Positions 1-64,000 of a DNA stretch of 64,000 nt are shown here, piece by piece. A program made the position numbers and the translations under genes. How positions within the stretch are numbered: position 1 is the stretch's first letter; each line of letters starts with the position of its first letter. The stretch spans positions 62,001-126,000 of the forward strand of contig NZ_JACRVF010000001.1 in the NCBI RefSeq assembly GCF_014306105.1, written 5' to 3'. The notes under the pieces were generated by a model. The model was not told the DNA's origin and did no database searches. It saw only the letters and a program-made list of their open reading frames with translations. This DNA is from Pontibacter cellulosilyticus (lineage in GTDB: Bacteria; Bacteroidota; Bacteroidia; Cytophagales; Hymenobacteraceae).

Positions 1-2557
1 CCAGTCGTGTCTCTATTGGCTGTAACTTCGGCGCCGAGGTAACACCCGGAATATTAGCCACGCGTACAATCTCATCCCAGATATCATCCGGACTCTGTAT
101 GTGGTCGCGCCACTGACGGAAATACTCCCCGTCATCATCCGGAATCAGGTTACCAGCTTCATCGCGCATAAATTCGCCATCGTCGTTTACCGCGAATCGA
201 ACTTTATAGCCCTGCTCATCGGTAATGTACTCTGACTTGTACTGGATGATGTTCTCGTACATCGACATCGGAGCAGGATCTAACGCTGTTTCGGCACGAC
301 CCGCCTTGCCCACCACTACTTCTACCTCAGGTATGGCTGTGATAAGCATATCCAGCTGCTGCACGATGCGCTTGTTGGCCTCGACGCCGGAGTGCGGCAT
401 TGACGTTGGCATGAGTAGGAAAGCACCTTCGTCCAGTGATGGCATGAACTCCTCACCCATACCTGGAAAAGTATGTACCAATCCGCTCCAAACCGATGTG
501 GTACGGATGTTAGCTCCTACTTTATCAAAACCACTGGCTACCCAACCGAACATGGAATTAAAGCCTACCCAGCTCAATAAACCAATTACCATGATCATGG
601 CAGGTATGGCCAGGAACTTACCTTTATTGGCAAGACACCAGTTGAGGATGCGCGGATAAGCTCCGATGAAGAGAGCAAATGCTCCCAATACCAGACCGAT
701 GATAAGTAGGATGAACAGGAAGTTCACGATCAGGCTCACCGAAGCACCCAGTGGCATCCAGTTCTCCGCCAGCAGCCATGATACAGCTACTACCGCAATG
801 CCTACCATCACAGGTGTGTTATACTTACCATAGCGTCCCGGCTGGTAAAACGTCAGCAGGTTGTTAGAAGCAATAAGGAGGAGCGTTATACCCGCCAGTG
901 GAAGTATAAAGATGGCGATGGCACCCAAGCCCAGCAGCACCCAGTTCAATATCTTAGACCAGGAAACGTTCTTCGACTTAAGGCCAAGTATGGTATGGGC
1001 GAAGGCCGGCATGATCAGGATGGTGAACACCAGCGAAGCCACCAACGCAAAGGTCTTGGTAAAGGCCAGCGGACCAAACAGCTTGCCCTCTGCTGCCTCC
1101 AGTGTAAACACCGGCAGGAAGCTAACGATGGTGGTGGAAACCGCCGTAATAATGGCCGTGGCTACTTCCGTGGTACCTTCATAAACCGACTTCAGCAGCG
1201 ACTGCCCCGGCGGCGCCTCATCAATATGCCGCAGCACGTTCTCGTTGAGTATGATTCCCAAATCCACCATAGTACCTATCGCAATGGCTATACCTGACAG
1301 AGCCACGATGTTGGCGTCCACGTTGAAGTACTTCATCATGATGAAGGTCATGAGCACGGCCAGTGGCAGCAGGGCAGAGATGAGCAGCGAGGCGCGCAGG
1401 TTATACACCATCACGATGATCACGATAATGGTGATGAGAATCTGAAATATGATCGCTTCGTTAAGCGTACCCAGCGTTTCATTAATCAGCTTCGTACGGT
1501 CGTAAAAAGGCACAATGGTTACTTTGGAAGTGCGTCCGTCGGCCAGTTTCTTGGAAGGCAGACCGGCAGAGATCTCGTCCAGTTTCTCCTTCACGTTGTT
1601 AATCACTGCCAGCGGGTTATCGCCGTAACGGGCAATTACCACACCGCCTACGGCCTCGGCACCGCTTTTATCCAGAATACCAAGCATAGAGCGGTCGGCT
1701 GGACCGATGTTCACACGGGCTATGTCCTGAATGCGGATCGGCACGTTGTTATTTACCTTCACCACGGCCTGCTCGATGTCTTCTATGTCTTTTACATAGC
1801 CCAGGCCACGCACCAGGTATTCCACTTGGTTAATCTCCACGGTGTTAGCGCCCACGTCTTGGTTGCTGTTCTGCAGGGTGTTCATCACCTCCATCATGGA
1901 GATGTTGTTTGCCTTCATGGCCACAGGGTCCAGGTCTACCTGGTACTCTTTTATATAGCCACCCACAGAGGCTACCTCAGCAACGCCTTCGGCACCAGAC
2001 AGTGCGTAACGCACATAAAAGTCCTGAATAGAGCGTAGCTCGTGCAGGTCCCAGCCTCCAACTGGGTTGCCTTCTTCGTCGCGGCCTTCCAAAGTATACC
2101 AGTATACCTGCCCCAGCGCCGTAGCGTCCGGACCAAGCTTTGGCGTTACCTCGTCTGGCAGCAGGTCGGATGGCAGGGAGTTAAGTTTCTCCAGGATGCG
2201 GGAGCGGCTCCAGTAGTACTCTGTGTCTTCATCGAAGATGACATAGATGCTGGAAAAGCCGAACATGGAGGTCGAGCGGATGGTTTTCACACCCGGCATA
2301 CCCAAAAGTGATGTTGTAAGAGGATAAGTGATCTGATCCTCCACGTCCTGCGGAGAACGGCCCATCCACTCGGTAAAAATAATCTGCTGGTTCTCACCGA
2401 TGTCCGGAATGGCGTCTACCGGAACCGGGTCGCGGGGCAGGAAATCAACATTCCAATTAAAAGGAGCGGTTACGATACCCCAGCCAACGATGAGCAGCAG
2501 GAGCAGCGTAGTTACGAGTTTCTGCTCCAGGAAAAATTTTATAATGCTGTTTAACAT
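1..2557 (-). CDS. CusA/CzcA-family heavy-metal efflux RND transporter permease (partial, C-terminus outside window)
   Basis: This inner-membrane RND pump would export metal cations (Cu/Ag or Co/Zn/Cd type) by proton antiport with a periplasmic adaptor and outer-membrane channel. Read on the minus strand from ATG at 2557, the open frame runs unbroken to the window edge (852 codons). The N-terminus (MLNSIIKFFLEQKL) gives a first membrane helix, followed by the porter region with the conserved DPVPVDAIPDIGENQQ-type stretch. About residue 400 comes the helix GIAIAIGTIVDLGIILNENV, which matches the CusA segment holding the proton-relay Asp. A second membrane block follows, then a periplasmic part ending near QPIETR at the edge. 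Family proteins are 1040-1450 residues, so about a fifth or more is missing. The metal cannot be told from sequence. The HYC_CC_PP gene just upstream on the same strand is a common companion. Partner genes must lie to the left. Confidence 0.93.
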   Translation of the reverse strand, partial: MLNSIIKFFLEQKLVTTLLLLLIVGWGIVTAPFNWNVDFLPRDPVPVDAIPDIGENQQIIFTEWMGRSPQDVEDQITYPLTTSLLGMPGVKTIRSTSMFGFSSIYVIFDEDTEYYWSRSRILEKLNSLPSDLLPDEVTPKLGPDATALGQVYWYTLEGRDEEGNPVGGWDLHELRSIQDFYVRYALSGAEGVAEVASVGGYIKEYQVDLDPVAMKANNISMMEVMNTLQNSNQDVGANTVEINQVEYLVRGLGYVKDIEDIEQAVVKVNNNVPIRIQDIARVNIGPADRSMLGILDKSGAEAVGGVVIARYGDNPLAVINNVKEKLDEISAGLPSKKLADGRTSKVTIVPFYDRTKLINETLGTLNEAIIFQILITIIVIIVMVYNLRASLLISALLPLAVLMTFIMMKYFNVDANIVALSGIAIAIGTMVDLGIILNENVLRHIDEAPPGQSLLKSVYEGTTEVATAIITAVSTTIVSFLPVFTLEAAEGKLFGPLAFTKTFALVASLVFTILIMPAFAHTILGLKSKNVSWSKILNWVLLGLGAIAIFILPLAGITLLLIASNNLLTFYQPGRYGKYNTPVMVGIAVVAVSWLLAENWMPLGASVSLIVNFLFILLIIGLVLGAFALFIGAYPRILNWCLANKGKFLAIPAMIMVIGLLSWVGFNSMFGWVASGFDKVGANIRTTSVWSGLVHTFPGMGEEFMPSLDEGAFLLMPTSMPHSGVEANKRIVQQLDMLITAIPEVEVVVGKAGRAETALDPAPMSMYENIIQYKSEYITDEQGYKVRFAVNDDGEFMRDEAGNLIPDDDGEYFRQWRDHIQSPDDIWDEIVRVANIPGVTSAPKLQPIETRL

Positions 2558-2653
2558 GCTTTATTCGATTGAATATACGGAAGTACGGCTACCGGAGGGC
2601 AGCAACAAACTATACCAGCCCTAAAAGGGAGGCAGTAATCGAAAAAAGCAGGT

Positions 2654-3085
2654 TTATAGAAGGAAAGACTGCACCAACACCGGAATGTCGCGGGCCAGTG
2701 GGGGAGACTCGTATAGCGCGTATGCAGGTTTTAAGTCTGATTCAGGGGCAAACCACTGAAGTACAACTGCCTTTACAACAGCTATAAATTTGATGTCCTG
2801 CAGCTTTAAAAGGGAAATGTCTTTGTGCTTGGCCGCAACATCCAGCCGCTCCATAATTACCTGATGGTCTTCGCAGCAGCTCTTGTCATCGGCCTCTTTT
2901 TGTGCGGCATGGCAAGGAGGAAGCTCTTCTTTCTCTTTCTCCATCGGGCATTCTGCCTCAGCGCCAAAGAAAGTAATATCGCGCAACTCACCGCCACAAA
3001 TATGCATACCCACAGCCATACCCGTCGAGGAGACGAGCACCAGCAGCGTAAGGGTTAGCAATAAGATCTGGCGGTATAATTTCAT
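2654..3085 (-). CDS. HYC_CC_PP family protein (small secreted Cys/His protein)
   Basis: This is a 143-residue protein of unknown function. It has an N-terminal signal/anchor segment (KLYRQILLLTLTLLVLVSS) and then the three marks of the family: a His-x-Cys element (GMHICGG) at about residue 28, a Cys-Cys pair (SCCEDH) at about 70, and a Pro-Pro element (YESPPLARDIP) near the C-terminus. Further Cys and His residues (ECPMEK, PPCHAA) give it the look of a periplasmic metal-binding or metal-sensing protein, which is inference. It lies 96 bp upstream of the RND pump on the same strand, so the two are probably cotranscribed and it may be induced with the pump. Family assignment is by motif recognition. 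Confidence 0.85.
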   Translation of the reverse strand: MKLYRQILLLTLTLLVLVSSTGMAVGMHICGGELRDITFFGAEAECPMEKEKEELPPCHAAQKEADDKSCCEDHQVIMERLDVAAKHKDISLLKLQDIKFIAVVKAVVLQWFAPESDLKPAYALYESPPLARDIPVLVQSFLL

Positions 3086-3206
3086 GTTTTGTTTTTATAC
3101 TTGCTACAAAGGTATAAGGTGAGGCACAAGTATACTTACACAATTAACAAAAACTTTTACATATTTTCTCCTTCTGCACATAAATTGTGCCGCTTTAGCT
3201 GAAGTT

Positions 3207-4016
3207 TTATTCGTCAAAAGAGGGATAAAGCGTCATGCCGCCGTCTACGTAAATAGTGGTGCCTGTAATATAATCTGCCTCATCTGTTACCAACCAGGTA
3301 GCCACTTTGGCAATATCTTCCGGCTCACCAATACGCCCGTAAGGTATCTGCTTTAACATTTTTTCTCTACCCTCTTTGGTTTGCCAAACTTCCTGGTTGA
3401 TGGATGTTTTGATGGCACCTGGCGAAATAGCATTTACCCTGATTTTATACTTTCCAAGTTCCTGCGCCAGCGTTTTCATCAGCATCTGTAAGCCAGCCTT
3501 AGCCGAAGTATAATTGGCGCGTCCTGCCCATGGAATGATGTCGTGCACCGAACTGATGAAGACGATATTCCCGACTGATGTTCTTTCGTCTGGCTTCACC
3601 TTTCGCTTCACAAACTCTTTAGCAGCAGCCTGTGCACATAAAAAATGACCTGTCAGGTTAGTATCCATAACTTTTTGCCACTCTTCTAAACTCATTTCCA
3701 GAAAATCCTGATCCTGCTGAATGCCGGCATTATTTACCAGTATATCCAGTTTGCTGAAGTTTTCTAAGGCTGTATCGATCAGTAGCTGTGCATCCTGTGG
3801 TTTGGCAACATCAGCCTGAAGTATAACTCCTTTGCTGCCTGCTTTTTCAATCTGTCGCAGTGTTTCTTTGGCACCTTCTTCGTCGGAGTGATAATTGATA
3901 ACCACGTTGGCACCCGCTTTTCCCATGGCTATGGCTATGCCTTGTCCAATACCTGAGCTGGCTCCCGTTACTACGGCTACTTTACCCTTTAGTCGTTTAT
4001 TTTCTAGTTTACTCAT
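3207..4016 (-). CDS. SDR family oxidoreductase (glucose 1-dehydrogenase-like)
   Basis: This is a classical short-chain dehydrogenase of 269 residues, predicted cytoplasmic and NAD(P)-dependent. It shows the nucleotide-binding TGASSGIG motif near residue 18, the structural NNAG motif near 95, the catalytic Ser in FISSVHD and the Tyr-x-x-x-Lys in NYTSAKAG (about 168-172), and the SPGAIKT loop. The C-terminus carries the DEADYITGTTIYVDGGMTL stretch usual in glucose 1-dehydrogenase and related SDRs. Substrate cannot be fixed from sequence. It starts 2 bp after the stop of the GH15 gene, so the pair is almost certainly one transcript. A glucose-releasing hydrolase followed by a glucose-dehydrogenase-like SDR is a sensible pair, but that is inference. 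Confidence 0.9.
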   Translation of the reverse strand: MSKLENKRLKGKVAVVTGASSGIGQGIAIAMGKAGANVVINYHSDEEGAKETLRQIEKAGSKGVILQADVAKPQDAQLLIDTALENFSKLDILVNNAGIQQDQDFLEMSLEEWQKVMDTNLTGHFLCAQAAAKEFVKRKVKPDERTSVGNIVFISSVHDIIPWAGRANYTSAKAGLQMLMKTLAQELGKYKIRVNAISPGAIKTSINQEVWQTKEGREKMLKQIPYGRIGEPEDIAKVATWLVTDEADYITGTTIYVDGGMTLYPSFDE

Positions 4017-4018
4017 AC

Positions 4019-5848
4019 TTAATACCTGTGTTCTCTGTCTCCAGACAAGTCTCTGTTTAATTGGTAAGCGGCGCTGATAAGGGCAAGGTGCGTGAATGCC
4101 TGCGGGAAATTACCCAGCTGTTCTCCCTTTAAGCCGATCTGCTCCGAAAACAGCCCCAAGTGATTCGCATAACCTAACATCTTTTCGAAATGAAGCCTTG
4201 CCTGTTCTACCTCACCGCTCTTAGCAAGGCTTTCGATGTACCAGAACGAGCAAAGGCTAAAAGTGCCTTCCTCACTATCAAAACCATCGGCTGCACCGTC
4301 TTTCTGGAGATAACGGTAAACAAGTGAGTCGGAAACTAAATGCTCTTCAATGGCCCTTAAGGTCGCTTTCCAGCGTGGTTCAACCGGACTTAAAATGCGC
4401 ACTAAGGTCATGAGAAGGACAGAGGCATCCAACACATTAGAGCCTTTGTACTGCACAAAGGACTGCCGCTCTTCACTCCAGTAGTTCTCAAAAATTTCTT
4501 TATAGATTTCATCGCGTACTTGCTGCCACTCTGCCAGTGGAGCCGGAAAAGAACGGTTGCGAGCTATCAATATGGCTCTGTCGAGGGCAACCCAGCACAT
4601 CATTTTGGAATACAGGAAATCTTTCTGCTCATGGCGTACTTCCCAAATGCCATGGTCCTTCTTTTTCCAGTTTTTGATGACGTAATCCACAAACAGGCAA
4701 ATGTTTTTCCAGAACTCGTAGGTTATGGGGCCGCCGTGCTTGTTGTAGAGGTAAATAGTGTCAATCAGTTCGCCGTAAATGTCCAGCTGAAACTGCTTGT
4801 AGGCCGCATTGCCAATGCGAACGGGATCAGAGTTCATGTAGCCCTCTAGGTGCTTCAGTTCTGCTTCGTCCAGCTTTGTTTCTCCGTCAACAGCGTACAT
4901 CAACTGCAGATCGGAGGCCGTTGTCATGTCTTTGCAACGGTCCATCAGCCAGGCTAGAAAAGCTTTAGATTCTTCTGTAAAACCAAGCCTTAGAAAGGCA
5001 TACATGGTAAAAGCGGCATCCCGAATCCACGTATAACGGTAGTCCCAGTTGCGATCGCCACCAATAGTTTCGGGTAGGCTAAAAGTAGCGGCGGCAATGG
5101 TAGAGCCATGCTCCAGCGAAGTCATCATTTTGAGGGTGATGGCCGAACGGTGCACGATTTCGCGCCAGCGGCCTTTATAGGTGCTTTGCTCTATCCAATC
5201 GCGCCAGAATGCTACTGTTGCTGCAAATGCCTCTTCAGAATAATGCTCCAGGTCTTTTCGCTTAAACATACTTTCGTCTTGCGGCACAGCCTCAATGGCA
5301 AACACAGCAGACTCCCCTTGTTTCAAGGTCCATGTTCCGTGCACGTCTCCTTTACGAAGTTTCACTTCCTGATTGCTTAAAAACCGGAACTGGTATCCGT
5401 CAGAGCCTTTACTTTTGAAAAAAATATCGTCTTTCTCTTTGGTGGCTTCATGGTCGGCACGGGCGTAGTCGAAGCGTGGCTGGCAATCCATTTCGAATTC
5501 CATGTGCCCTTTTATGATTTTAAGGATGCGAACCACGGCACAGTTCTGCTCTTTCTTTTTTACAGGCATAAAGTCGGTCAGCTCGGCCATGCCATTGTCT
5601 GTAAAAAAGCGCGTGAGCAGCACACCTGTATCGGGTAAGTATAACTGTTTGTGATGCGTACCTTTGTCTGCAGGAGCAATGCTCCAGTAGCCTCCTTTGT
5701 CCTTGTCCAGCAAGGCCGCAAAGATGGTAGGAGAGTCGAAGCGAGTAAAGGGAAGATAATCCAGAGAGCCTGCTTTGGATACCAGCGCAACGGTGTGCAA
5801 GTTTCCAATCAATCCATAGTTTTCTATTGGCTGATAGGTTCGTTTCAT
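4019..5848 (-). CDS. Glycoside hydrolase family 15 protein (glucoamylase/trehalase-like)
   Basis: This predicted 609-residue protein has the bacterial GH15 layout: an N-terminal beta-sandwich domain beginning YQPIENYGLIGN and a C-terminal (alpha/alpha)6 barrel. Recognisable barrel blocks are GGDRNWDYRYTWIRDAAF, the FQLDIYGELIDT segment with a likely catalytic Glu, GIWEVRHEQKDFLYSKMMCW, and the C-terminal GNFPQAFTHLALISAAY. GH15 enzymes release glucose from alpha-glucans or trehalose by inversion. There is no signal peptide, so it probably acts in the cytoplasm, where bacterial GH15 trehalases and glucodextranases also occur. The frame is open to 5890, but the Met at 5848 (MKRTYQ) matches family N-termini and was chosen. 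The downstream SDR is 2 bp away. The ebo cluster begins just upstream on the same strand, 98 bp from its last gene. Confidence 0.92.
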   Translation of the reverse strand: MKRTYQPIENYGLIGNLHTVALVSKAGSLDYLPFTRFDSPTIFAALLDKDKGGYWSIAPADKGTHHKQLYLPDTGVLLTRFFTDNGMAELTDFMPVKKKEQNCAVVRILKIIKGHMEFEMDCQPRFDYARADHEATKEKDDIFFKSKGSDGYQFRFLSNQEVKLRKGDVHGTWTLKQGESAVFAIEAVPQDESMFKRKDLEHYSEEAFAATVAFWRDWIEQSTYKGRWREIVHRSAITLKMMTSLEHGSTIAAATFSLPETIGGDRNWDYRYTWIRDAAFTMYAFLRLGFTEESKAFLAWLMDRCKDMTTASDLQLMYAVDGETKLDEAELKHLEGYMNSDPVRIGNAAYKQFQLDIYGELIDTIYLYNKHGGPITYEFWKNICLFVDYVIKNWKKKDHGIWEVRHEQKDFLYSKMMCWVALDRAILIARNRSFPAPLAEWQQVRDEIYKEIFENYWSEERQSFVQYKGSNVLDASVLLMTLVRILSPVEPRWKATLRAIEEHLVSDSLVYRYLQKDGAADGFDSEEGTFSLCSFWYIESLAKSGEVEQARLHFEKMLGYANHLGLFSEQIGLKGEQLGNFPQAFTHLALISAAYQLNRDLSGDREHRY

Positions 5849-5946
5849 AGGCAGGCATGTATAGCAAGCTTTATACAAAACGGCCAGCAAGCCTTAATGT
5901 TTAAGATTGGCTGCTTTAAAGCTACTCAAGCAATCAGAACATTAAC

Positions 5947-7350
5947 TTATACTTGCTCCAACGCCTTTGCCTGTGGCACAGAAACCTGCAGATGCTCCAA
6001 AATCAGTTGAAATACGTCTGTTGCCTGTAGCTCAGATGGCAGATCTTTTTTATACTTTGTAAGCAGTAGGGGCCACTCGTTTTTATCTGCAGGCAGGTGG
6101 CCGTGCGAGCCTTTTATCAGCGTAGCATCCAGTGGTATGATGTTCATCAGAGTTCTGAAACCCAGTTTCTTTTTCAGGAGCTTTCCTACTACCAGCGGTA
6201 CCGGGAACTTGATTTTAGGATCAATGAACATCTCTACCGGATCGTAACCGGGCTTCTTGTGGATGTCTACCATACGGGCATAGTCAGGAGCTTTGCTGTC
6301 GTCGAGCCAGAAGTAGTAGGTAAACCAGGCATTTGGCTTTGCCAACACCACCAGCTCTCCGCAACGTTCATGCGCCAGGTTATACTTGTTCCGTTCGTCG
6401 CCAACCAGTACCTCGGCCACTCCATCCTGCTGTTGCAGCAGTGCCTTTACATCAGCTATCTTTGATTTGTCGCGAATGTATACATGCGCCACCTGGTGGT
6501 CTGCCACCGCAAAAGCCTTGCTCATGGCAGTATCTAGAAGCTCTGTGCCACGCTCTGTGCGTACCTGTATGTAGCCGTGGTGCCGTAGTACACGGTTTAA
6601 GTGCACCGGTTGATTTACATCTGAAATACCATACTCCGACAACAGCATCACCTGCGCACCTTTCGCCTCATAAAAAGTTATCAAATCACCCACCACGGCA
6701 TCTATTTCCTGCAGATCTTTGGCAATGCGTGGGTCTGATGGGCCCAGGCGTTGCAGGTTGTAGTCGAGGTGGGGGAGGTAGATGAGTGTGAGCGTTGGGT
6801 TGTACAGCTCATCCGTTATTTTTGAGGCATCTGCAATCCACTTGCTTGACTTTATACTTGTTTTCGGGCCCCAGTAATTGAACAGCGGAAAAGTACCTAA
6901 TTTAGCTTGTAGTTTATCCCGCAGATCGGCTGGTTGGGTGTAACAGTCAGGTAATTTGCGGCCATCGGCCAGGTACTGCGGGCGCGGCGTTAAGGTATAG
7001 TTGGCAGAGGTGTTCATGTTGTACCACCAGCCCATATTGGCTACCGTAAATTCAGGATTGGCTTTGCGTGCTACATCCCATACTTTAGGAGCCTGCACCA
7101 GCTTGTTAGACTGTCGCCACAGCTTTACCTCGTCCTCATCTCTAAAGTACCAGCCATTTGCAACAATACCATGCTCTTCCGGCCATTTGCCGGTTAGGTA
7201 AGTGGATTGTGCGGTACAGGTAACAGCCGGAACAACAGGTTTAATACTTGCCTGCTGCGCCTGCTCAGACCATTTGCTTAAGAAGGGTGTGTTTTTACCT
7301 ATGAGAGACTTCGTGAGCCCTACCACGTTCAGAACTACTGTCTTCTGCAT
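5947..7350 (-). CDS. eboF: EboF-like alkaline-phosphatase-superfamily protein (nucleotide pyrophosphatase/phosphodiesterase-like)
   Basis: This 467-residue protein belongs to the alkaline phosphatase/NPP fold. Family landmarks are an N-terminal strand (KTVVLNVVGL), the nucleophile region (AVTCTAQSTYLTGKWPEEHG, Thr44 or Thr46), YLPHLDYNLQRLGP at 192-205, LLSEYG at 236-241 and a GSHGHLP element near the C-terminus. Compared with canonical NPPs several metal ligands appear changed: the first Asp is Val10, the His of DxxGH is Gln, and SDHG is SEYG. It may therefore not be an ordinary two-metal phosphodiesterase; the alignment is by eye. It is the last gene of the ebo cluster and overlaps eboE by 56 bp, which implies coupled translation. 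No signal peptide is seen, so it is probably cytoplasmic. Confidence 0.88.
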   Translation of the reverse strand: MQKTVVLNVVGLTKSLIGKNTPFLSKWSEQAQQASIKPVVPAVTCTAQSTYLTGKWPEEHGIVANGWYFRDEDEVKLWRQSNKLVQAPKVWDVARKANPEFTVANMGWWYNMNTSANYTLTPRPQYLADGRKLPDCYTQPADLRDKLQAKLGTFPLFNYWGPKTSIKSSKWIADASKITDELYNPTLTLIYLPHLDYNLQRLGPSDPRIAKDLQEIDAVVGDLITFYEAKGAQVMLLSEYGISDVNQPVHLNRVLRHHGYIQVRTERGTELLDTAMSKAFAVADHQVAHVYIRDKSKIADVKALLQQQDGVAEVLVGDERNKYNLAHERCGELVVLAKPNAWFTYYFWLDDSKAPDYARMVDIHKKPGYDPVEMFIDPKIKFPVPLVVGKLLKKKLGFRTLMNIIPLDATLIKGSHGHLPADKNEWPLLLTKYKKDLPSELQATDVFQLILEHLQVSVPQAKALEQV

Positions 7351-8575
7351 TGTTGGTGTTGTTTATACTTTGAAGAACCCACTGCATTTCTCTTTTGATG
7401 GATTCCGGTAAGTCTGTTTTAATTTCTTCAGGCAGCACTTCCCAGGTATAAGTTTCTACTTCAAGATGCTGGGTAATTTGTTCTTTCCGGAGGAGTTGCA
7501 GCACTTGCGTTACATCTTCCTGTGTAGACTGTAATCCGTTGTACTGCTCCGTAAACAGCGGCACATGAAAGTGAGTGCGCCATTCTACGGCATTTGGTTT
7601 ACGAATGTGCTGCAGCGCAAAAGTCAGGTCAGGGTACTGGGTCAGTTCACCATCATCGCTGCGTTCTACTACCTGGTGCAGGTAAGTAGACTCTGCCAGT
7701 GTAGCAAAAGACTCAGCCAGTTCGCCGCGTGTTTCTACATCCTCGGGCAGTTTTGTTTTTAACGCTGCGCTCAACTGTATCTTTCCGATCTTTATTCCGG
7801 CTTGCTTTAGTTTCGCAAAAGCTTCGCTTGGCTTTTCATAGGCCAGTGCAAAGTGGCAAACATCGTAGCAGAGCTGTAGGTGCTGGTAAATTGCTTCTCT
7901 GGCCTGCGAATCATCAAACCCTTCAGATTTCTGCAGCCGTTTTATGCCTCTTGGCAGCAACCATTTATCGTAATAGCTGATCACCTCATCGGAGTTTTCC
8001 AGGAGGCCGTCTGGTTCGGGCTCTATATCTATATGTATCTGTTTGCCGATTCTCTGTTTTATCTCGAGCAACGCTTCTACTACCTGCAGCAGGTGTTGGG
8101 TGCACGAAGTGTAAACAGAGTTCATTTTTGTTTCATCGGCATCTAATAACCATGGTTTGTAAGATAGGGGAGATGTAGAGATACCTCCCTCCATACCCGA
8201 TGGCAGTAGTTCGGCAAGTATGTTTGCCAACCTAATTGTATACTTTACCCGATCCTCAGTTGTCCAGTCAGGTTTGTGCACATCGTCTTTTACCTCCTGG
8301 TGATGAAATCCTCCATACGGAAAGCCGTTCATCGTGAAAACGTACAGGTTTTCCTCGCTCAGCCATACTTTGAACTCCTGCAGGTTAGAGCCTTCCAGCA
8401 GCTCCTTGCTGGCCAGGTTAGACAGGCGCAGACCAATGCCGAACGGTTTGTCAGGAGAAAGGTCTTTTTTAAGCGGGGGCAGGTACTGTTTTAGCGAAAG
8501 GAAAACCTCCTTCCATGTTTCACCGGGATGAATGTTGGTGCAATATGTGAGGTGATATCCTTGTGCTAACTGCAT
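7295..8575 (-). CDS. eboE: EboE: metabolite traffic protein, sugar-phosphate isomerase-like TIM barrel
   Basis: This 426-residue protein is of the EboE type, related to xylose isomerase-like TIM barrels (AP endonuclease 2 family). The start LAQGYHLTYCTNIHPGETW is the typical EboE N-terminus. Further barrel segments include FTMNGFPYGGFH, HIDIEPEPDG, LCYDVCHFALAYEKP and GKIQLSAALK. The Asp, Glu and His residues in these strands could bind a metal, as in the isomerases. In the cyanobacterial scytonemin pathway the ebo genes are needed to move a precursor to the periplasm, and the individual enzyme role of EboE is not known. The gene is 45 bp downstream of eboD, and its 3-prime end overlaps eboF. 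Confidence 0.9.
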   Translation of the reverse strand: MQLAQGYHLTYCTNIHPGETWKEVFLSLKQYLPPLKKDLSPDKPFGIGLRLSNLASKELLEGSNLQEFKVWLSEENLYVFTMNGFPYGGFHHQEVKDDVHKPDWTTEDRVKYTIRLANILAELLPSGMEGGISTSPLSYKPWLLDADETKMNSVYTSCTQHLLQVVEALLEIKQRIGKQIHIDIEPEPDGLLENSDEVISYYDKWLLPRGIKRLQKSEGFDDSQAREAIYQHLQLCYDVCHFALAYEKPSEAFAKLKQAGIKIGKIQLSAALKTKLPEDVETRGELAESFATLAESTYLHQVVERSDDGELTQYPDLTFALQHIRKPNAVEWRTHFHVPLFTEQYNGLQSTQEDVTQVLQLLRKEQITQHLEVETYTWEVLPEEIKTDLPESIKREMQWVLQSINNTNNAEDSSSERGRAHEVSHR

Positions 8576-8620
8576 GTTTTAACAGGTATTAAAGTGAGAC
8601 AACCAGTTTATACTTCTTCG

Positions 8621-9808
8621 TTAGGCCTGGGCCAGTATCTGCGGCTGGTGGTTTATGTGTAACATCTGAATGGCCTTGAGCAATAGCAACTCATCCATGT
8701 GATGTACTTCCACACCTTTGCCAATACTTTGCAGCAGCATAATGGTCAACTGGCCGCCCAAGTGCTCCTGAAACTCTTTTAGCCCATTTAAAATGGACAA
8801 CTGGCTGAATGGCTCGTTCTGGTGCAGCAGTTCTGGGGTAAATAGCTCAAAACCCAATATCCGTAGCACGTTCAGTACATCATTGCATTCTGCCTGAGTT
8901 ATCATACCCTTTAAACAGGAGTAGGTTACATCCAGGGCAATACCGATAGCCACTGCTTCGCCGTGGCGCAGATTATAGTTGCTCAGTTGCTCAAGTTTAT
9001 GCGCTGACCAATGGCCAAAATCCAGGGGACGCGAAGAGCCGGTTTCAAATGGGTCGGCGCCGCCGATGTGCTGCACGTGCAGTTTGGCACAGCGGTGGAT
9101 GAGCCGTTGCATAGCCTCCATGTCACGGTTTGCCAATTTTACTGCATCCCGTTTTATACTTTGATAGAAGGCAGCATCTTTAATAAGTGCCACTTTGATG
9201 GCTTCTGAAATGCCGCTGCGCCAGTCACGGTCATCAAGGGTTAGCAGAAAGTTGCTGTCATTTATGACGGCTACCGGAGGGGCAAACGTGCCAATAAAGT
9301 TTTTCTTGCCAAACGAGTTGATGCTGTTCTTTACACCTACCCCTGAGTCGTTTTGCGACAGCACAGTGGTTGGGATACGAATATGACGGATGCCCCTGTG
9401 CGCGATGGTGGCTACAAAACCAGCTAAGTCAAGCACAGCGCCTCCGCCGATGGCAAGCAAATAGGAATGCCTGCAAACGCCAAACTCGTTTACCGCCTGC
9501 AAGATCTGCTGTAGGTAAACCGGGTTGTTCTTCGATTCCTCTCCTCCCGGTATCAACAATGGCTCTGCCACCAGGTTTATACTTTCAGTGTTGCTTAAAG
9601 CAAAATCCCGGATCTGCTGTAGCAGGTCCGGGTGCGTATTTGCCACGCCACTATCCAGCACTACCAGCAGCTTTGCAGGTGTGCCAGCTGCATGGCTTTG
9701 CTTTAAAATATCAGTTAGTAAGGTGTTATCGGTAGCAAAAAGGCTTTGTGTAAAGTACACCCCATACCTGAATTTTACTGTAAACTCTTGTTCTATCGTC
9801 TGGTTCAT
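8621..9808 (-). CDS. eboD: EboD: 3-dehydroquinate synthase-like cyclase
   Basis: This is a 395-residue sugar-phosphate cyclase of the dehydroquinate synthase superfamily, NAD- and metal-dependent in that family. It shows the NAD-binding GGEESKNN and AIGGGAVLDLAGF motifs, TTVLSQNDSGVGVKNSIN, the substrate-binding FGKKNFIGTF, and the metal region LDFGHWSAHKLE followed by LRHGEAVAIG. In housekeeping AroB the metal His region reads HTFGH. Here it is HWSAH, as expected for the separate EboD branch, so the substrate is probably not that of the shikimate pathway. The frame is open to 9892, but the Met at 9808 (MNQTIEQEF) gives the normal length and was chosen. It is the fourth gene of the cluster. 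Confidence 0.92.
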   Translation of the reverse strand: MNQTIEQEFTVKFRYGVYFTQSLFATDNTLLTDILKQSHAAGTPAKLLVVLDSGVANTHPDLLQQIRDFALSNTESINLVAEPLLIPGGEESKNNPVYLQQILQAVNEFGVCRHSYLLAIGGGAVLDLAGFVATIAHRGIRHIRIPTTVLSQNDSGVGVKNSINSFGKKNFIGTFAPPVAVINDSNFLLTLDDRDWRSGISEAIKVALIKDAAFYQSIKRDAVKLANRDMEAMQRLIHRCAKLHVQHIGGADPFETGSSRPLDFGHWSAHKLEQLSNYNLRHGEAVAIGIALDVTYSCLKGMITQAECNDVLNVLRILGFELFTPELLHQNEPFSQLSILNGLKEFQEHLGGQLTIMLLQSIGKGVEVHHMDELLLLKAIQMLHINHQPQILAQA

Positions 9809-9916
9809 GTTCAGGGTGTTAGTTAAGCTATTGTAAGTGGCATTGTAAGCTAGTGTTGTATATAATAACTGATCTTGCGGAAAATGAAGCAAGATGCTTT
9901 AAAAAGGTATTTCATT

Positions 9917-10825
9917 TTATGTTACGCTAAAATTCCGTGCGATGTATAAAGAAACAGGTAAAAGTAAGAGCACGATCAGGCCGTATTGCCAACCAGCAAA
10001 ACCGGCTGCTATACTAGCGTTCATCACGATCAGAGAAAGTATACCGGCTTTTACGGCTTTCATAATCAGTTGAGGCTCTTTGGCAGGCATGGCCCGCACC
10101 AGTGGAGGGAATATTAAGTATGCGAAGAGTAATAGGAACGGAATGCTATATATCAGGTTAAATTGAGGGAGTACAGCTAAACTGCAGATGCCTGCAAATA
10201 CAAGCAGGTACATGAGCAGAGCACCTTTCAGGGCTGCTGTATTGCCTCCGTGTACTTCGCCGCGGCTCACCATGGTAATAGCAGCGATGTATACTATAGG
10301 AATAAAGGCGATAAACCACAGGTTCTCTACCATGGCAGGTATGGCGCTAACGCCCAGCAACAGGTTGCCGCCACGGCAGGCACCCATGTTCACAGGGCCT
10401 AAAAGCTTATTATGTTTGCCTTTCCAGTCGTAGAGCAGGGCGAGCAGGGCAACAGTCAGCGCAATGGCGGCACTTACAACAGAAACCTGCCAGGCAGCCA
10501 GTATGCCTCCAGCCAAAAGTATAGCCCCCAGTAAACTTGCTCCAGTTATACTTGCTTTTCCACTTGGTATGGGTCTTTCAGGTCGCTCTATTCGGTCCAG
10601 TTCGGCATCAAACACATCGTTAAACACCACACCGCCGCCATAAAGGCCTATGGTTGCCAGCACCAACCAGCCTAGCGGCTGCAGGTATTCCGGCATAAAG
10701 CCATTGTCCCATAAGGTAATAGAGTATAATGCACCGGACGCGGCAAAACCCATCATAATGTCTGCAATGGCTGTTACAATGTTTGCCGGGCGCATCAGCC
10801 TCAGGTAAGCTCCTATTGCTGCCAT
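9917..10825 (-). CDS. eboC: EboC: UbiA-like prenyltransferase, membrane protein
   Basis: This is a 302-residue polytopic membrane protein of the UbiA prenyltransferase superfamily. The first Mg-prenyl-diphosphate motif is present as FNDVFDAELDRIERPERPIP near residue 70, and the second Asp-containing loop is LYDWKGKHNKLLGPVNMG near 135. Eight to nine hydrophobic helices can be traced. UbiA enzymes transfer prenyl groups to aromatic or other acceptors inside the membrane. The ebo version is the only integral membrane protein of the cluster and so the natural place for a lipid-linked or membrane step. The acceptor is unknown. The start lies 3 bp after the stop of eboB, indicating one transcript. 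Confidence 0.93.
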   Translation of the reverse strand: MAAIGAYLRLMRPANIVTAIADIMMGFAASGALYSITLWDNGFMPEYLQPLGWLVLATIGLYGGGVVFNDVFDAELDRIERPERPIPSGKASITGASLLGAILLAGGILAAWQVSVVSAAIALTVALLALLYDWKGKHNKLLGPVNMGACRGGNLLLGVSAIPAMVENLWFIAFIPIVYIAAITMVSRGEVHGGNTAALKGALLMYLLVFAGICSLAVLPQFNLIYSIPFLLLFAYLIFPPLVRAMPAKEPQLIMKAVKAGILSLIVMNASIAAGFAGWQYGLIVLLLLPVSLYIARNFSVT

Positions 10826-10828
10826 GCT

Positions 10829-11770
10829 TTAACGTACGATGTTCGACTCCAGCATGTCGCCGGATTTAATCTCGCCCACAACCGGTGTCTGGCCGCCACG
10901 CAGTACGGAGTTATCAGAGAATTTTTCGCGTTGGTCTACTGTGGAAGGTGTCAGCCAATCCGACTCGTGCATCTGACCGCTCTTGCCAAACGAATCCAAG
11001 GCATTCTGGTAGCATACTTTGCGCACATCTTCTATACTTATGCCTTTCTCCAGCATGAGCGAGGCAGTTTTAGGCACTGATAACGGATCGGACACGCCCC
11101 AATCGGCAGAGCTGTTCACGATAATGCGCTCAGAACCATACTGCTTCACAATCTCTACCATCCGTTCGTTGCCCATCTTAGAGTTCGGGTAGATGGTGAA
11201 GGCAGCCCAGAAGCCACGGTCCAGCACATCTTTCACGGTTTCTTCGTTGTTATGGTCAATCACCACCATGTCCGGCGCAATACCATGCTCCAGGCATACT
11301 TCCATACTTTTGATAGTGCCGGCCTTCTTGTCGCGATGCGGAGTATGCACCTGCACGGGTAAACCAACCTCTTTAGCCAGGTCCAGCTGTGCCCGGAAAA
11401 ATTTATCCTCGGCAGGCGTCTGGTCGTCGTAGCCGATTTCACCTACACCTACAACACCTTCTTTGCATACAAAAAGCGGCAGCAACTCCATTACCTGCTC
11501 GGCAAGCGCCTCGTTATTTGCTTCCTTGGAGTTTAGGCCGATGGTGCAGTAGTGCTTAATGCCAAACTGGCTTGCCCTGAAACGCTCCCATCCAACCAGG
11601 CTGCTGAAGTAATCTTTAAAGGAGCCAACCTCCGTGCGGGGCTGCCCTAGCCAGAAAGCAGGTTCTATGATCGCCACAATGCCGGCCTGGCGCATGCGCT
11701 GGTAGTCATCTGTGGTCCGGGAGGTCATGTGAATATGCGGATCGATCAGCATAAGGTTGGGAGTATTCAT
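10829..11770 (-). CDS. eboB: EboB: TatD-family metal-dependent hydrolase
   Basis: This 313-residue protein is an amidohydrolase-superfamily TIM barrel of the TatD type. The HxH metal motif occurs at LIDPHIHMTSR (about residues 9-19). Later metal positions fit GVGEIGYDDQTPAE (Glu), PVQVHTPHRDK (His), VVIDHNNEE (His) and SSADWGVSDP (Asp), so a two-metal active site seems intact. General TatD proteins are nucleases or hydrolases, and this ebo branch has no defined substrate. It is the second gene of the cluster, 51 bp downstream of eboA and 3 bp upstream of eboC. Confidence 0.92.
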   Translation of the reverse strand: MNTPNLMLIDPHIHMTSRTTDDYQRMRQAGIVAIIEPAFWLGQPRTEVGSFKDYFSSLVGWERFRASQFGIKHYCTIGLNSKEANNEALAEQVMELLPLFVCKEGVVGVGEIGYDDQTPAEDKFFRAQLDLAKEVGLPVQVHTPHRDKKAGTIKSMEVCLEHGIAPDMVVIDHNNEETVKDVLDRGFWAAFTIYPNSKMGNERMVEIVKQYGSERIIVNSSADWGVSDPLSVPKTASLMLEKGISIEDVRKVCYQNALDSFGKSGQMHESDWLTPSTVDQREKFSDNSVLRGGQTPVVGEIKSGDMLESNIVR

Positions 11771-11821
11771 AAGGCTAAAGGTTGTGAGTGTAAAGATTGG
11801 TTATGTGTATTGTTGGTTTGG

Positions 11822-12745
11822 TTAGTTCAGTGCTAAATGTCTGTTCCCGATCAGGTCCCAGGTAAGTTCGCCGCGTGTTACACGCTCTTTTAAAGCAGCG
11901 TGCTCATTTAGCAGTTCTTTTGCAGGAGCATATTGGCTCTGTGAGCAGGCAAGTGCTGCTGCCTGCTGCTCCAGCTCATTAGGCTGTTCAAAAAGCTTTT
12001 TAATGTCGGGCAGCAGGTTTGCATCCAGGTAGGGGCCAACAGAGCGCCATAGTTCCGGCGACACAGTACGGCCAGCAGCCCAACGCTCATGTGCATAATC
12101 AGAGAGCATGCGCGCCAGCTTTGGGTTTACACGCTTCTCAATGCCATAGATTCTATAAATAGGCTTGCCTACAAACAGGGTCTTCAGCACCATCTGGTTC
12201 CAGGCATCCTCTTCCATATAGTCGGCGGCATAAGGGTTGTCTAAAGCCACAGCTTCGAACACATCACCCATATTAGTGCGCACGCCTTCTGCTGCTCTTT
12301 TCTTAAAGCTTTCGGGGTGCGGCAAAAGAGGGAGGGCCGCATAAAGTGCTACCAGTTCACCCATGTCGGCTGTGTTAAACAGCTGCTCTATGGTTGCCAG
12401 AAAATCATCCGGGTTTTGGTGTGGAAACGAAAGTAGCAGAATTGTGCGTGCGGCTTGTGCGACTGACCAGTGTGATGGATTGAATCCTGTTCTGATGGTA
12501 TTGGCTGTTTCAAGATTCTGCGCTGTGAGCGCTAACTTATCTTTACCCACAAATCGTGGAGCGGCACTGAAGGCCAGGTACAGGTCTTTAGGCTGCGCTG
12601 TTTCGGAAGAGAGCATTGCCGTCTTCTCAGAGAGCCATTGCTGTGCCTGCGGAGTTACATGTTTTTCTACCAAGCTCTTCAGAAAAGAAGAAGCTTCATA
12701 AATATCTGCCTGATACAAAACGGGTGAAGTTTTGGTTTTACTCAT
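11822..12745 (-). CDS. eboA: EboA domain-containing protein
   Basis: This is the first gene of the ebo cluster: a 307-residue, mostly helical, soluble protein with no signal peptide. Recognisable EboA features are the N-terminal LKSLVEKHVTPQAQQWLSEK, the AFSAAPRFVGKDKLALT segment and a C-terminal repeat-like helical region ending GELTWDLIGNRHLALN. EboA has no known catalytic activity and no catalytic motif was recognised. Because it is the most upstream gene, the cluster promoter should lie in the 12746-13000 region, though no clear TTTG/TAnnTTTG pair could be found there. Identification rests on the domain pattern and on the conserved order eboA to eboF. Confidence 0.88.
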   Translation of the reverse strand: MSKTKTSPVLYQADIYEASSFLKSLVEKHVTPQAQQWLSEKTAMLSSETAQPKDLYLAFSAAPRFVGKDKLALTAQNLETANTIRTGFNPSHWSVAQAARTILLLSFPHQNPDDFLATIEQLFNTADMGELVALYAALPLLPHPESFKKRAAEGVRTNMGDVFEAVALDNPYAADYMEEDAWNQMVLKTLFVGKPIYRIYGIEKRVNPKLARMLSDYAHERWAAGRTVSPELWRSVGPYLDANLLPDIKKLFEQPNELEQQAAALACSQSQYAPAKELLNEHAALKERVTRGELTWDLIGNRHLALN

Positions 12746-13257
12746 TTGTTCCGGTTTTATACTCAGCTTTGGCTAAACGGAAATGCACGGCAGCAACTGA
12801 TCTTTGCCAAGCTAACAGCGTTTTAAGCTGTAAACTGCAAATAAGAAGTGTTCTGATGTGTAGATGTTTGGCCTAAAGTTGAATACTATATAGCAATCCA
12901 AAAATTGCTGTTAGACTTATACGAAAAGGTTATCTGAAAGTTGGCTGAGAATTGCACTGTTTGGAAAGGGTTTTCAGTATTTCAGACTAGAAATATTATA
13001 CTTGTTATAAACGTAATGCGCTGATTTTATACTTGTTGTGAAAACATTGAAAAGGCCGTTTAAACTAATTTTAGCCACAAAAAAAAATATTCAATCCGTC
13101 TCTAAATATCTTCAGAATATTATTGGACAACATTTATCTAGTATTAACCCTAAAATTTTAACCGTTTACTCAGAAATACGTACAGTAAGAGATTTTTTAA
13201 TTATTGAATTGAACTATGCGGGACTTTTCAACGTGTTAAAGTAGTAAATTGGTACAG
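12746..13257. other. Intergenic region upstream of the ebo cluster; likely regulatory
   Basis: This 512-bp AT-rich gap separates the divergent eboA (minus) and a small plus-strand gene. It should contain the ebo promoter, but no good Bacteroidota -33/-7 pair was found on the minus strand. It holds two TTATACTT words near 12992 and 13026. A 68-codon GTG-start frame (13038-13244, plus) ends 13 bp before the next ATG. It is lysine- and asparagine-rich with no recognisable domain and is probably not a gene. Confidence 0.5.
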
Positions 13258-13527
13258 ATGAAAGAATTAGATAGACTTAAAGAAGGATTAGGCGAAAGCC
13301 ATGTATTGCTTTACAAAAACGAAGACAGAGGTTTGAAATGCTCTTTTGTAAAAGAGGGATTAGTGGTCGATTCGTTTGTGATTGAAGATGATGTGTTGGC
13401 TAAAGCATTGGCCGAGAAAGGCCTTAATGGCGTGGTAGAAGGAAGTAACTTCCAGATGCTGCGCAATAATTATGATTGGTTTTCGCTAAGCGTAAAAACG
13501 AAAAAACTATATGAGGAACTGAAGTAG
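13258..13527 (+). CDS. Hypothetical protein, 89 residues
   Basis: This small acidic soluble protein was not recognised. The frame can be extended to a TTG at 13249, but ATG at 13258 (MKELDRLKEGLGES) is the more natural start. There is no signal peptide or membrane segment. The sequence reads as alternating strands and helices (HVLLYKNEDRGLKCSF, VVDSFVIEDDVLAKALA, NYDWFSLSVKTKKLYEEL). A strong rho-independent terminator starts 28 bp after the stop, which supports real expression as a single-gene unit. No function is offered. Confidence 0.6.
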   Translation: MKELDRLKEGLGESHVLLYKNEDRGLKCSFVKEGLVVDSFVIEDDVLAKALAEKGLNGVVEGSNFQMLRNNYDWFSLSVKTKKLYEELK

Positions 13528-13554
13528 GCATAGCTACTCCTGTTATACATATTT

Positions 13555-13597
13555 AAACCGCTCTTTATCCAGCATAGGATAGAGAGCGGTTTTTTTC
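13555..13597 (+). terminator. Rho-independent terminator
   Basis: A 10-bp stem AAACCGCTCT / AGAGCGGTTT with a loop of about 14 nt is followed by a run of T (13591-13597). It sits 28 bp after the stop of the small gene ending at 13527. Confidence 0.85.
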
Positions 13598-13852
13598 TTT
13601 TCGGGCTGCTAGTCTTATACTTTATACTTCATCCTATGAAAGCAGAAATTGTTAGTTTTGTGTATCTCCATTGGGTCGTAAACGAAGCATTTACTTAAAT
13701 ACCAGCCTATTCTGTATCAGTTTAAGTATAAATGGCGTAGCCTTGTAGAGCAAGAAGAAAAATAATTTCTATTAAGGGTAGAACAGTTTAATACGTGTGT
13801 GCTACATTTCGCTGGTAGTGAAAAGTTGGCACAGTACATCAGGTAAAACAAT
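13598..13852. other. Intergenic region upstream of the glucan phosphorylase-like gene
   Basis: This 255-bp non-coding gap carries two adjacent TTATACTT words at about 13615 and 13621 and an AAGTATAA word near 13725. A TAGTTTTG at 13653-13660 fits the Bacteroidota -7 consensus, but no TTTG lies at the right distance upstream, so a promoter is only possible. No open frame or RNA gene was seen. Confidence 0.4.
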
Positions 13853-15505
13853 ATGACGCAGTATAACCGGTGGTCGCACCCACACGACATTGATAAACGA
13901 TACACAAAACGCGTAGCCTACTTTAGTATGGAGTTTGCCATACATCAGGCGCTAAAAACATACTCTGGCGGACTTGGCTTTTTGGCCGGCTCGCACATGC
14001 GCAGTGCCTTCGACCTGCGCCAGGACATGATCGGGATTGGTATGCTTTGGAAGTATGGCTATTACGATCAGGAGCGCAGCGAAGACCAGACTATGCGCGT
14101 GCTGTTCCAGAAGAAGTACTACAATTTTCTCGAGTACAGCGGCATTACGGTAGAGGTAGAGGTAAACGACCACCCGGTGCTGGTAAGGGCTATGGTGCTT
14201 AAACCGGAGATCTTCGGTACGGTGCCCATGTACTTTTTAACCACCGATGTGCCGGAGAACGACTACTTGGCCCAGACAATTACCCAAAGACTATACGACC
14301 CGGAGCCTATGGCGCGCATTGCACAGAGCATCGTGTTGGGTATTGGCGGTGCTAAGGTAGTGGAAGCATTGGGCGGAGCAGAGATATACCACATGAACGA
14401 GGGACATGCCCTGCCACTGGCTTTCCACCTGTACAAGCAATACCGTGATGTAGGCGAGGTAAGAAAGCGCATGGTGTTTACCACCCACACCCCCGAAAAA
14501 GCGGGTAACGAGGAGCACGATATCCATTTACTTGACCAAATGGGCTTCTTCAATGGTATTCCTCTGGAGGAGGCTCGTCGTATTACAGGCATGCACGCGC
14601 TTATGTTCAATCATACGCTGGCTGCGCTGCGTTTATCAAAGGTATCAAACGGGGTATCACAGCTGCATGGCGAGGTAGCCCGCACCATGTGGTACGACAA
14701 CGAAGGCGTGTGTGAGATAAAAGCCATTACCAATGCGCAGAATGTGCCTTACTGGATGGACAAAACCATGCAGGATGCCTTGGAGCAGGAGGATGATGCA
14801 ACATTAAAGCGCCGCAAGACCGAAATGAAGAAGCAGTTGTTCGAACTGGTAGCAAACCAGACCGGCAAGCTTTTCAGGCCGGAGGTGCTTACCATTGTCT
14901 GGGCACGGCGCTTTGCTGCCTATAAGCGTGCTGACCTGCTGCTGCGCGATGCGGAGCGTTTCTTCAGGATGGTCAGCAATCCGGATTACCCTGTACAAGT
15001 GATCTGGGCAGGAAAACCCTATCCGTTTGACCATGGCGCAGTGCAAACATTCAATAAGCTGGTAAAGATGTCTCATAAACGAGACAATGTAGCCGTGCTT
15101 ACAGGTTATGAACTACAGCTTTCGCGTTTGTTAAAGCATGGTTCTGATGTGTGGCTTAACACGCCGCGGCGCCCACGCGAGGCATCCGGAACCAGTGGTA
15201 TGACAGCTGCGATGAATGGCTCTGTAAACTTTTCGGTGCAGGACGGCTGGATACCAGAGTTTGCTAACCACGGAGAGAACTGCTTTATCCTGCCTATTGT
15301 AGACGTTACCTTGCCAGATCAGGTACAGGACGATGTGGATTATGAGAACATGATGCGTATACTGGAGCAGGAAATAATACCGACTTACTATAACAAGCCG
15401 GAGCGTTGGCTCGAGGTTGTGAAGCAGAGTATGCGCGATGTAGTACCAGCCTTTAGTGCTGACCGCATGGCACATGAATATTACGAACAGATGTATAACT
15501 ACTAA
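13853..15505 (+). CDS. glgP: Alpha-glucan phosphorylase-like protein (GT35, short TIGR02094-type)
   Basis: This 550-residue protein is related to the short bacterial glycogen/maltodextrin phosphorylases. Family blocks include RVAYFSMEFAIHQALKTYSG, the SGGLGFLAG glycine loop, IYHMNEGHALPLAF, FTTHTPEKAGNEEHD, TIVWARRFAAYKRADLL, VIWAGKPYPFDHGAV and WLNTPRRPREASGTSG. In active phosphorylases the stretch after EASGTSG carries the Lys that binds pyridoxal phosphate (GxKAAMNG). Here it reads GMTAAMNG, with codon ACA for Thr at 15205-15207, so the cofactor lysine seems to be missing. It may be a conserved non-phosphorylase branch or an inactive enzyme. There is no signal peptide. The gene is monocistronic, closed by a strong terminator, and faces pepD tail to tail. 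Confidence 0.85.
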   Translation: MTQYNRWSHPHDIDKRYTKRVAYFSMEFAIHQALKTYSGGLGFLAGSHMRSAFDLRQDMIGIGMLWKYGYYDQERSEDQTMRVLFQKKYYNFLEYSGITVEVEVNDHPVLVRAMVLKPEIFGTVPMYFLTTDVPENDYLAQTITQRLYDPEPMARIAQSIVLGIGGAKVVEALGGAEIYHMNEGHALPLAFHLYKQYRDVGEVRKRMVFTTHTPEKAGNEEHDIHLLDQMGFFNGIPLEEARRITGMHALMFNHTLAALRLSKVSNGVSQLHGEVARTMWYDNEGVCEIKAITNAQNVPYWMDKTMQDALEQEDDATLKRRKTEMKKQLFELVANQTGKLFRPEVLTIVWARRFAAYKRADLLLRDAERFFRMVSNPDYPVQVIWAGKPYPFDHGAVQTFNKLVKMSHKRDNVAVLTGYELQLSRLLKHGSDVWLNTPRRPREASGTSGMTAAMNGSVNFSVQDGWIPEFANHGENCFILPIVDVTLPDQVQDDVDYENMMRILEQEIIPTYYNKPERWLEVVKQSMRDVVPAFSADRMAHEYYEQMYNY

Positions 15506-15518
15506 AGTACAGATAAAG

Positions 15519-15556
15519 AAAAAGGCCGCTCAAGTATAAACTGAGCGGCCTTTTTT
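15519..15556. terminator. Bidirectional rho-independent terminator between glgP-like and pepD genes
   Basis: A perfect stem of about 14 bp (AAAAAGGCCGCTCA / TGAGCGGCCTTTTT) surrounds a 9-nt loop that contains AGTATAAAC. T runs occur on both strands. It lies 13 bp from the plus-strand stop and 11 bp from the minus-strand stop and should serve both convergent genes. Confidence 0.9.
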
Positions 15557-15567
15557 ATGCTTATACC

Positions 15568-17031
15568 TTATGCTTTCTCAGGCGTCTTTGCCAGTGTCTC
15601 CAGCAGAAAATCCCAATACTTCTGAACAGAGCTGATCTGTACTTTCTCGTCAGGGGAGTGGGCTCCGGTAATGTTAGGACCAAAAGAGATCATTTCCATT
15701 TCAGGGTAGTTAGCGCCAAGTATACCGCACTCTAAACCGGCGTGGCAGGCGTTTACATGTGGCTCCTGCTTAAACTTAGAGCGGTACAGATCACTCATTA
15801 CCTTTACAATAGATGCGTCTGGTTTTGGCATCCAGCCAGGATAAGAGCCACTGAACTTTACATCGGCACCAGCCAACTCCAACGCAGATCTGATGGCACG
15901 GGCAAGGTCCATTTTCTCAGAATCCACGGAGCTGCGGGTAAGGCAAAGTATGGTAAACTCACCGTCTTTTACCAATACGCGCGCCACGTTATTGGATGTC
16001 TGCACCAGGTGCTCGATGTCCGGGCTCATGCGGTAAATACCGTTCGGGCAAGTATACAGCACGCGCAGCAATTTGCCATTAAAGTCAGAGGTAGCTACCT
16101 GTGCAGGCGTCTCTATGCTGTCAAGTATAACCTGCAGGTTCGGATCAGTTGTGTTGTGCTCTTTTTTAAGTATAGCTTTCTGCTCCTCTACAAAAGCTTT
16201 AAAATCAGCTTCCTTGTCTGCTGGCACAGCTACTTCTGCAACACTCTCGCGTGGGATAGCATTGCGCAAACCGCCGCCGTCTATGTTTGCTACACGCACA
16301 CCAAATTGCTCCGCTGCCTGCGACAGCACCCGGTTCATCAGTTTATTGGCATTGCCACGGCCCAGGTGTATGTCCATGCCGGAGTGGCCGCCGGTCAGGC
16401 CTTTTATACTTAGCTTATATCCTTTGGCACCAGCCGTAGTTTGTTCCTGCTCATACTTGCCTGTGGCTGTTACGTCCACGCCGCCTGCGCAGCCTATGGT
16501 CAGTTCACGGTCATCTTCTGTATCCAGGTTCAGCATAATGGTAGCATCCAGCAGGCCCCCTTTCAGGCCCATAGCACCGGTCATGCCTGTTTCTTCGTCA
16601 ATGGTAAACAGCGCCTCAATAGGAGGGTGGGCAATATCGTTAGAGGCAAGCAATGTCATAATAGAAGCTACACCCATACCGTTGTCAGCGCCGAGCGTGG
16701 TGCCTTTTGCTCTCACCCAGTCACCGTCCACGTACATGTCAATGCCCTGAGTTTCGAAGTCGAAATCAGTGTCGGCGTTTTTCTGGTGCACCATGTCCAG
16801 GTGGCTTTGGATAGCAACCGTCTGGCGGTTCTCCATGCCTTTGCTGGCTGGCTTTTTAATAATCACGTTGCCCACTTCGTCTACATAGGTCTCCAGGCCA
16901 AGGCCCTCGCCGAATTCTTTGATGAACTGGATTACGCGTTCTTCTTTTTTAGAAGGGCGGGGTACAGCGTTCAGGTCTGCAAAATTGTTCCAGAGCGCTT
17001 TGGGCTCCAGGTTTCTAACTTCTGTGCTCAT
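15568..17031 (-). CDS. pepD: Aminoacyl-histidine dipeptidase (PepD, M20 family)
   Basis: This is a 487-residue cytoplasmic zinc dipeptidase that cleaves Xaa-His dipeptides such as carnosine. M20 metal sites are seen as IQSHLDMVHQK (His and the Asp two residues on), GTTLGADNGMGVA (bridging Asp), FTIDEETGMTGAMGL (catalytic Glu and metal Glu), LNLDTEDD (Asp) and the C-terminal HACHAGLECGIL and ITGAHSPDE (His). The dimerisation domain lies between about 200 and 380 and includes LTGGHSGMDIHLGRGNAN. Length is normal for PepD. The start MSTEVRNLEPKALW is standard. It is a single gene, terminated by the hairpin shared with the convergent upstream gene. Confidence 0.95.
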   Translation of the reverse strand: MSTEVRNLEPKALWNNFADLNAVPRPSKKEERVIQFIKEFGEGLGLETYVDEVGNVIIKKPASKGMENRQTVAIQSHLDMVHQKNADTDFDFETQGIDMYVDGDWVRAKGTTLGADNGMGVASIMTLLASNDIAHPPIEALFTIDEETGMTGAMGLKGGLLDATIMLNLDTEDDRELTIGCAGGVDVTATGKYEQEQTTAGAKGYKLSIKGLTGGHSGMDIHLGRGNANKLMNRVLSQAAEQFGVRVANIDGGGLRNAIPRESVAEVAVPADKEADFKAFVEEQKAILKKEHNTTDPNLQVILDSIETPAQVATSDFNGKLLRVLYTCPNGIYRMSPDIEHLVQTSNNVARVLVKDGEFTILCLTRSSVDSEKMDLARAIRSALELAGADVKFSGSYPGWMPKPDASIVKVMSDLYRSKFKQEPHVNACHAGLECGILGANYPEMEMISFGPNITGAHSPDEKVQISSVQKYWDFLLETLAKTPEKA

Positions 17032-17156
17032 AGTTTGTATGATTTTGCGTGGTATACTTTATACCTGGCGCATCGGTTTTTGCTAATTTAATAAGTTTAC
17101 AGGAGAATGCTGCATAGCTTGTTACAAATGCAGGCTTATACTTCTGATCGTACAGG

Positions 17157-17795
17157 CTAGGCTTTTACTTCCTGCCTGGCTGGGCTGTCGGTTAGTTTCT
17201 CCCGCAGGTTTACAAAGAACTTTAGCGTGAACTGGAAGATCGGGCTAAAGATCAAAGTATAAAAGAAGGTAACTACAAACACAGGTCCGCCCATTAGCCA
17301 GCCAATTGCTAATGCCACCGACTCCACCATAATTCTCGCTTTGCTAATGGACAACTTTGTCCTGTCAGAAATGGAAAGCATAAATCCGTCGCGCGGGCCA
17401 GCCCCTATGCCTCCAGCCACATACATGCCCCCGGCAATGCCACCAATCAAAATGGCAATGATTAGGTAAACATAGTCTAGCCAGCTTCCGGTTTTATCGG
17501 GTAATATGTCCAGCCAAAGAAAGAAGTCCATAAACGGGCCAATGAGCAGGGCATTCAGAAAAGTGCCGATGTTGATGTATTTGCTATGCATGAACCACGC
17601 CACGCCCACAAGAAACAAACCAGTGACTACACTCCAGGTGCCCACAGTAAAACCAAACTTTTGCCAGAAAGCTACATTCAGCACCTCCCAGGGGTGCAGG
17701 CCCAGGTATTTTACTTTAAAAGCAAGTGCGTTGCCCAGCCCAAATAACATCAGGCCCATAAAAAAGAAGGTATAACGAATGATCCAGTCTCTCAT
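17157..17795 (-). CDS. YczE/YyaS/YitT-family integral membrane protein
   Basis: This 212-residue protein has five or six hydrophobic helices. The family-typical block YVAGGIGAGPRDGFMLSISD is followed by LSISKARIMVESVALAIGWLMGG. YitT/YczE-type proteins are membrane proteins of unknown function, proposed to be transporters. The N-terminus IRYTFFFMGLMLFGLGNALAF fits a first helix. The C-terminal tail is short and charged. The neighbours do not suggest a role, and the upstream gap of 166 bp points to its own transcription unit. Confidence 0.85.
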   Translation of the reverse strand: MRDWIIRYTFFFMGLMLFGLGNALAFKVKYLGLHPWEVLNVAFWQKFGFTVGTWSVVTGLFLVGVAWFMHSKYINIGTFLNALLIGPFMDFFLWLDILPDKTGSWLDYVYLIIAILIGGIAGGMYVAGGIGAGPRDGFMLSISDRTKLSISKARIMVESVALAIGWLMGGPVFVVTFFYTLIFSPIFQFTLKFFVNLREKLTDSPARQEVKA

Positions 17796-17961
17796 CAGAA
17801 GTATAAAAAGGATGTTGCCATCCCTGTAAATAAAAACACCTGCTTGCAGGCAGGCGCAAAATTACAAAAAGAAAAGCAGGGAGATTGTCTAAAATGATTG
17901 ATGCAAGCTAAATCGCATAAACTTTAATCCCAGTCTGTAGAATGGAGACGGAGATTAAAGT

Positions 17962-18855
17962 TTATTTGTTGAACGTGATCACGCTGTAAAGTTCCGGCTC
18001 CAGGAACGGCCCGCCAGGGTAGCTGCCTGTATAGTCGAAATTAACCCACAGGTCGCCGCCTGTTTCGTGGAAGTGAATTTTTCCACCGTTTACTTCATCC
18101 GGAAACAACGTTCTGATCGCGAAGCTTACTTTATCTATGTCTTCAACGGTTCCTACTTTTACCTCAGTATACATGTGGCTTGGCGAGATAACAACGCGTG
18201 CTTCACCTCCGATAGCCATAACTGAAGAGGCCATCAGTATGGCGTAGTCGTCGCAGTCGCCTGCCAGCAGACCCATACTTTCTGTTGGAGGGGAATAGTA
18301 GTCCATGCCCAGAGGGTCGTTTACATACTTCCAGTTAAGGCGGATATGCTTGAACAGTGAAAAATAACGCGCAGCCTTACCAAACTTACGGTAGTACTCA
18401 TCATGAAAATAGCGGGTAGAGTTCTCAACGGCGAAGGCCCTTACTTTTGGGTGGGTTGGCTGCATGGCGCTTTTTACCCGCTGGTCCTGGAAGTAGGTGC
18501 CCCGAACCGGTTTAAAGTAGGATACCTTGTGCGGGTTGCTGGTCATGTTCACCAGCATGGCATTGTAGTCGGCATAGATGCCATCCAGCGTCTGGTCTTT
18601 AAACGTCTTGTTAAAGGCCATGATGCTTAACATACCGATAAACATCAGCACAATAAGCTTACGGCTATACTTGGTAACTAAAACAGAAATAACGGCAGCG
18701 AACATGAGGCACAGCAAAAAGTGCAGTTCGTAGTCCATCGAGTTGTAAGGTGGAATATAGAAACTGAACAATACAGCCATCGGAAACACAATAATGATCT
18801 GTATGAACCGAATGGCAAAGTTCAGAAGCTCGGTAGGTTGGAAAAATCGCGTCAT
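17962..18855 (-). CDS. Membrane-anchored transglutaminase-like domain protein
   Basis: This 297-residue protein begins with two or three hydrophobic helices (about residues 11-85). An extracytoplasmic domain follows with a transglutaminase/cysteine-protease-like triad: Cys in LAGDCDDYAILMASS (about residue 207), His in VVISPSHMYTEVKVG (about 234) and Asp in LWVNFDYTG (about 280). The GDCDD element is typical of the bacterial transglutaminase-like superfamily, whose members are mostly peptidases or amidases. The substrate is unknown. It is convergent with nothing and sits alone between a YczE-type gene and a divergent AraC regulator. Confidence 0.8.
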   Translation of the reverse strand: MTRFFQPTELLNFAIRFIQIIIVFPMAVLFSFYIPPYNSMDYELHFLLCLMFAAVISVLVTKYSRKLIVLMFIGMLSIMAFNKTFKDQTLDGIYADYNAMLVNMTSNPHKVSYFKPVRGTYFQDQRVKSAMQPTHPKVRAFAVENSTRYFHDEYYRKFGKAARYFSLFKHIRLNWKYVNDPLGMDYYSPPTESMGLLAGDCDDYAILMASSVMAIGGEARVVISPSHMYTEVKVGTVEDIDKVSFAIRTLFPDEVNGGKIHFHETGGDLWVNFDYTGSYPGGPFLEPELYSVITFNK

Positions 18856-19079
18856 GTGATCTCAGGTTTGAGGGTTCTGGCGCCGGGTATTCTAGCTGCA
18901 GGCCATGTTTCGTGGCACGGCAGTAACGCTCTTTAATTTAACAACGCAAAAGGCAGGCCTTTTGACTCCTTTAAGATATAAAAAAATTAAATTTTTTTCA
19001 TGTTATTTCTTTCGTGGTCTAAAACAGGTAAATTTATACTTCAGCATCAGTAAGTTAACACCGCTTCTTCTATAAAACT

Positions 19080-20006
19080 ATGATATTTGTCAATCCTTCA
19101 CGGGTAGTGCCGGGCTTTTCCAAATTAGTACAAGGGCAGACAGCCGTGCCTGTACCTCCAGACTCTTCTCACATCTATCATTCTTTCTTTAAAACATACT
19201 TTGGAGACACTGTAAACCAACATGGCTATGCGCTGAAGTATGTGGTAAATGGCAGGGAACGTTACACCGTAAATGGCCGAAGACACACCGTTACCGATGG
19301 AAAGTTACTTGTAGTAGGCCATGGCAGTGCGTGCAAAGTAGAGGTAAACGAGAATGAGACGGTGGAGGGGCTTTGCCTGTACCTGAACTCCGGGCTGGTA
19401 ACACAGGCGTGGGGAACACTGGGTACAGAAACAGATAAGTTGCTGGATGTAAGGGAGCTGAATATGAGTGCGCCTGAAGTGTTTGAGCACGTGTTTGAGG
19501 CAGATAAAATAACGCTAAAGCCCCGTTTAGATTACCTGCGCTACCAATTGCAGGAGGGGCTGCTCACAGAAAGTGCCCAGACAGAAGAACTGTTCCTGAA
19601 CCTGGCCGGTGATCTTTGCCGCCTACAGTTCGAAAACCAGAAGCGGGTGCAGCTGCTGCCGGCAACTAAAAAAGCCACCCGAGAAGAGCTGCTTCGCCGC
19701 CTGCTTATTGCCCGCGATTACCTGCACGATAACATCACAGAGCCTTTAAATTTAAGCCAACTCGCAGAGGTAGCCGCCTTGTCAGAGTTTCATTTTCTGC
19801 GGCAGTTTAAGGCTGCCTTCGGCAAATCGCCCTACCAGTACCTGCTGCAGTTGCGCCTGCAACTGGCACAACACCTGCTGCACATAGGGGGCATGTCGGT
19901 AACAGAGGTGGCGCAGGCATGTGGCTTTAGAGAGGTGCAGGCCTTTAGCAAGATCTTTCGGAAAGCTACGGGCAAAGCACCCTCGGCGTACCAGCGCATT
20001 ATTTAA
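19080..20006 (+). CDS. AraC-family transcriptional regulator
   Basis: This is a 308-residue DNA-binding regulator. The C-terminal 100 residues form the double helix-turn-helix domain of AraC proteins, with LSQLAEVAALSEFHFLRQFK as the first HTH and MSVTEVAQACGFREVQAFSK followed by IFRKATGKAPSAYQ as the second. The N-terminal 200 residues resemble a cupin-like sensing domain (YVVNGRERYTVNGRRHTV), with no assigned ligand. It is followed after 72 bp by the PDZ-hydrolase and DUF885 genes in the same direction, so it could control or share a transcript with them. An AAGTATAA word lies in that gap. Confidence 0.92.
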   Translation: MIFVNPSRVVPGFSKLVQGQTAVPVPPDSSHIYHSFFKTYFGDTVNQHGYALKYVVNGRERYTVNGRRHTVTDGKLLVVGHGSACKVEVNENETVEGLCLYLNSGLVTQAWGTLGTETDKLLDVRELNMSAPEVFEHVFEADKITLKPRLDYLRYQLQEGLLTESAQTEELFLNLAGDLCRLQFENQKRVQLLPATKKATREELLRRLLIARDYLHDNITEPLNLSQLAEVAALSEFHFLRQFKAAFGKSPYQYLLQLRLQLAQHLLHIGGMSVTEVAQACGFREVQAFSKIFRKATGKAPSAYQRII

Positions 20007-20078
20007 ATTTAGCAACTTTATACCGGTCTTACAGGTGCTATACGCGTAGTTTTAAGTATAAAACCACCCACTATTGCT

Positions 20079-21476
20079 ATGAAGAAGATTACCCTATGGG
20101 CTATGGCTGCACTAGCTGTTGGCCTGAGTTTATCCGCAGAAGGCCAGAACCTGAAGCGGCGTCCTTTCCTGGGCGTGCAGATCTTGCCTGTTACCGACTC
20201 CCTGGCATCGGCCTATAAAATGAAAGCACCTACAGGAGGTATGGTGGCTGCTGTAATTCCTAATAGTACTGCCGCTGCGTTAAAGCTGCAACCCAACGAT
20301 GTGATCGTAAAGATTAACGACACGAACATCCAAACCTCCAGCGATGTAGTGGCAAAGGCACGCACCTTTACCACCGGCCAACCAGTAACTGTAAACATCA
20401 TCCGCAACGGGAAAACACTTACGCTGAAGGAGAAGGTAAAGGAAATGCCGCGCGAAACTGACCCGAACGCAGAAGTGATTTACGATGAAGTGAAAACAGA
20501 AAATGGCTATACCCGACTCATCGCTAAAAAGCCGAAGGGAAAGGGCAAATATCCTGCTGTATTTTTTATTCAAGGCTATGGCTGCGGTTCCATCGATAAC
20601 CTGCCGCCTTACGACCCGCAGCGCAAACTAATGGATGGCCTGGTGGAAAAAGGCTACGCTGTGTTTAAAATGGACAAACCTGGTTCCGGCGATAGCCAGG
20701 GCAGCGCACCCTGCACCGAAATTGCCTATGCCGAAGAACTGGCAGCCTTCTCTGCCGGATTGAAAAAGTTGAAGACATATGACTTTGTAGATGCGGAAAA
20801 TGTATTCCTGTTTGGCCATTCGCTTGGTGGTAACACGGCTCCTATTATTGCCTCGGAATCAAAAGTTAAAGGCATTGTGGTATACGGTGTGGCCGGCAAG
20901 CCATGGTATGAGTATATGCAGGATGTATTCCGGGAGCAGCGGGCGGTAGTGGGTACAGACCCGGTGCAGATAGACGAGGATATGAAGGTACTGGCACCGC
21001 TTACCTATGAGTTTATGATCCAAAAGAAGTCGCCGGAGGAACTGGCAAAGAACCCGGCGTATAAACCCTACCTGGAGCAAAGCTTTGACTACGACGGCAA
21101 AGGCCATGTTTTCGGGCGGCATTATACTTTTATGCAGGGGATACAGGAGGCGCCGCTAAACAAGGCCTGGCGCGATGCCAATACTAACTCACTGGTTATT
21201 TACGGCGAGGCAGATATTGCCTCCATTAGCCCGCACAACTCGCAACTGCTGACAGATGCTATTAATACCATGCACCCCGGATCAGCAACCTACAAATTTT
21301 TGCTCGGCACCGACCATGGCTTTATAAAAGTAGGTACAAAACAAGACCTGCTGCGCCTTCAGCAAAGCGGAAAGTTCGGCGCTTACATGCGCGATAATTT
21401 TAACCCGGCCCTAGTGAATATGGTGGATAGTTGGATGAAGCAGACAGTGAACAACAAAGCAGTTGGCAGCAAGTAA
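20079..21476 (+). CDS. Secreted alpha/beta hydrolase with N-terminal PDZ domain
   Basis: This 465-residue protein has a signal peptide (MKKITLWAMAALAVGLSLSAEG). A PDZ domain spans about residues 30-115 (FLGVQILP, GGMVAAVIPNSTAAALKLQ, NDVIVKINDTNI). The alpha/beta-hydrolase domain follows from about 140, with the nucleophile elbow GHSLGG (Ser248) and a likely catalytic His in LGTDHGF near residue 410. The pattern suggests a periplasmic serine hydrolase or peptidase, since PDZ domains often recruit protein C-termini. The exact substrate is unknown. Its last 14 bp overlap the TTG start of the next gene, so the two are likely translationally coupled. Confidence 0.88.
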   Translation: MKKITLWAMAALAVGLSLSAEGQNLKRRPFLGVQILPVTDSLASAYKMKAPTGGMVAAVIPNSTAAALKLQPNDVIVKINDTNIQTSSDVVAKARTFTTGQPVTVNIIRNGKTLTLKEKVKEMPRETDPNAEVIYDEVKTENGYTRLIAKKPKGKGKYPAVFFIQGYGCGSIDNLPPYDPQRKLMDGLVEKGYAVFKMDKPGSGDSQGSAPCTEIAYAEELAAFSAGLKKLKTYDFVDAENVFLFGHSLGGNTAPIIASESKVKGIVVYGVAGKPWYEYMQDVFREQRAVVGTDPVQIDEDMKVLAPLTYEFMIQKKSPEELAKNPAYKPYLEQSFDYDGKGHVFGRHYTFMQGIQEAPLNKAWRDANTNSLVIYGEADIASISPHNSQLLTDAINTMHPGSATYKFLLGTDHGFIKVGTKQDLLRLQQSGKFGAYMRDNFNPALVNMVDSWMKQTVNNKAVGSK

Positions 21477-22791
21477 GATTTATACCTGGCTGCTGTGCCT
21501 GCCCTTGCTGTTTCTCCTGAGTAGAAGCCAGCCGGCATCAAATCAAGACCAAAAGCTGCAGGCTTTGCTTCAGAACTTTGCTATTGGTTACCGGGCTCTT
21601 AATATGCCGGGCGTTACCCTGAGCTATATAGACCGGCTTGAACGAATACAAGATACGCAGGGGCTGGTTAAGCAGGAGCAGCTTTTTAAACAAGCAGCAG
21701 CCGATGCAAAAGAAATAGACCCTACAAAACTGACGGGCAAGTATAAAGTATACTACCGGCAACTGCTCTACGAACTGGACCTGAACCAGCGCCGTATTGC
21801 GCTTGAGAAAAAGTTTAAACAACAGGCAAAGCAACCTCCTACAGCTGATGGTATACTTTACCAGCCGCTAGGCAAAGAATTTTATACTTACTGGCTGCAG
21901 GAGTACCTGAGCCTACCTGTTACACCCGACGAGCTCAAAGCTTTTGGTATGCAGGAGGTGCAAAACGTAAAGCAACAGATACGGCAGGTGCGCAGGCAAC
22001 TAGGCTATGCCAACGATAGTGCAGGCTTTTACACGCACCTCAACAGCAGCAGGTTTATACTTACCAAAGAGAAAGAGATCATCAGCAGGTATCAGCAGAA
22101 GTACGAAATCGTAATGCAGCACTTGCCTAAACTGTTTCTCGTAACAGATATCCGCCCATTATACTTTACCAAAATTGCTGATGCCGACAAAGACTCTCCG
22201 CCAGGAGTTTATGCACCACATAACACTACCTTTCTGTTTAACTTCTACCGGCAACGCCACAATACCCGCTCCATGGATTTCCTGCTGCTGCACGAAGGTG
22301 TACCAGGCCATCATTACCAGTCGGAGCGGAGGCGGCAGCTGAACAGTGAAAACCCAATGGGCAACCTGTTTTGGTACTTTGCTTACTCAGAGGGCTGGGC
22401 AGCCTACACCGAAGAGCTAGGGCAGGAGCTGGGCCTTTACCAGACACCCTATGAATACCTAGGTAAGCTGGAGTGGGATTTAGTACGTTCGGCAAGGGTG
22501 GTCATGGACGTGGGCCTGAACTACGACGGCTGGACGAAAGAACAGGCAATGGCTTTCTGGAAAGAACACATCCCTAACCAGGACGACATTGCCCAGCGCG
22601 AAATTGACCGCATGTTACGCTGGCCAGTACAGGTGCATACTTATAAAGTAGGCGCAGACTTTATACTTAAGCAGCTACAGCAGGAGAAACAGCAAAAGGG
22701 CAGTGATTTTGACATACGTGCTTTTCATGAGGCGTTTCTGAAGTATGGGCCTTTACCGCTGGTGGTGCTGGTGGAGGAGGAGCGGGGGTAG
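21463..22791 (+). CDS. DUF885 family protein (putative secreted metallopeptidase), TTG start
   Basis: This 442-residue protein belongs to the DUF885 group, which contains a gluzincin-like zinc motif: LLHEGVPGHHYQ (HExxxxHH arrangement) near residue 275, with a second Glu in YFAYSEGWAAYTEE about 35 residues later. No in-frame ATG precedes the conserved region, so TTG at 21463 is the best start. It gives a plausible signal peptide (IYTWLLCLPLLFLLSRS). The start overlaps the preceding hydrolase gene. At 442 residues it is shorter than many DUF885 proteins (about 550-600), with the missing part on the N-terminal side. It probably acts as a periplasmic peptidase together with its neighbour. Confidence 0.85.
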   Translation: MAASKIYTWLLCLPLLFLLSRSQPASNQDQKLQALLQNFAIGYRALNMPGVTLSYIDRLERIQDTQGLVKQEQLFKQAAADAKEIDPTKLTGKYKVYYRQLLYELDLNQRRIALEKKFKQQAKQPPTADGILYQPLGKEFYTYWLQEYLSLPVTPDELKAFGMQEVQNVKQQIRQVRRQLGYANDSAGFYTHLNSSRFILTKEKEIISRYQQKYEIVMQHLPKLFLVTDIRPLYFTKIADADKDSPPGVYAPHNTTFLFNFYRQRHNTRSMDFLLLHEGVPGHHYQSERRRQLNSENPMGNLFWYFAYSEGWAAYTEELGQELGLYQTPYEYLGKLEWDLVRSARVVMDVGLNYDGWTKEQAMAFWKEHIPNQDDIAQREIDRMLRWPVQVHTYKVGADFILKQLQQEKQQKGSDFDIRAFHEAFLKYGPLPLVVLVEEERG

Positions 22792-23382
22792 GTACCAGAC
22801 TAGCTAACTCGGCTGTGAACATTACTAATTAATGTTATGTTATTTTGCTCCTGTTAACGACTCGAAAAGGAGATAGTAGTTTACAGCTTTGCTATAAATT
22901 GTATTTTCGTTTACAGTATTTGTCAAACTTCTCGAGTATCTTGCCTCAGGCGAAGGTTCAGAATGATTTGTGTTAATAGTGTCGCTAAAACCTCTGTTCC
23001 ACCCAAGTCAGCTTTGTTTAGCTGCATTGGGTCTGATTTATTCTTTCCTGCTAATCAAAAAAGGTAAAAGCTGCAACAGCATTTAGAAGTGTTTTTCTAT
23101 TACACCTTATCATATCATGGACATCTGTACTTATAAGTAAAATATCAATTTTTAAAGGAACGTTACCTTGTATAATAATTAAGATATTTGTGGCTTAGCT
23201 ATCAGTTGCTTTCCTCATAGTATTGTTACATGAGTTCGCTTTATCAGACTCATTTTTTTTCTGCACTATCCCTTCATATCCTATTTCTTTAATACACGGA
23301 GTACTAACTGACCTAATATGTCAAGAAGAGGGTGTACTAATTTTTAAATGGTTATTTGTGAAATATTATGTTTGCTGTATAT
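22792..23382. other. 591-bp AT-rich non-coding gap
   Basis: No gene is supported here. A 64-codon plus-strand frame at 23223-23417 is hydrophobic and low in complexity, overlaps the 3-prime end of the opposite gene, and is not believed. No terminator with a clear stem and T run was found after the DUF885 stop. The composition is markedly more AT-rich than the flanking 19-22.8 kb and continues into the next gene. Confidence 0.5.
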
Positions 23383-24555
23383 CTATTTTGCTTTTATTTG
23401 TTTTAGTTTGTTTGTAATCATTTGCTTGCCATAATTGTACTCTTCAATACTCATCTTTTGCCTGTTTTTTTCAAGTAGCTTCTCAGTTAGCCTGAAATAG
23501 TCTAGAGCTATGGGATTGAATCCTAATTCTAAGTATAAATTTCCTGTCTCAAAAAGATCAAGCAGAGAGGTGTTTTCACTAGGGTTTCTATCAAGCCTAT
23601 CCTGAAAACTTGTTACAATTTTTTTTGCGTCCTGCTTAAGACCATTATTCAAAAATGTTACAGCTATTCTGTTTATATCTTTAGAACCAAAATTTATACC
23701 TCCGTTCTTTTCTAAAGATTTATAGTATGTTATTAGATTTTCTGAATTGAAAAATTGGTATTTAAAATACTCTTTAAAAGCATTCATAACACCTATTTGG
23801 AAAACTGTTTGATGAGATTCATTTTCAAAAATATCTTGTTTAAAAACTATTTTGTCTTTTAAAGGCTCTTTTTCAAGGAATGAATTAAACTTCTTGCTAT
23901 TTGTTAGCCAATTCTCATTCATAGGAGTCTGGCAGGTATAATAAAACTTTTTTGAATTGATACCTAATGTTCCATTCTTACTACTTTCTACTACTATTTT
24001 GTCCACTAATTGCCCTCTGTCATAATTGAAATTAGCATCAATCGAGAAATAAACATCAAACATTTCTGGTTTAGTGAGTAAAGTGTAGTTTAGGAAAGTC
24101 CCACCGTTTGAGAAACCAATTCCTATTCTGGTAGGTATTGTACGGTATTTTTTTTCAATTAATGGGAATACATTATTACTTATAAACTGCTGAAAAGCGT
24201 CAGCATTACCTAACTGTCCTCTCAATTCCTGGAGAGTTTCTTTATGTTTATTTGCAGGGAGAAAATCTTTATTTCTGTTCTCAGAAATTATTCCAACCAC
24301 AATCATAGGAGCTAAATTGTAGCTTTGAAAACTAATAGTAGAATGGACGGCATCAAATATTTCTCTTTGCTGAGCATCAAGAACATAAGCTACCTCAAAT
24401 TTCCTCTCAGGATCAACTTTATATGCTTCAGGTAGATATATAACAACTTTCCTTGAACCTAAGGGAAAACCTGCATCAATTGCCAAAGTATCTATACTCT
24501 GGCCAAAGGAAATGCTTGTGTAAAGTAATAAATAGAGGAGTAGTAACCTTTTCAT
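23383..24555 (-). CDS. Secreted alpha/beta hydrolase, esterase (IroE/Fes-like) superfamily
   Basis: This 390-residue protein has a signal peptide (KRLLLLYLLLYTSISFGQ). An esterase-type alpha/beta hydrolase domain follows, with SRKVVIYLPEAYKVDPERKF, VAYVLDAQQREIFD and the nucleophile elbow IGIGFSNGGTFL (Ser at about 150). A His in FENESHQTVFQIG (about 248) may complete the triad. A helical C-terminal extension follows. Related proteins include enterobactin-type esterases and other esterases, and the true substrate is unknown. The coding sequence is much more AT-rich than its neighbours and carries only one AAGTATAA word (23533), which suggests recent acquisition, though this is inference. Confidence 0.82.
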   Translation of the reverse strand: MKRLLLLYLLLYTSISFGQSIDTLAIDAGFPLGSRKVVIYLPEAYKVDPERKFEVAYVLDAQQREIFDAVHSTISFQSYNLAPMIVVGIISENRNKDFLPANKHKETLQELRGQLGNADAFQQFISNNVFPLIEKKYRTIPTRIGIGFSNGGTFLNYTLLTKPEMFDVYFSIDANFNYDRGQLVDKIVVESSKNGTLGINSKKFYYTCQTPMNENWLTNSKKFNSFLEKEPLKDKIVFKQDIFENESHQTVFQIGVMNAFKEYFKYQFFNSENLITYYKSLEKNGGINFGSKDINRIAVTFLNNGLKQDAKKIVTSFQDRLDRNPSENTSLLDLFETGNLYLELGFNPIALDYFRLTEKLLEKNRQKMSIEEYNYGKQMITNKLKQIKAK

Positions 24556-25224
24556 TCTTTAAATTTAATAGTTTTTTAGCACAACCAATTCTTAATCAAC
24601 TTAAGTTGCGCAATTTCACCCGCGCCTTAACATTAAGGAATCTATTCTGCCAAAGGCAGTTTTACGTTTTAAAATTTGCAAACTAAATTCGTAGAGGCGT
24701 AATTTCTATGGCTTCCATGTCGCAGTCACCAACGCCTTATACAGGGTGCCAATATAACTTTTCATTGATGCCGACTCTTTTGTTTGTTTCACCGCCTTCA
24801 AAGCCATTGCAGTGGGCTTTAACTAAGACATTTACTCTGCCCCGAAACTGATTGGAGGACCTGCTGGTGGAGCGGGACTTAAGTAGGCTATACTGCCACT
24901 GTAATGTAAGCCCAACAGCAAACGCAAGCAGAGGCATTACTTTGCCTCTAAAAGTGCTAGCGCAATCCCATTGGGACTACTTTCACAGGCCTCATCTCTT
25001 TGCTTATGAAAATCCACGCCGTTTTTGTTGAAGGTTTAGTAATGAACTCATCCTCCATATCTTCGCCAATATCTTGACTTAAATTATTGAGTAGATCGCA
25101 ATTCAGATAACTAGCGCACAACTCATGTTCTAGAAATCTCTCCCAAGAGTCTGACAGAGTAGTTTAAATGAGTGTAATTAGATGACTACTAATTACACTC
25201 ATCTACTCATTCAAAATTTCAATC
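24556..25224. other. 669-bp gap without a supported gene
   Basis: The region between two minus-strand genes has only short frames. A 66-codon frame (24737-24937, minus) has a mixed charged sequence with no domain recognised and could be a decayed gene fragment. A perfect palindrome lies at the right end (25168-25202). Composition is AT-rich with short GC-richer patches, as expected for a mosaic or decaying insertion site. No tRNA or IS end was seen. Confidence 0.45.
25168..25202. repeat. Perfect 14-bp inverted repeat, possible terminator
   Basis: ATGAGTGTAATTAG and CTAATTACACTCAT pair perfectly around a 7-nt loop, 22 bp past the stop of the minus-strand gene ending at 25225. There is no T run on either strand, so it may be a repeat rather than a classical terminator. 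The adjacent CTACTCATTCAAAATT resembles sequence at 54505-54525. Confidence 0.55.
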
Positions 25225-26316
25225 CTATTGATACTGAATATACATCGGCGTTGGCTTCAGGGCCAGCACCTCTTCCGGAGTCATTAGGCGGGAGTTGTTT
25301 TTAGTGTCGTTCTTGTAAAAGATCTTGAAGCCTGTAAACTGCACCGGCTCGTTTTTGATATAGCGGCGGAAGGTGTCTTTTTTAAGGGCAGGAGGTCCCC
25401 AGCCATCCATGTGCATTACTACCTGTACATCTGGCCTAAGTGTGATGTTTTCGGTGTTGGTGATCATCCCTTGTGTAAAACGGTGCACGATAAGCAATTT
25501 AGGCGGCAGGTTGTGCTGCTTTGCTACGTCAGATAAGAACTTTGTGGCATAGTTAATGTCTGCGGCATCAAAGGTGCCAATACGTCGGCCTGGTACACCA
25601 CCGTTCTTCATCGAGAACTCCGCATCGATACCCAGGTGTACTTGCGGCAGTTTCAGGAACTGTTCTAACCGTGGAAGCTCTTCCTGCAGCGTGCTTTGGC
25701 CTACCTGGACATCCAGAAAAACAATGGCATCGCGCTTGGCGGCCATCGCCAATACATCCTCAATCATCTTGTCGGTCATGCGCAGGCGGTATTTACCTCC
25801 GGCACTTGGTTTGCCTTGCGCGGTAACTACTATAGCATGTAGGGCGGGTTGAATAGGTGTAACAGGGTCAGCTTTTCGCCAGTTTTCTATTTCCTGGTCC
25901 AGCTTGCTAAGCATTTCGTCTACAGGATACTCGCCTAAAATACCCATTCGCTTAGACAGTGGGTTACCATAATAGGCAAGTATACGTTTGTGCGGAAGTA
26001 TGGCGCCAGGCAAAGGCTTAGGGCCTGGGTAAGTATAACCTGTATCCGGTGCTGTCGTTTCTGGTGCAGTAGCTAATGCTGCTGCCGTGTCCGGACTGGC
26101 AACTGCCTGTGTGTCGGGGGCAGGAGCGGGAATAGTGGCTGTATCTAAAGCTACCTGATCATGGTTAGGCAGTGTAGCAGAGTTAGCTTCGCGATCCTGG
26201 GAACAGGAGGCCGTTAGCAGCAAACCACAAAGTATAGTTGCTGTCTGTAGGGCATAATGTTTAAGGTAGCTGGTGCTGGTAAATGTGTTATTCGGCAAAA
26301 GTCGTAGCGGCTTCAT
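25225..26316 (-). CDS. Putative lipoprotein of unknown function
   Basis: This 363-residue protein has an N-terminal export signal and a lipobox-like LLLTASCSQ (Cys at about 38), then a low-complexity Ala/Pro/Thr/Asp linker (about 45-100). A folded domain follows from RILAYYGNPLSKRMGILGEY to the end. That domain contains strand-like pieces such as ALHAIVVTAQ, DAIVFLDVQVG, VHLGIDAEFSM and KLLIVHRF, which together look like a TIM barrel with acidic residues at strand ends. A glycosidase-like fold is possible, but no family could be named. An intact lipobox and linker suggest it is held on a membrane facing the periplasm or cell surface. Confidence 0.75.
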   Translation of the reverse strand: MKPLRLLPNNTFTSTSYLKHYALQTATILCGLLLTASCSQDREANSATLPNHDQVALDTATIPAPAPDTQAVASPDTAAALATAPETTAPDTGYTYPGPKPLPGAILPHKRILAYYGNPLSKRMGILGEYPVDEMLSKLDQEIENWRKADPVTPIQPALHAIVVTAQGKPSAGGKYRLRMTDKMIEDVLAMAAKRDAIVFLDVQVGQSTLQEELPRLEQFLKLPQVHLGIDAEFSMKNGGVPGRRIGTFDAADINYATKFLSDVAKQHNLPPKLLIVHRFTQGMITNTENITLRPDVQVVMHMDGWGPPALKKDTFRRYIKNEPVQFTGFKIFYKNDTKNNSRLMTPEEVLALKPTPMYIQYQ

Positions 26317-26405
26317 CTAAAGTAAACGTATATGGAATTTATACGCTTAAGATAGGTAATTCTACAGACAAAGAAGGCAGGCAGCTACTTTTATTAGTTA
26401 AAATT

Positions 26406-27200
26406 TCAAGTATGGGTGTAATGGCGCTTCAGCCATTGGCTTAAGCCAGTTAATCCCGGAAAAAGTACACGTTCTGTGATATTGGCTTGGTCCAGTTTGT
26501 CGCGGACTTCCCACTTTAGCCCGGCAGGTATAATTACCCTAAAGTATAAATCATCGTGTTTCTGCAGCCATTGGCTCAGCTCTGTCTTCACATCCGACAT
26601 CATCGAGAACAAAGCGTATTGGTGCACGATGCGCGCATCCAGCGAAGGCGGCTCCAGGAACATCACATACTCCTCCTCCTGGAAACTCTTAAGTGCTTTA
26701 AACGACGGTGCCACCGGCTCGAGTACTTCCGGCGTAAACACGTTAGAGCCTTCCTCTTCCAGAGCCTTCAGAAGCGGCGGCGGCAAAAACTCCCTCGACT
26801 TTACATAGTTTACACACCAAACGCAACCGTCCTGGTCAAAGCTGCCCAGGTCTTCAGTTGCAAAATGCAGGGCCACATAAGGAGAGTAGGTCCAGTCGAG
26901 GAGGCGGGTGGGCAGGCCATGGTGCTGTGCCAGGGCAAGCCAGTTCCAGACGGAGTTGCCGGAGGCGGCGCTGGTGTGGGCATACTTGCGGAAGTTACGC
27001 AGCAGGTGAGGCTCCAGTTCTTCATACTTGCTGCCGATGCGCATAATGCTGGTGTTCAGGTTAAATTCAGAGTTAAGGGTGCCGCGGTATACATAAGATG
27101 AACGGAAACGCTCTATCTTATCGTCCCAGCTGTGGTCAAAAAGGGCAGACTGCAGCTCGGTCCAGCTATTAACATGAACATCGTTTGCGTTATAGTCCAT
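26406..27200 (-). CDS. FRG domain-containing protein
   Basis: This is a 264-residue cytoplasmic protein. The FRG domain is recognised from YVYRGTLNSEFNLNTSIMR (about residues 37-55), WLALAQHHGLPTRLLDWT (about 86-103) and the following SPYVALHFATED, with the conserved Arg, Gly, His and Asp positions. The domain name comes from its F/Y-R-G motif, and its biochemical role is unknown. FRG proteins occur scattered in bacteria, sometimes near defence or toxin genes, but no partner gene is seen here. It is a single gene between a lipoprotein gene and the divergent manganese catalase. Confidence 0.85.
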   Translation of the reverse strand: MDYNANDVHVNSWTELQSALFDHSWDDKIERFRSSYVYRGTLNSEFNLNTSIMRIGSKYEELEPHLLRNFRKYAHTSAASGNSVWNWLALAQHHGLPTRLLDWTYSPYVALHFATEDLGSFDQDGCVWCVNYVKSREFLPPPLLKALEEEGSNVFTPEVLEPVAPSFKALKSFQEEEYVMFLEPPSLDARIVHQYALFSMMSDVKTELSQWLQKHDDLYFRVIIPAGLKWEVRDKLDQANITERVLFPGLTGLSQWLKRHYTHT

Positions 27201-27483
27201 TGGCTGATCGTAAGGGTTCGGTTTTACATACTGCTACGGCTGCTGATGGTTACACAGGAAAAAACACTGTCAAGTTTACCACTAATCTTATACTAGCTTT
27301 TTCACGGATGCTTAGAAGAACAAATGCTCCAAACGACAAGTGTGGGCATCATACAAACATATTTATAGCATTTCGATATATGCATAGTCTGGTATTTTAA
27401 TTATTTATTATATGATTTAATTTATAACATGCTTTAGTCACTATCGTAAACCTGAACTATGTTCAATTTCTAAAAACAGACTT

Positions 27484-28365
27484 ATGTTTTATCACGACAG
27501 TAAACTACAGTACAAGGTACGTGTAGAGAAACCTAATCCTGCTTTTGCCAATATGCTGCAACAAGCTATCGGAGGCATTGAAGGAGAGATAAGAGTTTGC
27601 CTGCAATACCTGTTCCAAGCATGGGGCAGCCGCGGCCCTAAAAAGTACCGAGATATGCTGATGGAAACTGGCACAGAAGAGATCTCTCACATTGAAATGT
27701 TGGCTACCGCAGTGGCTTTGAACTTAGAGGGAGCGCCAGTGTCTTTGCAGGAAGAAATGGCTAAAGATAAGGTGATTGGAGCTGTAATGGGTGGTATGAA
27801 CCCACGCCATGTGCTTTCTTCAGGCTTGGCGGCAATGGCAGTAGACAGCAATGGAGTCCCATTTAATGGCTCGTGGGTAGTAGGTAGCGGTAACCTGGCG
27901 GCTGATATGTATGCAAACGTAATGGCTGAGTCTACGGGCCGTTTGCTGGCAACGCGCCTGTGGGAGGCCACTGATGATCCCGGTATGAAAGACATGCTGT
28001 CGTTTCTGATCGCGCGCGACACCATGCACCAGAACCAGTGGTTGGCTGTACTGGAAGACCTTGGCGGCCTTAAAGGAGTACATCCTATTCCAAACTCATT
28101 CCCTCAGGCTAAAGAAAACCACGACTATAACTATGCGTTCGTCTCTACAAAAGTAAACGATGAGGATGGCTCTATTGAAGAAATGCGGAACGCGCGCTGG
28201 AGCAGTGGTAAATCGATGGATGGAAAAGGTGAATTCAGTTTTAACCTAGGCTTACCCCAAGGTGATTTACCAGAGCTTGCGCCACCAGATCCAAGAGGCC
28301 ATGCACAGGTAGAGCAAATGAATGGGCAGGCCGGTATAATGAATAAGATAAAACACAAATTTTAG
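27484..28365 (+). CDS. Manganese catalase
   Basis: This 293-residue dimanganese catalase disproportionates hydrogen peroxide to water and oxygen. All five metal ligands can be placed: Glu35 in GGIEGEIR, Glu66 and His69 in GTEEISHIEML, Glu149 in VMAESTGR and His182 in ARDTMHQNQW. The numbering is within one residue of the Lactobacillus plantarum enzyme. A C-terminal extension (about 225-293) rich in Gly and Pro is typical of the wider family. It is divergent from the FRG gene across an AT-rich 283-bp gap and ends at a bidirectional terminator, so it is transcribed alone. A stress or stationary-phase role is likely. Confidence 0.95.
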   Translation: MFYHDSKLQYKVRVEKPNPAFANMLQQAIGGIEGEIRVCLQYLFQAWGSRGPKKYRDMLMETGTEEISHIEMLATAVALNLEGAPVSLQEEMAKDKVIGAVMGGMNPRHVLSSGLAAMAVDSNGVPFNGSWVVGSGNLAADMYANVMAESTGRLLATRLWEATDDPGMKDMLSFLIARDTMHQNQWLAVLEDLGGLKGVHPIPNSFPQAKENHDYNYAFVSTKVNDEDGSIEEMRNARWSSGKSMDGKGEFSFNLGLPQGDLPELAPPDPRGHAQVEQMNGQAGIMNKIKHKF

Positions 28366-28382
28366 CTAAGCAAGCAAGTATA

Positions 28383-28420
28383 AATAAGAGTGCGGGGAAT
28401 TAATTCTTCGCACTCTTATT
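28383..28420. terminator. Bidirectional terminator between Mn-catalase and radical SAM genes
   Basis: A perfect 12-bp stem AATAAGAGTGCG / CGCACTCTTATT with a 14-nt loop lies between the convergent stops at 28365 and 28430. An AAGTATAA word directly precedes it. T-rich flanks exist on both strands but are short. Confidence 0.75.
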
Positions 28421-28429
28421 ATATATAGG

Positions 28430-29491
28430 CTAAAACAGCTCCATCTGCTTGCCTGCACGGGTGCAGAAGTGGCTGTAATTAAAGGGCTTTATACTTCTGC
28501 CGGCCATATACTTCTGCTTGCTCAGCTTAAACAGCTTTGCGATAGCCTCAGCAAATTTACCCTCGCCACGCATGCGGGTGCCAAAACGGCTATCGTTCAG
28601 GCTACCGCCGTGGCAGTCGGCAATTTGGTTTAGCACCTTGGCGGCACGATCCGGGAAAGCTTCTTGTATCCAATCCTCAAAAATGGGACCTATACTTCCG
28701 TTCAGGCGAACAATCGTATAAGCAGCGCTTTGTGCTCCGGCCTCGGCTGCCTGTTTTATGATCTGCGGAATCTCTGAGTCGTTGAGGCCGGGAATAACAG
28801 GAGCCACCATTACATTTACAGGTATGCCCACGGCACTTAACTGGCGCACCACTTCCAGCCGTTTTGCCCCGGAAGCAGTTCTTGGTTCGAGTTTAAGCCG
28901 CAACTTTTCGTCGAGGGTAGTGATGCTGATATTCACGTGCAGTAGGTCCAGCTTATTTAGCTCCTGCAACAGGTCTAGATCGCGAAGTATGAGGGCATTT
29001 TTAGTGATGATGCTAACCGGGTGGCGATATTGCAGCAGCACCTCGAGTATCTGACGGGTGAGCTTCTTTTTAGCCTCTATGGGTTGGTAGCAATCGGTGT
29101 TACCGGCCAGCATAAGCGGCATCACCTGCCAATTCTGGTTCTCCAACTGCTTGGCCAGCACCTGCGGCGCATTTTCCTTTACAATAATCTTGCGTTCAAA
29201 GTCCAGACCTGCGCCGTAGCCCCAGTACTGGTGCGTGTTGCGGGCATAGCAGTAAATGCAACCGTGCTCACAGCCTTGGTAGGGGTTAAGGGAGTAGCTC
29301 AGGCCAATGTCAGGGCTTTCTACTTTATTCACGATTTTCTTCGGATGCTCTGCCAGAAACTCCGTTTTAGAATTCGACAGCATCGCTTCATCTAATCCCT
29401 CGATATGCTCCGCTACATACTCCTGCTTTAAGTATGGGTTTGCCGGATTATACTGTGCGCCTCGCCCTTTTAAGTATTCTTCTGCTTTCAT
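28430..29491 (-). CDS. PA0069-family radical SAM protein
   Basis: This 353-residue radical SAM enzyme has the 4Fe-4S-binding Cys motif GCEHGCIYCYARN (Cys74, Cys78, Cys81). Further family features are the N-terminal GRGAQYNPANPY, LAGNTDCYQPIE, VSIITKNALILRDLDLL and PVIPGLND, and a Cys-containing C-terminal part. This group is related to spore photoproduct lyase-like proteins, and its substrate is not known. It is cytoplasmic. It converges with the manganese catalase gene and is divergent from an SDR gene across 150 bp of very AT-rich sequence that should hold both promoters. Confidence 0.93.
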   Translation of the reverse strand: MKAEEYLKGRGAQYNPANPYLKQEYVAEHIEGLDEAMLSNSKTEFLAEHPKKIVNKVESPDIGLSYSLNPYQGCEHGCIYCYARNTHQYWGYGAGLDFERKIIVKENAPQVLAKQLENQNWQVMPLMLAGNTDCYQPIEAKKKLTRQILEVLLQYRHPVSIITKNALILRDLDLLQELNKLDLLHVNISITTLDEKLRLKLEPRTASGAKRLEVVRQLSAVGIPVNVMVAPVIPGLNDSEIPQIIKQAAEAGAQSAAYTIVRLNGSIGPIFEDWIQEAFPDRAAKVLNQIADCHGGSLNDSRFGTRMRGEGKFAEAIAKLFKLSKQKYMAGRSIKPFNYSHFCTRAGKQMELF

Positions 29492-29641
29492 CTTAGTTTA
29501 TACTTGTGCTAATTTAATTAGTTTTAGCTAATAAAATTAGTTTCAAGATAATTTTTAATATAAGTAGCAGAAACCTAAAATGTAACTGCAGTAGGACTTA
29601 GAGAGTTAAAGAGGGAATAGTAACAGAAAAGTACAAGCACG

Positions 29642-30484
29642 ATGAAGCACAAAGGCAAAGTATGGTTTATTACAGGAGTGTCCAGTGGTTTTGGGCGCGA
29701 ATTAGCAAAGGAAGTGGCAGCTCACGGAGATAAAGTAATTGGCACCGTCCGGAAAAAAGAGCAGGTGCAGGAGTTTAATGACATTGCACCGGGAATAACC
29801 TTTGCCCATGTGCTGGATGTAACACAACGTGCCGATGTTATTTCTGTGATGCAGAAGACCTATAAGCAGTTCGAGCAGCTGGACATGGTAGTGAACAATG
29901 CAGGGTTTGGCTTTTTGGGTGCAATAGAAGAGGCAAGTGTAGTTGAGGTGCGCGAGGTGATGGAAACAAATTTTTATGGGGCGCTACACGTAACGCAGGC
30001 TGCGCTACCAATCTTTAGAGAACAGAAACACGGCCATTTTCTACAGATCTCTTCTGTGGCTGGCTTCCGTGGTACCCAGGGCTTTGGCGTGTACAATGCC
30101 AGTAAATTTGCGCTGGAGGGCTTTAGCGAGGCACTGGCACAGGAAGTGGCGCCCTTTAATATAAAAGTTACGATAGTAGAACCGGGGCCGTTCCGTACCA
30201 ATTTTGCCGGACCAAGTATAAAAAGGGCTGATGATCATATAGATGCCTATGCCGAAACAGCAGGTGCTTTTGAACGAGCTATGCATGAGCGCAACGGAAA
30301 GCAGGACGGTGACCCTGCCAAAGCTGCAGAAGTGCTGTGGCAGGTGGTAAACTCCGAAGATCCACCGCTTCGGTTACCGCTAGGCCAGATTGCTTACGAG
30401 GCAGTCAGAACGAAAATGCGCAACCTGGAAAACGATCTCTGGAAATGGGAGCGGACCGCTACCAAAACTTCTTTCGAAACATAA
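29642..30484 (+). CDS. SDR family oxidoreductase
   Basis: This is a 280-residue classical short-chain dehydrogenase. It shows the cofactor motif ITGVSSGFGRELA (residues 10-22), the VVNNAGFGFLG block, the catalytic Ser in QISSVAGF and Tyr-x-x-x-Lys in GVYNASKFALEG, and EPGPFRTNFAG. The bacterial group with this pattern is often annotated simply as an oxidoreductase, and the substrate is not known. It ends 8 bp before the ATG of the sorbosone-dehydrogenase-like lipoprotein, so the two are likely cotranscribed, perhaps with cysM as third gene. Confidence 0.92.
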   Translation: MKHKGKVWFITGVSSGFGRELAKEVAAHGDKVIGTVRKKEQVQEFNDIAPGITFAHVLDVTQRADVISVMQKTYKQFEQLDMVVNNAGFGFLGAIEEASVVEVREVMETNFYGALHVTQAALPIFREQKHGHFLQISSVAGFRGTQGFGVYNASKFALEGFSEALAQEVAPFNIKVTIVEPGPFRTNFAGPSIKRADDHIDAYAETAGAFERAMHERNGKQDGDPAKAAEVLWQVVNSEDPPLRLPLGQIAYEAVRTKMRNLENDLWKWERTATKTSFET

Positions 30485-30492
30485 GCCTGACT

Positions 30493-31809
30493 ATGAAAAA
30501 AATAGCTCTTATCGCTGCAGCCATTGCCTTTCTTGGTAGTTGTAACTCAAACCATCCTGTGGTGCAGCAGCAGCCTTCTACTGTTACCACTCCGGCTGGC
30601 TTAACTGTTACGTTGCCTCCTCCCCATGAAACGGAGTCGGACATGAACTTTCCGGAAGTAATTGGCTGGAAGAAAGGAAATAAACCCACGGCACCAGCCG
30701 GTTTTAAGGTCAACAAGTATGCTGATGGCTTGCAGAACCCGCGCTGGATATATGTAACGCCGAATGGTGATGTATTAGTAGCCGAGGCAAGTACAGAAGT
30801 AGGGTTTCTGAAGCGAATCGGAGCTAAAATTGTAGGCATATCCAAGGCCATGGCTCTAGGCAATAGTGCGAATCGTATTACCCTGTTCCGCGATACAGAC
30901 GGAGATGGAACCCCTGACTTGCGCAAAACCTTCCTCAGCAACCTGAACCAACCCCTGGGAATGTTAGTGCTGAACAACTATTTCTATGTAGCGAACACAG
31001 ATGGTGTGTGGCGCTACCCTTATCAGCCGGGCGAGACAACTATTGCTGCAAAAGGGGAAAAGATACTAGACCTTCCGGCGGGTGGCTATAATAACCACTG
31101 GACAAGAAATATCATCTCCAACGCCGATGGCTCCAAAATATATGTAGCCGTAGGCTCAGCAAGCGACCATGGGGAGCATGGTATGGATGAAGAGCAACGT
31201 AGGGCAAACATACTTGAGATAAATCCCGATGGTACTGGTGAGCGCATTTATGCCAGCGGACTTCGTAACCCGGTTGGCATGGACTGGGCACCTGGTACCA
31301 ATACCCTCTGGACTGCTGTTAACGAACGTGATGAGTTAGGGGATGAACTAGTGCCAGATTACCTGACTAGCGTGCAGAAGGGAGGATTTTACGGTTGGCC
31401 CTATTCATACTATGGTGATCACGAAGACCCGAGAAGGGTAGGAGAAAGGCCTGATCTGGTACAAAAGGCGCTGGTCCCCGATGTACCTTTGGTAGCACAT
31501 TCTGCCTCACTGGGATTAGCTTTTTATGATAAAGACGCCTATCCGGAAAAGTATAGGAACGGGGCCTTTGTCGGACAGCACGGCTCTTGGAACCGTTCCG
31601 AATTAGTAGGGTACAGGGTGGTTTTTGTGCCTTTTAAGGAAGGCAAGCCAACCGGACCTGCAGAAGATTTCTTAACAGGCTTTTTTGCAGACAAACAAGC
31701 CGGTGAAGTATACGGCCGTCCGGTAGGAGTTACGGTAATGCCGGACGGTGCTTTGCTTGTTGCCGATGATACCTCCAATACCATTTGGCGTGTGAGTGCT
31801 AACAAATAG
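30493..31809 (+). CDS. Sorbosone dehydrogenase-family (PQQ-type beta-propeller) lipoprotein
   Basis: This 438-residue protein starts with a lipoprotein signal (KKIALIAAAIAFLGSCNS). A six-bladed propeller of the sorbosone/glucose dehydrogenase B type follows. Characteristic blocks are NPRWIYVTPNGDVLVAEA, RITLFRDTDGDGTPDLRKTF, NPVGMDWAPGTNTLWTAVN, GGFYGWPYSYYG, AHSASLGLAFYDK, FVGQHGSWNRSELVGY and a C-terminal GRPVGVTVMPDGALLVADD. Such proteins oxidise sugars or aldehydes with PQQ, and electrons would go to the membrane respiratory chain. The reading frame is open from 30337, but ATG at 30493 is chosen because it gives the signal peptide and avoids a long overlap. Confidence 0.9.
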   Translation: MKKIALIAAAIAFLGSCNSNHPVVQQQPSTVTTPAGLTVTLPPPHETESDMNFPEVIGWKKGNKPTAPAGFKVNKYADGLQNPRWIYVTPNGDVLVAEASTEVGFLKRIGAKIVGISKAMALGNSANRITLFRDTDGDGTPDLRKTFLSNLNQPLGMLVLNNYFYVANTDGVWRYPYQPGETTIAAKGEKILDLPAGGYNNHWTRNIISNADGSKIYVAVGSASDHGEHGMDEEQRRANILEINPDGTGERIYASGLRNPVGMDWAPGTNTLWTAVNERDELGDELVPDYLTSVQKGGFYGWPYSYYGDHEDPRRVGERPDLVQKALVPDVPLVAHSASLGLAFYDKDAYPEKYRNGAFVGQHGSWNRSELVGYRVVFVPFKEGKPTGPAEDFLTGFFADKQAGEVYGRPVGVTVMPDGALLVADDTSNTIWRVSANK

Positions 31810-31882
31810 CCGTCTGAACAAACATTTTCCAGTGTCGGTCCGGAGACTTGCACTACTCATCATAAAACTGATACCTAACTGT

Positions 31883-32767
31883 ATGGCAACTTTACTGGAC
31901 TTTATCGGCAATACTCCGCTTGTTGAGCTCACACGCATAAACACCAAACCCGGTGTTAAACTTTATGGAAAACTGGAAGGCAACAACCCCGGCGGTAGTG
32001 TAAAAGACCGTGCCGCCTACAGCATGATAAAAGGTGCGCTTGAACGTGGTGATCTGAAACCTGGTATGAAACTAATAGAGGCCACCAGCGGAAACACTGG
32101 TATTGCACTGGCGATGATCGCTCGGTTGTTCGGCGTGGAGATTGAACTTGTAATGCCAGCCAGTGCTACCAGGGAAAGGGTGCAAACCATGCAGGCCTTT
32201 GGCGCCAAAGTTATACTTACACCCGCCGAACGATCTATGGAAGGAGCCATTGACTACGTTGCAGAGCAGGTGAAGCAGGGAGGATACATGGTGCTGAACC
32301 AGTTTGGCAACCCTGATAATTACAAGGCACACCTACGCACCACCGGCCCCGAGATCTGGCGAGATACAGAAGGTAAAGTCACACACTTTGTGTCATCCAT
32401 GGGAACTACCGGAACAATTATGGGCGTATCGCGCTACCTGAAAGAACAAAACCCGGAGGTGCAGATAATCGGAGCGCAACCTGTTGCAGGGTCTCAGATA
32501 CCTGGCATTCGTCGCTGGCCAAAAGAGTACCTGCCCAAAATTTTTGAGACGGAGCGTGTAGACAGAACCATTGACGTAAGCCAGACCGAAGCCACCATCA
32601 TGACCAGGAGGCTGGCCAGCGAAGAAGGTATCTTTGCAGGTATGAGCAGTGGTGGTGCTGTGCATGTGGCTTCCAAGCTGATTGAAGAGCTTGAGCACGG
32701 GGTGGTAGTATGTATCATCTGTGACCGGGGAGACCGCTATCTTTCCTCCGATTTGTTCTCTCAGTAA
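31883..32767 (+). CDS. cysM: Cysteine synthase B-type enzyme
   Basis: This is a 294-residue PLP-dependent beta-replacing enzyme that makes cysteine from O-acetylserine (or O-phosphoserine) and sulfide or thiosulfate. The PLP Lys41 is in GNNPGGSVKDRAAYSM. The phosphate/substrate loop is ATSGNTGIALAM, and the cofactor glycine loop is SSMGTTGTIMGVSRYL. The C-terminal GIFAGMSSGGAV is also typical. The CysM-type sequence around IRRWPKEYLPKIFE favours CysM over CysK. The frame is open from 31796, but ATG at 31883 (MATLLDFIGNTPLVEL) is the family start. It follows the sugar dehydrogenase gene by 73 bp. Confidence 0.93.
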   Translation: MATLLDFIGNTPLVELTRINTKPGVKLYGKLEGNNPGGSVKDRAAYSMIKGALERGDLKPGMKLIEATSGNTGIALAMIARLFGVEIELVMPASATRERVQTMQAFGAKVILTPAERSMEGAIDYVAEQVKQGGYMVLNQFGNPDNYKAHLRTTGPEIWRDTEGKVTHFVSSMGTTGTIMGVSRYLKEQNPEVQIIGAQPVAGSQIPGIRRWPKEYLPKIFETERVDRTIDVSQTEATIMTRRLASEEGIFAGMSSGGAVHVASKLIEELEHGVVVCIICDRGDRYLSSDLFSQ

Positions 32768-32777
32768 TCGTGTTGAT

Positions 32778-32815
32778 TTTGAGTTTCTTACACTCAAAAC
32801 ATACTTGTAAATTTG
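32778..32815 (+). promoter_or_regulatory. Candidate promoter of the pirin gene
   Basis: A TAAATTTG (32808-32815) matches the Bacteroidota -7 consensus TAnnTTTG. TTTG at 32778-32781 could be the -33 element, but the spacing of 26 bp is longer than usual. An 8-bp inverted repeat TTTTGAGT / ACTCAAAA overlaps the -33 side and may instead terminate cysM. The transcript would begin about 48 bp upstream of the pirin start. Confidence 0.4.
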
Positions 32816-32869
32816 TATCTATAGTAATAAGTGTATATATTGGTGTATGTACATTGAATTGAGATTTAA

Positions 32870-33724
32870 ATGAGAAAAATAAAGAAAATACACAAAGCCG
32901 TAAATGCTCCTATGGGAGATTTGGTAACTTACAGAGCAATGCCAACTCATTCGGTGGAGTACATTGATCCGTTCCTGTTTCTGAACCACCACGGTCCGCA
33001 GGTGTACAAGCCAAACAACCAGGGGCTGCCATTTGGACCGCACCCGCACCGAGGTTTCGAAACGCTCACGTTTATACTTGACGGCGACATTACCCATCAG
33101 GACACTGGCGGCGGCAAAGATGTGATAGAGGCGGGAGGTGTGCAGTGGATGACAGCCGGCTCAGGATTAATTCATGCAGAGGTGTCGTCGGAGAAGTTTA
33201 AGAAGGAGGGAGGTCCGCTGGAGATACTGCAGCTGTGGTTTAACCTGCCCGCCAAGTATAAAATGGTGAAGCCGGCTTATGTTGGTTTGCAGAAAGATAA
33301 AATACCGGTGGTTAAAGAAGATGAGGGCAAGGTAAAAGTTAATGTTATTTCCGGAACCTGGGCAAGCACTAGAGGACCAATTCCATCGCTGAGCGACATA
33401 CACATGGCAAGTATAGAGTTGCAGGAGGGCGGCAGCATTACTACAAGTATAGATCCGGAACGAAACATCTTCTTCTATGTAGTGCGCGGGGCAGTAAACG
33501 TAAACGGCGAAAAAGTTGAAAAGCTGCACCTGGTGGAGTTTGCCAACGAAGGAGAGGAGATAACAATAGAAGCCACGGAAGACAGCTATATTTTACTCGG
33601 CCACGCTAAACCTTTCAACGAGCCTGTTGTAGCCCATGGCCCATTTGTAATGAACACCGAAGAAGAGATACGGGAAGCATTCCGGGATTACCAGCTGGGT
33701 AAGATGGGTAGCTGGGAAGAGTAG
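32870..33724 (+). CDS. Pirin family protein
   Basis: This is a 284-residue double-cupin protein. Pirin landmarks are YIDPFLFLNHHGP, the metal site GPHPHRGFETLTFIL (His, His, Glu) and QWMTAGSGLIHAE (His). The C-terminal cupin contains TTSIDPERNIFFYVV. Bacterial pirins are non-heme iron proteins, and some act as quercetin dioxygenases while others modulate pyruvate metabolism. The substrate cannot be assigned here. It is cytoplasmic and is followed 29 bp after the stop by a strong terminator, so it is a single-gene unit or the end of one. Confidence 0.93.
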   Translation: MRKIKKIHKAVNAPMGDLVTYRAMPTHSVEYIDPFLFLNHHGPQVYKPNNQGLPFGPHPHRGFETLTFILDGDITHQDTGGGKDVIEAGGVQWMTAGSGLIHAEVSSEKFKKEGGPLEILQLWFNLPAKYKMVKPAYVGLQKDKIPVVKEDEGKVKVNVISGTWASTRGPIPSLSDIHMASIELQEGGSITTSIDPERNIFFYVVRGAVNVNGEKVEKLHLVEFANEGEEITIEATEDSYILLGHAKPFNEPVVAHGPFVMNTEEEIREAFRDYQLGKMGSWEE

Positions 33725-33753
33725 CCTGAATATTAAGACTACCTGCATATAAA

Positions 33754-33796
33754 AACAGAGGGAGCGGCATTTCGTACCGCTCCCTCTGTTTTTTTA
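33754..33796. terminator. Rho-independent terminator after the pirin gene
   Basis: AACAGAGGGAGCGG pairs with CCGCTCCCTCTGTT (14 bp) around a loop of about 9 nt, with seven T following on the plus strand and A-rich sequence at the other side. It lies between convergent stops (33724 and 33840) and may serve both. Confidence 0.9.
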
Positions 33797-33839
33797 AAGC
33801 AATTCTTCAAATAGAATTCTCCTTATGCTTTTATACTTG

Positions 33840-34871
33840 CTATCGTTTTCCGGATCTCTTAGGAGCAGCATTTCGGTTGCCAGAAGCAGCTTTGTTGCCA
33901 GTTTTAGATGCACCCGGCTTTCCGGTTGCAGTTCTGCCGCCACCGCTTTTTGCACCTCCTCTTGTACCTTTGGCACTACCAGAGCCTGATGTAGCTGGTC
34001 TAGATTTTCCGATTCGCTTACCCGATCCACTGAATTCTGCTGCACCTGCCTTGTTCGGTTTCTGATAAGCACTTCTTTCTGTAGATGCTTTTTCTCTGCC
34101 TGCGCTTCCTTTATAACCAGAGTCTTTAAAGTCGGACCTGGTTTTTGCGGAAGATTTGTCTGGTTTAGATGATGCGACCTGCTTTAGGCTTGCAATTTCC
34201 GGTGCGGTAAGCGTGCGCCAGTGGCCTTTCTGCAATTTGGTCAGGGTGATGCTTTGCACTCTTACACGCTGCATAAAAGTAACCTTGTATCCCAATGCCT
34301 CACAGGTCTTTTTCAAACTGTGGTTCATGCCCGGCTCAAGTGTGATCCTGAAACGTGTGGTTGCCTCTTTGTTGATGACTGCCTTCTTCGGGTTGCCTTC
34401 TTCAAAAGAAGCACACGCTTCGCTCAGTTTGGCAATAAAGTCTGATGAGATAGGCTTGCTAACGGTAACAACCAGTTCTTTCTCCAGCTTGTTATCTGCT
34501 TTTGCCAGCTTACGAACAAAGTCGCTGTCGTTGCTCAGGAAAAGAACCCCCTCATCTTCCCTGTCTAATTTACCGATTGGCTGTAGTGAGGCAGGATGAT
34601 TAATAGCACGAACCACATTGTCGCGCACTTCCATATCTGCCGTGGCCGATAAGCCGGAGGGCTTATTCAGGACAAGGTAAACAGGGGCTTCATCGCGCAC
34701 GCTCAGCAACTGATCGTCAATCCGTACTTTGTCTTTTGGGGTAACTTTAATGCCTGCTTCCGGTTCTTTGCCGTTTACAGTTACTCTTCCTTCTTCTATC
34801 AGCCTATCAGCCTCGCGGCGCGAGCAAAAGCCGGTGTCGCTGATGAATTTATTTAATCGCTTTGGTTCCAT
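33840..34871 (-). CDS. RluF-like pseudouridine synthase paralog, diverged motif, basic tail
   Basis: This 343-residue protein has an N-terminal S4 RNA-binding domain (RLNKFISDTGFCSRREADRL) and a RsuA/RluF-type pseudouridine synthase domain. The catalytic Asp motif is kept as PIGKLDREDEGVLFLSND. The later motif that reads GMNRQIRRMCE in RluF proteins has become GMNHSLKKTCEALGY, and other conserved positions have changed as well. The C-terminal 110 residues are low-complexity, rich in Lys, Ser, Gly, Ala and Arg, and probably bind RNA or the ribosome. It is a tandem paralog of the next gene (35108-36085), with shared MEP-RLNKFISD starts. It may modify another site or be losing activity. Confidence 0.85.
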   Translation of the reverse strand: MEPKRLNKFISDTGFCSRREADRLIEEGRVTVNGKEPEAGIKVTPKDKVRIDDQLLSVRDEAPVYLVLNKPSGLSATADMEVRDNVVRAINHPASLQPIGKLDREDEGVLFLSNDSDFVRKLAKADNKLEKELVVTVSKPISSDFIAKLSEACASFEEGNPKKAVINKEATTRFRITLEPGMNHSLKKTCEALGYKVTFMQRVRVQSITLTKLQKGHWRTLTAPEIASLKQVASSKPDKSSAKTRSDFKDSGYKGSAGREKASTERSAYQKPNKAGAAEFSGSGKRIGKSRPATSGSGSAKGTRGGAKSGGGRTATGKPGASKTGNKAASGNRNAAPKRSGKR

Positions 34872-34971
34872 GTTATTTCGTGTGGCGCTATACTTCAGGT
34901 ATGTAGTTTGTTCCGCGTCCTTTTGTTGCGCCAGATGTTATGAAAAGGCAAAATTACATGAAAAGGAGAGG

Positions 34972-35106
34972 GAATGAATAATTACGAATGAATAATTAAT
35001 AATTAGGGGCAGTCTGGCTCACTAAGTATAAACATCTCAGACATTGCTTATATCATGCACCTTAAGTATGAAAATACCTTCTAATTCATCATTTGTAATT
35101 CAAACA
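34972..35106. repeat. AATTA-rich intergenic repeat with loosely inverted halves
   Basis: The gap between the tandem pseudouridine synthase genes contains GAATGAATAATTACGAATGA and, about 100 bp away, a roughly inverted partner AATTCATCATTTGTAATTC. The intervening bases hold one AAGTATAA word. AATTACGAATGA-type strings are common low-complexity intergenic sequence in this phylum. Whether it is a defined element is uncertain. Confidence 0.4.
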
Positions 35107-35107
35107 T

Positions 35108-36085
35108 CTATCTTCTTCTGCCGCCTTTTGCTCCGCCACTTCTTCCTTTTCCGCCTGTCGCAGTACCTTTCGATGCACCACGAGAGCCTCTCGCAGAATT
35201 TGATGTCTTAGGTTTGTCACGCTTACCGGCTGCAGCATTTTTACCACCTTTTGGGCTACCTCCAGGTCGTCCGGATTTGGCAGCAGGTGAGCCGCCGCTG
35301 CGGGATTTAGGTTTGCTGCTTTTTGCGGGAGCAGGAGCTTCGGCACGTTTTTTACCTATAGAGCCTTCCTCTGTTTTAGTTGAGCCCGCTACCAGGCGTT
35401 GCAGTTCTGCAATCTCTGTTTCGGTCATGTTTCGCCACTGGCCTAAAGGTATTTTGTTAAGTGACAAGTGCATGATACGTGTGCGCTGCAGGGTTTGTAC
35501 TTCGTAACCTAGCACCTCGCACATGCGGCGAATCTGGCGGTTCATACCTTGTGTAAGTATGATCCTGAACTTGTTTGCCCCCAGTTGCTCCACGAAACAC
35601 TTTTTAGTGTTCACGCCAAGTATAGAAACACCGCCACTCATCTTTTCTACAAAATCCTGGTTAATGGGCTTGTCAACTGTTACGATATACTCCTTTTCGT
35701 GCTTGTTTCCGGCTCGCAGAATCTTGTTTACTATATCACCGTCGTTGGTAAGTATGATCAGCCCCTCGGAGTCTTTGTCGAGGCGGCCAACCGGGAAAAT
35801 GCGTTCCGGGTAATTTGTAAAGCTGATGATGTTCTCGCGTTGCGAGGTGTCGGTGGTAGTCTCGATGCCTGCCGGTTTGTTCAGTAGTAAGTATACCGGC
35901 TCCACTGCATCTACCTGCAGAAGGTTTCCATCCACTCGCACCTTATCCTTAGCGGTTACTTTTGCGCCTACTTCGGGACGTTTACCGTTAACCATTACGC
36001 GTCCCTGCTCTATCATTTTATCGGCTTCGCGGCGTGAGCAGTAGCCAGAGTCGCTGATGAATTTATTTAGTCTGATCGGTTCCAT
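35108..36085 (-). CDS. rluF: 23S rRNA pseudouridine synthase, RluF type, with basic tail
   Basis: This 325-residue enzyme would isomerise uridine in 23S rRNA. The S4 domain at the N-terminus reads IRLNKFISDSGYCSRREADK. The pseudouridine synthase domain has LLLNKPAGIETT, the catalytic Asp motif FPVGRLDKDSEGLIILTND (Asp near residue 108) and the intact GMNRQIRRMCEVLGYEV motif. The last 85 residues are a low-complexity Ser/Gly/Lys/Arg/Ala tail ending GGRRR, longer than in the enterobacterial enzyme. It lies upstream of the diverged paralog on the same strand, separated by 236 bp of repeat-like sequence, and the two clearly arose by tandem duplication. Confidence 0.92.
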   Translation of the reverse strand: MEPIRLNKFISDSGYCSRREADKMIEQGRVMVNGKRPEVGAKVTAKDKVRVDGNLLQVDAVEPVYLLLNKPAGIETTTDTSQRENIISFTNYPERIFPVGRLDKDSEGLIILTNDGDIVNKILRAGNKHEKEYIVTVDKPINQDFVEKMSGGVSILGVNTKKCFVEQLGANKFRIILTQGMNRQIRRMCEVLGYEVQTLQRTRIMHLSLNKIPLGQWRNMTETEIAELQRLVAGSTKTEEGSIGKKRAEAPAPAKSSKPKSRSGGSPAAKSGRPGGSPKGGKNAAAGKRDKPKTSNSARGSRGASKGTATGGKGRSGGAKGGRRR

Positions 36086-36268
36086 GTGGTGCTGTGGCTG
36101 TTAAAAGCTTTCCGCAAAAATGCCTGCAGAAGCGTACAAGCCATTTATATGCTATACTTATATTTTCAAAAGTACGTTAAAGCTGCTGATTTACCTATTT
36201 TACAGCATGCGTGGAAACTAATTTGCTACGGCAGCGCTTCATAAATTACCCTAAACCATAAGCAAGGC

Positions 36269-36529
36269 ATGCAGGAATACTCTATGTTTGAGAGGCTCCC
36301 ATTCCGGAGCCAGGAGGAAGCGTTAGCGAAAGGCGGTACCATGCTTGCCCAACGTAAGCATAACGGCTGGACAGTTACACTCTATGCTCTTAACAATTCG
36401 TTTGTAGAGCTGTGGTCTGGAGAGATGGTGCAGGTATACAGTACCTTTAAAAAGTCAGCCAATGCCGTGGCTATACTTGAGCCTTATGCAGATGTAATAG
36501 ATGTGAAGGATGTGTTTGATCTTTGGTAG
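36269..36529 (+). CDS. Hypothetical protein, 86 residues
   Basis: This small soluble protein was not recognised. It starts MQEYSMFERLPFRSQEEALA and contains a compact strand-rich core (NGWTVTLYALNNSFVELW, MVQVYSTFKKSANAVAILEP) followed by an acidic helix (YADVIDVKDVFDLW). Its length, composition and clean ATG suggest a real gene, alone and divergent from the pseudouridine synthase gene. No signal peptide or membrane helix is present. The sequence contains one CTATACTTGA word but no other special feature. Confidence 0.6.
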   Translation: MQEYSMFERLPFRSQEEALAKGGTMLAQRKHNGWTVTLYALNNSFVELWSGEMVQVYSTFKKSANAVAILEPYADVIDVKDVFDLW

Positions 36530-36666
36530 ATCTTTTTCATTATTTCCCTTTCCTGACGCAAGTGTTAAGCGAAGAGTTAGTTCTGGGGTATGATGACCAC
36601 CCTTTAGACATGCGAAAGATATCAGGATGTAGAGAGGTAATATATTGTGTTTCTTTTTCTGATGAT

Positions 36667-36775
36667 AAAGACCTCGCAGCGTCCGGAGGTCCTGCGAGCG
36701 TCTAGGGTGGAAGTGCCATCAATAACGTAGCTCACGTCAGACACTCGCGGGTCATAAAGACGCCGCGAGGTCTTT
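36667..36775. repeat. REP-like palindromic element
   Basis: AAAGACCTCGCAGCGTC (36667-36683) pairs with GACGCCGCGAGGTCTTT (36759-36775), with a single non-pairing position. A smaller inner hairpin, CTCGCAG / CTGCGAG, lies just inside the left arm. Elements reading ACCTCGC...GCGAGGT are recognisable as dispersed intergenic palindromes in this phylum. No T run suggests a terminator. Confidence 0.65.
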
Positions 36776-36859
36776 GTAATTCTTGCTTATTTTGAAGGCT
36801 CCCTGCCATGTCAAGTCACAGGTTACGCTAATGCCGAAGACTTGCGCCATCGAAAGTAT

Positions 36860-36907
36860 AAAACAGAAAGGACCGCCAATAATATCAATGGCGGTCCTTT
36901 CTGTTTT
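36860..36907 (-). terminator. Rho-independent terminator of the zinc metalloprotease gene
   Basis: A long stem, about 19 bp (AAAACAGAAAGGACCGCCA / TGGCGGTCCTTTCTGTTTT), encloses a 10-nt loop. It lies 19 bp past the minus-strand stop at 36927. On the minus strand it is followed by TTTTATACTTT, which includes one copy of the AAGTATAA word. Confidence 0.88.
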
Positions 36908-36926
36908 ACTTCATTTGCTTTGTAAA

Positions 36927-39374
36927 CTACTCACATCCAATCACCTCACCGCTACCAATTGGGGCACCAGGAGGCAGGTCAAGCGAACGGCTAGGTTTGA
37001 TCTCTTCCGTTACAGGACGGTTCAGGCGATCCAGTGCAAAGGCTAGGTGTGCCTGGTAAGGACTGCTGCTGCCTTCGTTGCGTTTGCGGTTGGCATAATC
37101 CTTAATCTGCTGCAGCGCTGCGGTGGCAATGGCACGTGCCTGGTAAGAGGTATTTTCGTTATGGGCTAGCTGTAGCAGGTGCGTTAATACCAGTTGCTCC
37201 GTCTGCATCTGCACTACCTCCTGCAGGCCTTTTTCACGACGTGCTTTCCATGTTTTATCGATTAACTGCTCCGTTACATCCTGCAGGCCAAGGCTGCTGT
37301 GGCGGGCATTCAGTTCTACCAAACGTGAGGCGCGTTCCGGGTGCAGCAACAACGAAAGCGAAAAATCAGCTGAGGCCTCAGCGGCTGCCAATGGGTCGAA
37401 GGTAAGGCCGGTGCGTTTTGCGAAAAGCTCACGGTTGTTTCCTAAACCTGGGGCACGGGGCGGTATTAGTTTTATTATATCCTCAGGCAGCGTGAGCACT
37501 TCCGATGAGATGGTGCGCAACATTCCGTCCAGGGCTTTCTGCTGATCGCTTTTGCTTACCGGCTCCGTTACAACCTGCTTGTCGCCGCGGGTAGCGTACG
37601 TATAATTTAACCCACCAACTAATTTTGATGCAGCTTCGGTTTGGTAACGGTGGAAGTTATAGATCGGCACCAGCACATCCTCCAGGGTGCTCATAGCTGC
37701 TCCGGGCTTAATGTTTTCCTCTGAAAAGTTTTTCAGGGCCTTCTCGCGAATTCGCAGCACATTGGCAAGTTCCTCGGCAGCATTCAAGCCGTTGTCCCAT
37801 AAGTGTGCAACCGGGTGTGCACCGCCAGCTGCACGTGCGTCTCTGTCAGAAATAAACAGTAGCCCTTCTTTGGCACCTTGCTGCAGAATCTCATTCAGTG
37901 CCTTCTGCTCATTCGTGCCTTTCGGAAAATCCTGGTAACCATACATAATAGCCACTTTGTCCCAGGCACCGATACCGGTTTCATATGCTTTGCTCAGGTC
38001 GATATTTCCGGCGCGGTTCAGCTTTACCATCGGGTGCGGGTAATCCATAACCGAGGCATTCTCGTTTGAGCTGGCGGCATAGTTGTGCATAATACCCAAC
38101 GTATGGCCAACCTCATGAGCTGACAGCTGGCGGATACGTGCCAGTGCCATTTCCATCATCTCTTTACTCGCCGGCTTTCCATCTTCGTAAGGTGCCAGTA
38201 AACCTTCCGCGATCATGTAATCCTGACGCACGCGCAGTGAGCCTAATGAAACATGGCCTTTCACAATCTCGCCTGTACGTGGATCTACTACAGTGGCACC
38301 GTAAGACCAACCGCGCGTGCTGCGGTGTACCCACTGAATAATGTTGTAGCGCACATCCATCGGGTCGGCTGTATCGGGTAGTACTTCCACCTGGAAAGCA
38401 TTCTTATAGCCGGCTGCTTCATAAGCCTGATTCCACCAACGTGCTCCTTCTACCAGGGCAGAGCGGATAGGCTCCGGTGCACCGTTGTCTACATAATAAA
38501 TAATCGGCTTCACAGCTTCGGATACTTTGGCAGTTGGGTTTTTCTTCTGAAGGCGGTGGCGGGCAATAAAGCGTTTGTCTATGTTCTCGTCAACAGGGGT
38601 GGAGTAATCGAAATAGGAGATGCCAAAGTAACCGGCACGTGGATCCATTTGCCGTGGTTGAAAATTACTGTCCGGCAGCTGTATAAAGGAGTGGTGCTGG
38701 CGCAGCGTAAGTGCATTTACATCCGGTGCTACCTCGCGCACGTAGCGTCCGGCATCCTCGCCACCTGTAAACGTGAGGGTAGCTTCAAACTCGGTGTTCT
38801 TTGGGAAATTCTTCGTGCGTGGCAAGTATAAGGCAGAGCGGCTGGCGTCCAGCTTATAGTTTCCCTGGCGGCTGCGTTTTATACTTCCCACCACATCATG
38901 TGCATCGCGAAGAAGGAAATCAGTAGCATCAACGAGTACTTTATTTCCTTCGGCAGCTTCTGCTTTAAAACCCCAAAGTATAGACTGGGCAAAAGACTCT
39001 TCCACGGCACGGCGTTCGTTCGGATTATTGGAAGTAGCGCGGTAGGCCAGGTTTGGCTGCACCAGCATCACTTTCGGCCCCTGCCTGTTAAAGTATACCA
39101 CCTTAGTGCTGCCCAGTTGGCCACGGTCCAAGCCAATGTCATTAGAACCCAGTCCGGCAGGCAGTGAGTTTACATACAGAAACTCCTGGTTCAGCTTATC
39201 GATCTCCAGCCAGATTTTACCGCTGGCATCGTCGTAGTAAAAAGTGAAATAACCGGGGTAGCGTTTCATGCCTTCGGTTTTGGAGGCAATGCTCGGTAGC
39301 TTTTGCGCCATGGCCATACTTGAAGAGAGCACAAGCAGTAATAGCCACAGGCCTTTAAATAAGGGTGATTTCAT
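36927..39374 (-). CDS. Secreted zinc-dependent metalloprotease (DUF5117/DUF5118 type)
   Basis: This 815-residue protein has a clear signal peptide (SPLFKGLWLLLLVLSSSMAMAQ). The N-terminal DUF5118/DUF5117-like region is followed by a metzincin catalytic domain with the zinc motif AHEVGHTLGIMHNYAAS near residue 417, and a Met-turn-like ASVMDYPHP just after it. The C-terminal 300 residues are helical. The protein is secreted or periplasmic. Members of this Bacteroidota group are of unknown substrate but keep the full HExxHxxGxxH site, as here. It is a single gene, closed by a strong terminator. Confidence 0.93.
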   Translation of the reverse strand: MKSPLFKGLWLLLLVLSSSMAMAQKLPSIASKTEGMKRYPGYFTFYYDDASGKIWLEIDKLNQEFLYVNSLPAGLGSNDIGLDRGQLGSTKVVYFNRQGPKVMLVQPNLAYRATSNNPNERRAVEESFAQSILWGFKAEAAEGNKVLVDATDFLLRDAHDVVGSIKRSRQGNYKLDASRSALYLPRTKNFPKNTEFEATLTFTGGEDAGRYVREVAPDVNALTLRQHHSFIQLPDSNFQPRQMDPRAGYFGISYFDYSTPVDENIDKRFIARHRLQKKNPTAKVSEAVKPIIYYVDNGAPEPIRSALVEGARWWNQAYEAAGYKNAFQVEVLPDTADPMDVRYNIIQWVHRSTRGWSYGATVVDPRTGEIVKGHVSLGSLRVRQDYMIAEGLLAPYEDGKPASKEMMEMALARIRQLSAHEVGHTLGIMHNYAASSNENASVMDYPHPMVKLNRAGNIDLSKAYETGIGAWDKVAIMYGYQDFPKGTNEQKALNEILQQGAKEGLLFISDRDARAAGGAHPVAHLWDNGLNAAEELANVLRIREKALKNFSEENIKPGAAMSTLEDVLVPIYNFHRYQTEAASKLVGGLNYTYATRGDKQVVTEPVSKSDQQKALDGMLRTISSEVLTLPEDIIKLIPPRAPGLGNNRELFAKRTGLTFDPLAAAEASADFSLSLLLHPERASRLVELNARHSSLGLQDVTEQLIDKTWKARREKGLQEVVQMQTEQLVLTHLLQLAHNENTSYQARAIATAALQQIKDYANRKRNEGSSSPYQAHLAFALDRLNRPVTEEIKPSRSLDLPPGAPIGSGEVIGCE

Positions 39375-39591
39375 GTTTTATGGTAAGGTTAGTATAGGTT
39401 GATGATGTAATATAAGGAATTATAAGGATTTGCTAGCCTTGTAATCCTGTTGTTCTAGAGAGTTGACGGTTCCGGTTTATACTTTCAGCAGTCACTAAAG
39501 CCGATGCCAACTGAGCCAAAACTGCACTTTGCAACACTAAATTTCTTATCTTCCCGTATACCAAAAAACCTTAACCAGACACACAAAAATT

Positions 39592-40008
39592 ATGAAAAAC
39601 ACATGCACAATGCTGGGCCTGGGCCTGCTACTAGTGGCTTGCGGAGGAGAAAAATCTGAGTATGATAAATACTATGAGAGCGATTATGAAGCCGATACAA
39701 CACAAATAACAGGACCTGTGCCGCAGGCCGGCGGAGAGCAGGTTCAGATGGACAAGGGCGCAAAGCTGATCTCTCTTTCAGATTGTCTTGCCTGCCACCG
39801 CGAAAACGAAAAGCTGGTGGGTCCTGCCTATGTGGATGTAGCCAACAAGTATGAATCCAATGACAAGAACATCGACTACCTGGCCGGGAAGATCATAGAA
39901 GGTGGTTCCGGTGTTTGGGGAGAAGTACCGATGACTCCGCATCCCAACATCAGCCAGGAAGATGCCCGCGAAATGGCCAGGTACATCTTAACATTACGAG
40001 ATCAATAA
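39592..40008 (+). CDS. Lipoprotein c-type cytochrome (small, c551/c552-like)
   Basis: This 138-residue protein has a lipobox (LLLVACGG, Cys17), a short acidic linker and a single-heme cytochrome c domain. The heme motif is CLACH (Cys65, Cys68, His69), and the distal Met is probably Met113 in GEVPMTPHPNI. The domain ends in the helical EDAREMARYILTLRDQ, typical of small class I cytochromes. It would be anchored on the periplasmic face and carry electrons. It is the first of four same-strand genes (DUF1080, SMP-30, alcohol dehydrogenase) spaced 7-33 bp apart, and may be the electron acceptor in that set. Confidence 0.93.
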   Translation: MKNTCTMLGLGLLLVACGGEKSEYDKYYESDYEADTTQITGPVPQAGGEQVQMDKGAKLISLSDCLACHRENEKLVGPAYVDVANKYESNDKNIDYLAGKIIEGGSGVWGEVPMTPHPNISQEDAREMARYILTLRDQ

Positions 40009-40041
40009 GCTTTTTATACTTCCTTCAAGTGTCTTAAACAA

Positions 40042-40656
40042 ATGCAGGACTGGAAGCCTCTGTTTGATGGCAACTCTTTGCAAGGGTGGCACCGGTATGG
40101 CAAAGATACCGTGGGCATTGCCTGGAGAGCAGAGGCTGGTGTACTGCACTTCGTCCCGGTCCAACACGACAGAGGTGACCTAGTAACGGAAGAGAGCTTT
40201 GAGAATTTTCATTTGAAACTGGAGTGGAAGGTCTCAGAGGGCGGGAACAGTGCCCTTTTGTTTTACGTGCAGGATGATCCGGAGCGGTTTGAGTACACCT
40301 GGAAATCAGGCCCTGAAATACAGTTGCTGGACAACCAACGTCACCCCGATGCCTTTAAACCTAAAAGCAAGGCAGGAGATTTGTATGATCTAATAGCAGC
40401 AGAAGAAGATGTGGTAAAACCAGCTGGCGAGTGGAACAGTACGGAAGTAATTTGTGACCATGGCCGCCTTAGTATAAAGATGAATACTAAAACCATACTT
40501 ACCACAACACTCTGGGATGAGCACTGGCAGGAGTTAATAGCGCACAGTAAGTTTGCTGACATTCCGGGGTATGGCTTGTTCAGGTCGGGTAAAATTGCCT
40601 TGCAGGACCACGAGGATGAAGTATGGTTTAGAAACATATTTATCAGAGAATTATAG
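40042..40656 (+). CDS. DUF1080 (3-keto-disaccharide hydrolase-like) protein
   Basis: This 204-residue protein is a single DUF1080 beta-sandwich domain. Family blocks are WKPLFDGNSLQGWHRYG at the N-terminus, NFHLKLEWKVSEGGNSALLF, and EIQLLDNQRHPDAF with the LYDLI segment after it. The C-terminus reads GLFRSGKIALQDHEDEVWFRNIF. Some DUF1080 proteins hydrolyse 3-keto-glucosides. Unusually for the family no signal peptide is visible, so this copy may be cytoplasmic, unless a different start is used. It lies 33 bp after the cytochrome gene and 7 bp before the SMP-30 gene. Confidence 0.92.
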   Translation: MQDWKPLFDGNSLQGWHRYGKDTVGIAWRAEAGVLHFVPVQHDRGDLVTEESFENFHLKLEWKVSEGGNSALLFYVQDDPERFEYTWKSGPEIQLLDNQRHPDAFKPKSKAGDLYDLIAAEEDVVKPAGEWNSTEVICDHGRLSIKMNTKTILTTTLWDEHWQELIAHSKFADIPGYGLFRSGKIALQDHEDEVWFRNIFIREL

Positions 40657-40663
40657 TATTACC

Positions 40664-41581
40664 ATGCCTAAAACCAACTCATCAGACAGCCTTACTGCAA
40701 CACTTGAACTTGATGCCAAAGCCAGGTTAGGAGAGGGCGCGCTGTGGCACCCAACAGAGCAGGTGCTGTATTGGGTGGATATTGAAGGAAAGGCGCTGCA
40801 CCTGTATGATCCTGAAACAAAAAAAGACAAAGCCTTTGATGTGGGGGAACGCATCGGAACGGTGGTGCCAGTAGAAAACGGAGGAGCCCTAGTGGCGCTG
40901 CAGAATGGTATCTTTCACATCGACACAAGGTCCGGAGAGCTACGTTTTCTTACTAATCCAATCAAAGCAGATGATATTCGGTTTAATGATGGAAAATGTG
41001 ACCCAGCCGGCCGTTTCTGGGTTGGTACGATGGCCCTGGACACCAGAGTCGGAGCAGCCGACCTGTACATGCTCGACCTGGATGGAAAGGTGCATCATAA
41101 GCTGGATAAGCTGACCATTTCCAACGGCATTGTATGGTCGCTTGATAAAAAGACGATGTACTTTACAGACACCAAAACCCAAGAGGTAAAGGCTTATGAT
41201 TATGATAATGAAACCGGGGAGATAAGTAACGGCAGCGTGATCATCAATATCCCCGAAGAAGAGGGCTCGCCGGACGGAATGACACTGGATTCAGACGGTA
41301 ATTTGTGGATTGCTTTACATGGTGGTGGGGGTGTAGCAAAGTATAACCCTAAAACCGGAGAGCAGCTGCAGAAAGTAAAAGTACCCACTGACAATACCAC
41401 TTCCTGTGGCTTTGGTGGTAAAAACCTGGACACGCTCTACATTACAACTGCCAAAGAGTGGCAAAGCGAAGAGAAACTGAAAACCTATCCGAAAAGCGGC
41501 GGTTTGTTTTCTGTAAAACCGGGTGTGCGTGGAGTGCCTGCCAACTTTTACAGAGGTCCTGTACAGGGTCTTTCGGCTTAA
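40664..41581 (+). CDS. SMP-30/gluconolactonase/LRE family protein
   Basis: This is a 305-residue six-bladed beta-propeller lactonase-like enzyme, predicted cytoplasmic. Metal and substrate residues of the family are in LGEGALWHPTEQVLYWVDIE (Glu), FNDGKCDPAGRFWVGTM (Asn, Asp), ISNGIVWSLDKKTMYFTDT (Asn) and EGSPDGMTLDSDGNLWIAL (Asp). It ends FYRGPVQGLSA. Such proteins open sugar lactones to acids. The reading frame is open from 40553, but ATG at 40664 avoids the overlap and gives the family length. It stands between a DUF1080 gene and a zinc alcohol dehydrogenase gene, which fits a sugar-oxidation pathway. Confidence 0.92.
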   Translation: MPKTNSSDSLTATLELDAKARLGEGALWHPTEQVLYWVDIEGKALHLYDPETKKDKAFDVGERIGTVVPVENGGALVALQNGIFHIDTRSGELRFLTNPIKADDIRFNDGKCDPAGRFWVGTMALDTRVGAADLYMLDLDGKVHHKLDKLTISNGIVWSLDKKTMYFTDTKTQEVKAYDYDNETGEISNGSVIINIPEEEGSPDGMTLDSDGNLWIALHGGGGVAKYNPKTGEQLQKVKVPTDNTTSCGFGGKNLDTLYITTAKEWQSEEKLKTYPKSGGLFSVKPGVRGVPANFYRGPVQGLSA

Positions 41582-41611
41582 AAATGACAATACTTTATAA
41601 CTATAAGAACT

Positions 41612-42658
41612 ATGATACAAACGAAAGGATTCGCGGCCTACGATGCCACTTCAGACTTGAAACCCTATGACTTCGAACGACGTGATGTTGGGGCCAATGA
41701 TGTAAAGATTGAGATACTGTACTGCGGCATCTGCCACTCAGATCTGCACCATGTAAAAGGCGAGTGGGGTGAAATTTTATACCCATCCGTACCTGGCCAT
41801 GAGATTGTGGGACGTGTTGTGCAAGTGGGTGCTGAAGTAAAGAAGTTTAAAGAAGGTGATATGGCTGGTGTAGGTTGTTTTGTAGACTCCTGCCGCCATT
41901 GCCATAGCTGTCGCGAAGGGCTGGAGCAGTATTGCGAAAACGGATTTGTGGCAACCTATGGCGGTCAGGCAAAAGACGGCAGCGCACCTACACAAGGAGG
42001 CTATTCTAACAACATAGTGGTAGATGAGCAGTATGTGCTGCGGGTGCCTATGAACATGGATCTGTCAAGGGTTGCACCTTTGCTTTGCGCTGGTATTACA
42101 ACCTATTCACCGATCAGGGAATGGAAAATAGGAGAGGGCCATAAAGTAGGCATTGTTGGTTTAGGCGGCCTTGGGCATATGGCGGTAAAAATTGCTGCCT
42201 CCAAGGGGGCTGATGTAACGGTGCTGAGTACCTCTCCCGAAAAAGCGAAAGATGCCCATGAACTGGGTGCACATAATTTTGCCAATACCCGCGATAAAGA
42301 TACGGTCAAAAGTATGGTCAATACATTTGATTTCATCATCAACACGGTGTCTGCCCCGCATGATTACAACATGTACATGAACATGCTGAAGCGCGATGGC
42401 ACGATGATTCTCTTAGGCGCACCACCGGCTCCTGCTGAGATCATGGCGGGCAACCTGCTGTTTAAGCGTCGCCGTCTGGTAGGTTCGCTTATAGGTGGCA
42501 TTGCCGAAACTCAGGAAATGCTAGACTACTGTGCCACGCACAACATACTTTCGGATGTGGAAGTAATCCCGATCGACTATGTAAATGAGGCCTATGAACG
42601 TATGGTGAAAGGAGATGTAAAGTATAGGTTTGTGATTGATATGGCGAGCCTGAAGTAA
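41612..42658 (+). CDS. NAD(P)-dependent zinc alcohol dehydrogenase (YahK/cinnamyl-alcohol type)
   Basis: This is a 348-residue medium-chain dehydrogenase. The catalytic zinc site is in YCGICHSDLHH and VPGHEIVG. The structural zinc Cys set is DSCRHCHSCREGLEQYC with the 2-2-7 spacing. The Rossmann motif is GIVGLGGLGHMAVKIAAS. These resemble the YahK broad-aldehyde reductases, which reduce aldehydes with NADPH. The start MIQTKGFAAYD is standard. It lies 30 bp downstream of the SMP-30 gene and ends at a strong terminator, which closes the four-gene unit. Confidence 0.93.
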   Translation: MIQTKGFAAYDATSDLKPYDFERRDVGANDVKIEILYCGICHSDLHHVKGEWGEILYPSVPGHEIVGRVVQVGAEVKKFKEGDMAGVGCFVDSCRHCHSCREGLEQYCENGFVATYGGQAKDGSAPTQGGYSNNIVVDEQYVLRVPMNMDLSRVAPLLCAGITTYSPIREWKIGEGHKVGIVGLGGLGHMAVKIAASKGADVTVLSTSPEKAKDAHELGAHNFANTRDKDTVKSMVNTFDFIINTVSAPHDYNMYMNMLKRDGTMILLGAPPAPAEIMAGNLLFKRRRLVGSLIGGIAETQEMLDYCATHNILSDVEVIPIDYVNEAYERMVKGDVKYRFVIDMASLK

Positions 42659-42665
42659 TTTTGAG

Positions 42666-42695
42666 AGCCTCTGCTGTTATAGCAGAGGCTTTTTT
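42666..42695 (+). terminator. Rho-independent terminator after the alcohol dehydrogenase gene
   Basis: AGCCTCTGCT pairs perfectly with AGCAGAGGCT around a 5-nt loop, followed by five T (42691-42695). It begins 8 bp after the stop at 42658. Confidence 0.92.
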
Positions 42696-42705
42696 CTGTG
42701 ACACC

Positions 42706-42919
42706 TGGTCCAACTACCCCTGCCCCTCCTTATCCAAGGAGGGGAGTTTTTACTTACTGCTTCTTCTATAATCTTGATCTCTACTGCCTTTCCTTATTAT
42801 CACCTTAAGCGAGCTTTTGTGAAGAGATGTTAAGCACAAGCTACAGTGCATTAAGTTTTGCAGAAGTAACAGCAGAGTTCCCCTCCTTGGATAAGGAGGG
42901 GCAGGGGTGGTTGGACCCA
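42706..42919. repeat. About 214-bp MITE-like element with 40-bp inverted repeats (copy 1)
   Basis: The left arm (42706-42746) and the right arm (42877-42919) are near-perfect inverted repeats, with TGGTCCAACTACCCCTGCC on the left edge. Each arm contains its own palindrome (CCCCTCCTTATCCAAGGAGGGG type, loop ATCC). The 130-bp centre has no coding frame. The copy at 52318-52536 has similar arms and a centre that matches in inverted orientation. It fills the gap between the alcohol dehydrogenase terminator and the methyltransferase gene. Confidence 0.9.
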
Positions 42920-42932
42920 GTACTGCAAAAAA

Positions 42933-43559
42933 TTATCCGGCCTTTCGCAGCACAAACGTCGTCATACTTCTTTCCTGCTCTACCAGCACCGTTTTAAGTG
43001 GCTCCAGCATCTCTGCATTTATTTCAGCAATAATCTCCCGCAGCAGCGCTTCATCAGCGAGAAACCAAACCGGCCCGTGCGGCATCTGGTACATTCTCTC
43101 TCCAACCTGCTGCAGCTTTCCTTCCATACCTATGGTTGTACTTAACCGGCAGAAAAGCATGCCTCCCGGCTTTAGCACATGCCAAAGCTCTTGCACCATA
43201 CTTCTGAAATGTTCCTCTGATTTGGCAAAATGTAATACAGCGCTGCAGATCACTACATCAAAGGCAGCATCAGCAAAAGGTACAGCACTCAGATCAGCTA
43301 CAACAAAGTTTTTCGGAGAAAGGGCAGGGGCCAGTTCAGATGCCATACTTTTCACTTTGTCGATTGCTTCTGCCGATACATCCGCTCCGTATACTTTAAC
43401 TCCCGCCTGTATAAGGTACTGTATATTTCTGCCTTCGCCGCAACCGGCATCCAACAGTTTAACTCCTTTGGAAATCCGTCCTTTTAGCAGTTGATCAAAC
43501 AGGTAAATGTCGATGTTGCCAAAGTGTGCAGCGAGTGAAGTTAATGGTATGTGAAACAT
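42933..43559 (-). CDS. Class I SAM-dependent methyltransferase
   Basis: This 208-residue protein has the Rossmann-like methyltransferase fold: motif I is LLDAGCGEGRNIQYL (about residues 36-50), the acidic residue ending strand 2 is in VYGADVS, motif II is AAFDVVICSAVLHF and the following helix carries WHVLKPGGMLFCRL. The substrate is not predictable; small-molecule methyltransferases of this type are common. The N-terminus reads FHIPLTSLAAHFGNIDIYLF. It is divergent from hutU across a 119-bp gap. Confidence 0.88.
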   Translation of the reverse strand: MFHIPLTSLAAHFGNIDIYLFDQLLKGRISKGVKLLDAGCGEGRNIQYLIQAGVKVYGADVSAEAIDKVKSMASELAPALSPKNFVVADLSAVPFADAAFDVVICSAVLHFAKSEEHFRSMVQELWHVLKPGGMLFCRLSTTIGMEGKLQQVGERMYQMPHGPVWFLADEALLREIIAEINAEMLEPLKTVLVEQERSMTTFVLRKAG

Positions 43560-43678
43560 GAAATTGGGCGTTATTTAAGTATGACAAACGTGTTCGCAGA
43601 GCTAATTTAAGTATACTTTTCCTGCCATTTTCTATATTTTTGTTGCATATTGAAGCCTGACAGAAGTATAAAACAACT

Positions 43679-45391
43679 ATGAATATAGCAGCCCCATCCA
43701 CAACAGTACAACGCTCCGGCCTTTCGGTAAGCGAGTTTATCCAAAAGTACGCCAACCATCCCACTTACATTCCACCAACCGGACCAGTGCTTAACGCCAA
43801 AAACTGGCAGTCAGAAGCGGCTCTGCGTATGTTCCTGAACAACCTGACCGACGAGGTGGCCGAGGACCCAAGCCGACTGGTAGTATACGGTGGAATAGGG
43901 CAGGCAGCACGTACGGTGGCTGATGCGCAGAAGATAATAGAAGTACTGTTGAACCTGGAAGAGGATGAGAGTTTGCTGGTGCAGTCGGGGAAGCCGGTGG
44001 GCAAAGTAAGAACACATGCCGAGGCACCGCGTGTACTGATCGCCAACTCTAACCTGGTGCCGCATTGGGCAACCTGGGAGCACTTTAACGAACTGCGTGA
44101 GCGTGGCCTGATGATGTATGGCCAGATGACAGCCGGCAGCTGGATCTACATTGGTACGCAGGGTATACTTCAGGGTACTTATGAGACCTTTGCAGCCTGC
44201 GGCAGAATTCACTTTAACGGCGACCTGCGCCACAAGCTGCTTGTAACCGGCGGACTTGGCGGTATGGGTGGCGCACAGCCTTTGGCTGCTACCATTGCAG
44301 GTGCTACTTTCCTGGGTGTAGACGTGGATCCGGAGCGTATCAAAAAACGCCTTGAGACCCGCTATATTGATAAAATGACCTACGACTACGAAGAGGCCAA
44401 AGCATGGGTGCTGGAGGCGAAGGAAAAAGGAAAAGCCATCTCTGTGGGGTTGGTTGGTGATATTGGCGATGTACTGGAAAAACTGATTCAGGACAATATC
44501 ACCCCGGAGATACTTACAGACCAGACGTCTGCCCACGATCCGATAAACGGTTATGTACCCAATGGACTAACGCTGGAGGAAGCTAAGAATTTAAGAGAAA
44601 AAGACCCGCAGGCCTATAAGGCACTATCCCTGAAAAGTATGGCCCGCCACGTTGGTTTTATGCTGGAGTTGCAGCGACGCGGCAGCCGCACGTTCGACTA
44701 TGGCAATAACCTGCGCGAGTTCGCACAGCAGGGCGGCGAGAAAAACGCTTTTAACATACCGGGCTTTGTGCCGGAGTACATGAGACCGTTGTTCTGCGAA
44801 GGCAAAGGTCCTTTCCGCTGGGCTGCCCTTTCCGGCGACCCGGAAGACATCAAGGTAACGGATGCAGCCTTAAAAGAACTGTTCCCGGAAAATGAGCACA
44901 TGATCAAATGGCTGGATGAGGCTGAGGAGAAAGTGGCGTTCCAGGGACTGCCGTGCCGTATTTGCTGGCTGGGCATGGGCGAACGCGAAAAAGCAGGCTT
45001 GCTGTTTAACCAGTTGGTGCGCGAGGGCAAAGTAAAAGCACCTATCGTAATTGGCCGCGACCACCTGGATTGCGGTTCTGTAGCCTCACCTTACCGTGAG
45101 ACCGAAGGTATGCTGGATGGATCGGATGCCGTATCGGATTGGCCGTTGCTGAACCTGATGTCAAACACGGCTGGAGGCGCTACCTGGGTATCCTTCCATC
45201 ATGGTGGTGGCGTGGGTATTGGCTACTCACAGCATGCTGGTATGGTTATACTTGCTGATGGAACAGAGCGGGCAGATCGTTGCCTGAGCCGTGTGCTGCA
45301 CAACGATCCGGCCATGGGTATCTTCCGTCATGCTGATGCAGGCTACGAAACCGCACAGGAAAATGCTGAAAAGTTTGGATTGAAGATCTGA
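43679..45391 (+). CDS. hutU: Urocanate hydratase
   Basis: This 570-residue cytoplasmic enzyme adds water to urocanate to give imidazolonepropionate in histidine breakdown, using NAD as electrophile. NAD-binding and family blocks include [66 protein letters not shown] and [18 protein letters not shown] near the C-terminus. The active-site Cys region is present, and the length is normal. It is the first of a three-gene hut run (hutU, hutI, hutG). The gap to hutI (243 bp) contains a half repeat element and three AAGTATAA words. Confidence 0.96.
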
Positions 45392-45440
45392 TTCGTTTGC
45401 AGGAGGAATGACTATAAAGTATCAGTTCATGCAAGTATAA

Positions 45441-45472
45441 ATCATCCCCCTGCCCCCTTCAAAGGGGGACTG
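45441..45472. repeat. Half copy of the CCCCCTTCAAAGGGGGA repeat family
   Basis: ATCATCCCCCTGCCCCCTTC followed by AAAGGGGGACT forms one arm of the element seen whole at 55741-55837. Its inner palindrome CCCCCTTCAAAGGGGG is intact, but no second arm is present nearby, so it is a truncated or solo copy in the hutU-hutI gap. Confidence 0.7.
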
Positions 45473-45634
45473 CCGTTAAAACCGAACCTTTGCCTGTGCC
45501 AGAGCTAACTTGTTAATAATTTAAAAAGAGCCAGGCAAAGTATAAACAGCAGCTAATGAGATCAGTAAAATAACATTTAGAAGCTACTCCGTACATAAAG
45601 TATAAAAATCAGTAATACCACAACATCTAAAACC

Positions 45635-46882
45635 ATGAAAACCCCAGCATCCACCCATACTCTAATAGGTCCTTTTGCTCAGATACTAACCATGGCTGAA
45701 CTGCCGGAAAACGGAGCCATTGCCGATGAGCAGATGCAGGTACTGGAGGATGCGGGTGTGTTGGTGAGTAATGGCGAAATTCTCAGAGTAGATGATTTTA
45801 TTAAGCTAACGCAGGAGGCAGAGCAGTATAATTACGGCATCGAAACAGTTGATGAACCGATGGTGCTGCTGCCGGGCTTTATCGATTCTCATACCCACAT
45901 CTGCTTTGCCGGCTCCAGGGCAAACGACTATGCCATGCGTGTAGCTGGTAAATCATACTTGGAGATAGCGCGAAGCGGCGGCGGTATACTTGACAGTGTG
46001 CGCAAAACACGCGAAGCTACTGTAATTGAGCTGGTCGAGTTGCTAAAGCTGCGTTGCGACCGCCATTTTAGAGAAGGTGTAACTACCTGCGAGGTAAAAA
46101 GCGGTTATGGCTTAAGTGTGGATGAAGAAATAAAGATGCTGGAGGCGATACAGCTGGTAAATAAGCACCATGCCCTGGACCTGATCCCTACCTGCCTTGC
46201 TGCGCACATGCGGCCTCCAGAGTTTACTAGCTCCACAGCTTACCTGCAGACAATCCTGGAAGAACTTCTGCCAGTTTTGAAAGAGCAGAATTTAGCTAAA
46301 CGAGTAGATATCTTTGTTGAGGACACAGCCTTTACCGAGCAGGAAGCGATAGAATTTCTTTTAGCTGCCAAGAAGCAGGATTTTGATGTAACTGTGCATG
46401 CCGATCAGTTTACTACGGGAGGCAGTAGAGTAGCCGTAGAAGCCGGTGCCGTAAGTGCAGACCATTTGGAGGCCAGCGGAGATGCTGAGATTGAGCTGAT
46501 GCGCATTGCAGGCGTGGTGGCTACTGTTTTACCGGGTGCCTCACTTGGTTTAGGCATGCATTATGCGCAAGCCCGTAAAATGCTGGACGGTGGCCTCTGC
46601 CTGGCTATTGCCACTGACTGGAACCCGGGCTCTGCCCCAATGGGAGACCTGCTTTTGCAGGCTGCCTTACTCGGTGCAGCCGAAAAGCTAACTACCGCCG
46701 AAACCTTCGCCGCTATTACAACCCGTGCAGCCCGCGCGCTTAACCTGACCGACAGAGGTCAACTGGCAGCTGGCTACCTAGCCGATATGATCGCCTTCCC
46801 AACAGCGGATTACAGGGAAATTTTATACTTCCAGGGCAAACTGAAACCAACCAGGATCTGGAAAAGCGGTAAGGAAGTATAG
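45635..46882 (+). CDS. hutI: Imidazolonepropionase
   Basis: This 415-residue metal-dependent amidohydrolase opens the imidazolone ring to formiminoglutamate in histidine breakdown. The metal HxH is in LPGFIDSHTHICFAGSR (near residue 90). Further ligands fit VTVHADQFTTGG (His) and AIATDWNPGSAPMGDL (Asp). Substrate-binding blocks include YLEIARSGGGILDSV and EVKSGYGLSVDEEIKML. The protein is cytoplasmic with normal length. Its stop codon TAG forms part of GAAGTATAG, and hutG begins 34 bp later. It sits between hutU and hutG. Confidence 0.96.
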   Translation: MKTPASTHTLIGPFAQILTMAELPENGAIADEQMQVLEDAGVLVSNGEILRVDDFIKLTQEAEQYNYGIETVDEPMVLLPGFIDSHTHICFAGSRANDYAMRVAGKSYLEIARSGGGILDSVRKTREATVIELVELLKLRCDRHFREGVTTCEVKSGYGLSVDEEIKMLEAIQLVNKHHALDLIPTCLAAHMRPPEFTSSTAYLQTILEELLPVLKEQNLAKRVDIFVEDTAFTEQEAIEFLLAAKKQDFDVTVHADQFTTGGSRVAVEAGAVSADHLEASGDAEIELMRIAGVVATVLPGASLGLGMHYAQARKMLDGGLCLAIATDWNPGSAPMGDLLLQAALLGAAEKLTTAETFAAITTRAARALNLTDRGQLAAGYLADMIAFPTADYREILYFQGKLKPTRIWKSGKEV

Positions 46883-46916
46883 CTAAGTTCAATCATCTAC
46901 AACAAAACGCTCAACT

Positions 46917-47891
46917 TTGTATAAACCATCTACTAAGGCTGCCTGGGTTGGCCGCACCGACACCGCAGACGGAATGTTGGGACTGCGCTGGAACCAGGCT
47001 ATTCAGTTTTTAAATCTTTCTGAAACAGTACCGGCAGTAGCAACAGGAGAAGTAGCTTTTGCTTTCCTGGGTTTCTGTTGCGATGAGGGTGTAAGCAGGA
47101 ATATGGGCAGGGTAGGAGCAGCAGCCGGCCCTGCTGCCTTGCGAAATGCCATGGCCTCGTTTGCGCACCATTTGCCGCAGCATGTACATTTATTCGATGC
47201 AGGTGATGTGCTGTGCACGAATGAGAACCTTGAAGAGGCACAGGAGCAGTTAGGAAGAAAAGTAGCCATACTTTTAAAGCACGGATACAGGCCGCTTGTG
47301 CTGGGTGGCGGCCATGAAATTGCCTACGGCCATTATTTAGGTTTAGAGCGGGCCACAGCTGGTAAAAGCTTAGGCATACTTAATTTCGATGCCCATTTCG
47401 ACCTTAGAAGCTACGCACAGCAACCAAGTTCTGGTACTCCATTTCTTCAGATTGCAGACAGAAGCAAGGCACACGGTGATGACTTCCGGTACAAAGTGCT
47501 GGGCCTGCAGGAGTATGGTAACACGCGCATTCTTTTCCAGGCGGCAGACAGGCTGGGAGTGGAGTATACTTTTGCAGATGAGGTACAACTACATAAGCTT
47601 CCGCAGCTTATTAAAAGCCTTGATCAGTTTTTAGACTCTTTAGATAAAGTTTATATTACGGTTGATTTGGACGTTTTTGCAGCAGGCTATGCGCCAGGTG
47701 TGAGCGCTGTAAATGCTTTGGGCCTGCAACCAGAAATGGTGCTTGAGTTATTGAAAGCTGTTGCTAAAAGCGGGAAATTGCTGAGTATCGACATTGCAGA
47801 ACTTAACCCTGCATTCGACCTCGACAACAGAACGGCTAAACTGGGTGCAGGTATACTTTACCAGCTGGTTAGCAACTGGAGCAAAGTATAA
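46917..47891 (+). CDS. hutG: Formimidoylglutamase (HutG, arginase superfamily), TTG start
   Basis: This 324-residue manganese ureohydrolase converts formiminoglutamate to glutamate and formamide. The binuclear Mn site is seen as LGGGHEIAYGHYL (His), LNFDAHFDLRSYA (Asp, His, Asp) and YITVDLDVFAAGYAPGVSAVN (Asp, Asp). Without a usable upstream ATG the best start is TTG at 46917 (MYKPSTKAAWVGRTD), which gives the normal N-terminal WxGRxD element. The stop codon forms part of AAAGTATAA. It closes the hut run and is followed by a terminator shared with the opposite gene. No hutH lies in this window. Confidence 0.93.
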   Translation: MYKPSTKAAWVGRTDTADGMLGLRWNQAIQFLNLSETVPAVATGEVAFAFLGFCCDEGVSRNMGRVGAAAGPAALRNAMASFAHHLPQHVHLFDAGDVLCTNENLEEAQEQLGRKVAILLKHGYRPLVLGGGHEIAYGHYLGLERATAGKSLGILNFDAHFDLRSYAQQPSSGTPFLQIADRSKAHGDDFRYKVLGLQEYGNTRILFQAADRLGVEYTFADEVQLHKLPQLIKSLDQFLDSLDKVYITVDLDVFAAGYAPGVSAVNALGLQPEMVLELLKAVAKSGKLLSIDIAELNPAFDLDNRTAKLGAGILYQLVSNWSKV

Positions 47892-47922
47892 TCGCACACT
47901 TAGAACCTTAATAAAAAGCTTA

Positions 47923-47960
47923 AAAAAGCCGCCTTACAAAAAGTTGCAAGGCGGCTTTTT
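47923..47960. terminator. Bidirectional rho-independent terminator after hutG
   Basis: AAAAAGCCGCCTT and AAGGCGGCTTTTT pair perfectly (13 bp) around a 12-nt loop, with T runs inside the stem ends on both strands. It lies between convergent stops at 47891 (plus) and 47963 (minus). Confidence 0.9.
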
Positions 47961-47962
47961 AG

Positions 47963-48373
47963 TTAGTTGCCAATCTTAAATTTGGTCCAGTAAGTGGTGT
48001 TGCTTGTTTTCACTTCTACCAGGTAAGTGTCTGGTCTTAGTTTGCCGACGTTATAACTCCAGGCATTTTTCTTGTCTGCTATACTTACAGGCTTTGTAAA
48101 CACTGTTTTGCCGGCATGGTTTTTTACTTGCAAAGTGGCATTCTCATCCAGTTCCTGCGCGAAGTCCAGTTGAAAAGTGCCTTTGGCGGCAGGCTTTAAA
48201 TTAATTCCGGACAGCGTTTCTTTCTTGTTTTCACCGCCTTCTTCGCTATCAGCAGTTACTAAAATATGTTCCTGTGCAGGTGCTGCTATTTTTTGGTTTT
48301 GCGCTTGTAACGTCAGGGATAATGCAGCCATGGGCAGGCTTACAGCCAAGGCTAAGGCATACTTTTGCTTCAT
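47963..48373 (-). CDS. Small secreted protein with a C-terminal beta-sandwich module
   Basis: This 136-residue protein has a signal peptide (KQKYALALAVSLPMAALSLTLQAQ), an acidic linker and a C-terminal module of about 75 residues. That module (FQLDFAQELDENATLQVKN, GKTVFTKPVS, RPDTYLVEVKTSNTTYWTKF) follows the strand pattern of the type IX secretion sorting domains of Bacteroidota and of DUF3244-like proteins. It is too short to carry a separate cargo domain. It may be a structural or anchoring protein. The function is unknown and the resemblance to a sorting domain is weak. It converges with hutG. Confidence 0.65.
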   Translation of the reverse strand: MKQKYALALAVSLPMAALSLTLQAQNQKIAAPAQEHILVTADSEEGGENKKETLSGINLKPAAKGTFQLDFAQELDENATLQVKNHAGKTVFTKPVSIADKKNAWSYNVGKLRPDTYLVEVKTSNTTYWTKFKIGN

Positions 48374-48414
48374 CTTTGTCCTCCTTTTATGATTAAGTAT
48401 GAGTATAGCTCGTG

Positions 48415-49353
48415 TTACTGCATATTTGGGGCCAAATTATCTGAAGGCACTAACTGTTTTTTATCCTGGCTATAACACCAGCCTTGCTCCGGTGTCACAA
48501 AGGCTCCTCCCAACCACACAGGAGCAGGTGAAAAAACCCTTTTACCATCTAATACTTCTTCACCTAATGTCGTCAATTTATAGGGCTCTTCCGCTTGTAT
48601 TAACTCCGACTGCAGGCGGTTGAGAACTTGCTTTACCTGCAGGTCTCCAAAGCCATAACCAGGCTGCTGATGCCAGAACTTTTCGATTAGCTCCTGCTCT
48701 GTTGTAGCGCCTCCTTTTACAATTCTGAGGATTTCAGTTTCTGGTAACCCTAAGCCTGTTTTGCAGTCGGGGAAGCGCTGTATGTGTAGCTCCAGGGCTT
48801 TCTCCAGGTGAGGTTCAAGCAATCTGTTTTGCTGCAAGTATACTTGCAACTGTAACGGGTCGGGGCCGGCATAAAGCTTCCACAGTTGCTGCGCCTGTTG
48901 CAACTGAGCCTCGGACTGTACCTGGCGGTTTTCGAATACATGGTGCATTTCCTCCGGGCTTAGGTAACCTACTGCCTTACCATCTACTGGAGTACACACC
49001 GAGACAACAGCCGGCTTAATTTTGCTCAGTTTCTGAAGCAAATAAAGCAAGTTTACCTGGCACATCAGATCAGTATCAAACCAAAGTATAACTTCGAAAA
49101 AAACATTGGCTACATTCAGTTTTTCCAGAACATCCAGCACCTTCAATTTATACTCCGGTGCTGTTCCGTGGCAGTTTTCTATAATGTACTGCTGGCGCCT
49201 TTTCCAGAACTCCTGCTCCGGTAACATGCCTATTACCGGCCCCTCAGAAAGCACTTCTCTCCAGATAACCACCTGTCCCGGAAAATCAGCCGTTTCAAAT
49301 GCACCCAGGGAGGCGTCGCCGTTTAGGATGTGGAGCGAGGGGAGCTTTTTCAT
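48415..49353 (-). CDS. DUF1835 domain-containing protein
   Basis: This 312-residue cytoplasmic protein belongs to the DUF1835 group. The N-terminal domain (LHILNGDASLGAFETADF, GQVVIWREVLSEGPVIG) has the start pattern of that family, and the following FFEVILWFDTDLMCQVNLL is its conserved core. The C-terminal region contains a winged-helix-like segment (about 215-275). No enzyme activity is known. It is preceded on the same strand by an SMP-30 lipoprotein gene 105 bp away. Confidence 0.85.
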   Translation of the reverse strand: MKKLPSLHILNGDASLGAFETADFPGQVVIWREVLSEGPVIGMLPEQEFWKRRQQYIIENCHGTAPEYKLKVLDVLEKLNVANVFFEVILWFDTDLMCQVNLLYLLQKLSKIKPAVVSVCTPVDGKAVGYLSPEEMHHVFENRQVQSEAQLQQAQQLWKLYAGPDPLQLQVYLQQNRLLEPHLEKALELHIQRFPDCKTGLGLPETEILRIVKGGATTEQELIEKFWHQQPGYGFGDLQVKQVLNRLQSELIQAEEPYKLTTLGEEVLDGKRVFSPAPVWLGGAFVTPEQGWCYSQDKKQLVPSDNLAPNMQ

Positions 49354-49458
49354 AGTTTGGGTTATACTTTAGATTGTAACGTAAGAAAGGCAGCGACACA
49401 AGTAGTGCACTGCCTTTGCTTCAACATTATAGCGGAATACTTGCTAATAACGATTAGG

Positions 49459-50322
49459 CTAGCGGTTTAGTCTGTATGCCACCACACGATTATCTTTAAA
49501 AGTTGGCACAAACAAAAGGCCTAACCTGTCGGAATAACTGATATCGGCTGCGTTTATGCCTTTGTCGACTGTGTTAAGTATAAGCCAGTTCTTGCCTTCT
49601 TCGTTCACAAAGTATACTTCGCCGTTCCAGTTCGATACCAGGTAACCTCCGTCTACCTCTGCTATGCCGTCTGCTGATTTAATGCCTTTGGTCCAGTCGC
49701 TCCATTTCTGTGTCTCAGGGTCTAACAAACGAACCTCTCCGTTAAAGCCAACAATCATGCGGTTGCCATCTAGGTAAATTCCGTTGGGCCTATCACCGCC
49801 AGTATTTTTCATCCAGTTGCTCACGCGGCCATTGCGCAGCAGGTAAATGCGCTCTTCTGCCGAGTCTGTTACATACACGTTACCGTTTTCATCTACAGCC
49901 ACATCATTCAGGAACTTTGCATTTTCAGCTGTATAACGGCCTAGCACAGCTCCAGACTGTGTAGAAATGGCTACTATCTCATCAATATCCGCAACATACA
50001 ATACATTGTTGTGCAGTGCCATCCCTTTAGGATCATTTAATCCGGAAACCCAGTAGAGTTCGTCAATCTGCCCCTCCGGATTGAGCTTTGATATAAAGCC
50101 GTCACCGTCTTTTTTAGATGAATTGTTCTGGTTGATGTTGGTGACGTAGATGATGTTGCGGCTGGGATCGAATAGCGCTGACTCAGGGGTGCGCAGGGTG
50201 TTGTCGGTAGCCCAGGCTTCTTCTAGCTTTATAGGTACTCTTGAGGAGAACAGGCCGCCGCTGCAGTTGCTTAAAAGTAGCAGACATAAAAATGAGCATA
50301 CACTCGTAAGTATAAATCGCAT
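49459..50322 (-). CDS. SMP-30-like beta-propeller lipoprotein
   Basis: This 287-residue protein begins with a lipoprotein signal peptide (FLCLLLLSNCSGG, Cys at about 20). A beta-propeller with SMP-30/NHL-like blades follows: ESALFDPSRNIIYVTNINQN, DPKGMALHNNVLYVADIDE, VAVDENGNVYVTDSAEERIY, DRPNGIYLDGNRMIVGF and LLFVPTFKDNRVVAY. Lactonase-type metal residues are incompletely recognisable, so a sensing or binding role is as likely as hydrolysis. It lies 63 bp downstream of menE on the same strand, perhaps by read-through. Confidence 0.85.
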   Translation of the reverse strand: MRFILTSVCSFLCLLLLSNCSGGLFSSRVPIKLEEAWATDNTLRTPESALFDPSRNIIYVTNINQNNSSKKDGDGFISKLNPEGQIDELYWVSGLNDPKGMALHNNVLYVADIDEIVAISTQSGAVLGRYTAENAKFLNDVAVDENGNVYVTDSAEERIYLLRNGRVSNWMKNTGGDRPNGIYLDGNRMIVGFNGEVRLLDPETQKWSDWTKGIKSADGIAEVDGGYLVSNWNGEVYFVNEEGKNWLILNTVDKGINAADISYSDRLGLLFVPTFKDNRVVAYRLNR

Positions 50323-50385
50323 ACTAGTTTCTTTTGATTTATACTTTTGTACGGGTGTATGCCCTTGCTGTTATACTTGTAATTG

Positions 50386-51498
50386 TTAGTCGGTGTAGAG
50401 GCCAAGCTTTTGAAGCGTGCGCTGCCGCGACAGTTTTCCGGTTGCTGTTTCGGAAAAGGCAGGGCTATAGTAAACTTCCTTGGGTACTTCAAATTTACGA
50501 AGCGTGCTGCGCAGCCTGTCCATTAGTATAGCCTCATCCTCTTGCTGTAGCTGCTCACCTTCCATAATCAACACGACTTTTTCACCTAAAAGCTCGTCTG
50601 GCTGTGGGGCAATGAAAAAGCGCGGCGAGTCAGTCATATCTACAAAAGCTTCGGCAATGGCCAGTTCTACTTTCTCTACCTGCACCTTTACGCCACCAGA
50701 GTTTATTACATTGTCTACCCGGCCAATCCATTTAAACCGATCTTTGGTGAGCAGTTCCACAATATCGTTGGTTACAAGCAATTCTCCGTTTGTAACATCC
50801 CCTTTAATGGTAAGGCACCCACGCTTGTCCAATCCTACTTTTATACCATCTAGTACCTGGTAATATGCTGCTGCCTCTGGTCCGTTAAGGCGGCGCAGGG
50901 CAATGTGCGAGGCAGTCTCAGTCATGCCATACGTATGGTAAACCGGCGATTGAACGCGCTGTAGTTCACGCTGAAGGGTAGGGCTAACAGGCGCTCCACC
51001 TACCAGAATGCCCTTCATGCTGTTGAGCTGTGGCAATGCTTCCGGCATTTCCTGCAGTATGGTTTGCAGCTGCATAGGTACAAATGAGGCAAAGGCAATG
51101 TTTTCGTCGCGGGTAACTAACGTTAACGGATTTCCTATTGGCTCTACGATCACCATTTTCAGCTCCGCCATAAAGCCACGTGCCAGCATCATCATACCGG
51201 CAATATATTCTGTGTTGAGGCAGATAAGAGTAAGATCGCCTTTTTGCAGGTTTAATAACTCAATGGTGCGGCGTGCGCTTGCCTCTAACTGGGTACGTGT
51301 AAGCACAATGGTTTTGGGAGTTCCGGTAGAGCCGGATGTTTGTATCGGGAATTCCTGGATGCCGTTTAGCCAGCTGCGGCAGAACTCCAGCGTTTTAGAT
51401 TCATAGCCGTTCAGGGGAATGCTGTTCCGGAAAGAATAGTTTGATATTTCGTCGTAGTAAAACTTTTTGCCGTTCAGCAGCAGGAAATCTTCAGTCAT
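50386..51498 (-). CDS. menE: o-Succinylbenzoate-CoA ligase-like AMP-binding protein
   Basis: This is a 370-residue member of the acyl-adenylate-forming enzymes. The phosphate-binding P-loop is QTSGSTGTPKTIVLTR (about residues 54-69). Further core motifs are YHTYGMTETASHIALRRL (A5) and the hinge region WIGRVDNVINSGGVKVQVEK (A8), and the C-terminal Lys is in ETATGKLSRQ (A10). The short length fits MenE of Bacteroidota, and the neighbouring menD and menF genes on the same strand support OSB-CoA ligation in menaquinone synthesis. A DoxX gene and a 219-bp gap separate it from menD. Confidence 0.9.
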   Translation of the reverse strand: MTEDFLLLNGKKFYYDEISNYSFRNSIPLNGYESKTLEFCRSWLNGIQEFPIQTSGSTGTPKTIVLTRTQLEASARRTIELLNLQKGDLTLICLNTEYIAGMMMLARGFMAELKMVIVEPIGNPLTLVTRDENIAFASFVPMQLQTILQEMPEALPQLNSMKGILVGGAPVSPTLQRELQRVQSPVYHTYGMTETASHIALRRLNGPEAAAYYQVLDGIKVGLDKRGCLTIKGDVTNGELLVTNDIVELLTKDRFKWIGRVDNVINSGGVKVQVEKVELAIAEAFVDMTDSPRFFIAPQPDELLGEKVVLIMEGEQLQQEDEAILMDRLRSTLRKFEVPKEVYYSPAFSETATGKLSRQRTLQKLGLYTD

Positions 51499-51717
51499 GG
51501 ATAAAGCAGCATGTATCGCTTTGCCAAGCGTTGGTAAAACTCTGGTTAACGTAGCATCTTACGTTCTGCTGCAAAAATGGGAGAGAAGAAGCTGTAAAAC
51601 AAACAAAGCAGGCCTTGAATTAGAATGTTATTGACAGAGAAGTGTAAAATCAAAGACACGTAGCTTTCCTGTAAGGCAGAATGCCTGTTAAAGTATATCC
51701 CCTTTGTGGCTATAGCG

Positions 51718-52173
51718 CTAGTACAGCCAGTCTTTCTTAGGCTTGCGTATCAGGCGGTCTACAGAGAACTTACCTGAACCGTAGATCAGGAACACGATCA
51801 AAAGGACCAAAACGATAATTGATGACCACAGCTCTGCATTTTCAGAGTAGAAGCCTCTTTCCGGGTTAATAAAAAATACTGCTCCCAGCAGAATTGGCAA
51901 CTGGAAAAGTATAGCAACGCGGGTTATCAACCCAATAGCTATAAATAATCCTCCTACCAGGTGTGCAAACCCAACATAATGTGCCAGGCCTATTGATACC
52001 CATGGAAACTGGCTTTTACGCATGATAGCATATAAGGCCTCTGAATCACCGAGAAACATAATACCCTTCACCATTAAAAAGATGCCAAGGCCCATTCTGA
52101 TAAAATCGATCCAGATCGGATGGTGTGTGTCTGCCCAACGTTCTACGCGGTGCATGTCGTGAGTTAGGTTCAT
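51718..52173 (-). CDS. DoxX family membrane protein
   Basis: This 151-residue protein has four hydrophobic helices, typical of DoxX. It contains DFIRMGLGIFLMVKGIMFL, YVGFAHLVGGLFIAIGLITR and the conserved ILFQLPILLGAVFF. The function of the family is not settled, and some members form membrane oxidoreductase complexes or link to quinone or thiol stress. Its position between menD and menE makes a link to quinone pools conceivable, but that is inference. It is likely transcribed alone or from read-through. Confidence 0.88.
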   Translation of the reverse strand: MNLTHDMHRVERWADTHHPIWIDFIRMGLGIFLMVKGIMFLGDSEALYAIMRKSQFPWVSIGLAHYVGFAHLVGGLFIAIGLITRVAILFQLPILLGAVFFINPERGFYSENAELWSSIIVLVLLIVFLIYGSGKFSVDRLIRKPKKDWLY

Positions 52174-52317
52174 GGCTGCAAATTGATTAGTGAAACATGT
52201 TGTCTTTTAATTAGTTAAACGATTTATAGTTTATTTTGGACGTGGTTTTGGAGAATAGTGTAGGGGGATGACAATCTTTCTCCGACCAAGTTAGGCTATA
52301 CTTTATTTTCTGAAGCA

Positions 52318-52536
52318 CCGGATCAAACCACCCCTAGCCCCTCCTTATCCAAGGCGGGGAATTATGCTGTTACTACTGCCAAAGTATAAGCTCTGTAGCA
52401 AGCTTAACCTCTTTTCCACCAAGATTTTTACAAGATGACAAAGAGGAATGTCCTTGACTACTGTGATGGTATCTAGAGAATTAGTAGGTGAAATTCCCCG
52501 CCTTGGCTAAGGAGGGGTTAGGGGTGGTTGGACCTG
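52318..52536. repeat. About 219-bp MITE-like element (copy 2, opposite orientation)
   Basis: The left arm (52319-52362, ACCACCCCTAGCCCC...) and the right arm (52491-52536) are inverted repeats of about 40 bp with a few differences. They share the CCCCTCCTTATCCAAGG core of the copy at 42706. The centre (GCTGTTACTACTGCC...) matches the reverse complement of the centre of copy 1, so the two are diverged copies in opposite orientation. It occupies most of the 445-bp gap between the DoxX gene and menD (52174-52618); the rest of that gap shows no gene. Confidence 0.9.
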
Positions 52537-52618
52537 ATATTGCAGGAAAGCAAGCCTGAAGACTCGCACCTAGTATGCTGCACCAAATGGATACTGGCGC
52601 TATAAACTAAGAATTAAG

Positions 52619-54319
52619 CTAAAACTCTATACTTCTGACTGCCCTTCTGTACTTCTCAAATACCTCCGCATTTTCTGGACTATTGGTAAACACCTCAAGT
52701 ATGCCGGCGCCAGCTTCTGCTGTAAAGAACTCTGGTAGGGCTTTTCCCAGTTCTCCCAGTGTGTTTACTGCCGTGTACTTCATGCCAAAATCGCGGGCAG
52801 TGTTTTCGGCGTTCAGCCTCTGTTTTGTTTCGAAGTAAGGCTCCAGTTCAGGTTGTTGTTTAGGGCCATCTATTAACCTGAAAATGCCTCCTGCATGGTT
52901 ATTTAAAATAATGATGCGCAGGTTTTGAGGCAGGTAATTGTGCCACAGGCCGTTGCGGTCATAAAAAAAGGCCATATCACCTGTAAGCAGCGTGTTGATC
53001 TTTGTGCTGGAGAGGGCACAGCCAACGGCGGTGCTGGTGCTGCCGTCTATGCCGCTGGTGCCACGGTTTGCAAACACTTCTACTTCCTGCTCAGGTTTTA
53101 ATCCGATGATGTTGGCGTAGCGAACAGCCATACTATTGGCTAAATGTAAATTGCTTTTGCTCGGCAACTGCTGCATCACCTTAGCCACCACACTTAACTC
53201 ACTGTAAACAGCATTGGAAGTATAAGTTTGCAGAAAATCAGCAGCCTTCTCGTTCATGCCCATCCAGGCTTTTGTAAAGGCGGCTTTGTTTTTTATACTT
53301 CCTGCCAGGCTATAAAAAAAGCTTGGAGCAGCGCATCTAACCACTTTCGTTAATGCCTGAAAGGTATCGGCTACCTGCCCGGCTGGCTGAATGTGCCAGT
53401 GCGCCTCAGGTTTATACTTGCGGAGGAACTGCTTTAAGCTTTTAGAGATAACGGACTTTCCGAAAGTAATTAGCAGGTCTGGCTGCAGTTGCTTCAGCTT
53501 TTCTGCATCGGGGCAGGCAAGAAATACATCCTGGTAACGCACAGTGGCCTGCATTTCGTGGATGTTGCTAATGGTATCGCCCACAATTACTGCTCCCGTA
53601 GACTGCGAGAAGGCATAAAGGCTTTGCAGCTGGTGCAGGTTATACTTTTCCTGGCCGGCCACTACCACCACACGGCTATACTTTAAAATCTCCTCCTGCA
53701 GTTTAAGCGATACATTCTGAGAAAGTATAAACTCCTGTGTTTCTTCCTCAATTACTTTAACCTCTGGGCCATAGGTTACTTCTTCGCCGGGAGCAGGGTA
53801 GAAGGGCTCGCGCAACGGTACGTTTATGTGCACTGGCCCAGCGGGGTAAGCTACTGTCTCGTTCAATGCCTCCGACACCATGCGTTCGCTGTACCAGACA
53901 GCATCATGTTGCGCCACATCCAGCGGGAAAGTATAACTATGTTTGATATGCTGCCCGAATACGTTCTGCTGTCGGATTGTTTGACCGTCTAGTTGATCAA
54001 TCCACTCGGTGGGCCTGTCGGCGGTAAGTACAAGCAAAGGTACCTGCTGAAAGTACGCCTCTGCCACTGCCGGAGCGTAGTTTAATGCTGCTGTGCCTGA
54101 GGTGCAAACCAATACCGCGGGCTTTCCTGTTGTGAGTGCCATGCCCAAGGCAATAAAGGCTGCCGCCCTTTCATCACTTACTGTGCGAACTTTAAAACCA
54201 CCATGGCGCGCAAAGGCAATCGTAAGCGGCGCACACCTTGAGCCCGGCGACAATACCACATTCTCAACACCTTTACGGGCACAAATCTCAGCAATGTTTA
54301 CAACAGGTTGAATAATCAT
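52619..54319 (-). CDS. menD: SEPHCHC synthase (MenD)
   Basis: This 566-residue thiamine diphosphate enzyme joins isochorismate and 2-oxoglutarate in menaquinone synthesis. The N-terminal pyrimidine-binding domain has VLSPGSRCAPLTIAF, the catalytic Glu in VSDERAAAFIALGMAL, and CTSGTAALNYAPAVAEAYFQ followed by LTADRPTEWID. The C-terminal domain has the cofactor motif GDMAFFYDRNGLW with NNHAGGIF. Its length is normal. It is on the minus strand downstream of menF, and a hotdog thioesterase lies further upstream, so these genes act in one pathway. menB, menC and menA are not in this window. Confidence 0.96.
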   Translation of the reverse strand: MIIQPVVNIAEICARKGVENVVLSPGSRCAPLTIAFARHGGFKVRTVSDERAAAFIALGMALTTGKPAVLVCTSGTAALNYAPAVAEAYFQQVPLLVLTADRPTEWIDQLDGQTIRQQNVFGQHIKHSYTFPLDVAQHDAVWYSERMVSEALNETVAYPAGPVHINVPLREPFYPAPGEEVTYGPEVKVIEEETQEFILSQNVSLKLQEEILKYSRVVVVAGQEKYNLHQLQSLYAFSQSTGAVIVGDTISNIHEMQATVRYQDVFLACPDAEKLKQLQPDLLITFGKSVISKSLKQFLRKYKPEAHWHIQPAGQVADTFQALTKVVRCAAPSFFYSLAGSIKNKAAFTKAWMGMNEKAADFLQTYTSNAVYSELSVVAKVMQQLPSKSNLHLANSMAVRYANIIGLKPEQEVEVFANRGTSGIDGSTSTAVGCALSSTKINTLLTGDMAFFYDRNGLWHNYLPQNLRIIILNNHAGGIFRLIDGPKQQPELEPYFETKQRLNAENTARDFGMKYTAVNTLGELGKALPEFFTAEAGAGILEVFTNSPENAEVFEKYRRAVRSIEF

Positions 54320-54327
54320 TTTTTCAA

Positions 54328-54514
54328 TGAGTGAATGTGTGGGTGAGCGAATTAGTGAATGTGTGAATTTAGGAAGGAATTGTTTGTTATACTAAAGCCT
54401 TTTTGTCATTTCGAACAGAGTGAGAAATCTCTATAGAATTTTATAAAGATCTCTTTCTGGCGATCGAGATGACAAAATAAGAAATTATAAACATTCACTC
54501 AATCACTCATTTAC
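54328..54514. repeat. Inverted, TGAATG/CATTCA-rich intergenic repeat around a REP-like palindrome
   Basis: The gap between menF and menD is a nested repeat. Outer sides read AATGAGTGAATGTGTG (left) and CACTCATTTACTCATTC (right) in loosely inverted fashion. The inside (54396-54478) is a palindrome: TTTTGTCATTTCGA (54400-54413) pairs with TCGAGATGACAAAA (54463-54476), and GAGAAATCTCTAT pairs with ATAAAGATCTCTTTC-type sequence. TCATTTCGA...GAAATCTC palindromes are dispersed widely in this phylum. Confidence 0.75.
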
Positions 54515-55693
54515 TCATTCAAAATTAACAAGTATACGTCGCATTGTCTGCATTTTATGCTGGGTTTCCTGCCACTCCTTTTCTGGGTTTGATTCTCCCG
54601 TAATACCGGCTCCGGCATAAAGTATAATCTCTTGGTCGCGCACCTGCATGCAGCGCAGGTTTACAAACACATGCGTTCCGACTGGGCTGTTTACCGGGCC
54701 CAGGTAGCCGCTGTAATAGCTGCGGTTGTAGCCTTCGTAGGCAAGTATAAATTGCAGGGCAGGCTCTTTGGGCAAGCCACAAACTGCAGAAGTCGGGTGT
54801 AGCAGCCTCAGCATGTCTGTGCCTAGCGTCGGGAAGTCAACTTCTTTCAGGTCTACTTTAAAATCGGTGCGCAGGTGCATCAGGTTGCCGGCAATCACGG
54901 TTCTAGGGCCAATCTCGGTGTACTCGCGCAGGCGCAGGCTTTTAAAGCAATTTAGGATGTAGCGCTCCACCATGCCTTGCTCTTCGATTTCCTTCTGGCG
55001 CCAGATCGCATCGCCTACTTTTTCTACGGCAGGCTGTGTTCCTGCAAGGGCCACGGTTTTAAAAATCCGGTCTTCGTTTACACTTACCAGCACCTCCGGT
55101 GAGGCACCCATCCAGGTACCCGCACCCGGCACCGACACCAGCGATACAAAGGCATTGGGATACGCCTGCAGCATGGCTTCAAAAGCAGCAACAGGGGAGA
55201 AGTTGGCAGGCAGTTTTTGGCTGTAGTTGCGCGAGAGCACTACTTTCTCCATCTCTTCGGCAGTAATGGCTGCTATTGCTTTTTCTACGGCACCCTTAAA
55301 GCCTACTTCTGTTTGATAAGAGGTTTGTGCAATTTCTGAACTATACCAGTTTACTTCAGAGGTATCCATACTTTGTAAAGCATCCATAAAGGCCTGAACA
55401 GCTTCTGCTGGTGCATCTGCGGCAGGGGCTATATGTCCGGTTGCGCCATCAAAGTATAAATCCGCCTTAATAAAAAGCTGTTGCTCCTGCTCAGTAGTAT
55501 GGAAAGGGCAAAACAGAAACCCGAAAGGACTTTGCTCCAGTTCGGGCTGACCTATACTATTGCTTTGCTGCAACGATACACAAGCCAACACCTGCTCTGT
55601 AAGCGGTAATCGCCAAACAGCCACCGCCCTGTTCTGTGCGATGGCTGCCCGAAATAGATTCTCTAAAGTATATTGTCGGGTTTCTTCACCCAT
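54515..55693 (-). CDS. menF: Isochorismate synthase (chorismate-binding family)
   Basis: This 392-residue chorismate-utilising enzyme would isomerise chorismate to isochorismate. The C-terminal catalytic domain carries EKVVLSRNYSQKLP, TVALAGTQPAVEK, WRQKEIEEQGMVERYI (key Glu), the HPTSAVCGLPKE motif, YEGYNRSYYSGYLGPVNS, and ILYAGAGITGESNPEKEW. The order and the menD gene downstream support the isochorismate synthase role rather than anthranilate or salicylate synthesis. The N-terminal 140 residues are less conserved, as usual in this family. It precedes menD by 195 bp of repeat sequence. Confidence 0.95.
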   Translation of the reverse strand: MGEETRQYTLENLFRAAIAQNRAVAVWRLPLTEQVLACVSLQQSNSIGQPELEQSPFGFLFCPFHTTEQEQQLFIKADLYFDGATGHIAPAADAPAEAVQAFMDALQSMDTSEVNWYSSEIAQTSYQTEVGFKGAVEKAIAAITAEEMEKVVLSRNYSQKLPANFSPVAAFEAMLQAYPNAFVSLVSVPGAGTWMGASPEVLVSVNEDRIFKTVALAGTQPAVEKVGDAIWRQKEIEEQGMVERYILNCFKSLRLREYTEIGPRTVIAGNLMHLRTDFKVDLKEVDFPTLGTDMLRLLHPTSAVCGLPKEPALQFILAYEGYNRSYYSGYLGPVNSPVGTHVFVNLRCMQVRDQEIILYAGAGITGESNPEKEWQETQHKMQTMRRILVNFE

Positions 55694-55740
55694 TTGTTAA
55701 GCTTTAATAGTATGATGCGGTACTTTATATCTTTATTCTA

Positions 55741-55837
55741 ATGCTCCCTTCAAAGGGGGAGTTCAGCACGAGTAGTTTTGATTTAGTAAATCACATTAGC
55801 AGAAAAAGTCCCCCTTTGAAGTGGGTAGGTGGATGAT
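55741..55837. repeat. Palindromic CCCCCTTCAAAGGGGGA element (full copy)
   Basis: The left arm (55741-55762, ATGCTCCCTTCAAAGGGGGA...) and the right arm (55806-55837) pair imperfectly. Both contain the CTTCAAAGGGGGA core, and the reversed right arm matches the half copy at 45441-45472 (ATCATCCnCCT...CTTCAAAGGGGGACT). It lies between menF and the hotdog thioesterase gene. Confidence 0.75.
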
Positions 55838-55865
55838 GCACTTTCTGCTGAGTTTTCAATAAAAA

Positions 55866-56285
55866 TTACTTCTTATCAATCACAGCCACCGTCATGCGGC
55901 TGATGCAAACCATATCGCCGGATTCTGTGGTAATCTTTGTTTCCCAAACCTGAGTGCTTTTGCCCATGTGCAGTGCCGTAGCCTTACCATAAACCCAGCC
56001 TTCGCGCACGCTGCGGATGTGGTTGGCGTTAATCTCTAAACCTACGCAGGCTTTCGTTGTTGCATCTACGTGTATGTTTGCACCTATACTTGCCAGTGTT
56101 TCGGCCAGGGCTACAGAAGCACCTCCGTGCAACAGGCCCATGGGCTGGTGCGTACGATGGTCTACAGGCATTTTGCCGCAGATGTAACCTTCCCCAAACT
56201 CGGTCAGCTCAATGCCCAGGTGCTCCACCATAGTGTTTTTTCGCCACTCATTCAGGGTATCTAACGTAATAGGAGTTTTGTGCAT
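55866..56285 (-). CDS. Hotdog-fold thioesterase (PaaI/MenI-like)
   Basis: This 139-residue protein is a hotdog-fold acyl-CoA thioesterase. Family blocks are MVEHLGIELTEFGEGYICGKM, the catalytic region HRTHQPMGLLHGGASVALAE (with Gln/His/Gly around residue 47-60 and an acidic residue in the long helix), ACVGLEINANHIRSV and the C-terminal strand GDMVCISRMTVAVIDK. Position directly upstream of menF and menD on the same strand suggests it could be the DHNA-CoA thioesterase of menaquinone synthesis, but PaaI-type activity on other CoA esters is also possible. Confidence 0.9.
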   Translation of the reverse strand: MHKTPITLDTLNEWRKNTMVEHLGIELTEFGEGYICGKMPVDHRTHQPMGLLHGGASVALAETLASIGANIHVDATTKACVGLEINANHIRSVREGWVYGKATALHMGKSTQVWETKITTESGDMVCISRMTVAVIDKK

Positions 56286-56328
56286 ACGCAGCGATTTTTA
56301 ATTTCGCACTTTGAAAAGAGTAATCAGG

Positions 56329-56359
56329 CAAAAGTAGAAGAATTTTGAGTATTAAGAAA
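56329..56359 (-). promoter_or_regulatory. Candidate promoter of the thioesterase-men gene run
   Basis: On the minus strand TTTC (56356-56359) and TACTTTTG (56329-56336) are separated by 19 bp. This agrees with TTTG-N19-TAnnTTTG at 3 of 4 and 6 of 6 conserved positions. It reads out of the first bases of the histidine phosphatase gene. The expected transcript start is about 35-40 bp before the thioesterase ATG. Confidence 0.45.
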
Positions 56360-57004
56360 GTATACATTATCCGCCACGGGCAAACAGACTTTAACCAGCA
56401 GGGCATTGTGCAGGGCAGCGGTGTTGATTCTAACCTGAACCATGTGGGGCAGCAGCAGGCGGCGATGTTCTTTCAGAAGTATAAAGACATACCTTTCGAT
56501 AAAGTTTATACTTCTACGCTTAAGCGAAGCATACAATCGGTGCAGGCCTTTATTGATTTGGGTATACCGCACGAGCAGCACGAGGGCATAAATGAGATAA
56601 ACTGGGGCCATCGCGAAGGCCAGCGCATTACACCCGAAGAGGATGCATACTACCACCACATTCTGCAGACCTGGTGTAACGGCGACACACATATATGCAT
56701 AGAGGGAGGGGAGAGCCCCGATCTGGTTACGGCAAGGCAGCGGCCCTTTATTGACCTTATCCTGAGCCGGCCTGAAGAGAAAACTATACTTATCTGCATG
56801 CACGGCCGTGCCATGCGTATTCTTTTAAGCAATTTACTGCACTATCCGTTGCGCTGCATGGATGAGTTTTTGCACCAAAACCTGTGCCTGTACCAGCTTG
56901 ATTTTACAGGTAGCATGTTTGTGGTAAAAAAGTACTGCGACATCAACCATCTCAAAGAAAATGCTCCGGAAATAGACAGCCTGCAGAAGCACCGAACAAA
57001 TTAG
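56345..57004 (+). CDS. Histidine phosphatase family protein, TTG start
   Basis: This 219-residue protein has the phosphoglycerate mutase-like fold. The catalytic RHG motif is VYIIRHGQTDFNQQG (His9 region), with the second His in ICMHGRAMRILLSNLL and the Glu in INEINWGHREGQ. No ATG precedes the catalytic motif in frame, so TTG at 56345 is the likely start (MSIKKVYIIRHG). Such proteins are small-molecule phosphatases or mutases with varied substrates. It is divergent from the thioesterase gene and sits 86 bp upstream of the PDH E2 gene, which has its own promoter. Confidence 0.93.
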   Translation: MSIKKVYIIRHGQTDFNQQGIVQGSGVDSNLNHVGQQQAAMFFQKYKDIPFDKVYTSTLKRSIQSVQAFIDLGIPHEQHEGINEINWGHREGQRITPEEDAYYHHILQTWCNGDTHICIEGGESPDLVTARQRPFIDLILSRPEEKTILICMHGRAMRILLSNLLHYPLRCMDEFLHQNLCLYQLDFTGSMFVVKKYCDINHLKENAPEIDSLQKHRTN

Positions 57005-57014
57005 CTACATATAG

Positions 57015-57045
57015 TTTGAATAAAATATTTTTCAGTCTAATTTTG
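57015..57045 (+). promoter_or_regulatory. Strong Bacteroidota-type promoter of the PDH E2 gene
   Basis: TTTG (57015-57018) and TAATTTTG (57038-57045) are separated by exactly 19 bp, matching the -33/-7 consensus TTTG-N19-TAnnTTTG at every position. The transcript would start near 57052, giving a leader of about 40 nt. Confidence 0.8.
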
Positions 57046-57090
57046 GGCGGATAAGATTTTACGTAATTAGGCGACAAAAACACACGATAT

Positions 57091-58803
57091 ATGGCTGAAG
57101 TAATTAAGATGCCTAAGATGAGCGACACGATGACAGAGGGGGTGATTGCATCTTGGCTGAAAAAAGAGGGTGATAAAGTAAGTGCAGGCGATATACTTGC
57201 CGAAGTGGAAACCGACAAGGCAACCATGGAACTTGAATCATACGAAGATGGCACACTTCTTTACATCGGCCCTAAAAAAGGTGATGCTGTGCCTATAGAC
57301 GCTGTGATTGCTATTATCGGTAAAGAAGGAGAGGATATCTCTGGCTTGCTTAACGAGGTGAAAGGTGGCGGTGCTCCTGCCCCTAAAGAGGAAAAGACGG
57401 AAGAGGCTAAGCCTGCCGCTAAAGAAGAGAAAAAAGAAGAAGTTAAGCCGGCTGCTGCCAAAGAAGAAGCTCCTGCTAAAACTACCGTAGATACCAGCAA
57501 TATCAAGGCTTCGGTTATCCGTATGCCAAAAATGAGCGATACCATGACAGAGGGTGTGCTTGTAAGCTGGATAAAGAAAGTAGGCGATAAAGTAAAATCA
57601 GGTGATGTGCTGGCTGAAGTAGAGACAGACAAAGCCACAATGGAGTTGGAGTCTTACGAAGACGGAACGCTGCTTTACACCGGTGTTGAAGAAGGCGAAT
57701 CTGTAGCGATTGATGCTATTATCGCTATTATCGGTGAAGAAGGCGCAGACTACAAAGCCCTTTTAGATGCAACTTCATCAAATAAGCAATCCAGACAAGA
57801 GAATGCCAAGACAGACGAGGCTATCGAAGCCGGTGTAGACGAAGTAACTTCTGATAAAGTAGAAACTGAGAATGTACCAGGTCCTGAGGCTGCCGAGCAA
57901 GGCGCCGCAGCAGAAGGCAACGGCCGTATAAAGGCTTCTCCGCTGGCTAAGAAAATGGCTAGTGAGAAAGGCATCAACCTGAGCCAGGTAAAAGGTACCG
58001 GCGAGGGTGGCCGAATCGTTCAGCGCGACATCGAGAACTTTAAACCATCTGCCGCTCCACAGCAGGCTGCTGCCCCTCAGGCTGCTCCGGCTGCTGCACC
58101 GGCCATACCAGGCGCTCCTGCCGACTCTTACGAAGAGGTAGCTGTATCGCAGATGCGTAAAGTAATTGCCCGCCGTTTGGCCGAAAGCAAATTCTCTGCG
58201 CCGCACTTCTACCTGACCATGGAAATTGACATGGACAAGGCCATGGAGGCGCGTGTAAGTATAAATGAAGTATCTCCGGTTAAAGTATCGTTTAACGACC
58301 TTGTTATCAAGGCTGCTGCTGCTGCATTGCGCCAGCACCCTGCGGTTAACTCATCATGGTTAGGTGATAAGATCCGTTACAACAAGCACATTAACATTGG
58401 TGTGGCTGTAGCGGTAGAAGAAGGCTTGCTGGTACCAGTTGTTCGCAACGCTGACTACAAGTCGCTATCGACTATTGCAGCTGAGGTGAAAGACCTGGGT
58501 GGCAAAGCCAAGAGCAAAAAACTACAGCCATCTGACTGGGAAGGCAACACGTTTACCATCTCTAACCTGGGCATGTTCGGCATCGAGGAATTTACCGCTA
58601 TCATTAACCCGCCGGATGCTTGTATCATGGCAGTAGGTGGCATTAAGCAGACGCCTGTAGTGAAGAATGGCAACATCCAGATCGGCAACGTGATGAAGGT
58701 AACGCTTAGCTGCGACCACCGCGTGGTTGACGGCGCCGTGGGTTCTGCCTTCCTGCAAACGTTTAAGAACCTGTTGGAGAACCCGGTGAGAATACTGGTG
58801 TAA
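57091..58803 (+). CDS. Pyruvate dehydrogenase complex dihydrolipoamide acetyltransferase (E2), two lipoyl domains
   Basis: This 570-residue E2 core enzyme transfers acetyl groups from lipoyl-lysine to CoA. The two N-terminal lipoyl domains carry the modified Lys in EVETDKATMELES (Lys43 and Lys181). They are joined by Ala/Lys/Glu-rich linkers (about 92-132) and followed by the peripheral subunit-binding domain KASPLAKKMASEKGINL (about 281-315), an Ala/Pro linker, and the catalytic domain. The catalytic His is in CDHRVVDGAVGSAF (His543, Asp547). The repeated lipoyl domain reads almost as a duplicated exon-like block. It has its own consensus promoter and a terminator, so it is transcribed alone; E1 and E3 genes lie elsewhere. 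Confidence 0.95.
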   Translation: MAEVIKMPKMSDTMTEGVIASWLKKEGDKVSAGDILAEVETDKATMELESYEDGTLLYIGPKKGDAVPIDAVIAIIGKEGEDISGLLNEVKGGGAPAPKEEKTEEAKPAAKEEKKEEVKPAAAKEEAPAKTTVDTSNIKASVIRMPKMSDTMTEGVLVSWIKKVGDKVKSGDVLAEVETDKATMELESYEDGTLLYTGVEEGESVAIDAIIAIIGEEGADYKALLDATSSNKQSRQENAKTDEAIEAGVDEVTSDKVETENVPGPEAAEQGAAAEGNGRIKASPLAKKMASEKGINLSQVKGTGEGGRIVQRDIENFKPSAAPQQAAAPQAAPAAAPAIPGAPADSYEEVAVSQMRKVIARRLAESKFSAPHFYLTMEIDMDKAMEARVSINEVSPVKVSFNDLVIKAAAAALRQHPAVNSSWLGDKIRYNKHINIGVAVAVEEGLLVPVVRNADYKSLSTIAAEVKDLGGKAKSKKLQPSDWEGNTFTISNLGMFGIEEFTAIINPPDACIMAVGGIKQTPVVKNGNIQIGNVMKVTLSCDHRVVDGAVGSAFLQTFKNLLENPVRILV

Positions 58804-58826
58804 CCACAGCAAAGTATAAAGTATAG

Positions 58827-58860
58827 AAAACGCCTCTTCGGGAACGGAGAGGCGTTTTTT
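58827..58860 (+). terminator. Rho-independent terminator after the PDH E2 gene
   Basis: AAAACGCCTCT and AGAGGCGTTTT pair perfectly (11 bp) around a 10-nt loop, with a T run continuing to 58860. Two GTATA words (AAGTATAAAGTATAG) directly precede the stem. Confidence 0.9.
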
Positions 58861-58923
58861 AGTTTAAAGCAAAAATAAATTTAACAGGAGTTGCTGCGAA
58901 CGGTTAACTGAATAATCTCTGAG

Positions 58924-60429
58924 CTAGTTGTTCTTGTAATTAGCTGTAAGTTCCAGAAACCTCTGAAACACTAAATAACCAGTAGCTTCGCCTGTATTGC
59001 TTGTAACAGTTAGCAGCCATTCGTTTGCCGGCAAGTACTCAATGGCCGCACTGTAACCAGGCACAACGCCGCCATGGCCTACTGTGCGAATGCCCCATAA
59101 GTCTTCGCCTTGTGCTCCTAAGCCTACCCACGATACAATGCCATACTTTGGAAATTCAGCAGTTATCCTATCCTGCGACAGAAGCCTTTCCGTCATCTCC
59201 TTGCTTAAAAGCTTTTGATTTAATATAGCCTGCATGAACTTGTGCAGGTCAGAAGCATTAGACCATATTCCTCCTGAAGGCTTTGCATATTGCGGAAGAA
59301 CTTCCATGGAATTACTCAACTTGTTTTCTTCTGAGATTTCGAAACAGGCTTTTAAGCTCGTTTTGCCTACAGCATAGTTACCTTCTTTTTTAGGTATGTT
59401 AACGCGTGAATCATTCATTCCGACAGGTGAAAATATACGCTCCTCCACAAGTGTTTTCCAGCTCTTTTTAGTTACTCTTTCCGTTATTGCTCCTAATACA
59501 TCAAATCCTTCGCTGGAGTAGTTATACTCACTTCCTGGAGCAACTTTAGCATCCTTGTTTTTCAGAGACTGGATTTGGGCAGCAATCAAATCATCTACAT
59601 TTTCTGCTGCATTTATATCTTTAATGTAATTAATGTCATCATTTAGCTTGATCCCAGAAGTATGAGTTAGTAAGTGAATTATCGCTACTTTACTTTTATA
59701 AGGTTCTGGGTAATCTGGAAGGAAATTGCCTATAGTGTCGTTCAAACTAAGTTTGCCCTCTTCTATTAGTTGCAATGCTAGTATAGCTGTGAAAAGTTTT
59801 GTTACTGATGCCGTATGAAACAATGTTGTTGTAGTGATGGGATTCGGAGTTTCTTTTTTATCGCTTCCCCAAACCTTGTTTAACAATATTTTTCCTTTAT
59901 GGCTTAGTGTAACTGTCCCATCAAATAAATTGGCTGCTGCTAATCTATTTAGATATTGCTCAAGGGAATCTACAATTTCTTGTTCAGTTTGCGGTGCAGG
60001 TGGGAAATCTACAGGCCTGGCACGCCAAGTGGATAACCTATTTGATTTGTTTGCAAGGCTATTAGTTAAATAAAACTGAAATCCTACCCAGCCCTGCGAA
60101 ATTTTGCCCTTATACCAAACAATAGGTGGTGTTGAGACAGTGTCTGTAAAACTATATGCCAGAGGTCCATAAGTTCTGTATAGTTCCATGCGGTCTGTTG
60201 CATAGGCTAAGTTACCACCATTATTTTCTAGAAATTGGCTAGTGAAAATTTGAGAGACAATCGGAGCAAGAGAATCTGGCTTGCCAGTGTTAAAACCTTG
60301 CACATACTTATCTGACAACCTGCGGTATACAGATTGATCTTCTGTTGGAGTAGTTGTTTTACTGCTGGCACAAGAAAGCAGGAGTAGCAAAAGGATGGAA
60401 AGAAAATGTCCAATTTTAGTCTTTTTCAT
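58924..60429 (-). CDS. Serine hydrolase (beta-lactamase/DD-peptidase-like) lipoprotein
   Basis: This 501-residue protein has a lipoprotein signal (LSILLLLLLSCASSK, Cys20). The N-terminal 140 residues form an extra domain resembling NTF2-like or DUF-type regions. The beta-lactamase-fold domain has the SxxK motif HTASVTKLFTA (Ser208, Lys211), the YxS-like element YNYSSEGFDV near 308 and the HxG-type motif VGHGGVVPGYSA near 453. It probably acts as an esterase or peptidase in the periplasm. The gene is more AT-rich than its surroundings and has no AAGTATAA words, as in the AT-rich 23-25 kb stretch. Confidence 0.9.
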   Translation of the reverse strand: MKKTKIGHFLSILLLLLLSCASSKTTTPTEDQSVYRRLSDKYVQGFNTGKPDSLAPIVSQIFTSQFLENNGGNLAYATDRMELYRTYGPLAYSFTDTVSTPPIVWYKGKISQGWVGFQFYLTNSLANKSNRLSTWRARPVDFPPAPQTEQEIVDSLEQYLNRLAAANLFDGTVTLSHKGKILLNKVWGSDKKETPNPITTTTLFHTASVTKLFTAILALQLIEEGKLSLNDTIGNFLPDYPEPYKSKVAIIHLLTHTSGIKLNDDINYIKDINAAENVDDLIAAQIQSLKNKDAKVAPGSEYNYSSEGFDVLGAITERVTKKSWKTLVEERIFSPVGMNDSRVNIPKKEGNYAVGKTSLKACFEISEENKLSNSMEVLPQYAKPSGGIWSNASDLHKFMQAILNQKLLSKEMTERLLSQDRITAEFPKYGIVSWVGLGAQGEDLWGIRTVGHGGVVPGYSAAIEYLPANEWLLTVTSNTGEATGYLVFQRFLELTANYKNN

Positions 60430-60523
60430 ATTTTAGTGCCTTGTTACTTTTGACATTCCAGGTATTTTTAAAACACCACAGCTGTGTACTAAATATAGTA
60501 AAATGAATATCATCTACTAAATT

Positions 60524-61132
60524 TCACAGCCTCATCCTAACTCCCAGCGCCAGATTGAAAATCTTGCCTGGGCTCAGGTATTTTGGGTTCTGGATGTAAG
60601 AAACTAGGTACTCCATGCTGGTGCCAAACTCATAGTATGCAGCAAACTTTTTTAACCTGTCAACTCTGGTAAGATCAACCTGGCCGCCTAAAAGTATGCT
60701 TCCGTGCAAGGCAGTAGAAAAGCCGTAGTAGCTTTTGGGGTATTTGTCGCTGGGTTCTGTAGCAAAGTAATCGCTGCCAAAAGTATAGCTAACCTGGAGC
60801 CCTACACGAAGAGGCTGCCAATTCACAGTTTTTATTTGAACAGGCTTTATCGGCACATATGTAGCTTTTATAGCCGAAGTTACAATTCTATCACCGCCTA
60901 TACTCTGTGGCAGGTAGCCCAGGAACAGGTCTGTTTCCAGCTTCTCATCAAACAAAGTACGTCCTACACCTACTGAAAGGAAACCAATGCCGCCTGCAAA
61001 CTGCGCCTTTAGGTGAAAAGGAGAGGCAGGAGGAACTGCAGTTGTGTCTGTTTGCTCTTGCTGTGCAAATGTCGGCGGAGCAACTATAACAGTTAATACA
61101 AGTGCAAGTATGAAAGTATAAATCGGCTTCAT
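60524..61132 (-). CDS. Putative outer-membrane beta-barrel-like protein
   Basis: This 202-residue exported protein was not assigned to a named family. It has a signal peptide (KPIYTFILALVLTVIVAPPTFAQ), and the mature part contains alternating hydrophobic strands typical of a small outer-membrane barrel: HLKAQFAGGIGFLSVGVGRTLF, KLETDLFLGYLPQS, LRVGLQVSYTFGSDYF and the final KIFNLALGVRMRL with C-terminal aromatic/aliphatic end. The frame is open to 61144, but ATG at 61132 starts the signal sequence. It begins 1 bp after the stop of the metallophosphoesterase gene, so they are probably one operon. Confidence 0.75.
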   Translation of the reverse strand: MKPIYTFILALVLTVIVAPPTFAQQEQTDTTAVPPASPFHLKAQFAGGIGFLSVGVGRTLFDEKLETDLFLGYLPQSIGGDRIVTSAIKATYVPIKPVQIKTVNWQPLRVGLQVSYTFGSDYFATEPSDKYPKSYYGFSTALHGSILLGGQVDLTRVDRLKKFAAYYEFGTSMEYLVSYIQNPKYLSPGKIFNLALGVRMRL

Positions 61133-61133
61133 A

Positions 61134-61949
61134 TTAGTAATCAATGGTTTTGATGTCGAAGCCGTTAGCCCATACTTTAAGATAAGTAAAGCCTCTTTTC
61201 TTAACTGTAGTGGTGCCGTGGTAAACTATGTTATCGTTGTAGCGTGTGCTGGTTTGCCAATTGTGTATGTGGCCAAACAAACTAAGATTTACCCTCCTGC
61301 TCGACTTTAATACATCATGATAAGCCTCTTCCAGGTTTCTGTCAAAGTCACCGTCGTGCGGGGGAACATGCGATACAACAATGGCTTGAGAAAAATTTTC
61401 ATTTTCGCGCTGATAAAGCTCTCCTGTTAGCCAGCTGATGTCAGGTACTTTCCCGTTAAAGCCATACTCACGGCTGTTTGTGTCTACAAACACGAATTTG
61501 GTATGGCCATAGGTAAAGGAGTAATTAAGCGGACCGTACATCTGCTGGTATACTTTGCTGCCGTTGGCTAACAGGTCGTGGTTACCTACTACCGTCAGGT
61601 AAGGCCATTTTAGATCTTTCATGATGTCGTGCACCCACTTGTGCTCCTGCGTCATGCCAAAATCGGAGATATCGCCCTGGTGTATTACGAAATCAATGTT
61701 TTCAAATGTATTGGCGTGTTTTACAAAATCAACAGCTTCGTCGTAAAAACGCTGGGTATCACCCATCACTAATATGCGGAGGGTATCGCCAGGTTGTTGC
61801 TGTTGCAAACGGGCAAGACTTTTAGCAGTAAGGTCGCGTTCGTGGCTTTCGAGCCTGATCTGGTTAGGGTGAAATTCAAAAAGATCGTCGCAGGAAGTTA
61901 TACACAGGCTTAGGAGCCCGAGTAACAAAAAGTACTCAATTCTTTTCAT
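61134..61949 (-). CDS. Metallophosphoesterase (calcineurin-like) lipoprotein
   Basis: This 271-residue protein has a lipoprotein signal (YFLLLGLLSLCITSCDD). The calcineurin-like phosphoesterase domain shows the metal motifs LVMGDTQ (Asp), IHQGDISDFG (Asp), VVGNHDLL (Asn, His), VVSHVPPHDGD (His) and FGHIHNWQ (His). It lies in the periplasm or outer membrane. The substrate is unknown. An in-frame upstream ATG at 61970 exists, but ATG at 61949 gives the better lipoprotein signal. It is followed directly by the beta-barrel-like gene. Confidence 0.9.
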   Translation of the reverse strand: MKRIEYFLLLGLLSLCITSCDDLFEFHPNQIRLESHERDLTAKSLARLQQQQPGDTLRILVMGDTQRFYDEAVDFVKHANTFENIDFVIHQGDISDFGMTQEHKWVHDIMKDLKWPYLTVVGNHDLLANGSKVYQQMYGPLNYSFTYGHTKFVFVDTNSREYGFNGKVPDISWLTGELYQRENENFSQAIVVSHVPPHDGDFDRNLEEAYHDVLKSSRRVNLSLFGHIHNWQTSTRYNDNIVYHGTTTVKKRGFTYLKVWANGFDIKTIDY

Positions 61950-62169
61950 AGTTGTGGGTAGCAGTTGCATGTTTAAAATCTACCAGACCTTAAAAAAAGC
62001 CAGGTAGCATTATTTAAATATAGCCCTACAGTATTTGGCTAATCCGTAATGGTTGGAGGCAGATAATCCGAAGGTGCTGCCACAACTAGTTTTACGGAGG
62101 TAAGTCTTTAAAGTGCTAATCGGTAAACAGGAACAGCCTGCTTTTGTTCAGTAACTAAAGGTGGCTTAC

Positions 62170-62751
62170 TTAATTATCCAGGCTCCAGAATTGACCATCA
62201 GTAGTTTGATAGTATACCAATCCATGATGCTTAGCGTAATAAATCTCCTTTAACCTATTTGTGCCAGAGTGATCTACATTAAAAACAATGCGCAGCACTC
62301 TGTCATAAGTCTTATTGTTTAGCGTAAGGTTGTCTACAAACTCAGCTTGGATATTAAAGGCCTGTATCACTTCATCAGAAGCGTTCTTGCCAGTAGTGAG
62401 GGATACAAAATCAGTGTTAAAGTCAAGCTGACCTAAATTGGTAATATTAATGGTGTTGTGTTCAGCCATTACAACGAGTCCCAAATCATTTGACTTACCG
62501 GAGTAAGTGAGCAGATAATATTCATACTTCCTGTCGCCGTATACGTTGGCCTTGCTGTGCGTATCCTTTTTTACAGTTATAGTTACTTCGTCTTTCTCTC
62601 CGGTGTGACTGGTAAACTGAAGTTTTGCTTCTGCTTTGGTCTGCAGCCAAGCTTCGGTATGCTCGGTTATGCGCAGTGTCTCTTTTTCACAGGAGCTTAA
62701 TACCAGCAGCATAAAACAGAACAGATAAGTATAAACAAGACCGAATTTCAT
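62170..62751 (-). CDS. Putative lipoprotein of unknown function
   Basis: This 193-residue protein has a lipoprotein signal (GLVYTYLFCFMLLVLSSCEKE). The mature part is strand-rich with many Thr, Lys and Asn residues (EVTITVKKDTHSKANVY, YYLLTYSGKSNDLGLVV, FVSLTTGKNASD, RVLRIVFNVDHSGTNRL), as in many small Bacteroidota surface lipoproteins. No family is recognised. It stands alone and divergent from the WD40-like gene. An AAGTATAA word lies in its signal-peptide region. Confidence 0.75.
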   Translation of the reverse strand: MKFGLVYTYLFCFMLLVLSSCEKETLRITEHTEAWLQTKAEAKLQFTSHTGEKDEVTITVKKDTHSKANVYGDRKYEYYLLTYSGKSNDLGLVVMAEHNTINITNLGQLDFNTDFVSLTTGKNASDEVIQAFNIQAEFVDNLTLNNKTYDRVLRIVFNVDHSGTNRLKEIYYAKHHGLVYYQTTDGQFWSLDN

Positions 62752-62926
62752 AGTATGAAAGGTTTATTGTGTAGATACTATATACGGAGAAAAGGTTGCA
62801 TGTGCTGAAGAATTAATATTATTACTATGTGATACTCGAGGTTTATATTACCTCTGGTGTTTTAAGGCTTTGGGCGGTTTAATAATGGTGTTTATAGTAT
62901 AACGCAGGCTGACTATCTAATAGGTG

Positions 62927-62956
62927 ATTGCTAAATGCTGATATTGAGTACATTTG
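62927..62956 (+). promoter_or_regulatory. Candidate promoter of the WD40-like gene
   Basis: ATTG (62927-62930) and TACATTTG (62949-62956) are separated by 18 bp. The -7 matches the consensus fully, and the -33 matches at 3 of 4 positions. The transcript would begin about 15 bp before the ATG at 62978. Confidence 0.5.
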
Positions 62957-62977
62957 CCCACGTCTAAATCTACAACT

Positions 62978-63916
62978 ATGAAAAAATTATTACTTGGCAC
63001 AGCTGTATGTTGTGTCTTTGGTTTCAGCGCATCTGCACAGCAAAAAAATGCAGCATCAATAGAACTTGTGGGAGAAAAGCTGATCTCTACCCCTGAAAAC
63101 GAGTTTAACCCCGTCTTATCCCGTAACGGCAAAACCATGTACTTTGTAAGAGCACACGAGGGCTTCGAAGACATGAAAATTATGGTTAGCCACCTTAGCA
63201 AAGGACAGTGGTCGGAGCCAGTTGCTGTTTCTTTTTCCGATGACCTTTTCAATGATTCTGATCCGTCACTAAGCCCAGACGGAAAGACGATGTTTTTCAT
63301 AACTAACCGCACAACCGACGGGCAGGTGGGCAAAAAGGATCTGGACATTTGGCAGTCGCAGTTGGTAAATGGTATCTGGGCAACACCTACTCCTGTCTTA
63401 GGAGATAAGGTAAACAGTAAAGGCGATGAACTTGGTCCTGAGCTTCGTGCTGATGAATATTTATACTTTAATTCAGGCCGGAAAAGCGGTGTGGGCAGTT
63501 CAGACATATTCAGAGCAAAGTACCAGGATGGCAGTGCAAGCCAAATGGAGCTGGCGCCGGAGGAGGTAAACACAACGGCATTTGAAGGAGACATTACTTT
63601 CTCTACAGATGGAAAGTACATGGCTTGGGCTGCATGGGAAAGAGATGGTGTGTTGGGAGAGGGCGACATCTATATCTGCTATAAATTGAAAGATAATACT
63701 TGGTCAAAACCTGTTAACCTCGGAGCCTCCCTTAATAGCTCCGCTTTCGATTTTACACCTCATTTTTCTGCTGATGGGCGCTACCTATACTTTGCCAGCT
63801 TTAGAAAAGATGCTCCAGTTAATGCTTCCGCTGAAGTACAGAACGGACAGTCAAATATTTACAGAATAAGCATGAAAGAAGTAAACCGTTTGCTAAAAAA
63901 GAAGACGCTGCTGTAG
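62978..63916 (+). CDS. Secreted PD40/WD40-like beta-propeller protein
   Basis: This 312-residue protein has a signal peptide (KKLLLGTAVCCVFGFSASAQ). Repeats of the WD40-like PD40 type follow, recognised by NPVLSRNGKTMYFVRAHE, DPSLSPDGKTMFFITNRT, ELGPELRADEYLYFNSGRK, ITFSTDGKYMAWAAWERDG and TPHFSADGRYLYFASFRKD. In Bacteroidota such modules occur in OmpA-family and TolB-like envelope proteins. No C-terminal OmpA domain is present, so it is a free propeller. The frame is open from 62954, but ATG at 62978 starts the signal sequence. No gene follows before the window edge. Confidence 0.88.
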   Translation: MKKLLLGTAVCCVFGFSASAQQKNAASIELVGEKLISTPENEFNPVLSRNGKTMYFVRAHEGFEDMKIMVSHLSKGQWSEPVAVSFSDDLFNDSDPSLSPDGKTMFFITNRTTDGQVGKKDLDIWQSQLVNGIWATPTPVLGDKVNSKGDELGPELRADEYLYFNSGRKSGVGSSDIFRAKYQDGSASQMELAPEEVNTTAFEGDITFSTDGKYMAWAAWERDGVLGEGDIYICYKLKDNTWSKPVNLGASLNSSAFDFTPHFSADGRYLYFASFRKDAPVNASAEVQNGQSNIYRISMKEVNRLLKKKTLL

Positions 63917-64000
63917 TCACTATTTAATCAACTTCTACCGTAATGTCGCGTTAGCTTTCCTCTTTGTACAGATGCAGACAATTTGGCGTAAAGTATGGCT

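Follow-up and report, generated by a model that had tools for sequence, protein, structure and literature searches.

Why a single octamer, AAGTATAA, should be so frequent in a stretch of 64,000 nucleotides from a Pontibacter genome (the window; genome G000), and what it may be doing there, is the question raised by this locus. An earlier note had counted about eighty copies against about three expected, in both orientations and in coding as well as non-coding sequence, and recounting bears this out: AAGTATAA occurs 41 times and TTATACTT 42 times, 83 in all, in genes and between them, where an order-2 Markov model predicts 3.7. Among the listed 8-mers of the window its z (41.5) is the highest, and its 7-mer core AAGTATA is found 141 times against 12.6 expected. 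The excess holds over the whole genome, where the octamer is present in 2370 + 2588 = 4,958 copies compared with 79 + 79 = 158 for the word read backwards, and the palindromic double word AAGTATACTT at 218 sites compared with 2 for its reversed form. In 217 kb of coding sequence AAGTATA occurs 419 times against 66 in synonymous-codon shuffles, and since all six frames are enriched (2.9-15.6-fold), codon and dinucleotide usage, the explanation that the earlier note had named as its refutation, is ruled out as the cause by the Markov and shuffle tests together. Expectations are order-2 Markov values or synonymous shuffles throughout, with open reading frames (ORFs) taken by a simple longest-ORF rule; whole-genome counts cover AAGTATAA, AACTATAG and AGGTATAG, and for AAGTATACTT G000 only.

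The individual sites that had been singled out are also in place (Table 1). The palindromes listed at 3131, 43608 and 48838 lie at most three bases from those positions, at 3128, 43609 and 48836, and a fourth was found at 49610. The words described as lying in or near terminators are present at 15532, 36854 and 58812, the first of them lying in the loop of a hairpin that is followed by a T run, and the two related words that form stop codons, GTA-TAG in the ORF called hutI and GTA-TAA in the one called hutG, are both there. Two AT-richer genes had been considered possible recent arrivals because they hold one word or none. The counts are right (one at 23383-24555, GC 0.32; none at 58924-60429, GC 0.40), but at the density of the window only about 1.5 and 2 words are expected in them, so that scarcity alone is no evidence of recent arrival and the genes are too short to tell.

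Table 1. Positions of the repeated word and of the reference genes in the window.
Feature	Position	Strand	Basis or remark
Dispersed AAGTATAA, 83 copies	1..64000	41 on +, 42 on -	about 1.3 per kb; coding and intergenic
Palindromic double word AAGTATACTT	3128..3137		sequence
Palindromic double word AAGTATACTT	43609..43618		sequence
Palindromic double word AAGTATACTT	48836..48845		sequence
Palindromic double word AAGTATACTT, absent from the examples of the earlier note	49610..49619		sequence
Loop copy of AAGTATAA, terminator-like hairpin	15532..15539	+	arms GGCCGCTC ... GAGCGGCC, then a T run
AAGTATAA	36854..36861	+	position named in the earlier note as terminator-adjacent
AAGTATAG, final three bases the stop codon of an amidohydrolase gene (hutI of the earlier note)	46875..46882	+	ORF 45635-46882; amidohydrolase family match
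AAGTATAA, final three bases the stop codon of ORF 46917-47891 (putative hutG)	47884..47891	+	sequence
AAGTATAA directly 3' of the E2 stop codon, within AAGTATAAAGTATAG	58812..58819	+	sequence
E2-type 2-oxoacid dehydrogenase acyltransferase gene, outside the signal	57091..58803	+	anchor for orthologous regions in 50 Pontibacter genomes
Seven-gene block	50386..58803		orthologues used for the species tree and the between-dialect site comparison

The unit in the window's genome is an 8-mer, AAGTAT(A>G)(A>G,C>>T), and not a palindrome. The base that follows AAGTATA (n = 589) is A in 331 cases, G in 121, C in 106 and T in 31, and the flanks have no common sequence past the adjoining bases. Among the 21 one-base neighbours only AAGTATG is strongly enriched (3.8-fold; next AACTATA, 1.9), and none is strongly depleted in 264 kb of this genome, the lowest being CAGTATA at 0.62 of expectation, which is also low (0.81) in a pool of eight word-free species. 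Both AAGTATACTT and AACTATAGTT, which are palindromic, are over-represented.

What is new here is that the word has dialects. The pattern as a whole, namely a word of the template A-NN-TAT-R-V (V, not T) present on Pontibacter chromosomes in great excess, on both strands, within and between genes, spelled differently by different lineages, gained and lost for the most part through base changes, conserved in place and scarce on the second replicons of three carriers, is as good as certain. NN is AG, AC, GG or TA in 42 of the 50 species, with a weak fit in two of these (G007 and G037), the spellings being AAGTATAA, AACTATAG, AGGTATAG and ATATATAA. In samples of 12-60 kb no spelling stood out in the remaining eight, and genome-wide AAGTATAA still reaches 1.3 to 3.7 times, and AGGTATAG 1.2 to 3.3 times, the reversed control there. 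These eight species fall in several lineages. The genus-wide word of the earlier note is therefore upheld as a dispersed signal word in most species but takes the form of lineage dialects of one template, with none evident in eight; that the signal had not been described before agrees with searches of the literature, which returned no description of it.

The dialects track the species tree: parsimony needs 7 changes, whereas 2,000 shuffles of the labels gave 29 on average and never fewer than 23. The tree, built from the seven-gene block, has weak nodes (the place of G047 within its clade has support 0.31) and lacks some genes in G008, G019, G031, G038 and G042. Two spellings occur together in intermediate species. 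In one clade whole-genome counts of AAGTATAA fall from 6,128 (G044) through 4,476 (G033), 3,911 (G027) and 2,125 (G047) to 788-921 (four species), and those of AACTATAG rise in the same order from 907 through 2,002, 2,617 and 6,288 to 6,292-8,208. Most Pontibacter species have thousands of copies of the word, and its spelling shifts stepwise by lineage, as if the preference of a putative reader protein were changing. Most species were sampled by one 12-20 kb stretch round the same gene, which makes densities per kb local values, and loci under 12 kb (among 80 named loci) were dropped before dialects were counted.

Comparison of sites between dialects indicates that words switch in place by substitution. 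Of 32 one-base differences at AC-species sites compared with G044, 15 are AAGTATA, and AGGTATA makes up 15 of 25 when G006 sites are compared with GG species, against AACTATA in 0 of 17 and AGGTATA in 2 of 17 in the AAG-to-AAG control; the same site is counted in several species pairs, and n is not independent. Over 11 close pairs (sites with gaps or short flanks excluded) conservation at orthologous positions is 0.72 compared with 0.45 for control words, which are permutations unmatched for codon context, despite more diverged flanks around the words. Differing sites in these pairs number 224, against 24 set aside with gaps, and the AAG coding set, restricted to pairs of 72-90% identity, has 24 gaps among 1,723 differences.

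Spacing is near random, close pairs being slightly too frequent (coefficient of variation 1.10), and even spacing was looked for and not found. Density is higher between genes than within them and in AC species amounts to 4.0-4.8 words per kb, each palindrome counting as two, with 11 per kb in the gaps between genes, while 419 of the 589 sites of the G000 sample are in coding sequence. In four sets of samples the 25 bases that follow a stop codon are where words, counted singly, are most frequent, and in three of the four convergent gaps are denser in them than divergent ones; within genes no bias toward gene ends was found. Neither strand is preferred (chi-square 11.5 on 11, 22.1 on 18, 9.0 on 8 and 9.6 on 15 stretches, or 0.6 to 1.2 per stretch), in a test of polarity within stretches. 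The depletion on plasmids that had been proposed as a check was seen on the second replicons, presumed plasmids, of three carrier species (G001, G020 and G021), six 20-kb stretches of which hold 2, 3, 4, 9, 11 and 1 copies of AAGTATA (30 in 120 kb), with 24, 17 and 47 per approximately 20 kb on the chromosomes of the same species. On the one second replicon from a word-free species (G002) AGGTATA occurs 14 times against 2.8.

Among the functions suggested for the word, a DNA uptake sequence (DUS) fits the pattern best. Both DUS and uptake signal sequences (USS) occur on both strands without strand polarity and frequently as inverted-repeat pairs that form terminators, and of the properties by which DUS are recognized the Pontibacter word has the copy excess, the strand balance, the dialects on the phylogeny and the scarcity on second replicons. 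That it is an uptake signal is a serious possibility, which we put somewhat short of probable. A sequence-specific DNA-binding protein, the putative reader, would recognize the word, and through direct selection or transmission bias each copy would bring a slight benefit of much the same size at every site, with log fixation odds of about 2.0 to 2.7. Dialects would shift as the bases favoured by the reader at positions 2 and 3 drift, by way of a stage that accepts both spellings. The reader may belong to DNA uptake or a self-recognition step of natural transformation, which would favour the uptake or recombination of own-DNA fragments that bear the word. In that case the word would act like a DUS without type IV pili, comparable to the machinery proposed for Riemerella anatipestifer.

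The gene content of the 50 genomes bears on this proposal. ComEC, widespread in bacteria according to PMC6668835, is encoded in all 50 whether the word is present or not and is thus uninformative as a correlate. Among the matches listed for PF00437 (a maximum of 31 first-look candidates being scored in each genome) there is no full-length type IV pilus or type II secretion ATPase in the 50 genomes, none of the matches covering more than about 66 of the 370 positions and three genomes lying marginally over the cut-off; the word is thus no classical DUS and there is no basis for a ComP-like receptor, and uptake is a function that we infer. DUF5689 (PF18942) was considered as receptor and rejected: it is present in 22 of the 50 genomes, with 12 short forms confined to word carriers, but is absent from the window's genome, and three of the four scanned upstream neighbours of the short form are SusD-like. 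Literature searches on Pontibacter and transformation gave nothing except one incidental match. AGGTATA exceeds the controls in conservation in AAG species as well, and neither this nor its enrichment on the G002 replicon is predicted by the uptake model. The near-random spacing with its few extra close pairs also counts against uptake, a once-per-fragment signal having no need to cluster, and so do the high density in AC species and the lack of bias to gene ends within genes.

Rather unlikely, although the strongest of the rivals, is that an abundant nucleoid- or repair-associated protein binds the word, with weakly selected copies and dialects that track the protein, and no DNA transfer involved. 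The uneven and unsaturated spacing, the use of both strands and, in G000, of all six frames, the tolerance of close pairs and palindromes and the lack of any uptake machinery found past ComEC in the 50 genomes would all suit such a protein. Chromosome-organizing proteins usually accept degenerate sites, however, whereas in the window's genome a single neighbour of 21 is strongly enriched, and the eight species without a word in their samples and the few words on the second replicons of three carriers count against it too.

A word made or kept by DNA methylation with methylation-directed mismatch repair bias, as proposed for the highly iterated palindromes of cyanobacteria in PMC4390886, appears improbable. 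Density, use in coding sequence and replacement by alternate words recall HIP1 and its alternates as presented there (PMC4390886), the palindromic forms are enriched, and PF02384 methyltransferases are strong in most genomes. Alternate HIPs are accompanied by a matching methyltransferase in the same account (PMC4390886), but of the four families scanned (PF01555, PF02086, PF00145 and PF02384) the first three, present in 31, 13 and 23 of the 50 genomes, respectively, include none common to the carriers and have no match in G000 or in carriers G014, G022, G023 and G036. PF02384 is strong in these four carriers and gives only two partial matches in G000 (23.0 and 20.6 bits at a cut-off of 20.4; 97 and 119 of 311 positions). 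Together these scans make a HIP1-type origin less likely and do not sustain the likeness to HIP1 drawn earlier as far as methyltransferases are concerned, though one of a less usual family may be present. The asymmetry of the word and the lack of a strongly depleted neighbour, contrary to conversion bias, count against it as well.

We likewise give little credence to a mutational or repair bias, for instance a mismatch nickase with this target, that would write a functionless word. Copies do occur in all sequence classes and are gained by point substitution, and the neighbour AACTAGA is low in AC species (4 vs 13.1), though it contains CTAG, which is scarce in many bacteria. Such a bias should drain its precursor, yet the neighbour counts of G000 do not support directed mutation from one precursor word, since none falls below 0.62 and the lowest is low in the word-free pool too; moreover, the two variable bases change in lineage steps with a constant TAT core, and sites are conserved at orthologous positions. 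Finally, an origin in a REP- or BIME-like mobile or repeat element, or a role in recombination or segregation of the Chi or KOPS type, is hardly credible, although the high copy number and the terminator-like hairpin copy might speak for it. Differences are mostly substitutions and most sites of the G000 sample are coding, which rules out insertion; the flanks have nothing in common past the adjoining bases; and the strands, balanced within stretches, exclude a Chi- or KOPS-like motif and with it an oriented form of the chromosome-organization motif that the earlier note had considered.

The signal may extend beyond the genus. Hymenobacter setariae and two relatives carry a similar word, ACCTAGGG, in 20-kb samples, loci under 15 kb having been dropped (those of 5 of the 40 family genomes, together with the short ones among the named loci). 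It is conceivable, if doubtful, that the Pontibacter-Hymenobacter family has a self-DNA recognition independent of type IV pili and DNA methylation, based on asymmetric A-NN-TA-K-R-V words, in which lineage dialects would act as recombination barriers and the series AAG, AAG+AAC, AAC would be a change of specificity in progress. If so, the reader protein should be findable by co-variation along that series. To our knowledge, few bacterial groups have signal words this dense, no earlier uptake signal is known in Bacteroidota, and the function of HIP1 is still open. An uptake signal here would be the first in the phylum, would point to a receptor built on something other than type IV pili and would offer a practical route to transformation, with DNA that carries the right word. 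With approximately 40 carrier species, four dialects, eight no-word species and a graded series of intermediates, the genus constitutes a ready comparative experiment, which serves both the search for the reader and the study of how a signal of thousands of copies changes its spelling.

Known systems resemble the Pontibacter word in part. The USS of Pasteurellaceae is a dispersed asymmetric word with a strong core, a general resemblance, and has downstream AT-rich segments that the Pontibacter flanks lack. Pasteurellaceae signals are described as biased to gene ends in PMC2346458, unlike the Pontibacter words within genes. HIP1 is likewise a very frequent word with other words in its place in some lineages, but HIPs, as treated in PMC4390886, are palindromes tied to methyltransferases and the Pontibacter unit is asymmetric. 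Riemerella (Flavobacteriaceae) belongs to the same phylum, and R. anatipestifer is reported to transform with ComEC, DprA, ComF, RecA and otherwise unknown proteins, its competence proteins including several without known uptake-machine homologues, and R. columbina to prefer its own DNA (PMC8459023, PMC7965970); T4P-type homologues are suggested in Flavobacterium johnsoniae (PMC7965970). In Riemerella, by contrast, no uptake word is established, only A- and T-rich k-mers, and its DUF5689 is absent from the window's genome. The DUS of Neisseriaceae, as set out in PMC3630211, has eight dialects tracking phylogeny and a genome, that of Simonsiella muelleri, with two dialects in near-equal numbers, and Pontibacter shares with it the thousands of copies, the phylogeny-tracking dialects, the constant core, the few-base differences and the two-dialect genome. 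The word differs from the DUS 10-mer in its 8 bases, its Bacteroidota host and the lack of a full-length type IV pilus ATPase, and its density, for a function that we infer, reaches 4.8 per kb, compared with about 2.5 per kb (5,918 in 2.4 Mb) in the densest DUS genome described in that report (PMC3630211).

The earlier note had claimed a strong excess of the octamer AAGTATAA/TTATACTT in the window, and an order-2 Markov model bore this out: 83 copies were counted against 3.7 expected, and the 7-mer AAGTATA occurred 141 times against 12.6; the coordinates it gave were correct to 3 bases or better. The whole-genome count that it had proposed as a check is likewise far above its control. The genome of Pontibacter cellulosilyticus (G000; 4.61 Mb in 13 contigs) holds 4,958 copies of AAGTATAA against 158 of the reversed word, and 218 sites of AAGTATACTT against 2 of the reversed control. 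Codon usage was likewise controlled for, and enrichment persisted in coding sequence, with 419 words in total against 66 in synonymous-codon shuffles and all six reading frames enriched 2.9- to 15.6-fold. The signal is real and strong. Sequence stretches that are mentioned by position in this work are collected in the table.

Positions of the window and of individual features in the Pontibacter genomes
Feature	Genome	Contig	Positions	Observation
Window	G000	C1	62001-126000	
Second replicon (L146), species without evident word	G002	C2	1-20000	AGGTATA 14 vs 2.8 in 20 kb
Second replicon (L143)	G020	C2		ATTAATA/AATTAAT-rich composition, common to L143 and L144
Second replicon (L144)	G021	C2		As L143
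Tandem or CRISPR-like array	G020	C1	1944098-1946633	AGGTATAG every ~66 bases, one strand
ComEC frame, species with evident word	G009	C76	160505-161305	One stop codon (TAG)
ComEC frame, species with evident word	G022	C1	2771217-2771876	One stop codon (TAA)

At 589 AAGTATA sites in 264 kb of G000, A comes next on the 3' side in 56% and T in just 5%, and beyond the adjoining bases no position of the 40-base flanks exceeds 0.05 bits. Among the 21 one-base neighbours of AAGTATA in this genome AAGTATG is the sole strongly enriched one (203 vs 53) and none is strongly depleted. These next-base and neighbour counts define AAGTAT(A>G)(A>G,C>>T) as the unit for G000. Pools from other species show mild enrichment of some further neighbours, and in AACTATA species AACTAGA falls short of expectation (4 vs 13.1). 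Both strands carry the word in balanced numbers and the spacing is near random. Five reading frames are in use in AACTATA species; in the remaining one the word would make a stop codon. Density is higher in intergenic than in genic sequence, both in G000 (3.43 vs 1.93 per kb) and in AACTATA species (11.3 vs 2.3 per kb). It reaches its maximum within the first 25 bases 3' of stop codons in all four sets, and convergent gaps are richer in words than divergent gaps in three of them, G000 being the exception.

The proposal of a genus-wide word stood in part: of 50 Pontibacter species, 23 have AAGTATAA in very high, 5 in intermediate and 22 in low numbers, but most species of the latter two groups have another spelling, and in eight none is evident. 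Local samples of 12-20 kb from each species show which: AACTATA or its part ACTATAG ranks first in G018, G031, G038, G045, G047 and G027; AGGTATA ranks first in 12 species including G037 and second in G016; and G044, G033 and G027 are rich in both AAGTATA and AACTATA. Whole-genome counts per strand are consistent with these dialects, AACTATAG reaching 3,115-4,160 in five species, 998-1,310 in G033 and G027 and ~450 in G044, and AGGTATAG 1,397-2,713 in 12 species and ~375 in G037. The template A-NN-TAT-R-V led to a fourth spelling, ATATATRV, in G043 (141 vs 35.6), where T in the final position shows no enrichment (7 vs 13.8). NN is AG in 19 of the 50 species, AG together with AC in three, weakly AG in G007, AC in five (G047 among them retaining some AG), GG in 13 (weak in G037) and TA in one. 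The eight species in which no spelling of this template is evident still have genome-wide AAGTATAA at 1.3 to 3.7 times the control, and therefore may keep a faint residue.

Dialects follow descent. In a phylogeny built from seven syntenic proteins with Rufibacter and Adhaeribacter as outgroup, with low support at some deep nodes and for the placement of G047, the AC and AG+AC species share a clade, and 12 GG species form a second one whose sister is the AAG species G006. Dialect labels require 7 parsimony changes (G043 and G007 scored as none); 2,000 label shuffles needed 29 on average and never fewer than 23. Species without an evident word comprise the basal trio G026, G028 and G042 and occupy several other positions. 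Along the AC clade whole-genome AAGTATAA drops from 6,128 (G044) through 4,476 (G033), 3,911 (G027) and 2,125 (G047) to 788-921 (G018, G031, G038 and G045), and AACTATAG climbs through the same series (907, 2,002, 2,617, 6,288 and 6,292-8,208). Local densities show the same trend with one small reversal (AAGTATA, 2.13 then 2.33 per kb).

The dialects switch in place. Orthologous sites differ mainly by substitutions: in 11 close pairs 136 of 224 differing sites do so by one base, and 24 more have gaps. Where AC-species sites differ by one base from G044, the latter has AAGTATA in 15 of 32 cases, and AGGTATA accounts for 15 of 25 such differences of GG species at G006 sites. Between AAG species the corresponding figures are 0 of 17 for AACTATA and 2 of 17 for AGGTATA, and AACTATA makes up none of three at G044 sites compared with G033/G027. 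In the close pairs 72% of word sites are shared against 45% for permuted control words, and word flanks are more diverged than control flanks (1.24 vs 0.95 of the pair mean). Conservation in the coding set also exceeds control in AAG (0.485 vs 0.224), GG (0.667 vs 0.28) and AC species (0.588 vs 0.333). AAGTATA in GG species is kept in 0 of 44 comparisons of this set; AGGTATA in AAG species is conserved above control (0.397 vs 0.196), and is perhaps a weak secondary site there. Presupposing mutation-selection balance, word and neighbour counts suggest an advantage per site of ~2.0 to 2.7 log fixation odds.

Depletion in plasmids, another proposed check, was observed on what are presumably plasmids: the second replicons found in three species with AAGTATAA (of 116, 204 and 74 kb) have 30 AAGTATA in 120 kb. 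This density of 0.25 per kb contrasts with 0.86-2.39 per kb for the chromosomes of these species and is comparable to that of species without the word (0.15-0.46 per kb). The AGGTATA-rich second replicon of G002 is perhaps DNA from a GG-dialect species.

In 98 genomes of the family and order from outside Pontibacter, AAGTATAA never exceeds 2.4 times the reversed control. In 35 stretches of other genera of the family, together with the named loci of at least 15 kb, strong words peculiar to a species or group were seen in a few cases. One is CCTAGG, with 91 copies against 14 in 62 kb of Hymenobacter setariae (L048) and two genomes of genus g4 (L191, L200); 79 copies are ACCTAGG, with G as the next base in 43, C in 21, A in 13 and T in 2, and the full palindrome ACCTAGGT is found twice. 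In its main form, ACCTAGGG, this asymmetric word fits A-NN-TA-K-R-V, slightly wider than the Pontibacter template, a post hoc match from few samples. GCTAGC, AATATT and CTACCCC do not fit it. GCTAGCC was seen in Hymenobacter sp. BT559 and two g5 genomes (L061, L213, L227; 102 vs 30 in 62 kb), AATATT, mostly inside AAATATT, in two g3 genomes (L203, L207; 111 vs 36 in 40 kb), and CTACCCC in Hymenobacter sp. HSC-4F20 (L075; 28 vs 3.7 expected).

The most likely mechanism, proposed tentatively, is that a putative sequence-specific reader recognises the word, that its specificity drifts, and that it probably acts in uptake of self-DNA. The main rival, reading of the word by a chromosome-organising protein, is rather unlikely. 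No reader was found in the 50 genomes among ComEC, PF00437, four methyltransferase families and DUF5689. ComEC (PF03772) is present in all 50; the stop codons in two of its frames could reflect decay or assembly error. PF00437 (type IV pilus/type II secretion ATPase) gave short matches only, to at most ~66 of 370 positions and marginally above cut-off in three genomes, so that a Neisseria-type minor-pilin receptor would lack its known machine here. The methyltransferase families PF01555, PF02086 and PF00145 occur in 31, 13 and 23 genomes and are all absent from G000, G014, G022, G023 and G036, which carry the word; PF02384 matches are strong in the last four, and in G000 two are partial (23.0 and 20.6 bits, cut-off 20.4). 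DUF5689, described among Riemerella uptake genes (PMC8459023), occurs in 22 genomes, G000 not included, and three of four scanned upstream neighbours are SusD-like.

As the earlier note had supposed, the word is apparently undescribed so far: AAGTATAA, AAGTATACTT, AACTATAG, AGGTATAG and ACCTAGGG are absent from the searchable full texts, which exclude most subscription papers and all preprints, and TATACTT appears there in two unrelated papers only. Searches on uptake or on over-represented words in Pontibacter, Hymenobacter or Bacteroidetes gave no description, partly among the best 8 to 12 of many matches.

Among known systems, HIP1 and its alternates are reported as palindromes associated with matching methyltransferases (PMC4390886). 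Riemerella columbina is described as preferring its own DNA, and R. anatipestifer as dependent on several proteins to which no homologue is known in uptake machines (PMC7965970; PMC8459023). The suggested likeness to DUS holds for evolution and not for one defining part of a DUS system, which was tested and did not hold here, and the Pontibacter word is not classed as a DUS for that reason. In its evolution it is closest to the DUS of Neisseriaceae, for which PMC3630211 reports eight dialects tracking phylogeny, one genome with two dialects in near-equal numbers and, as the highest count given, 5,918 in 2.4 Mb.
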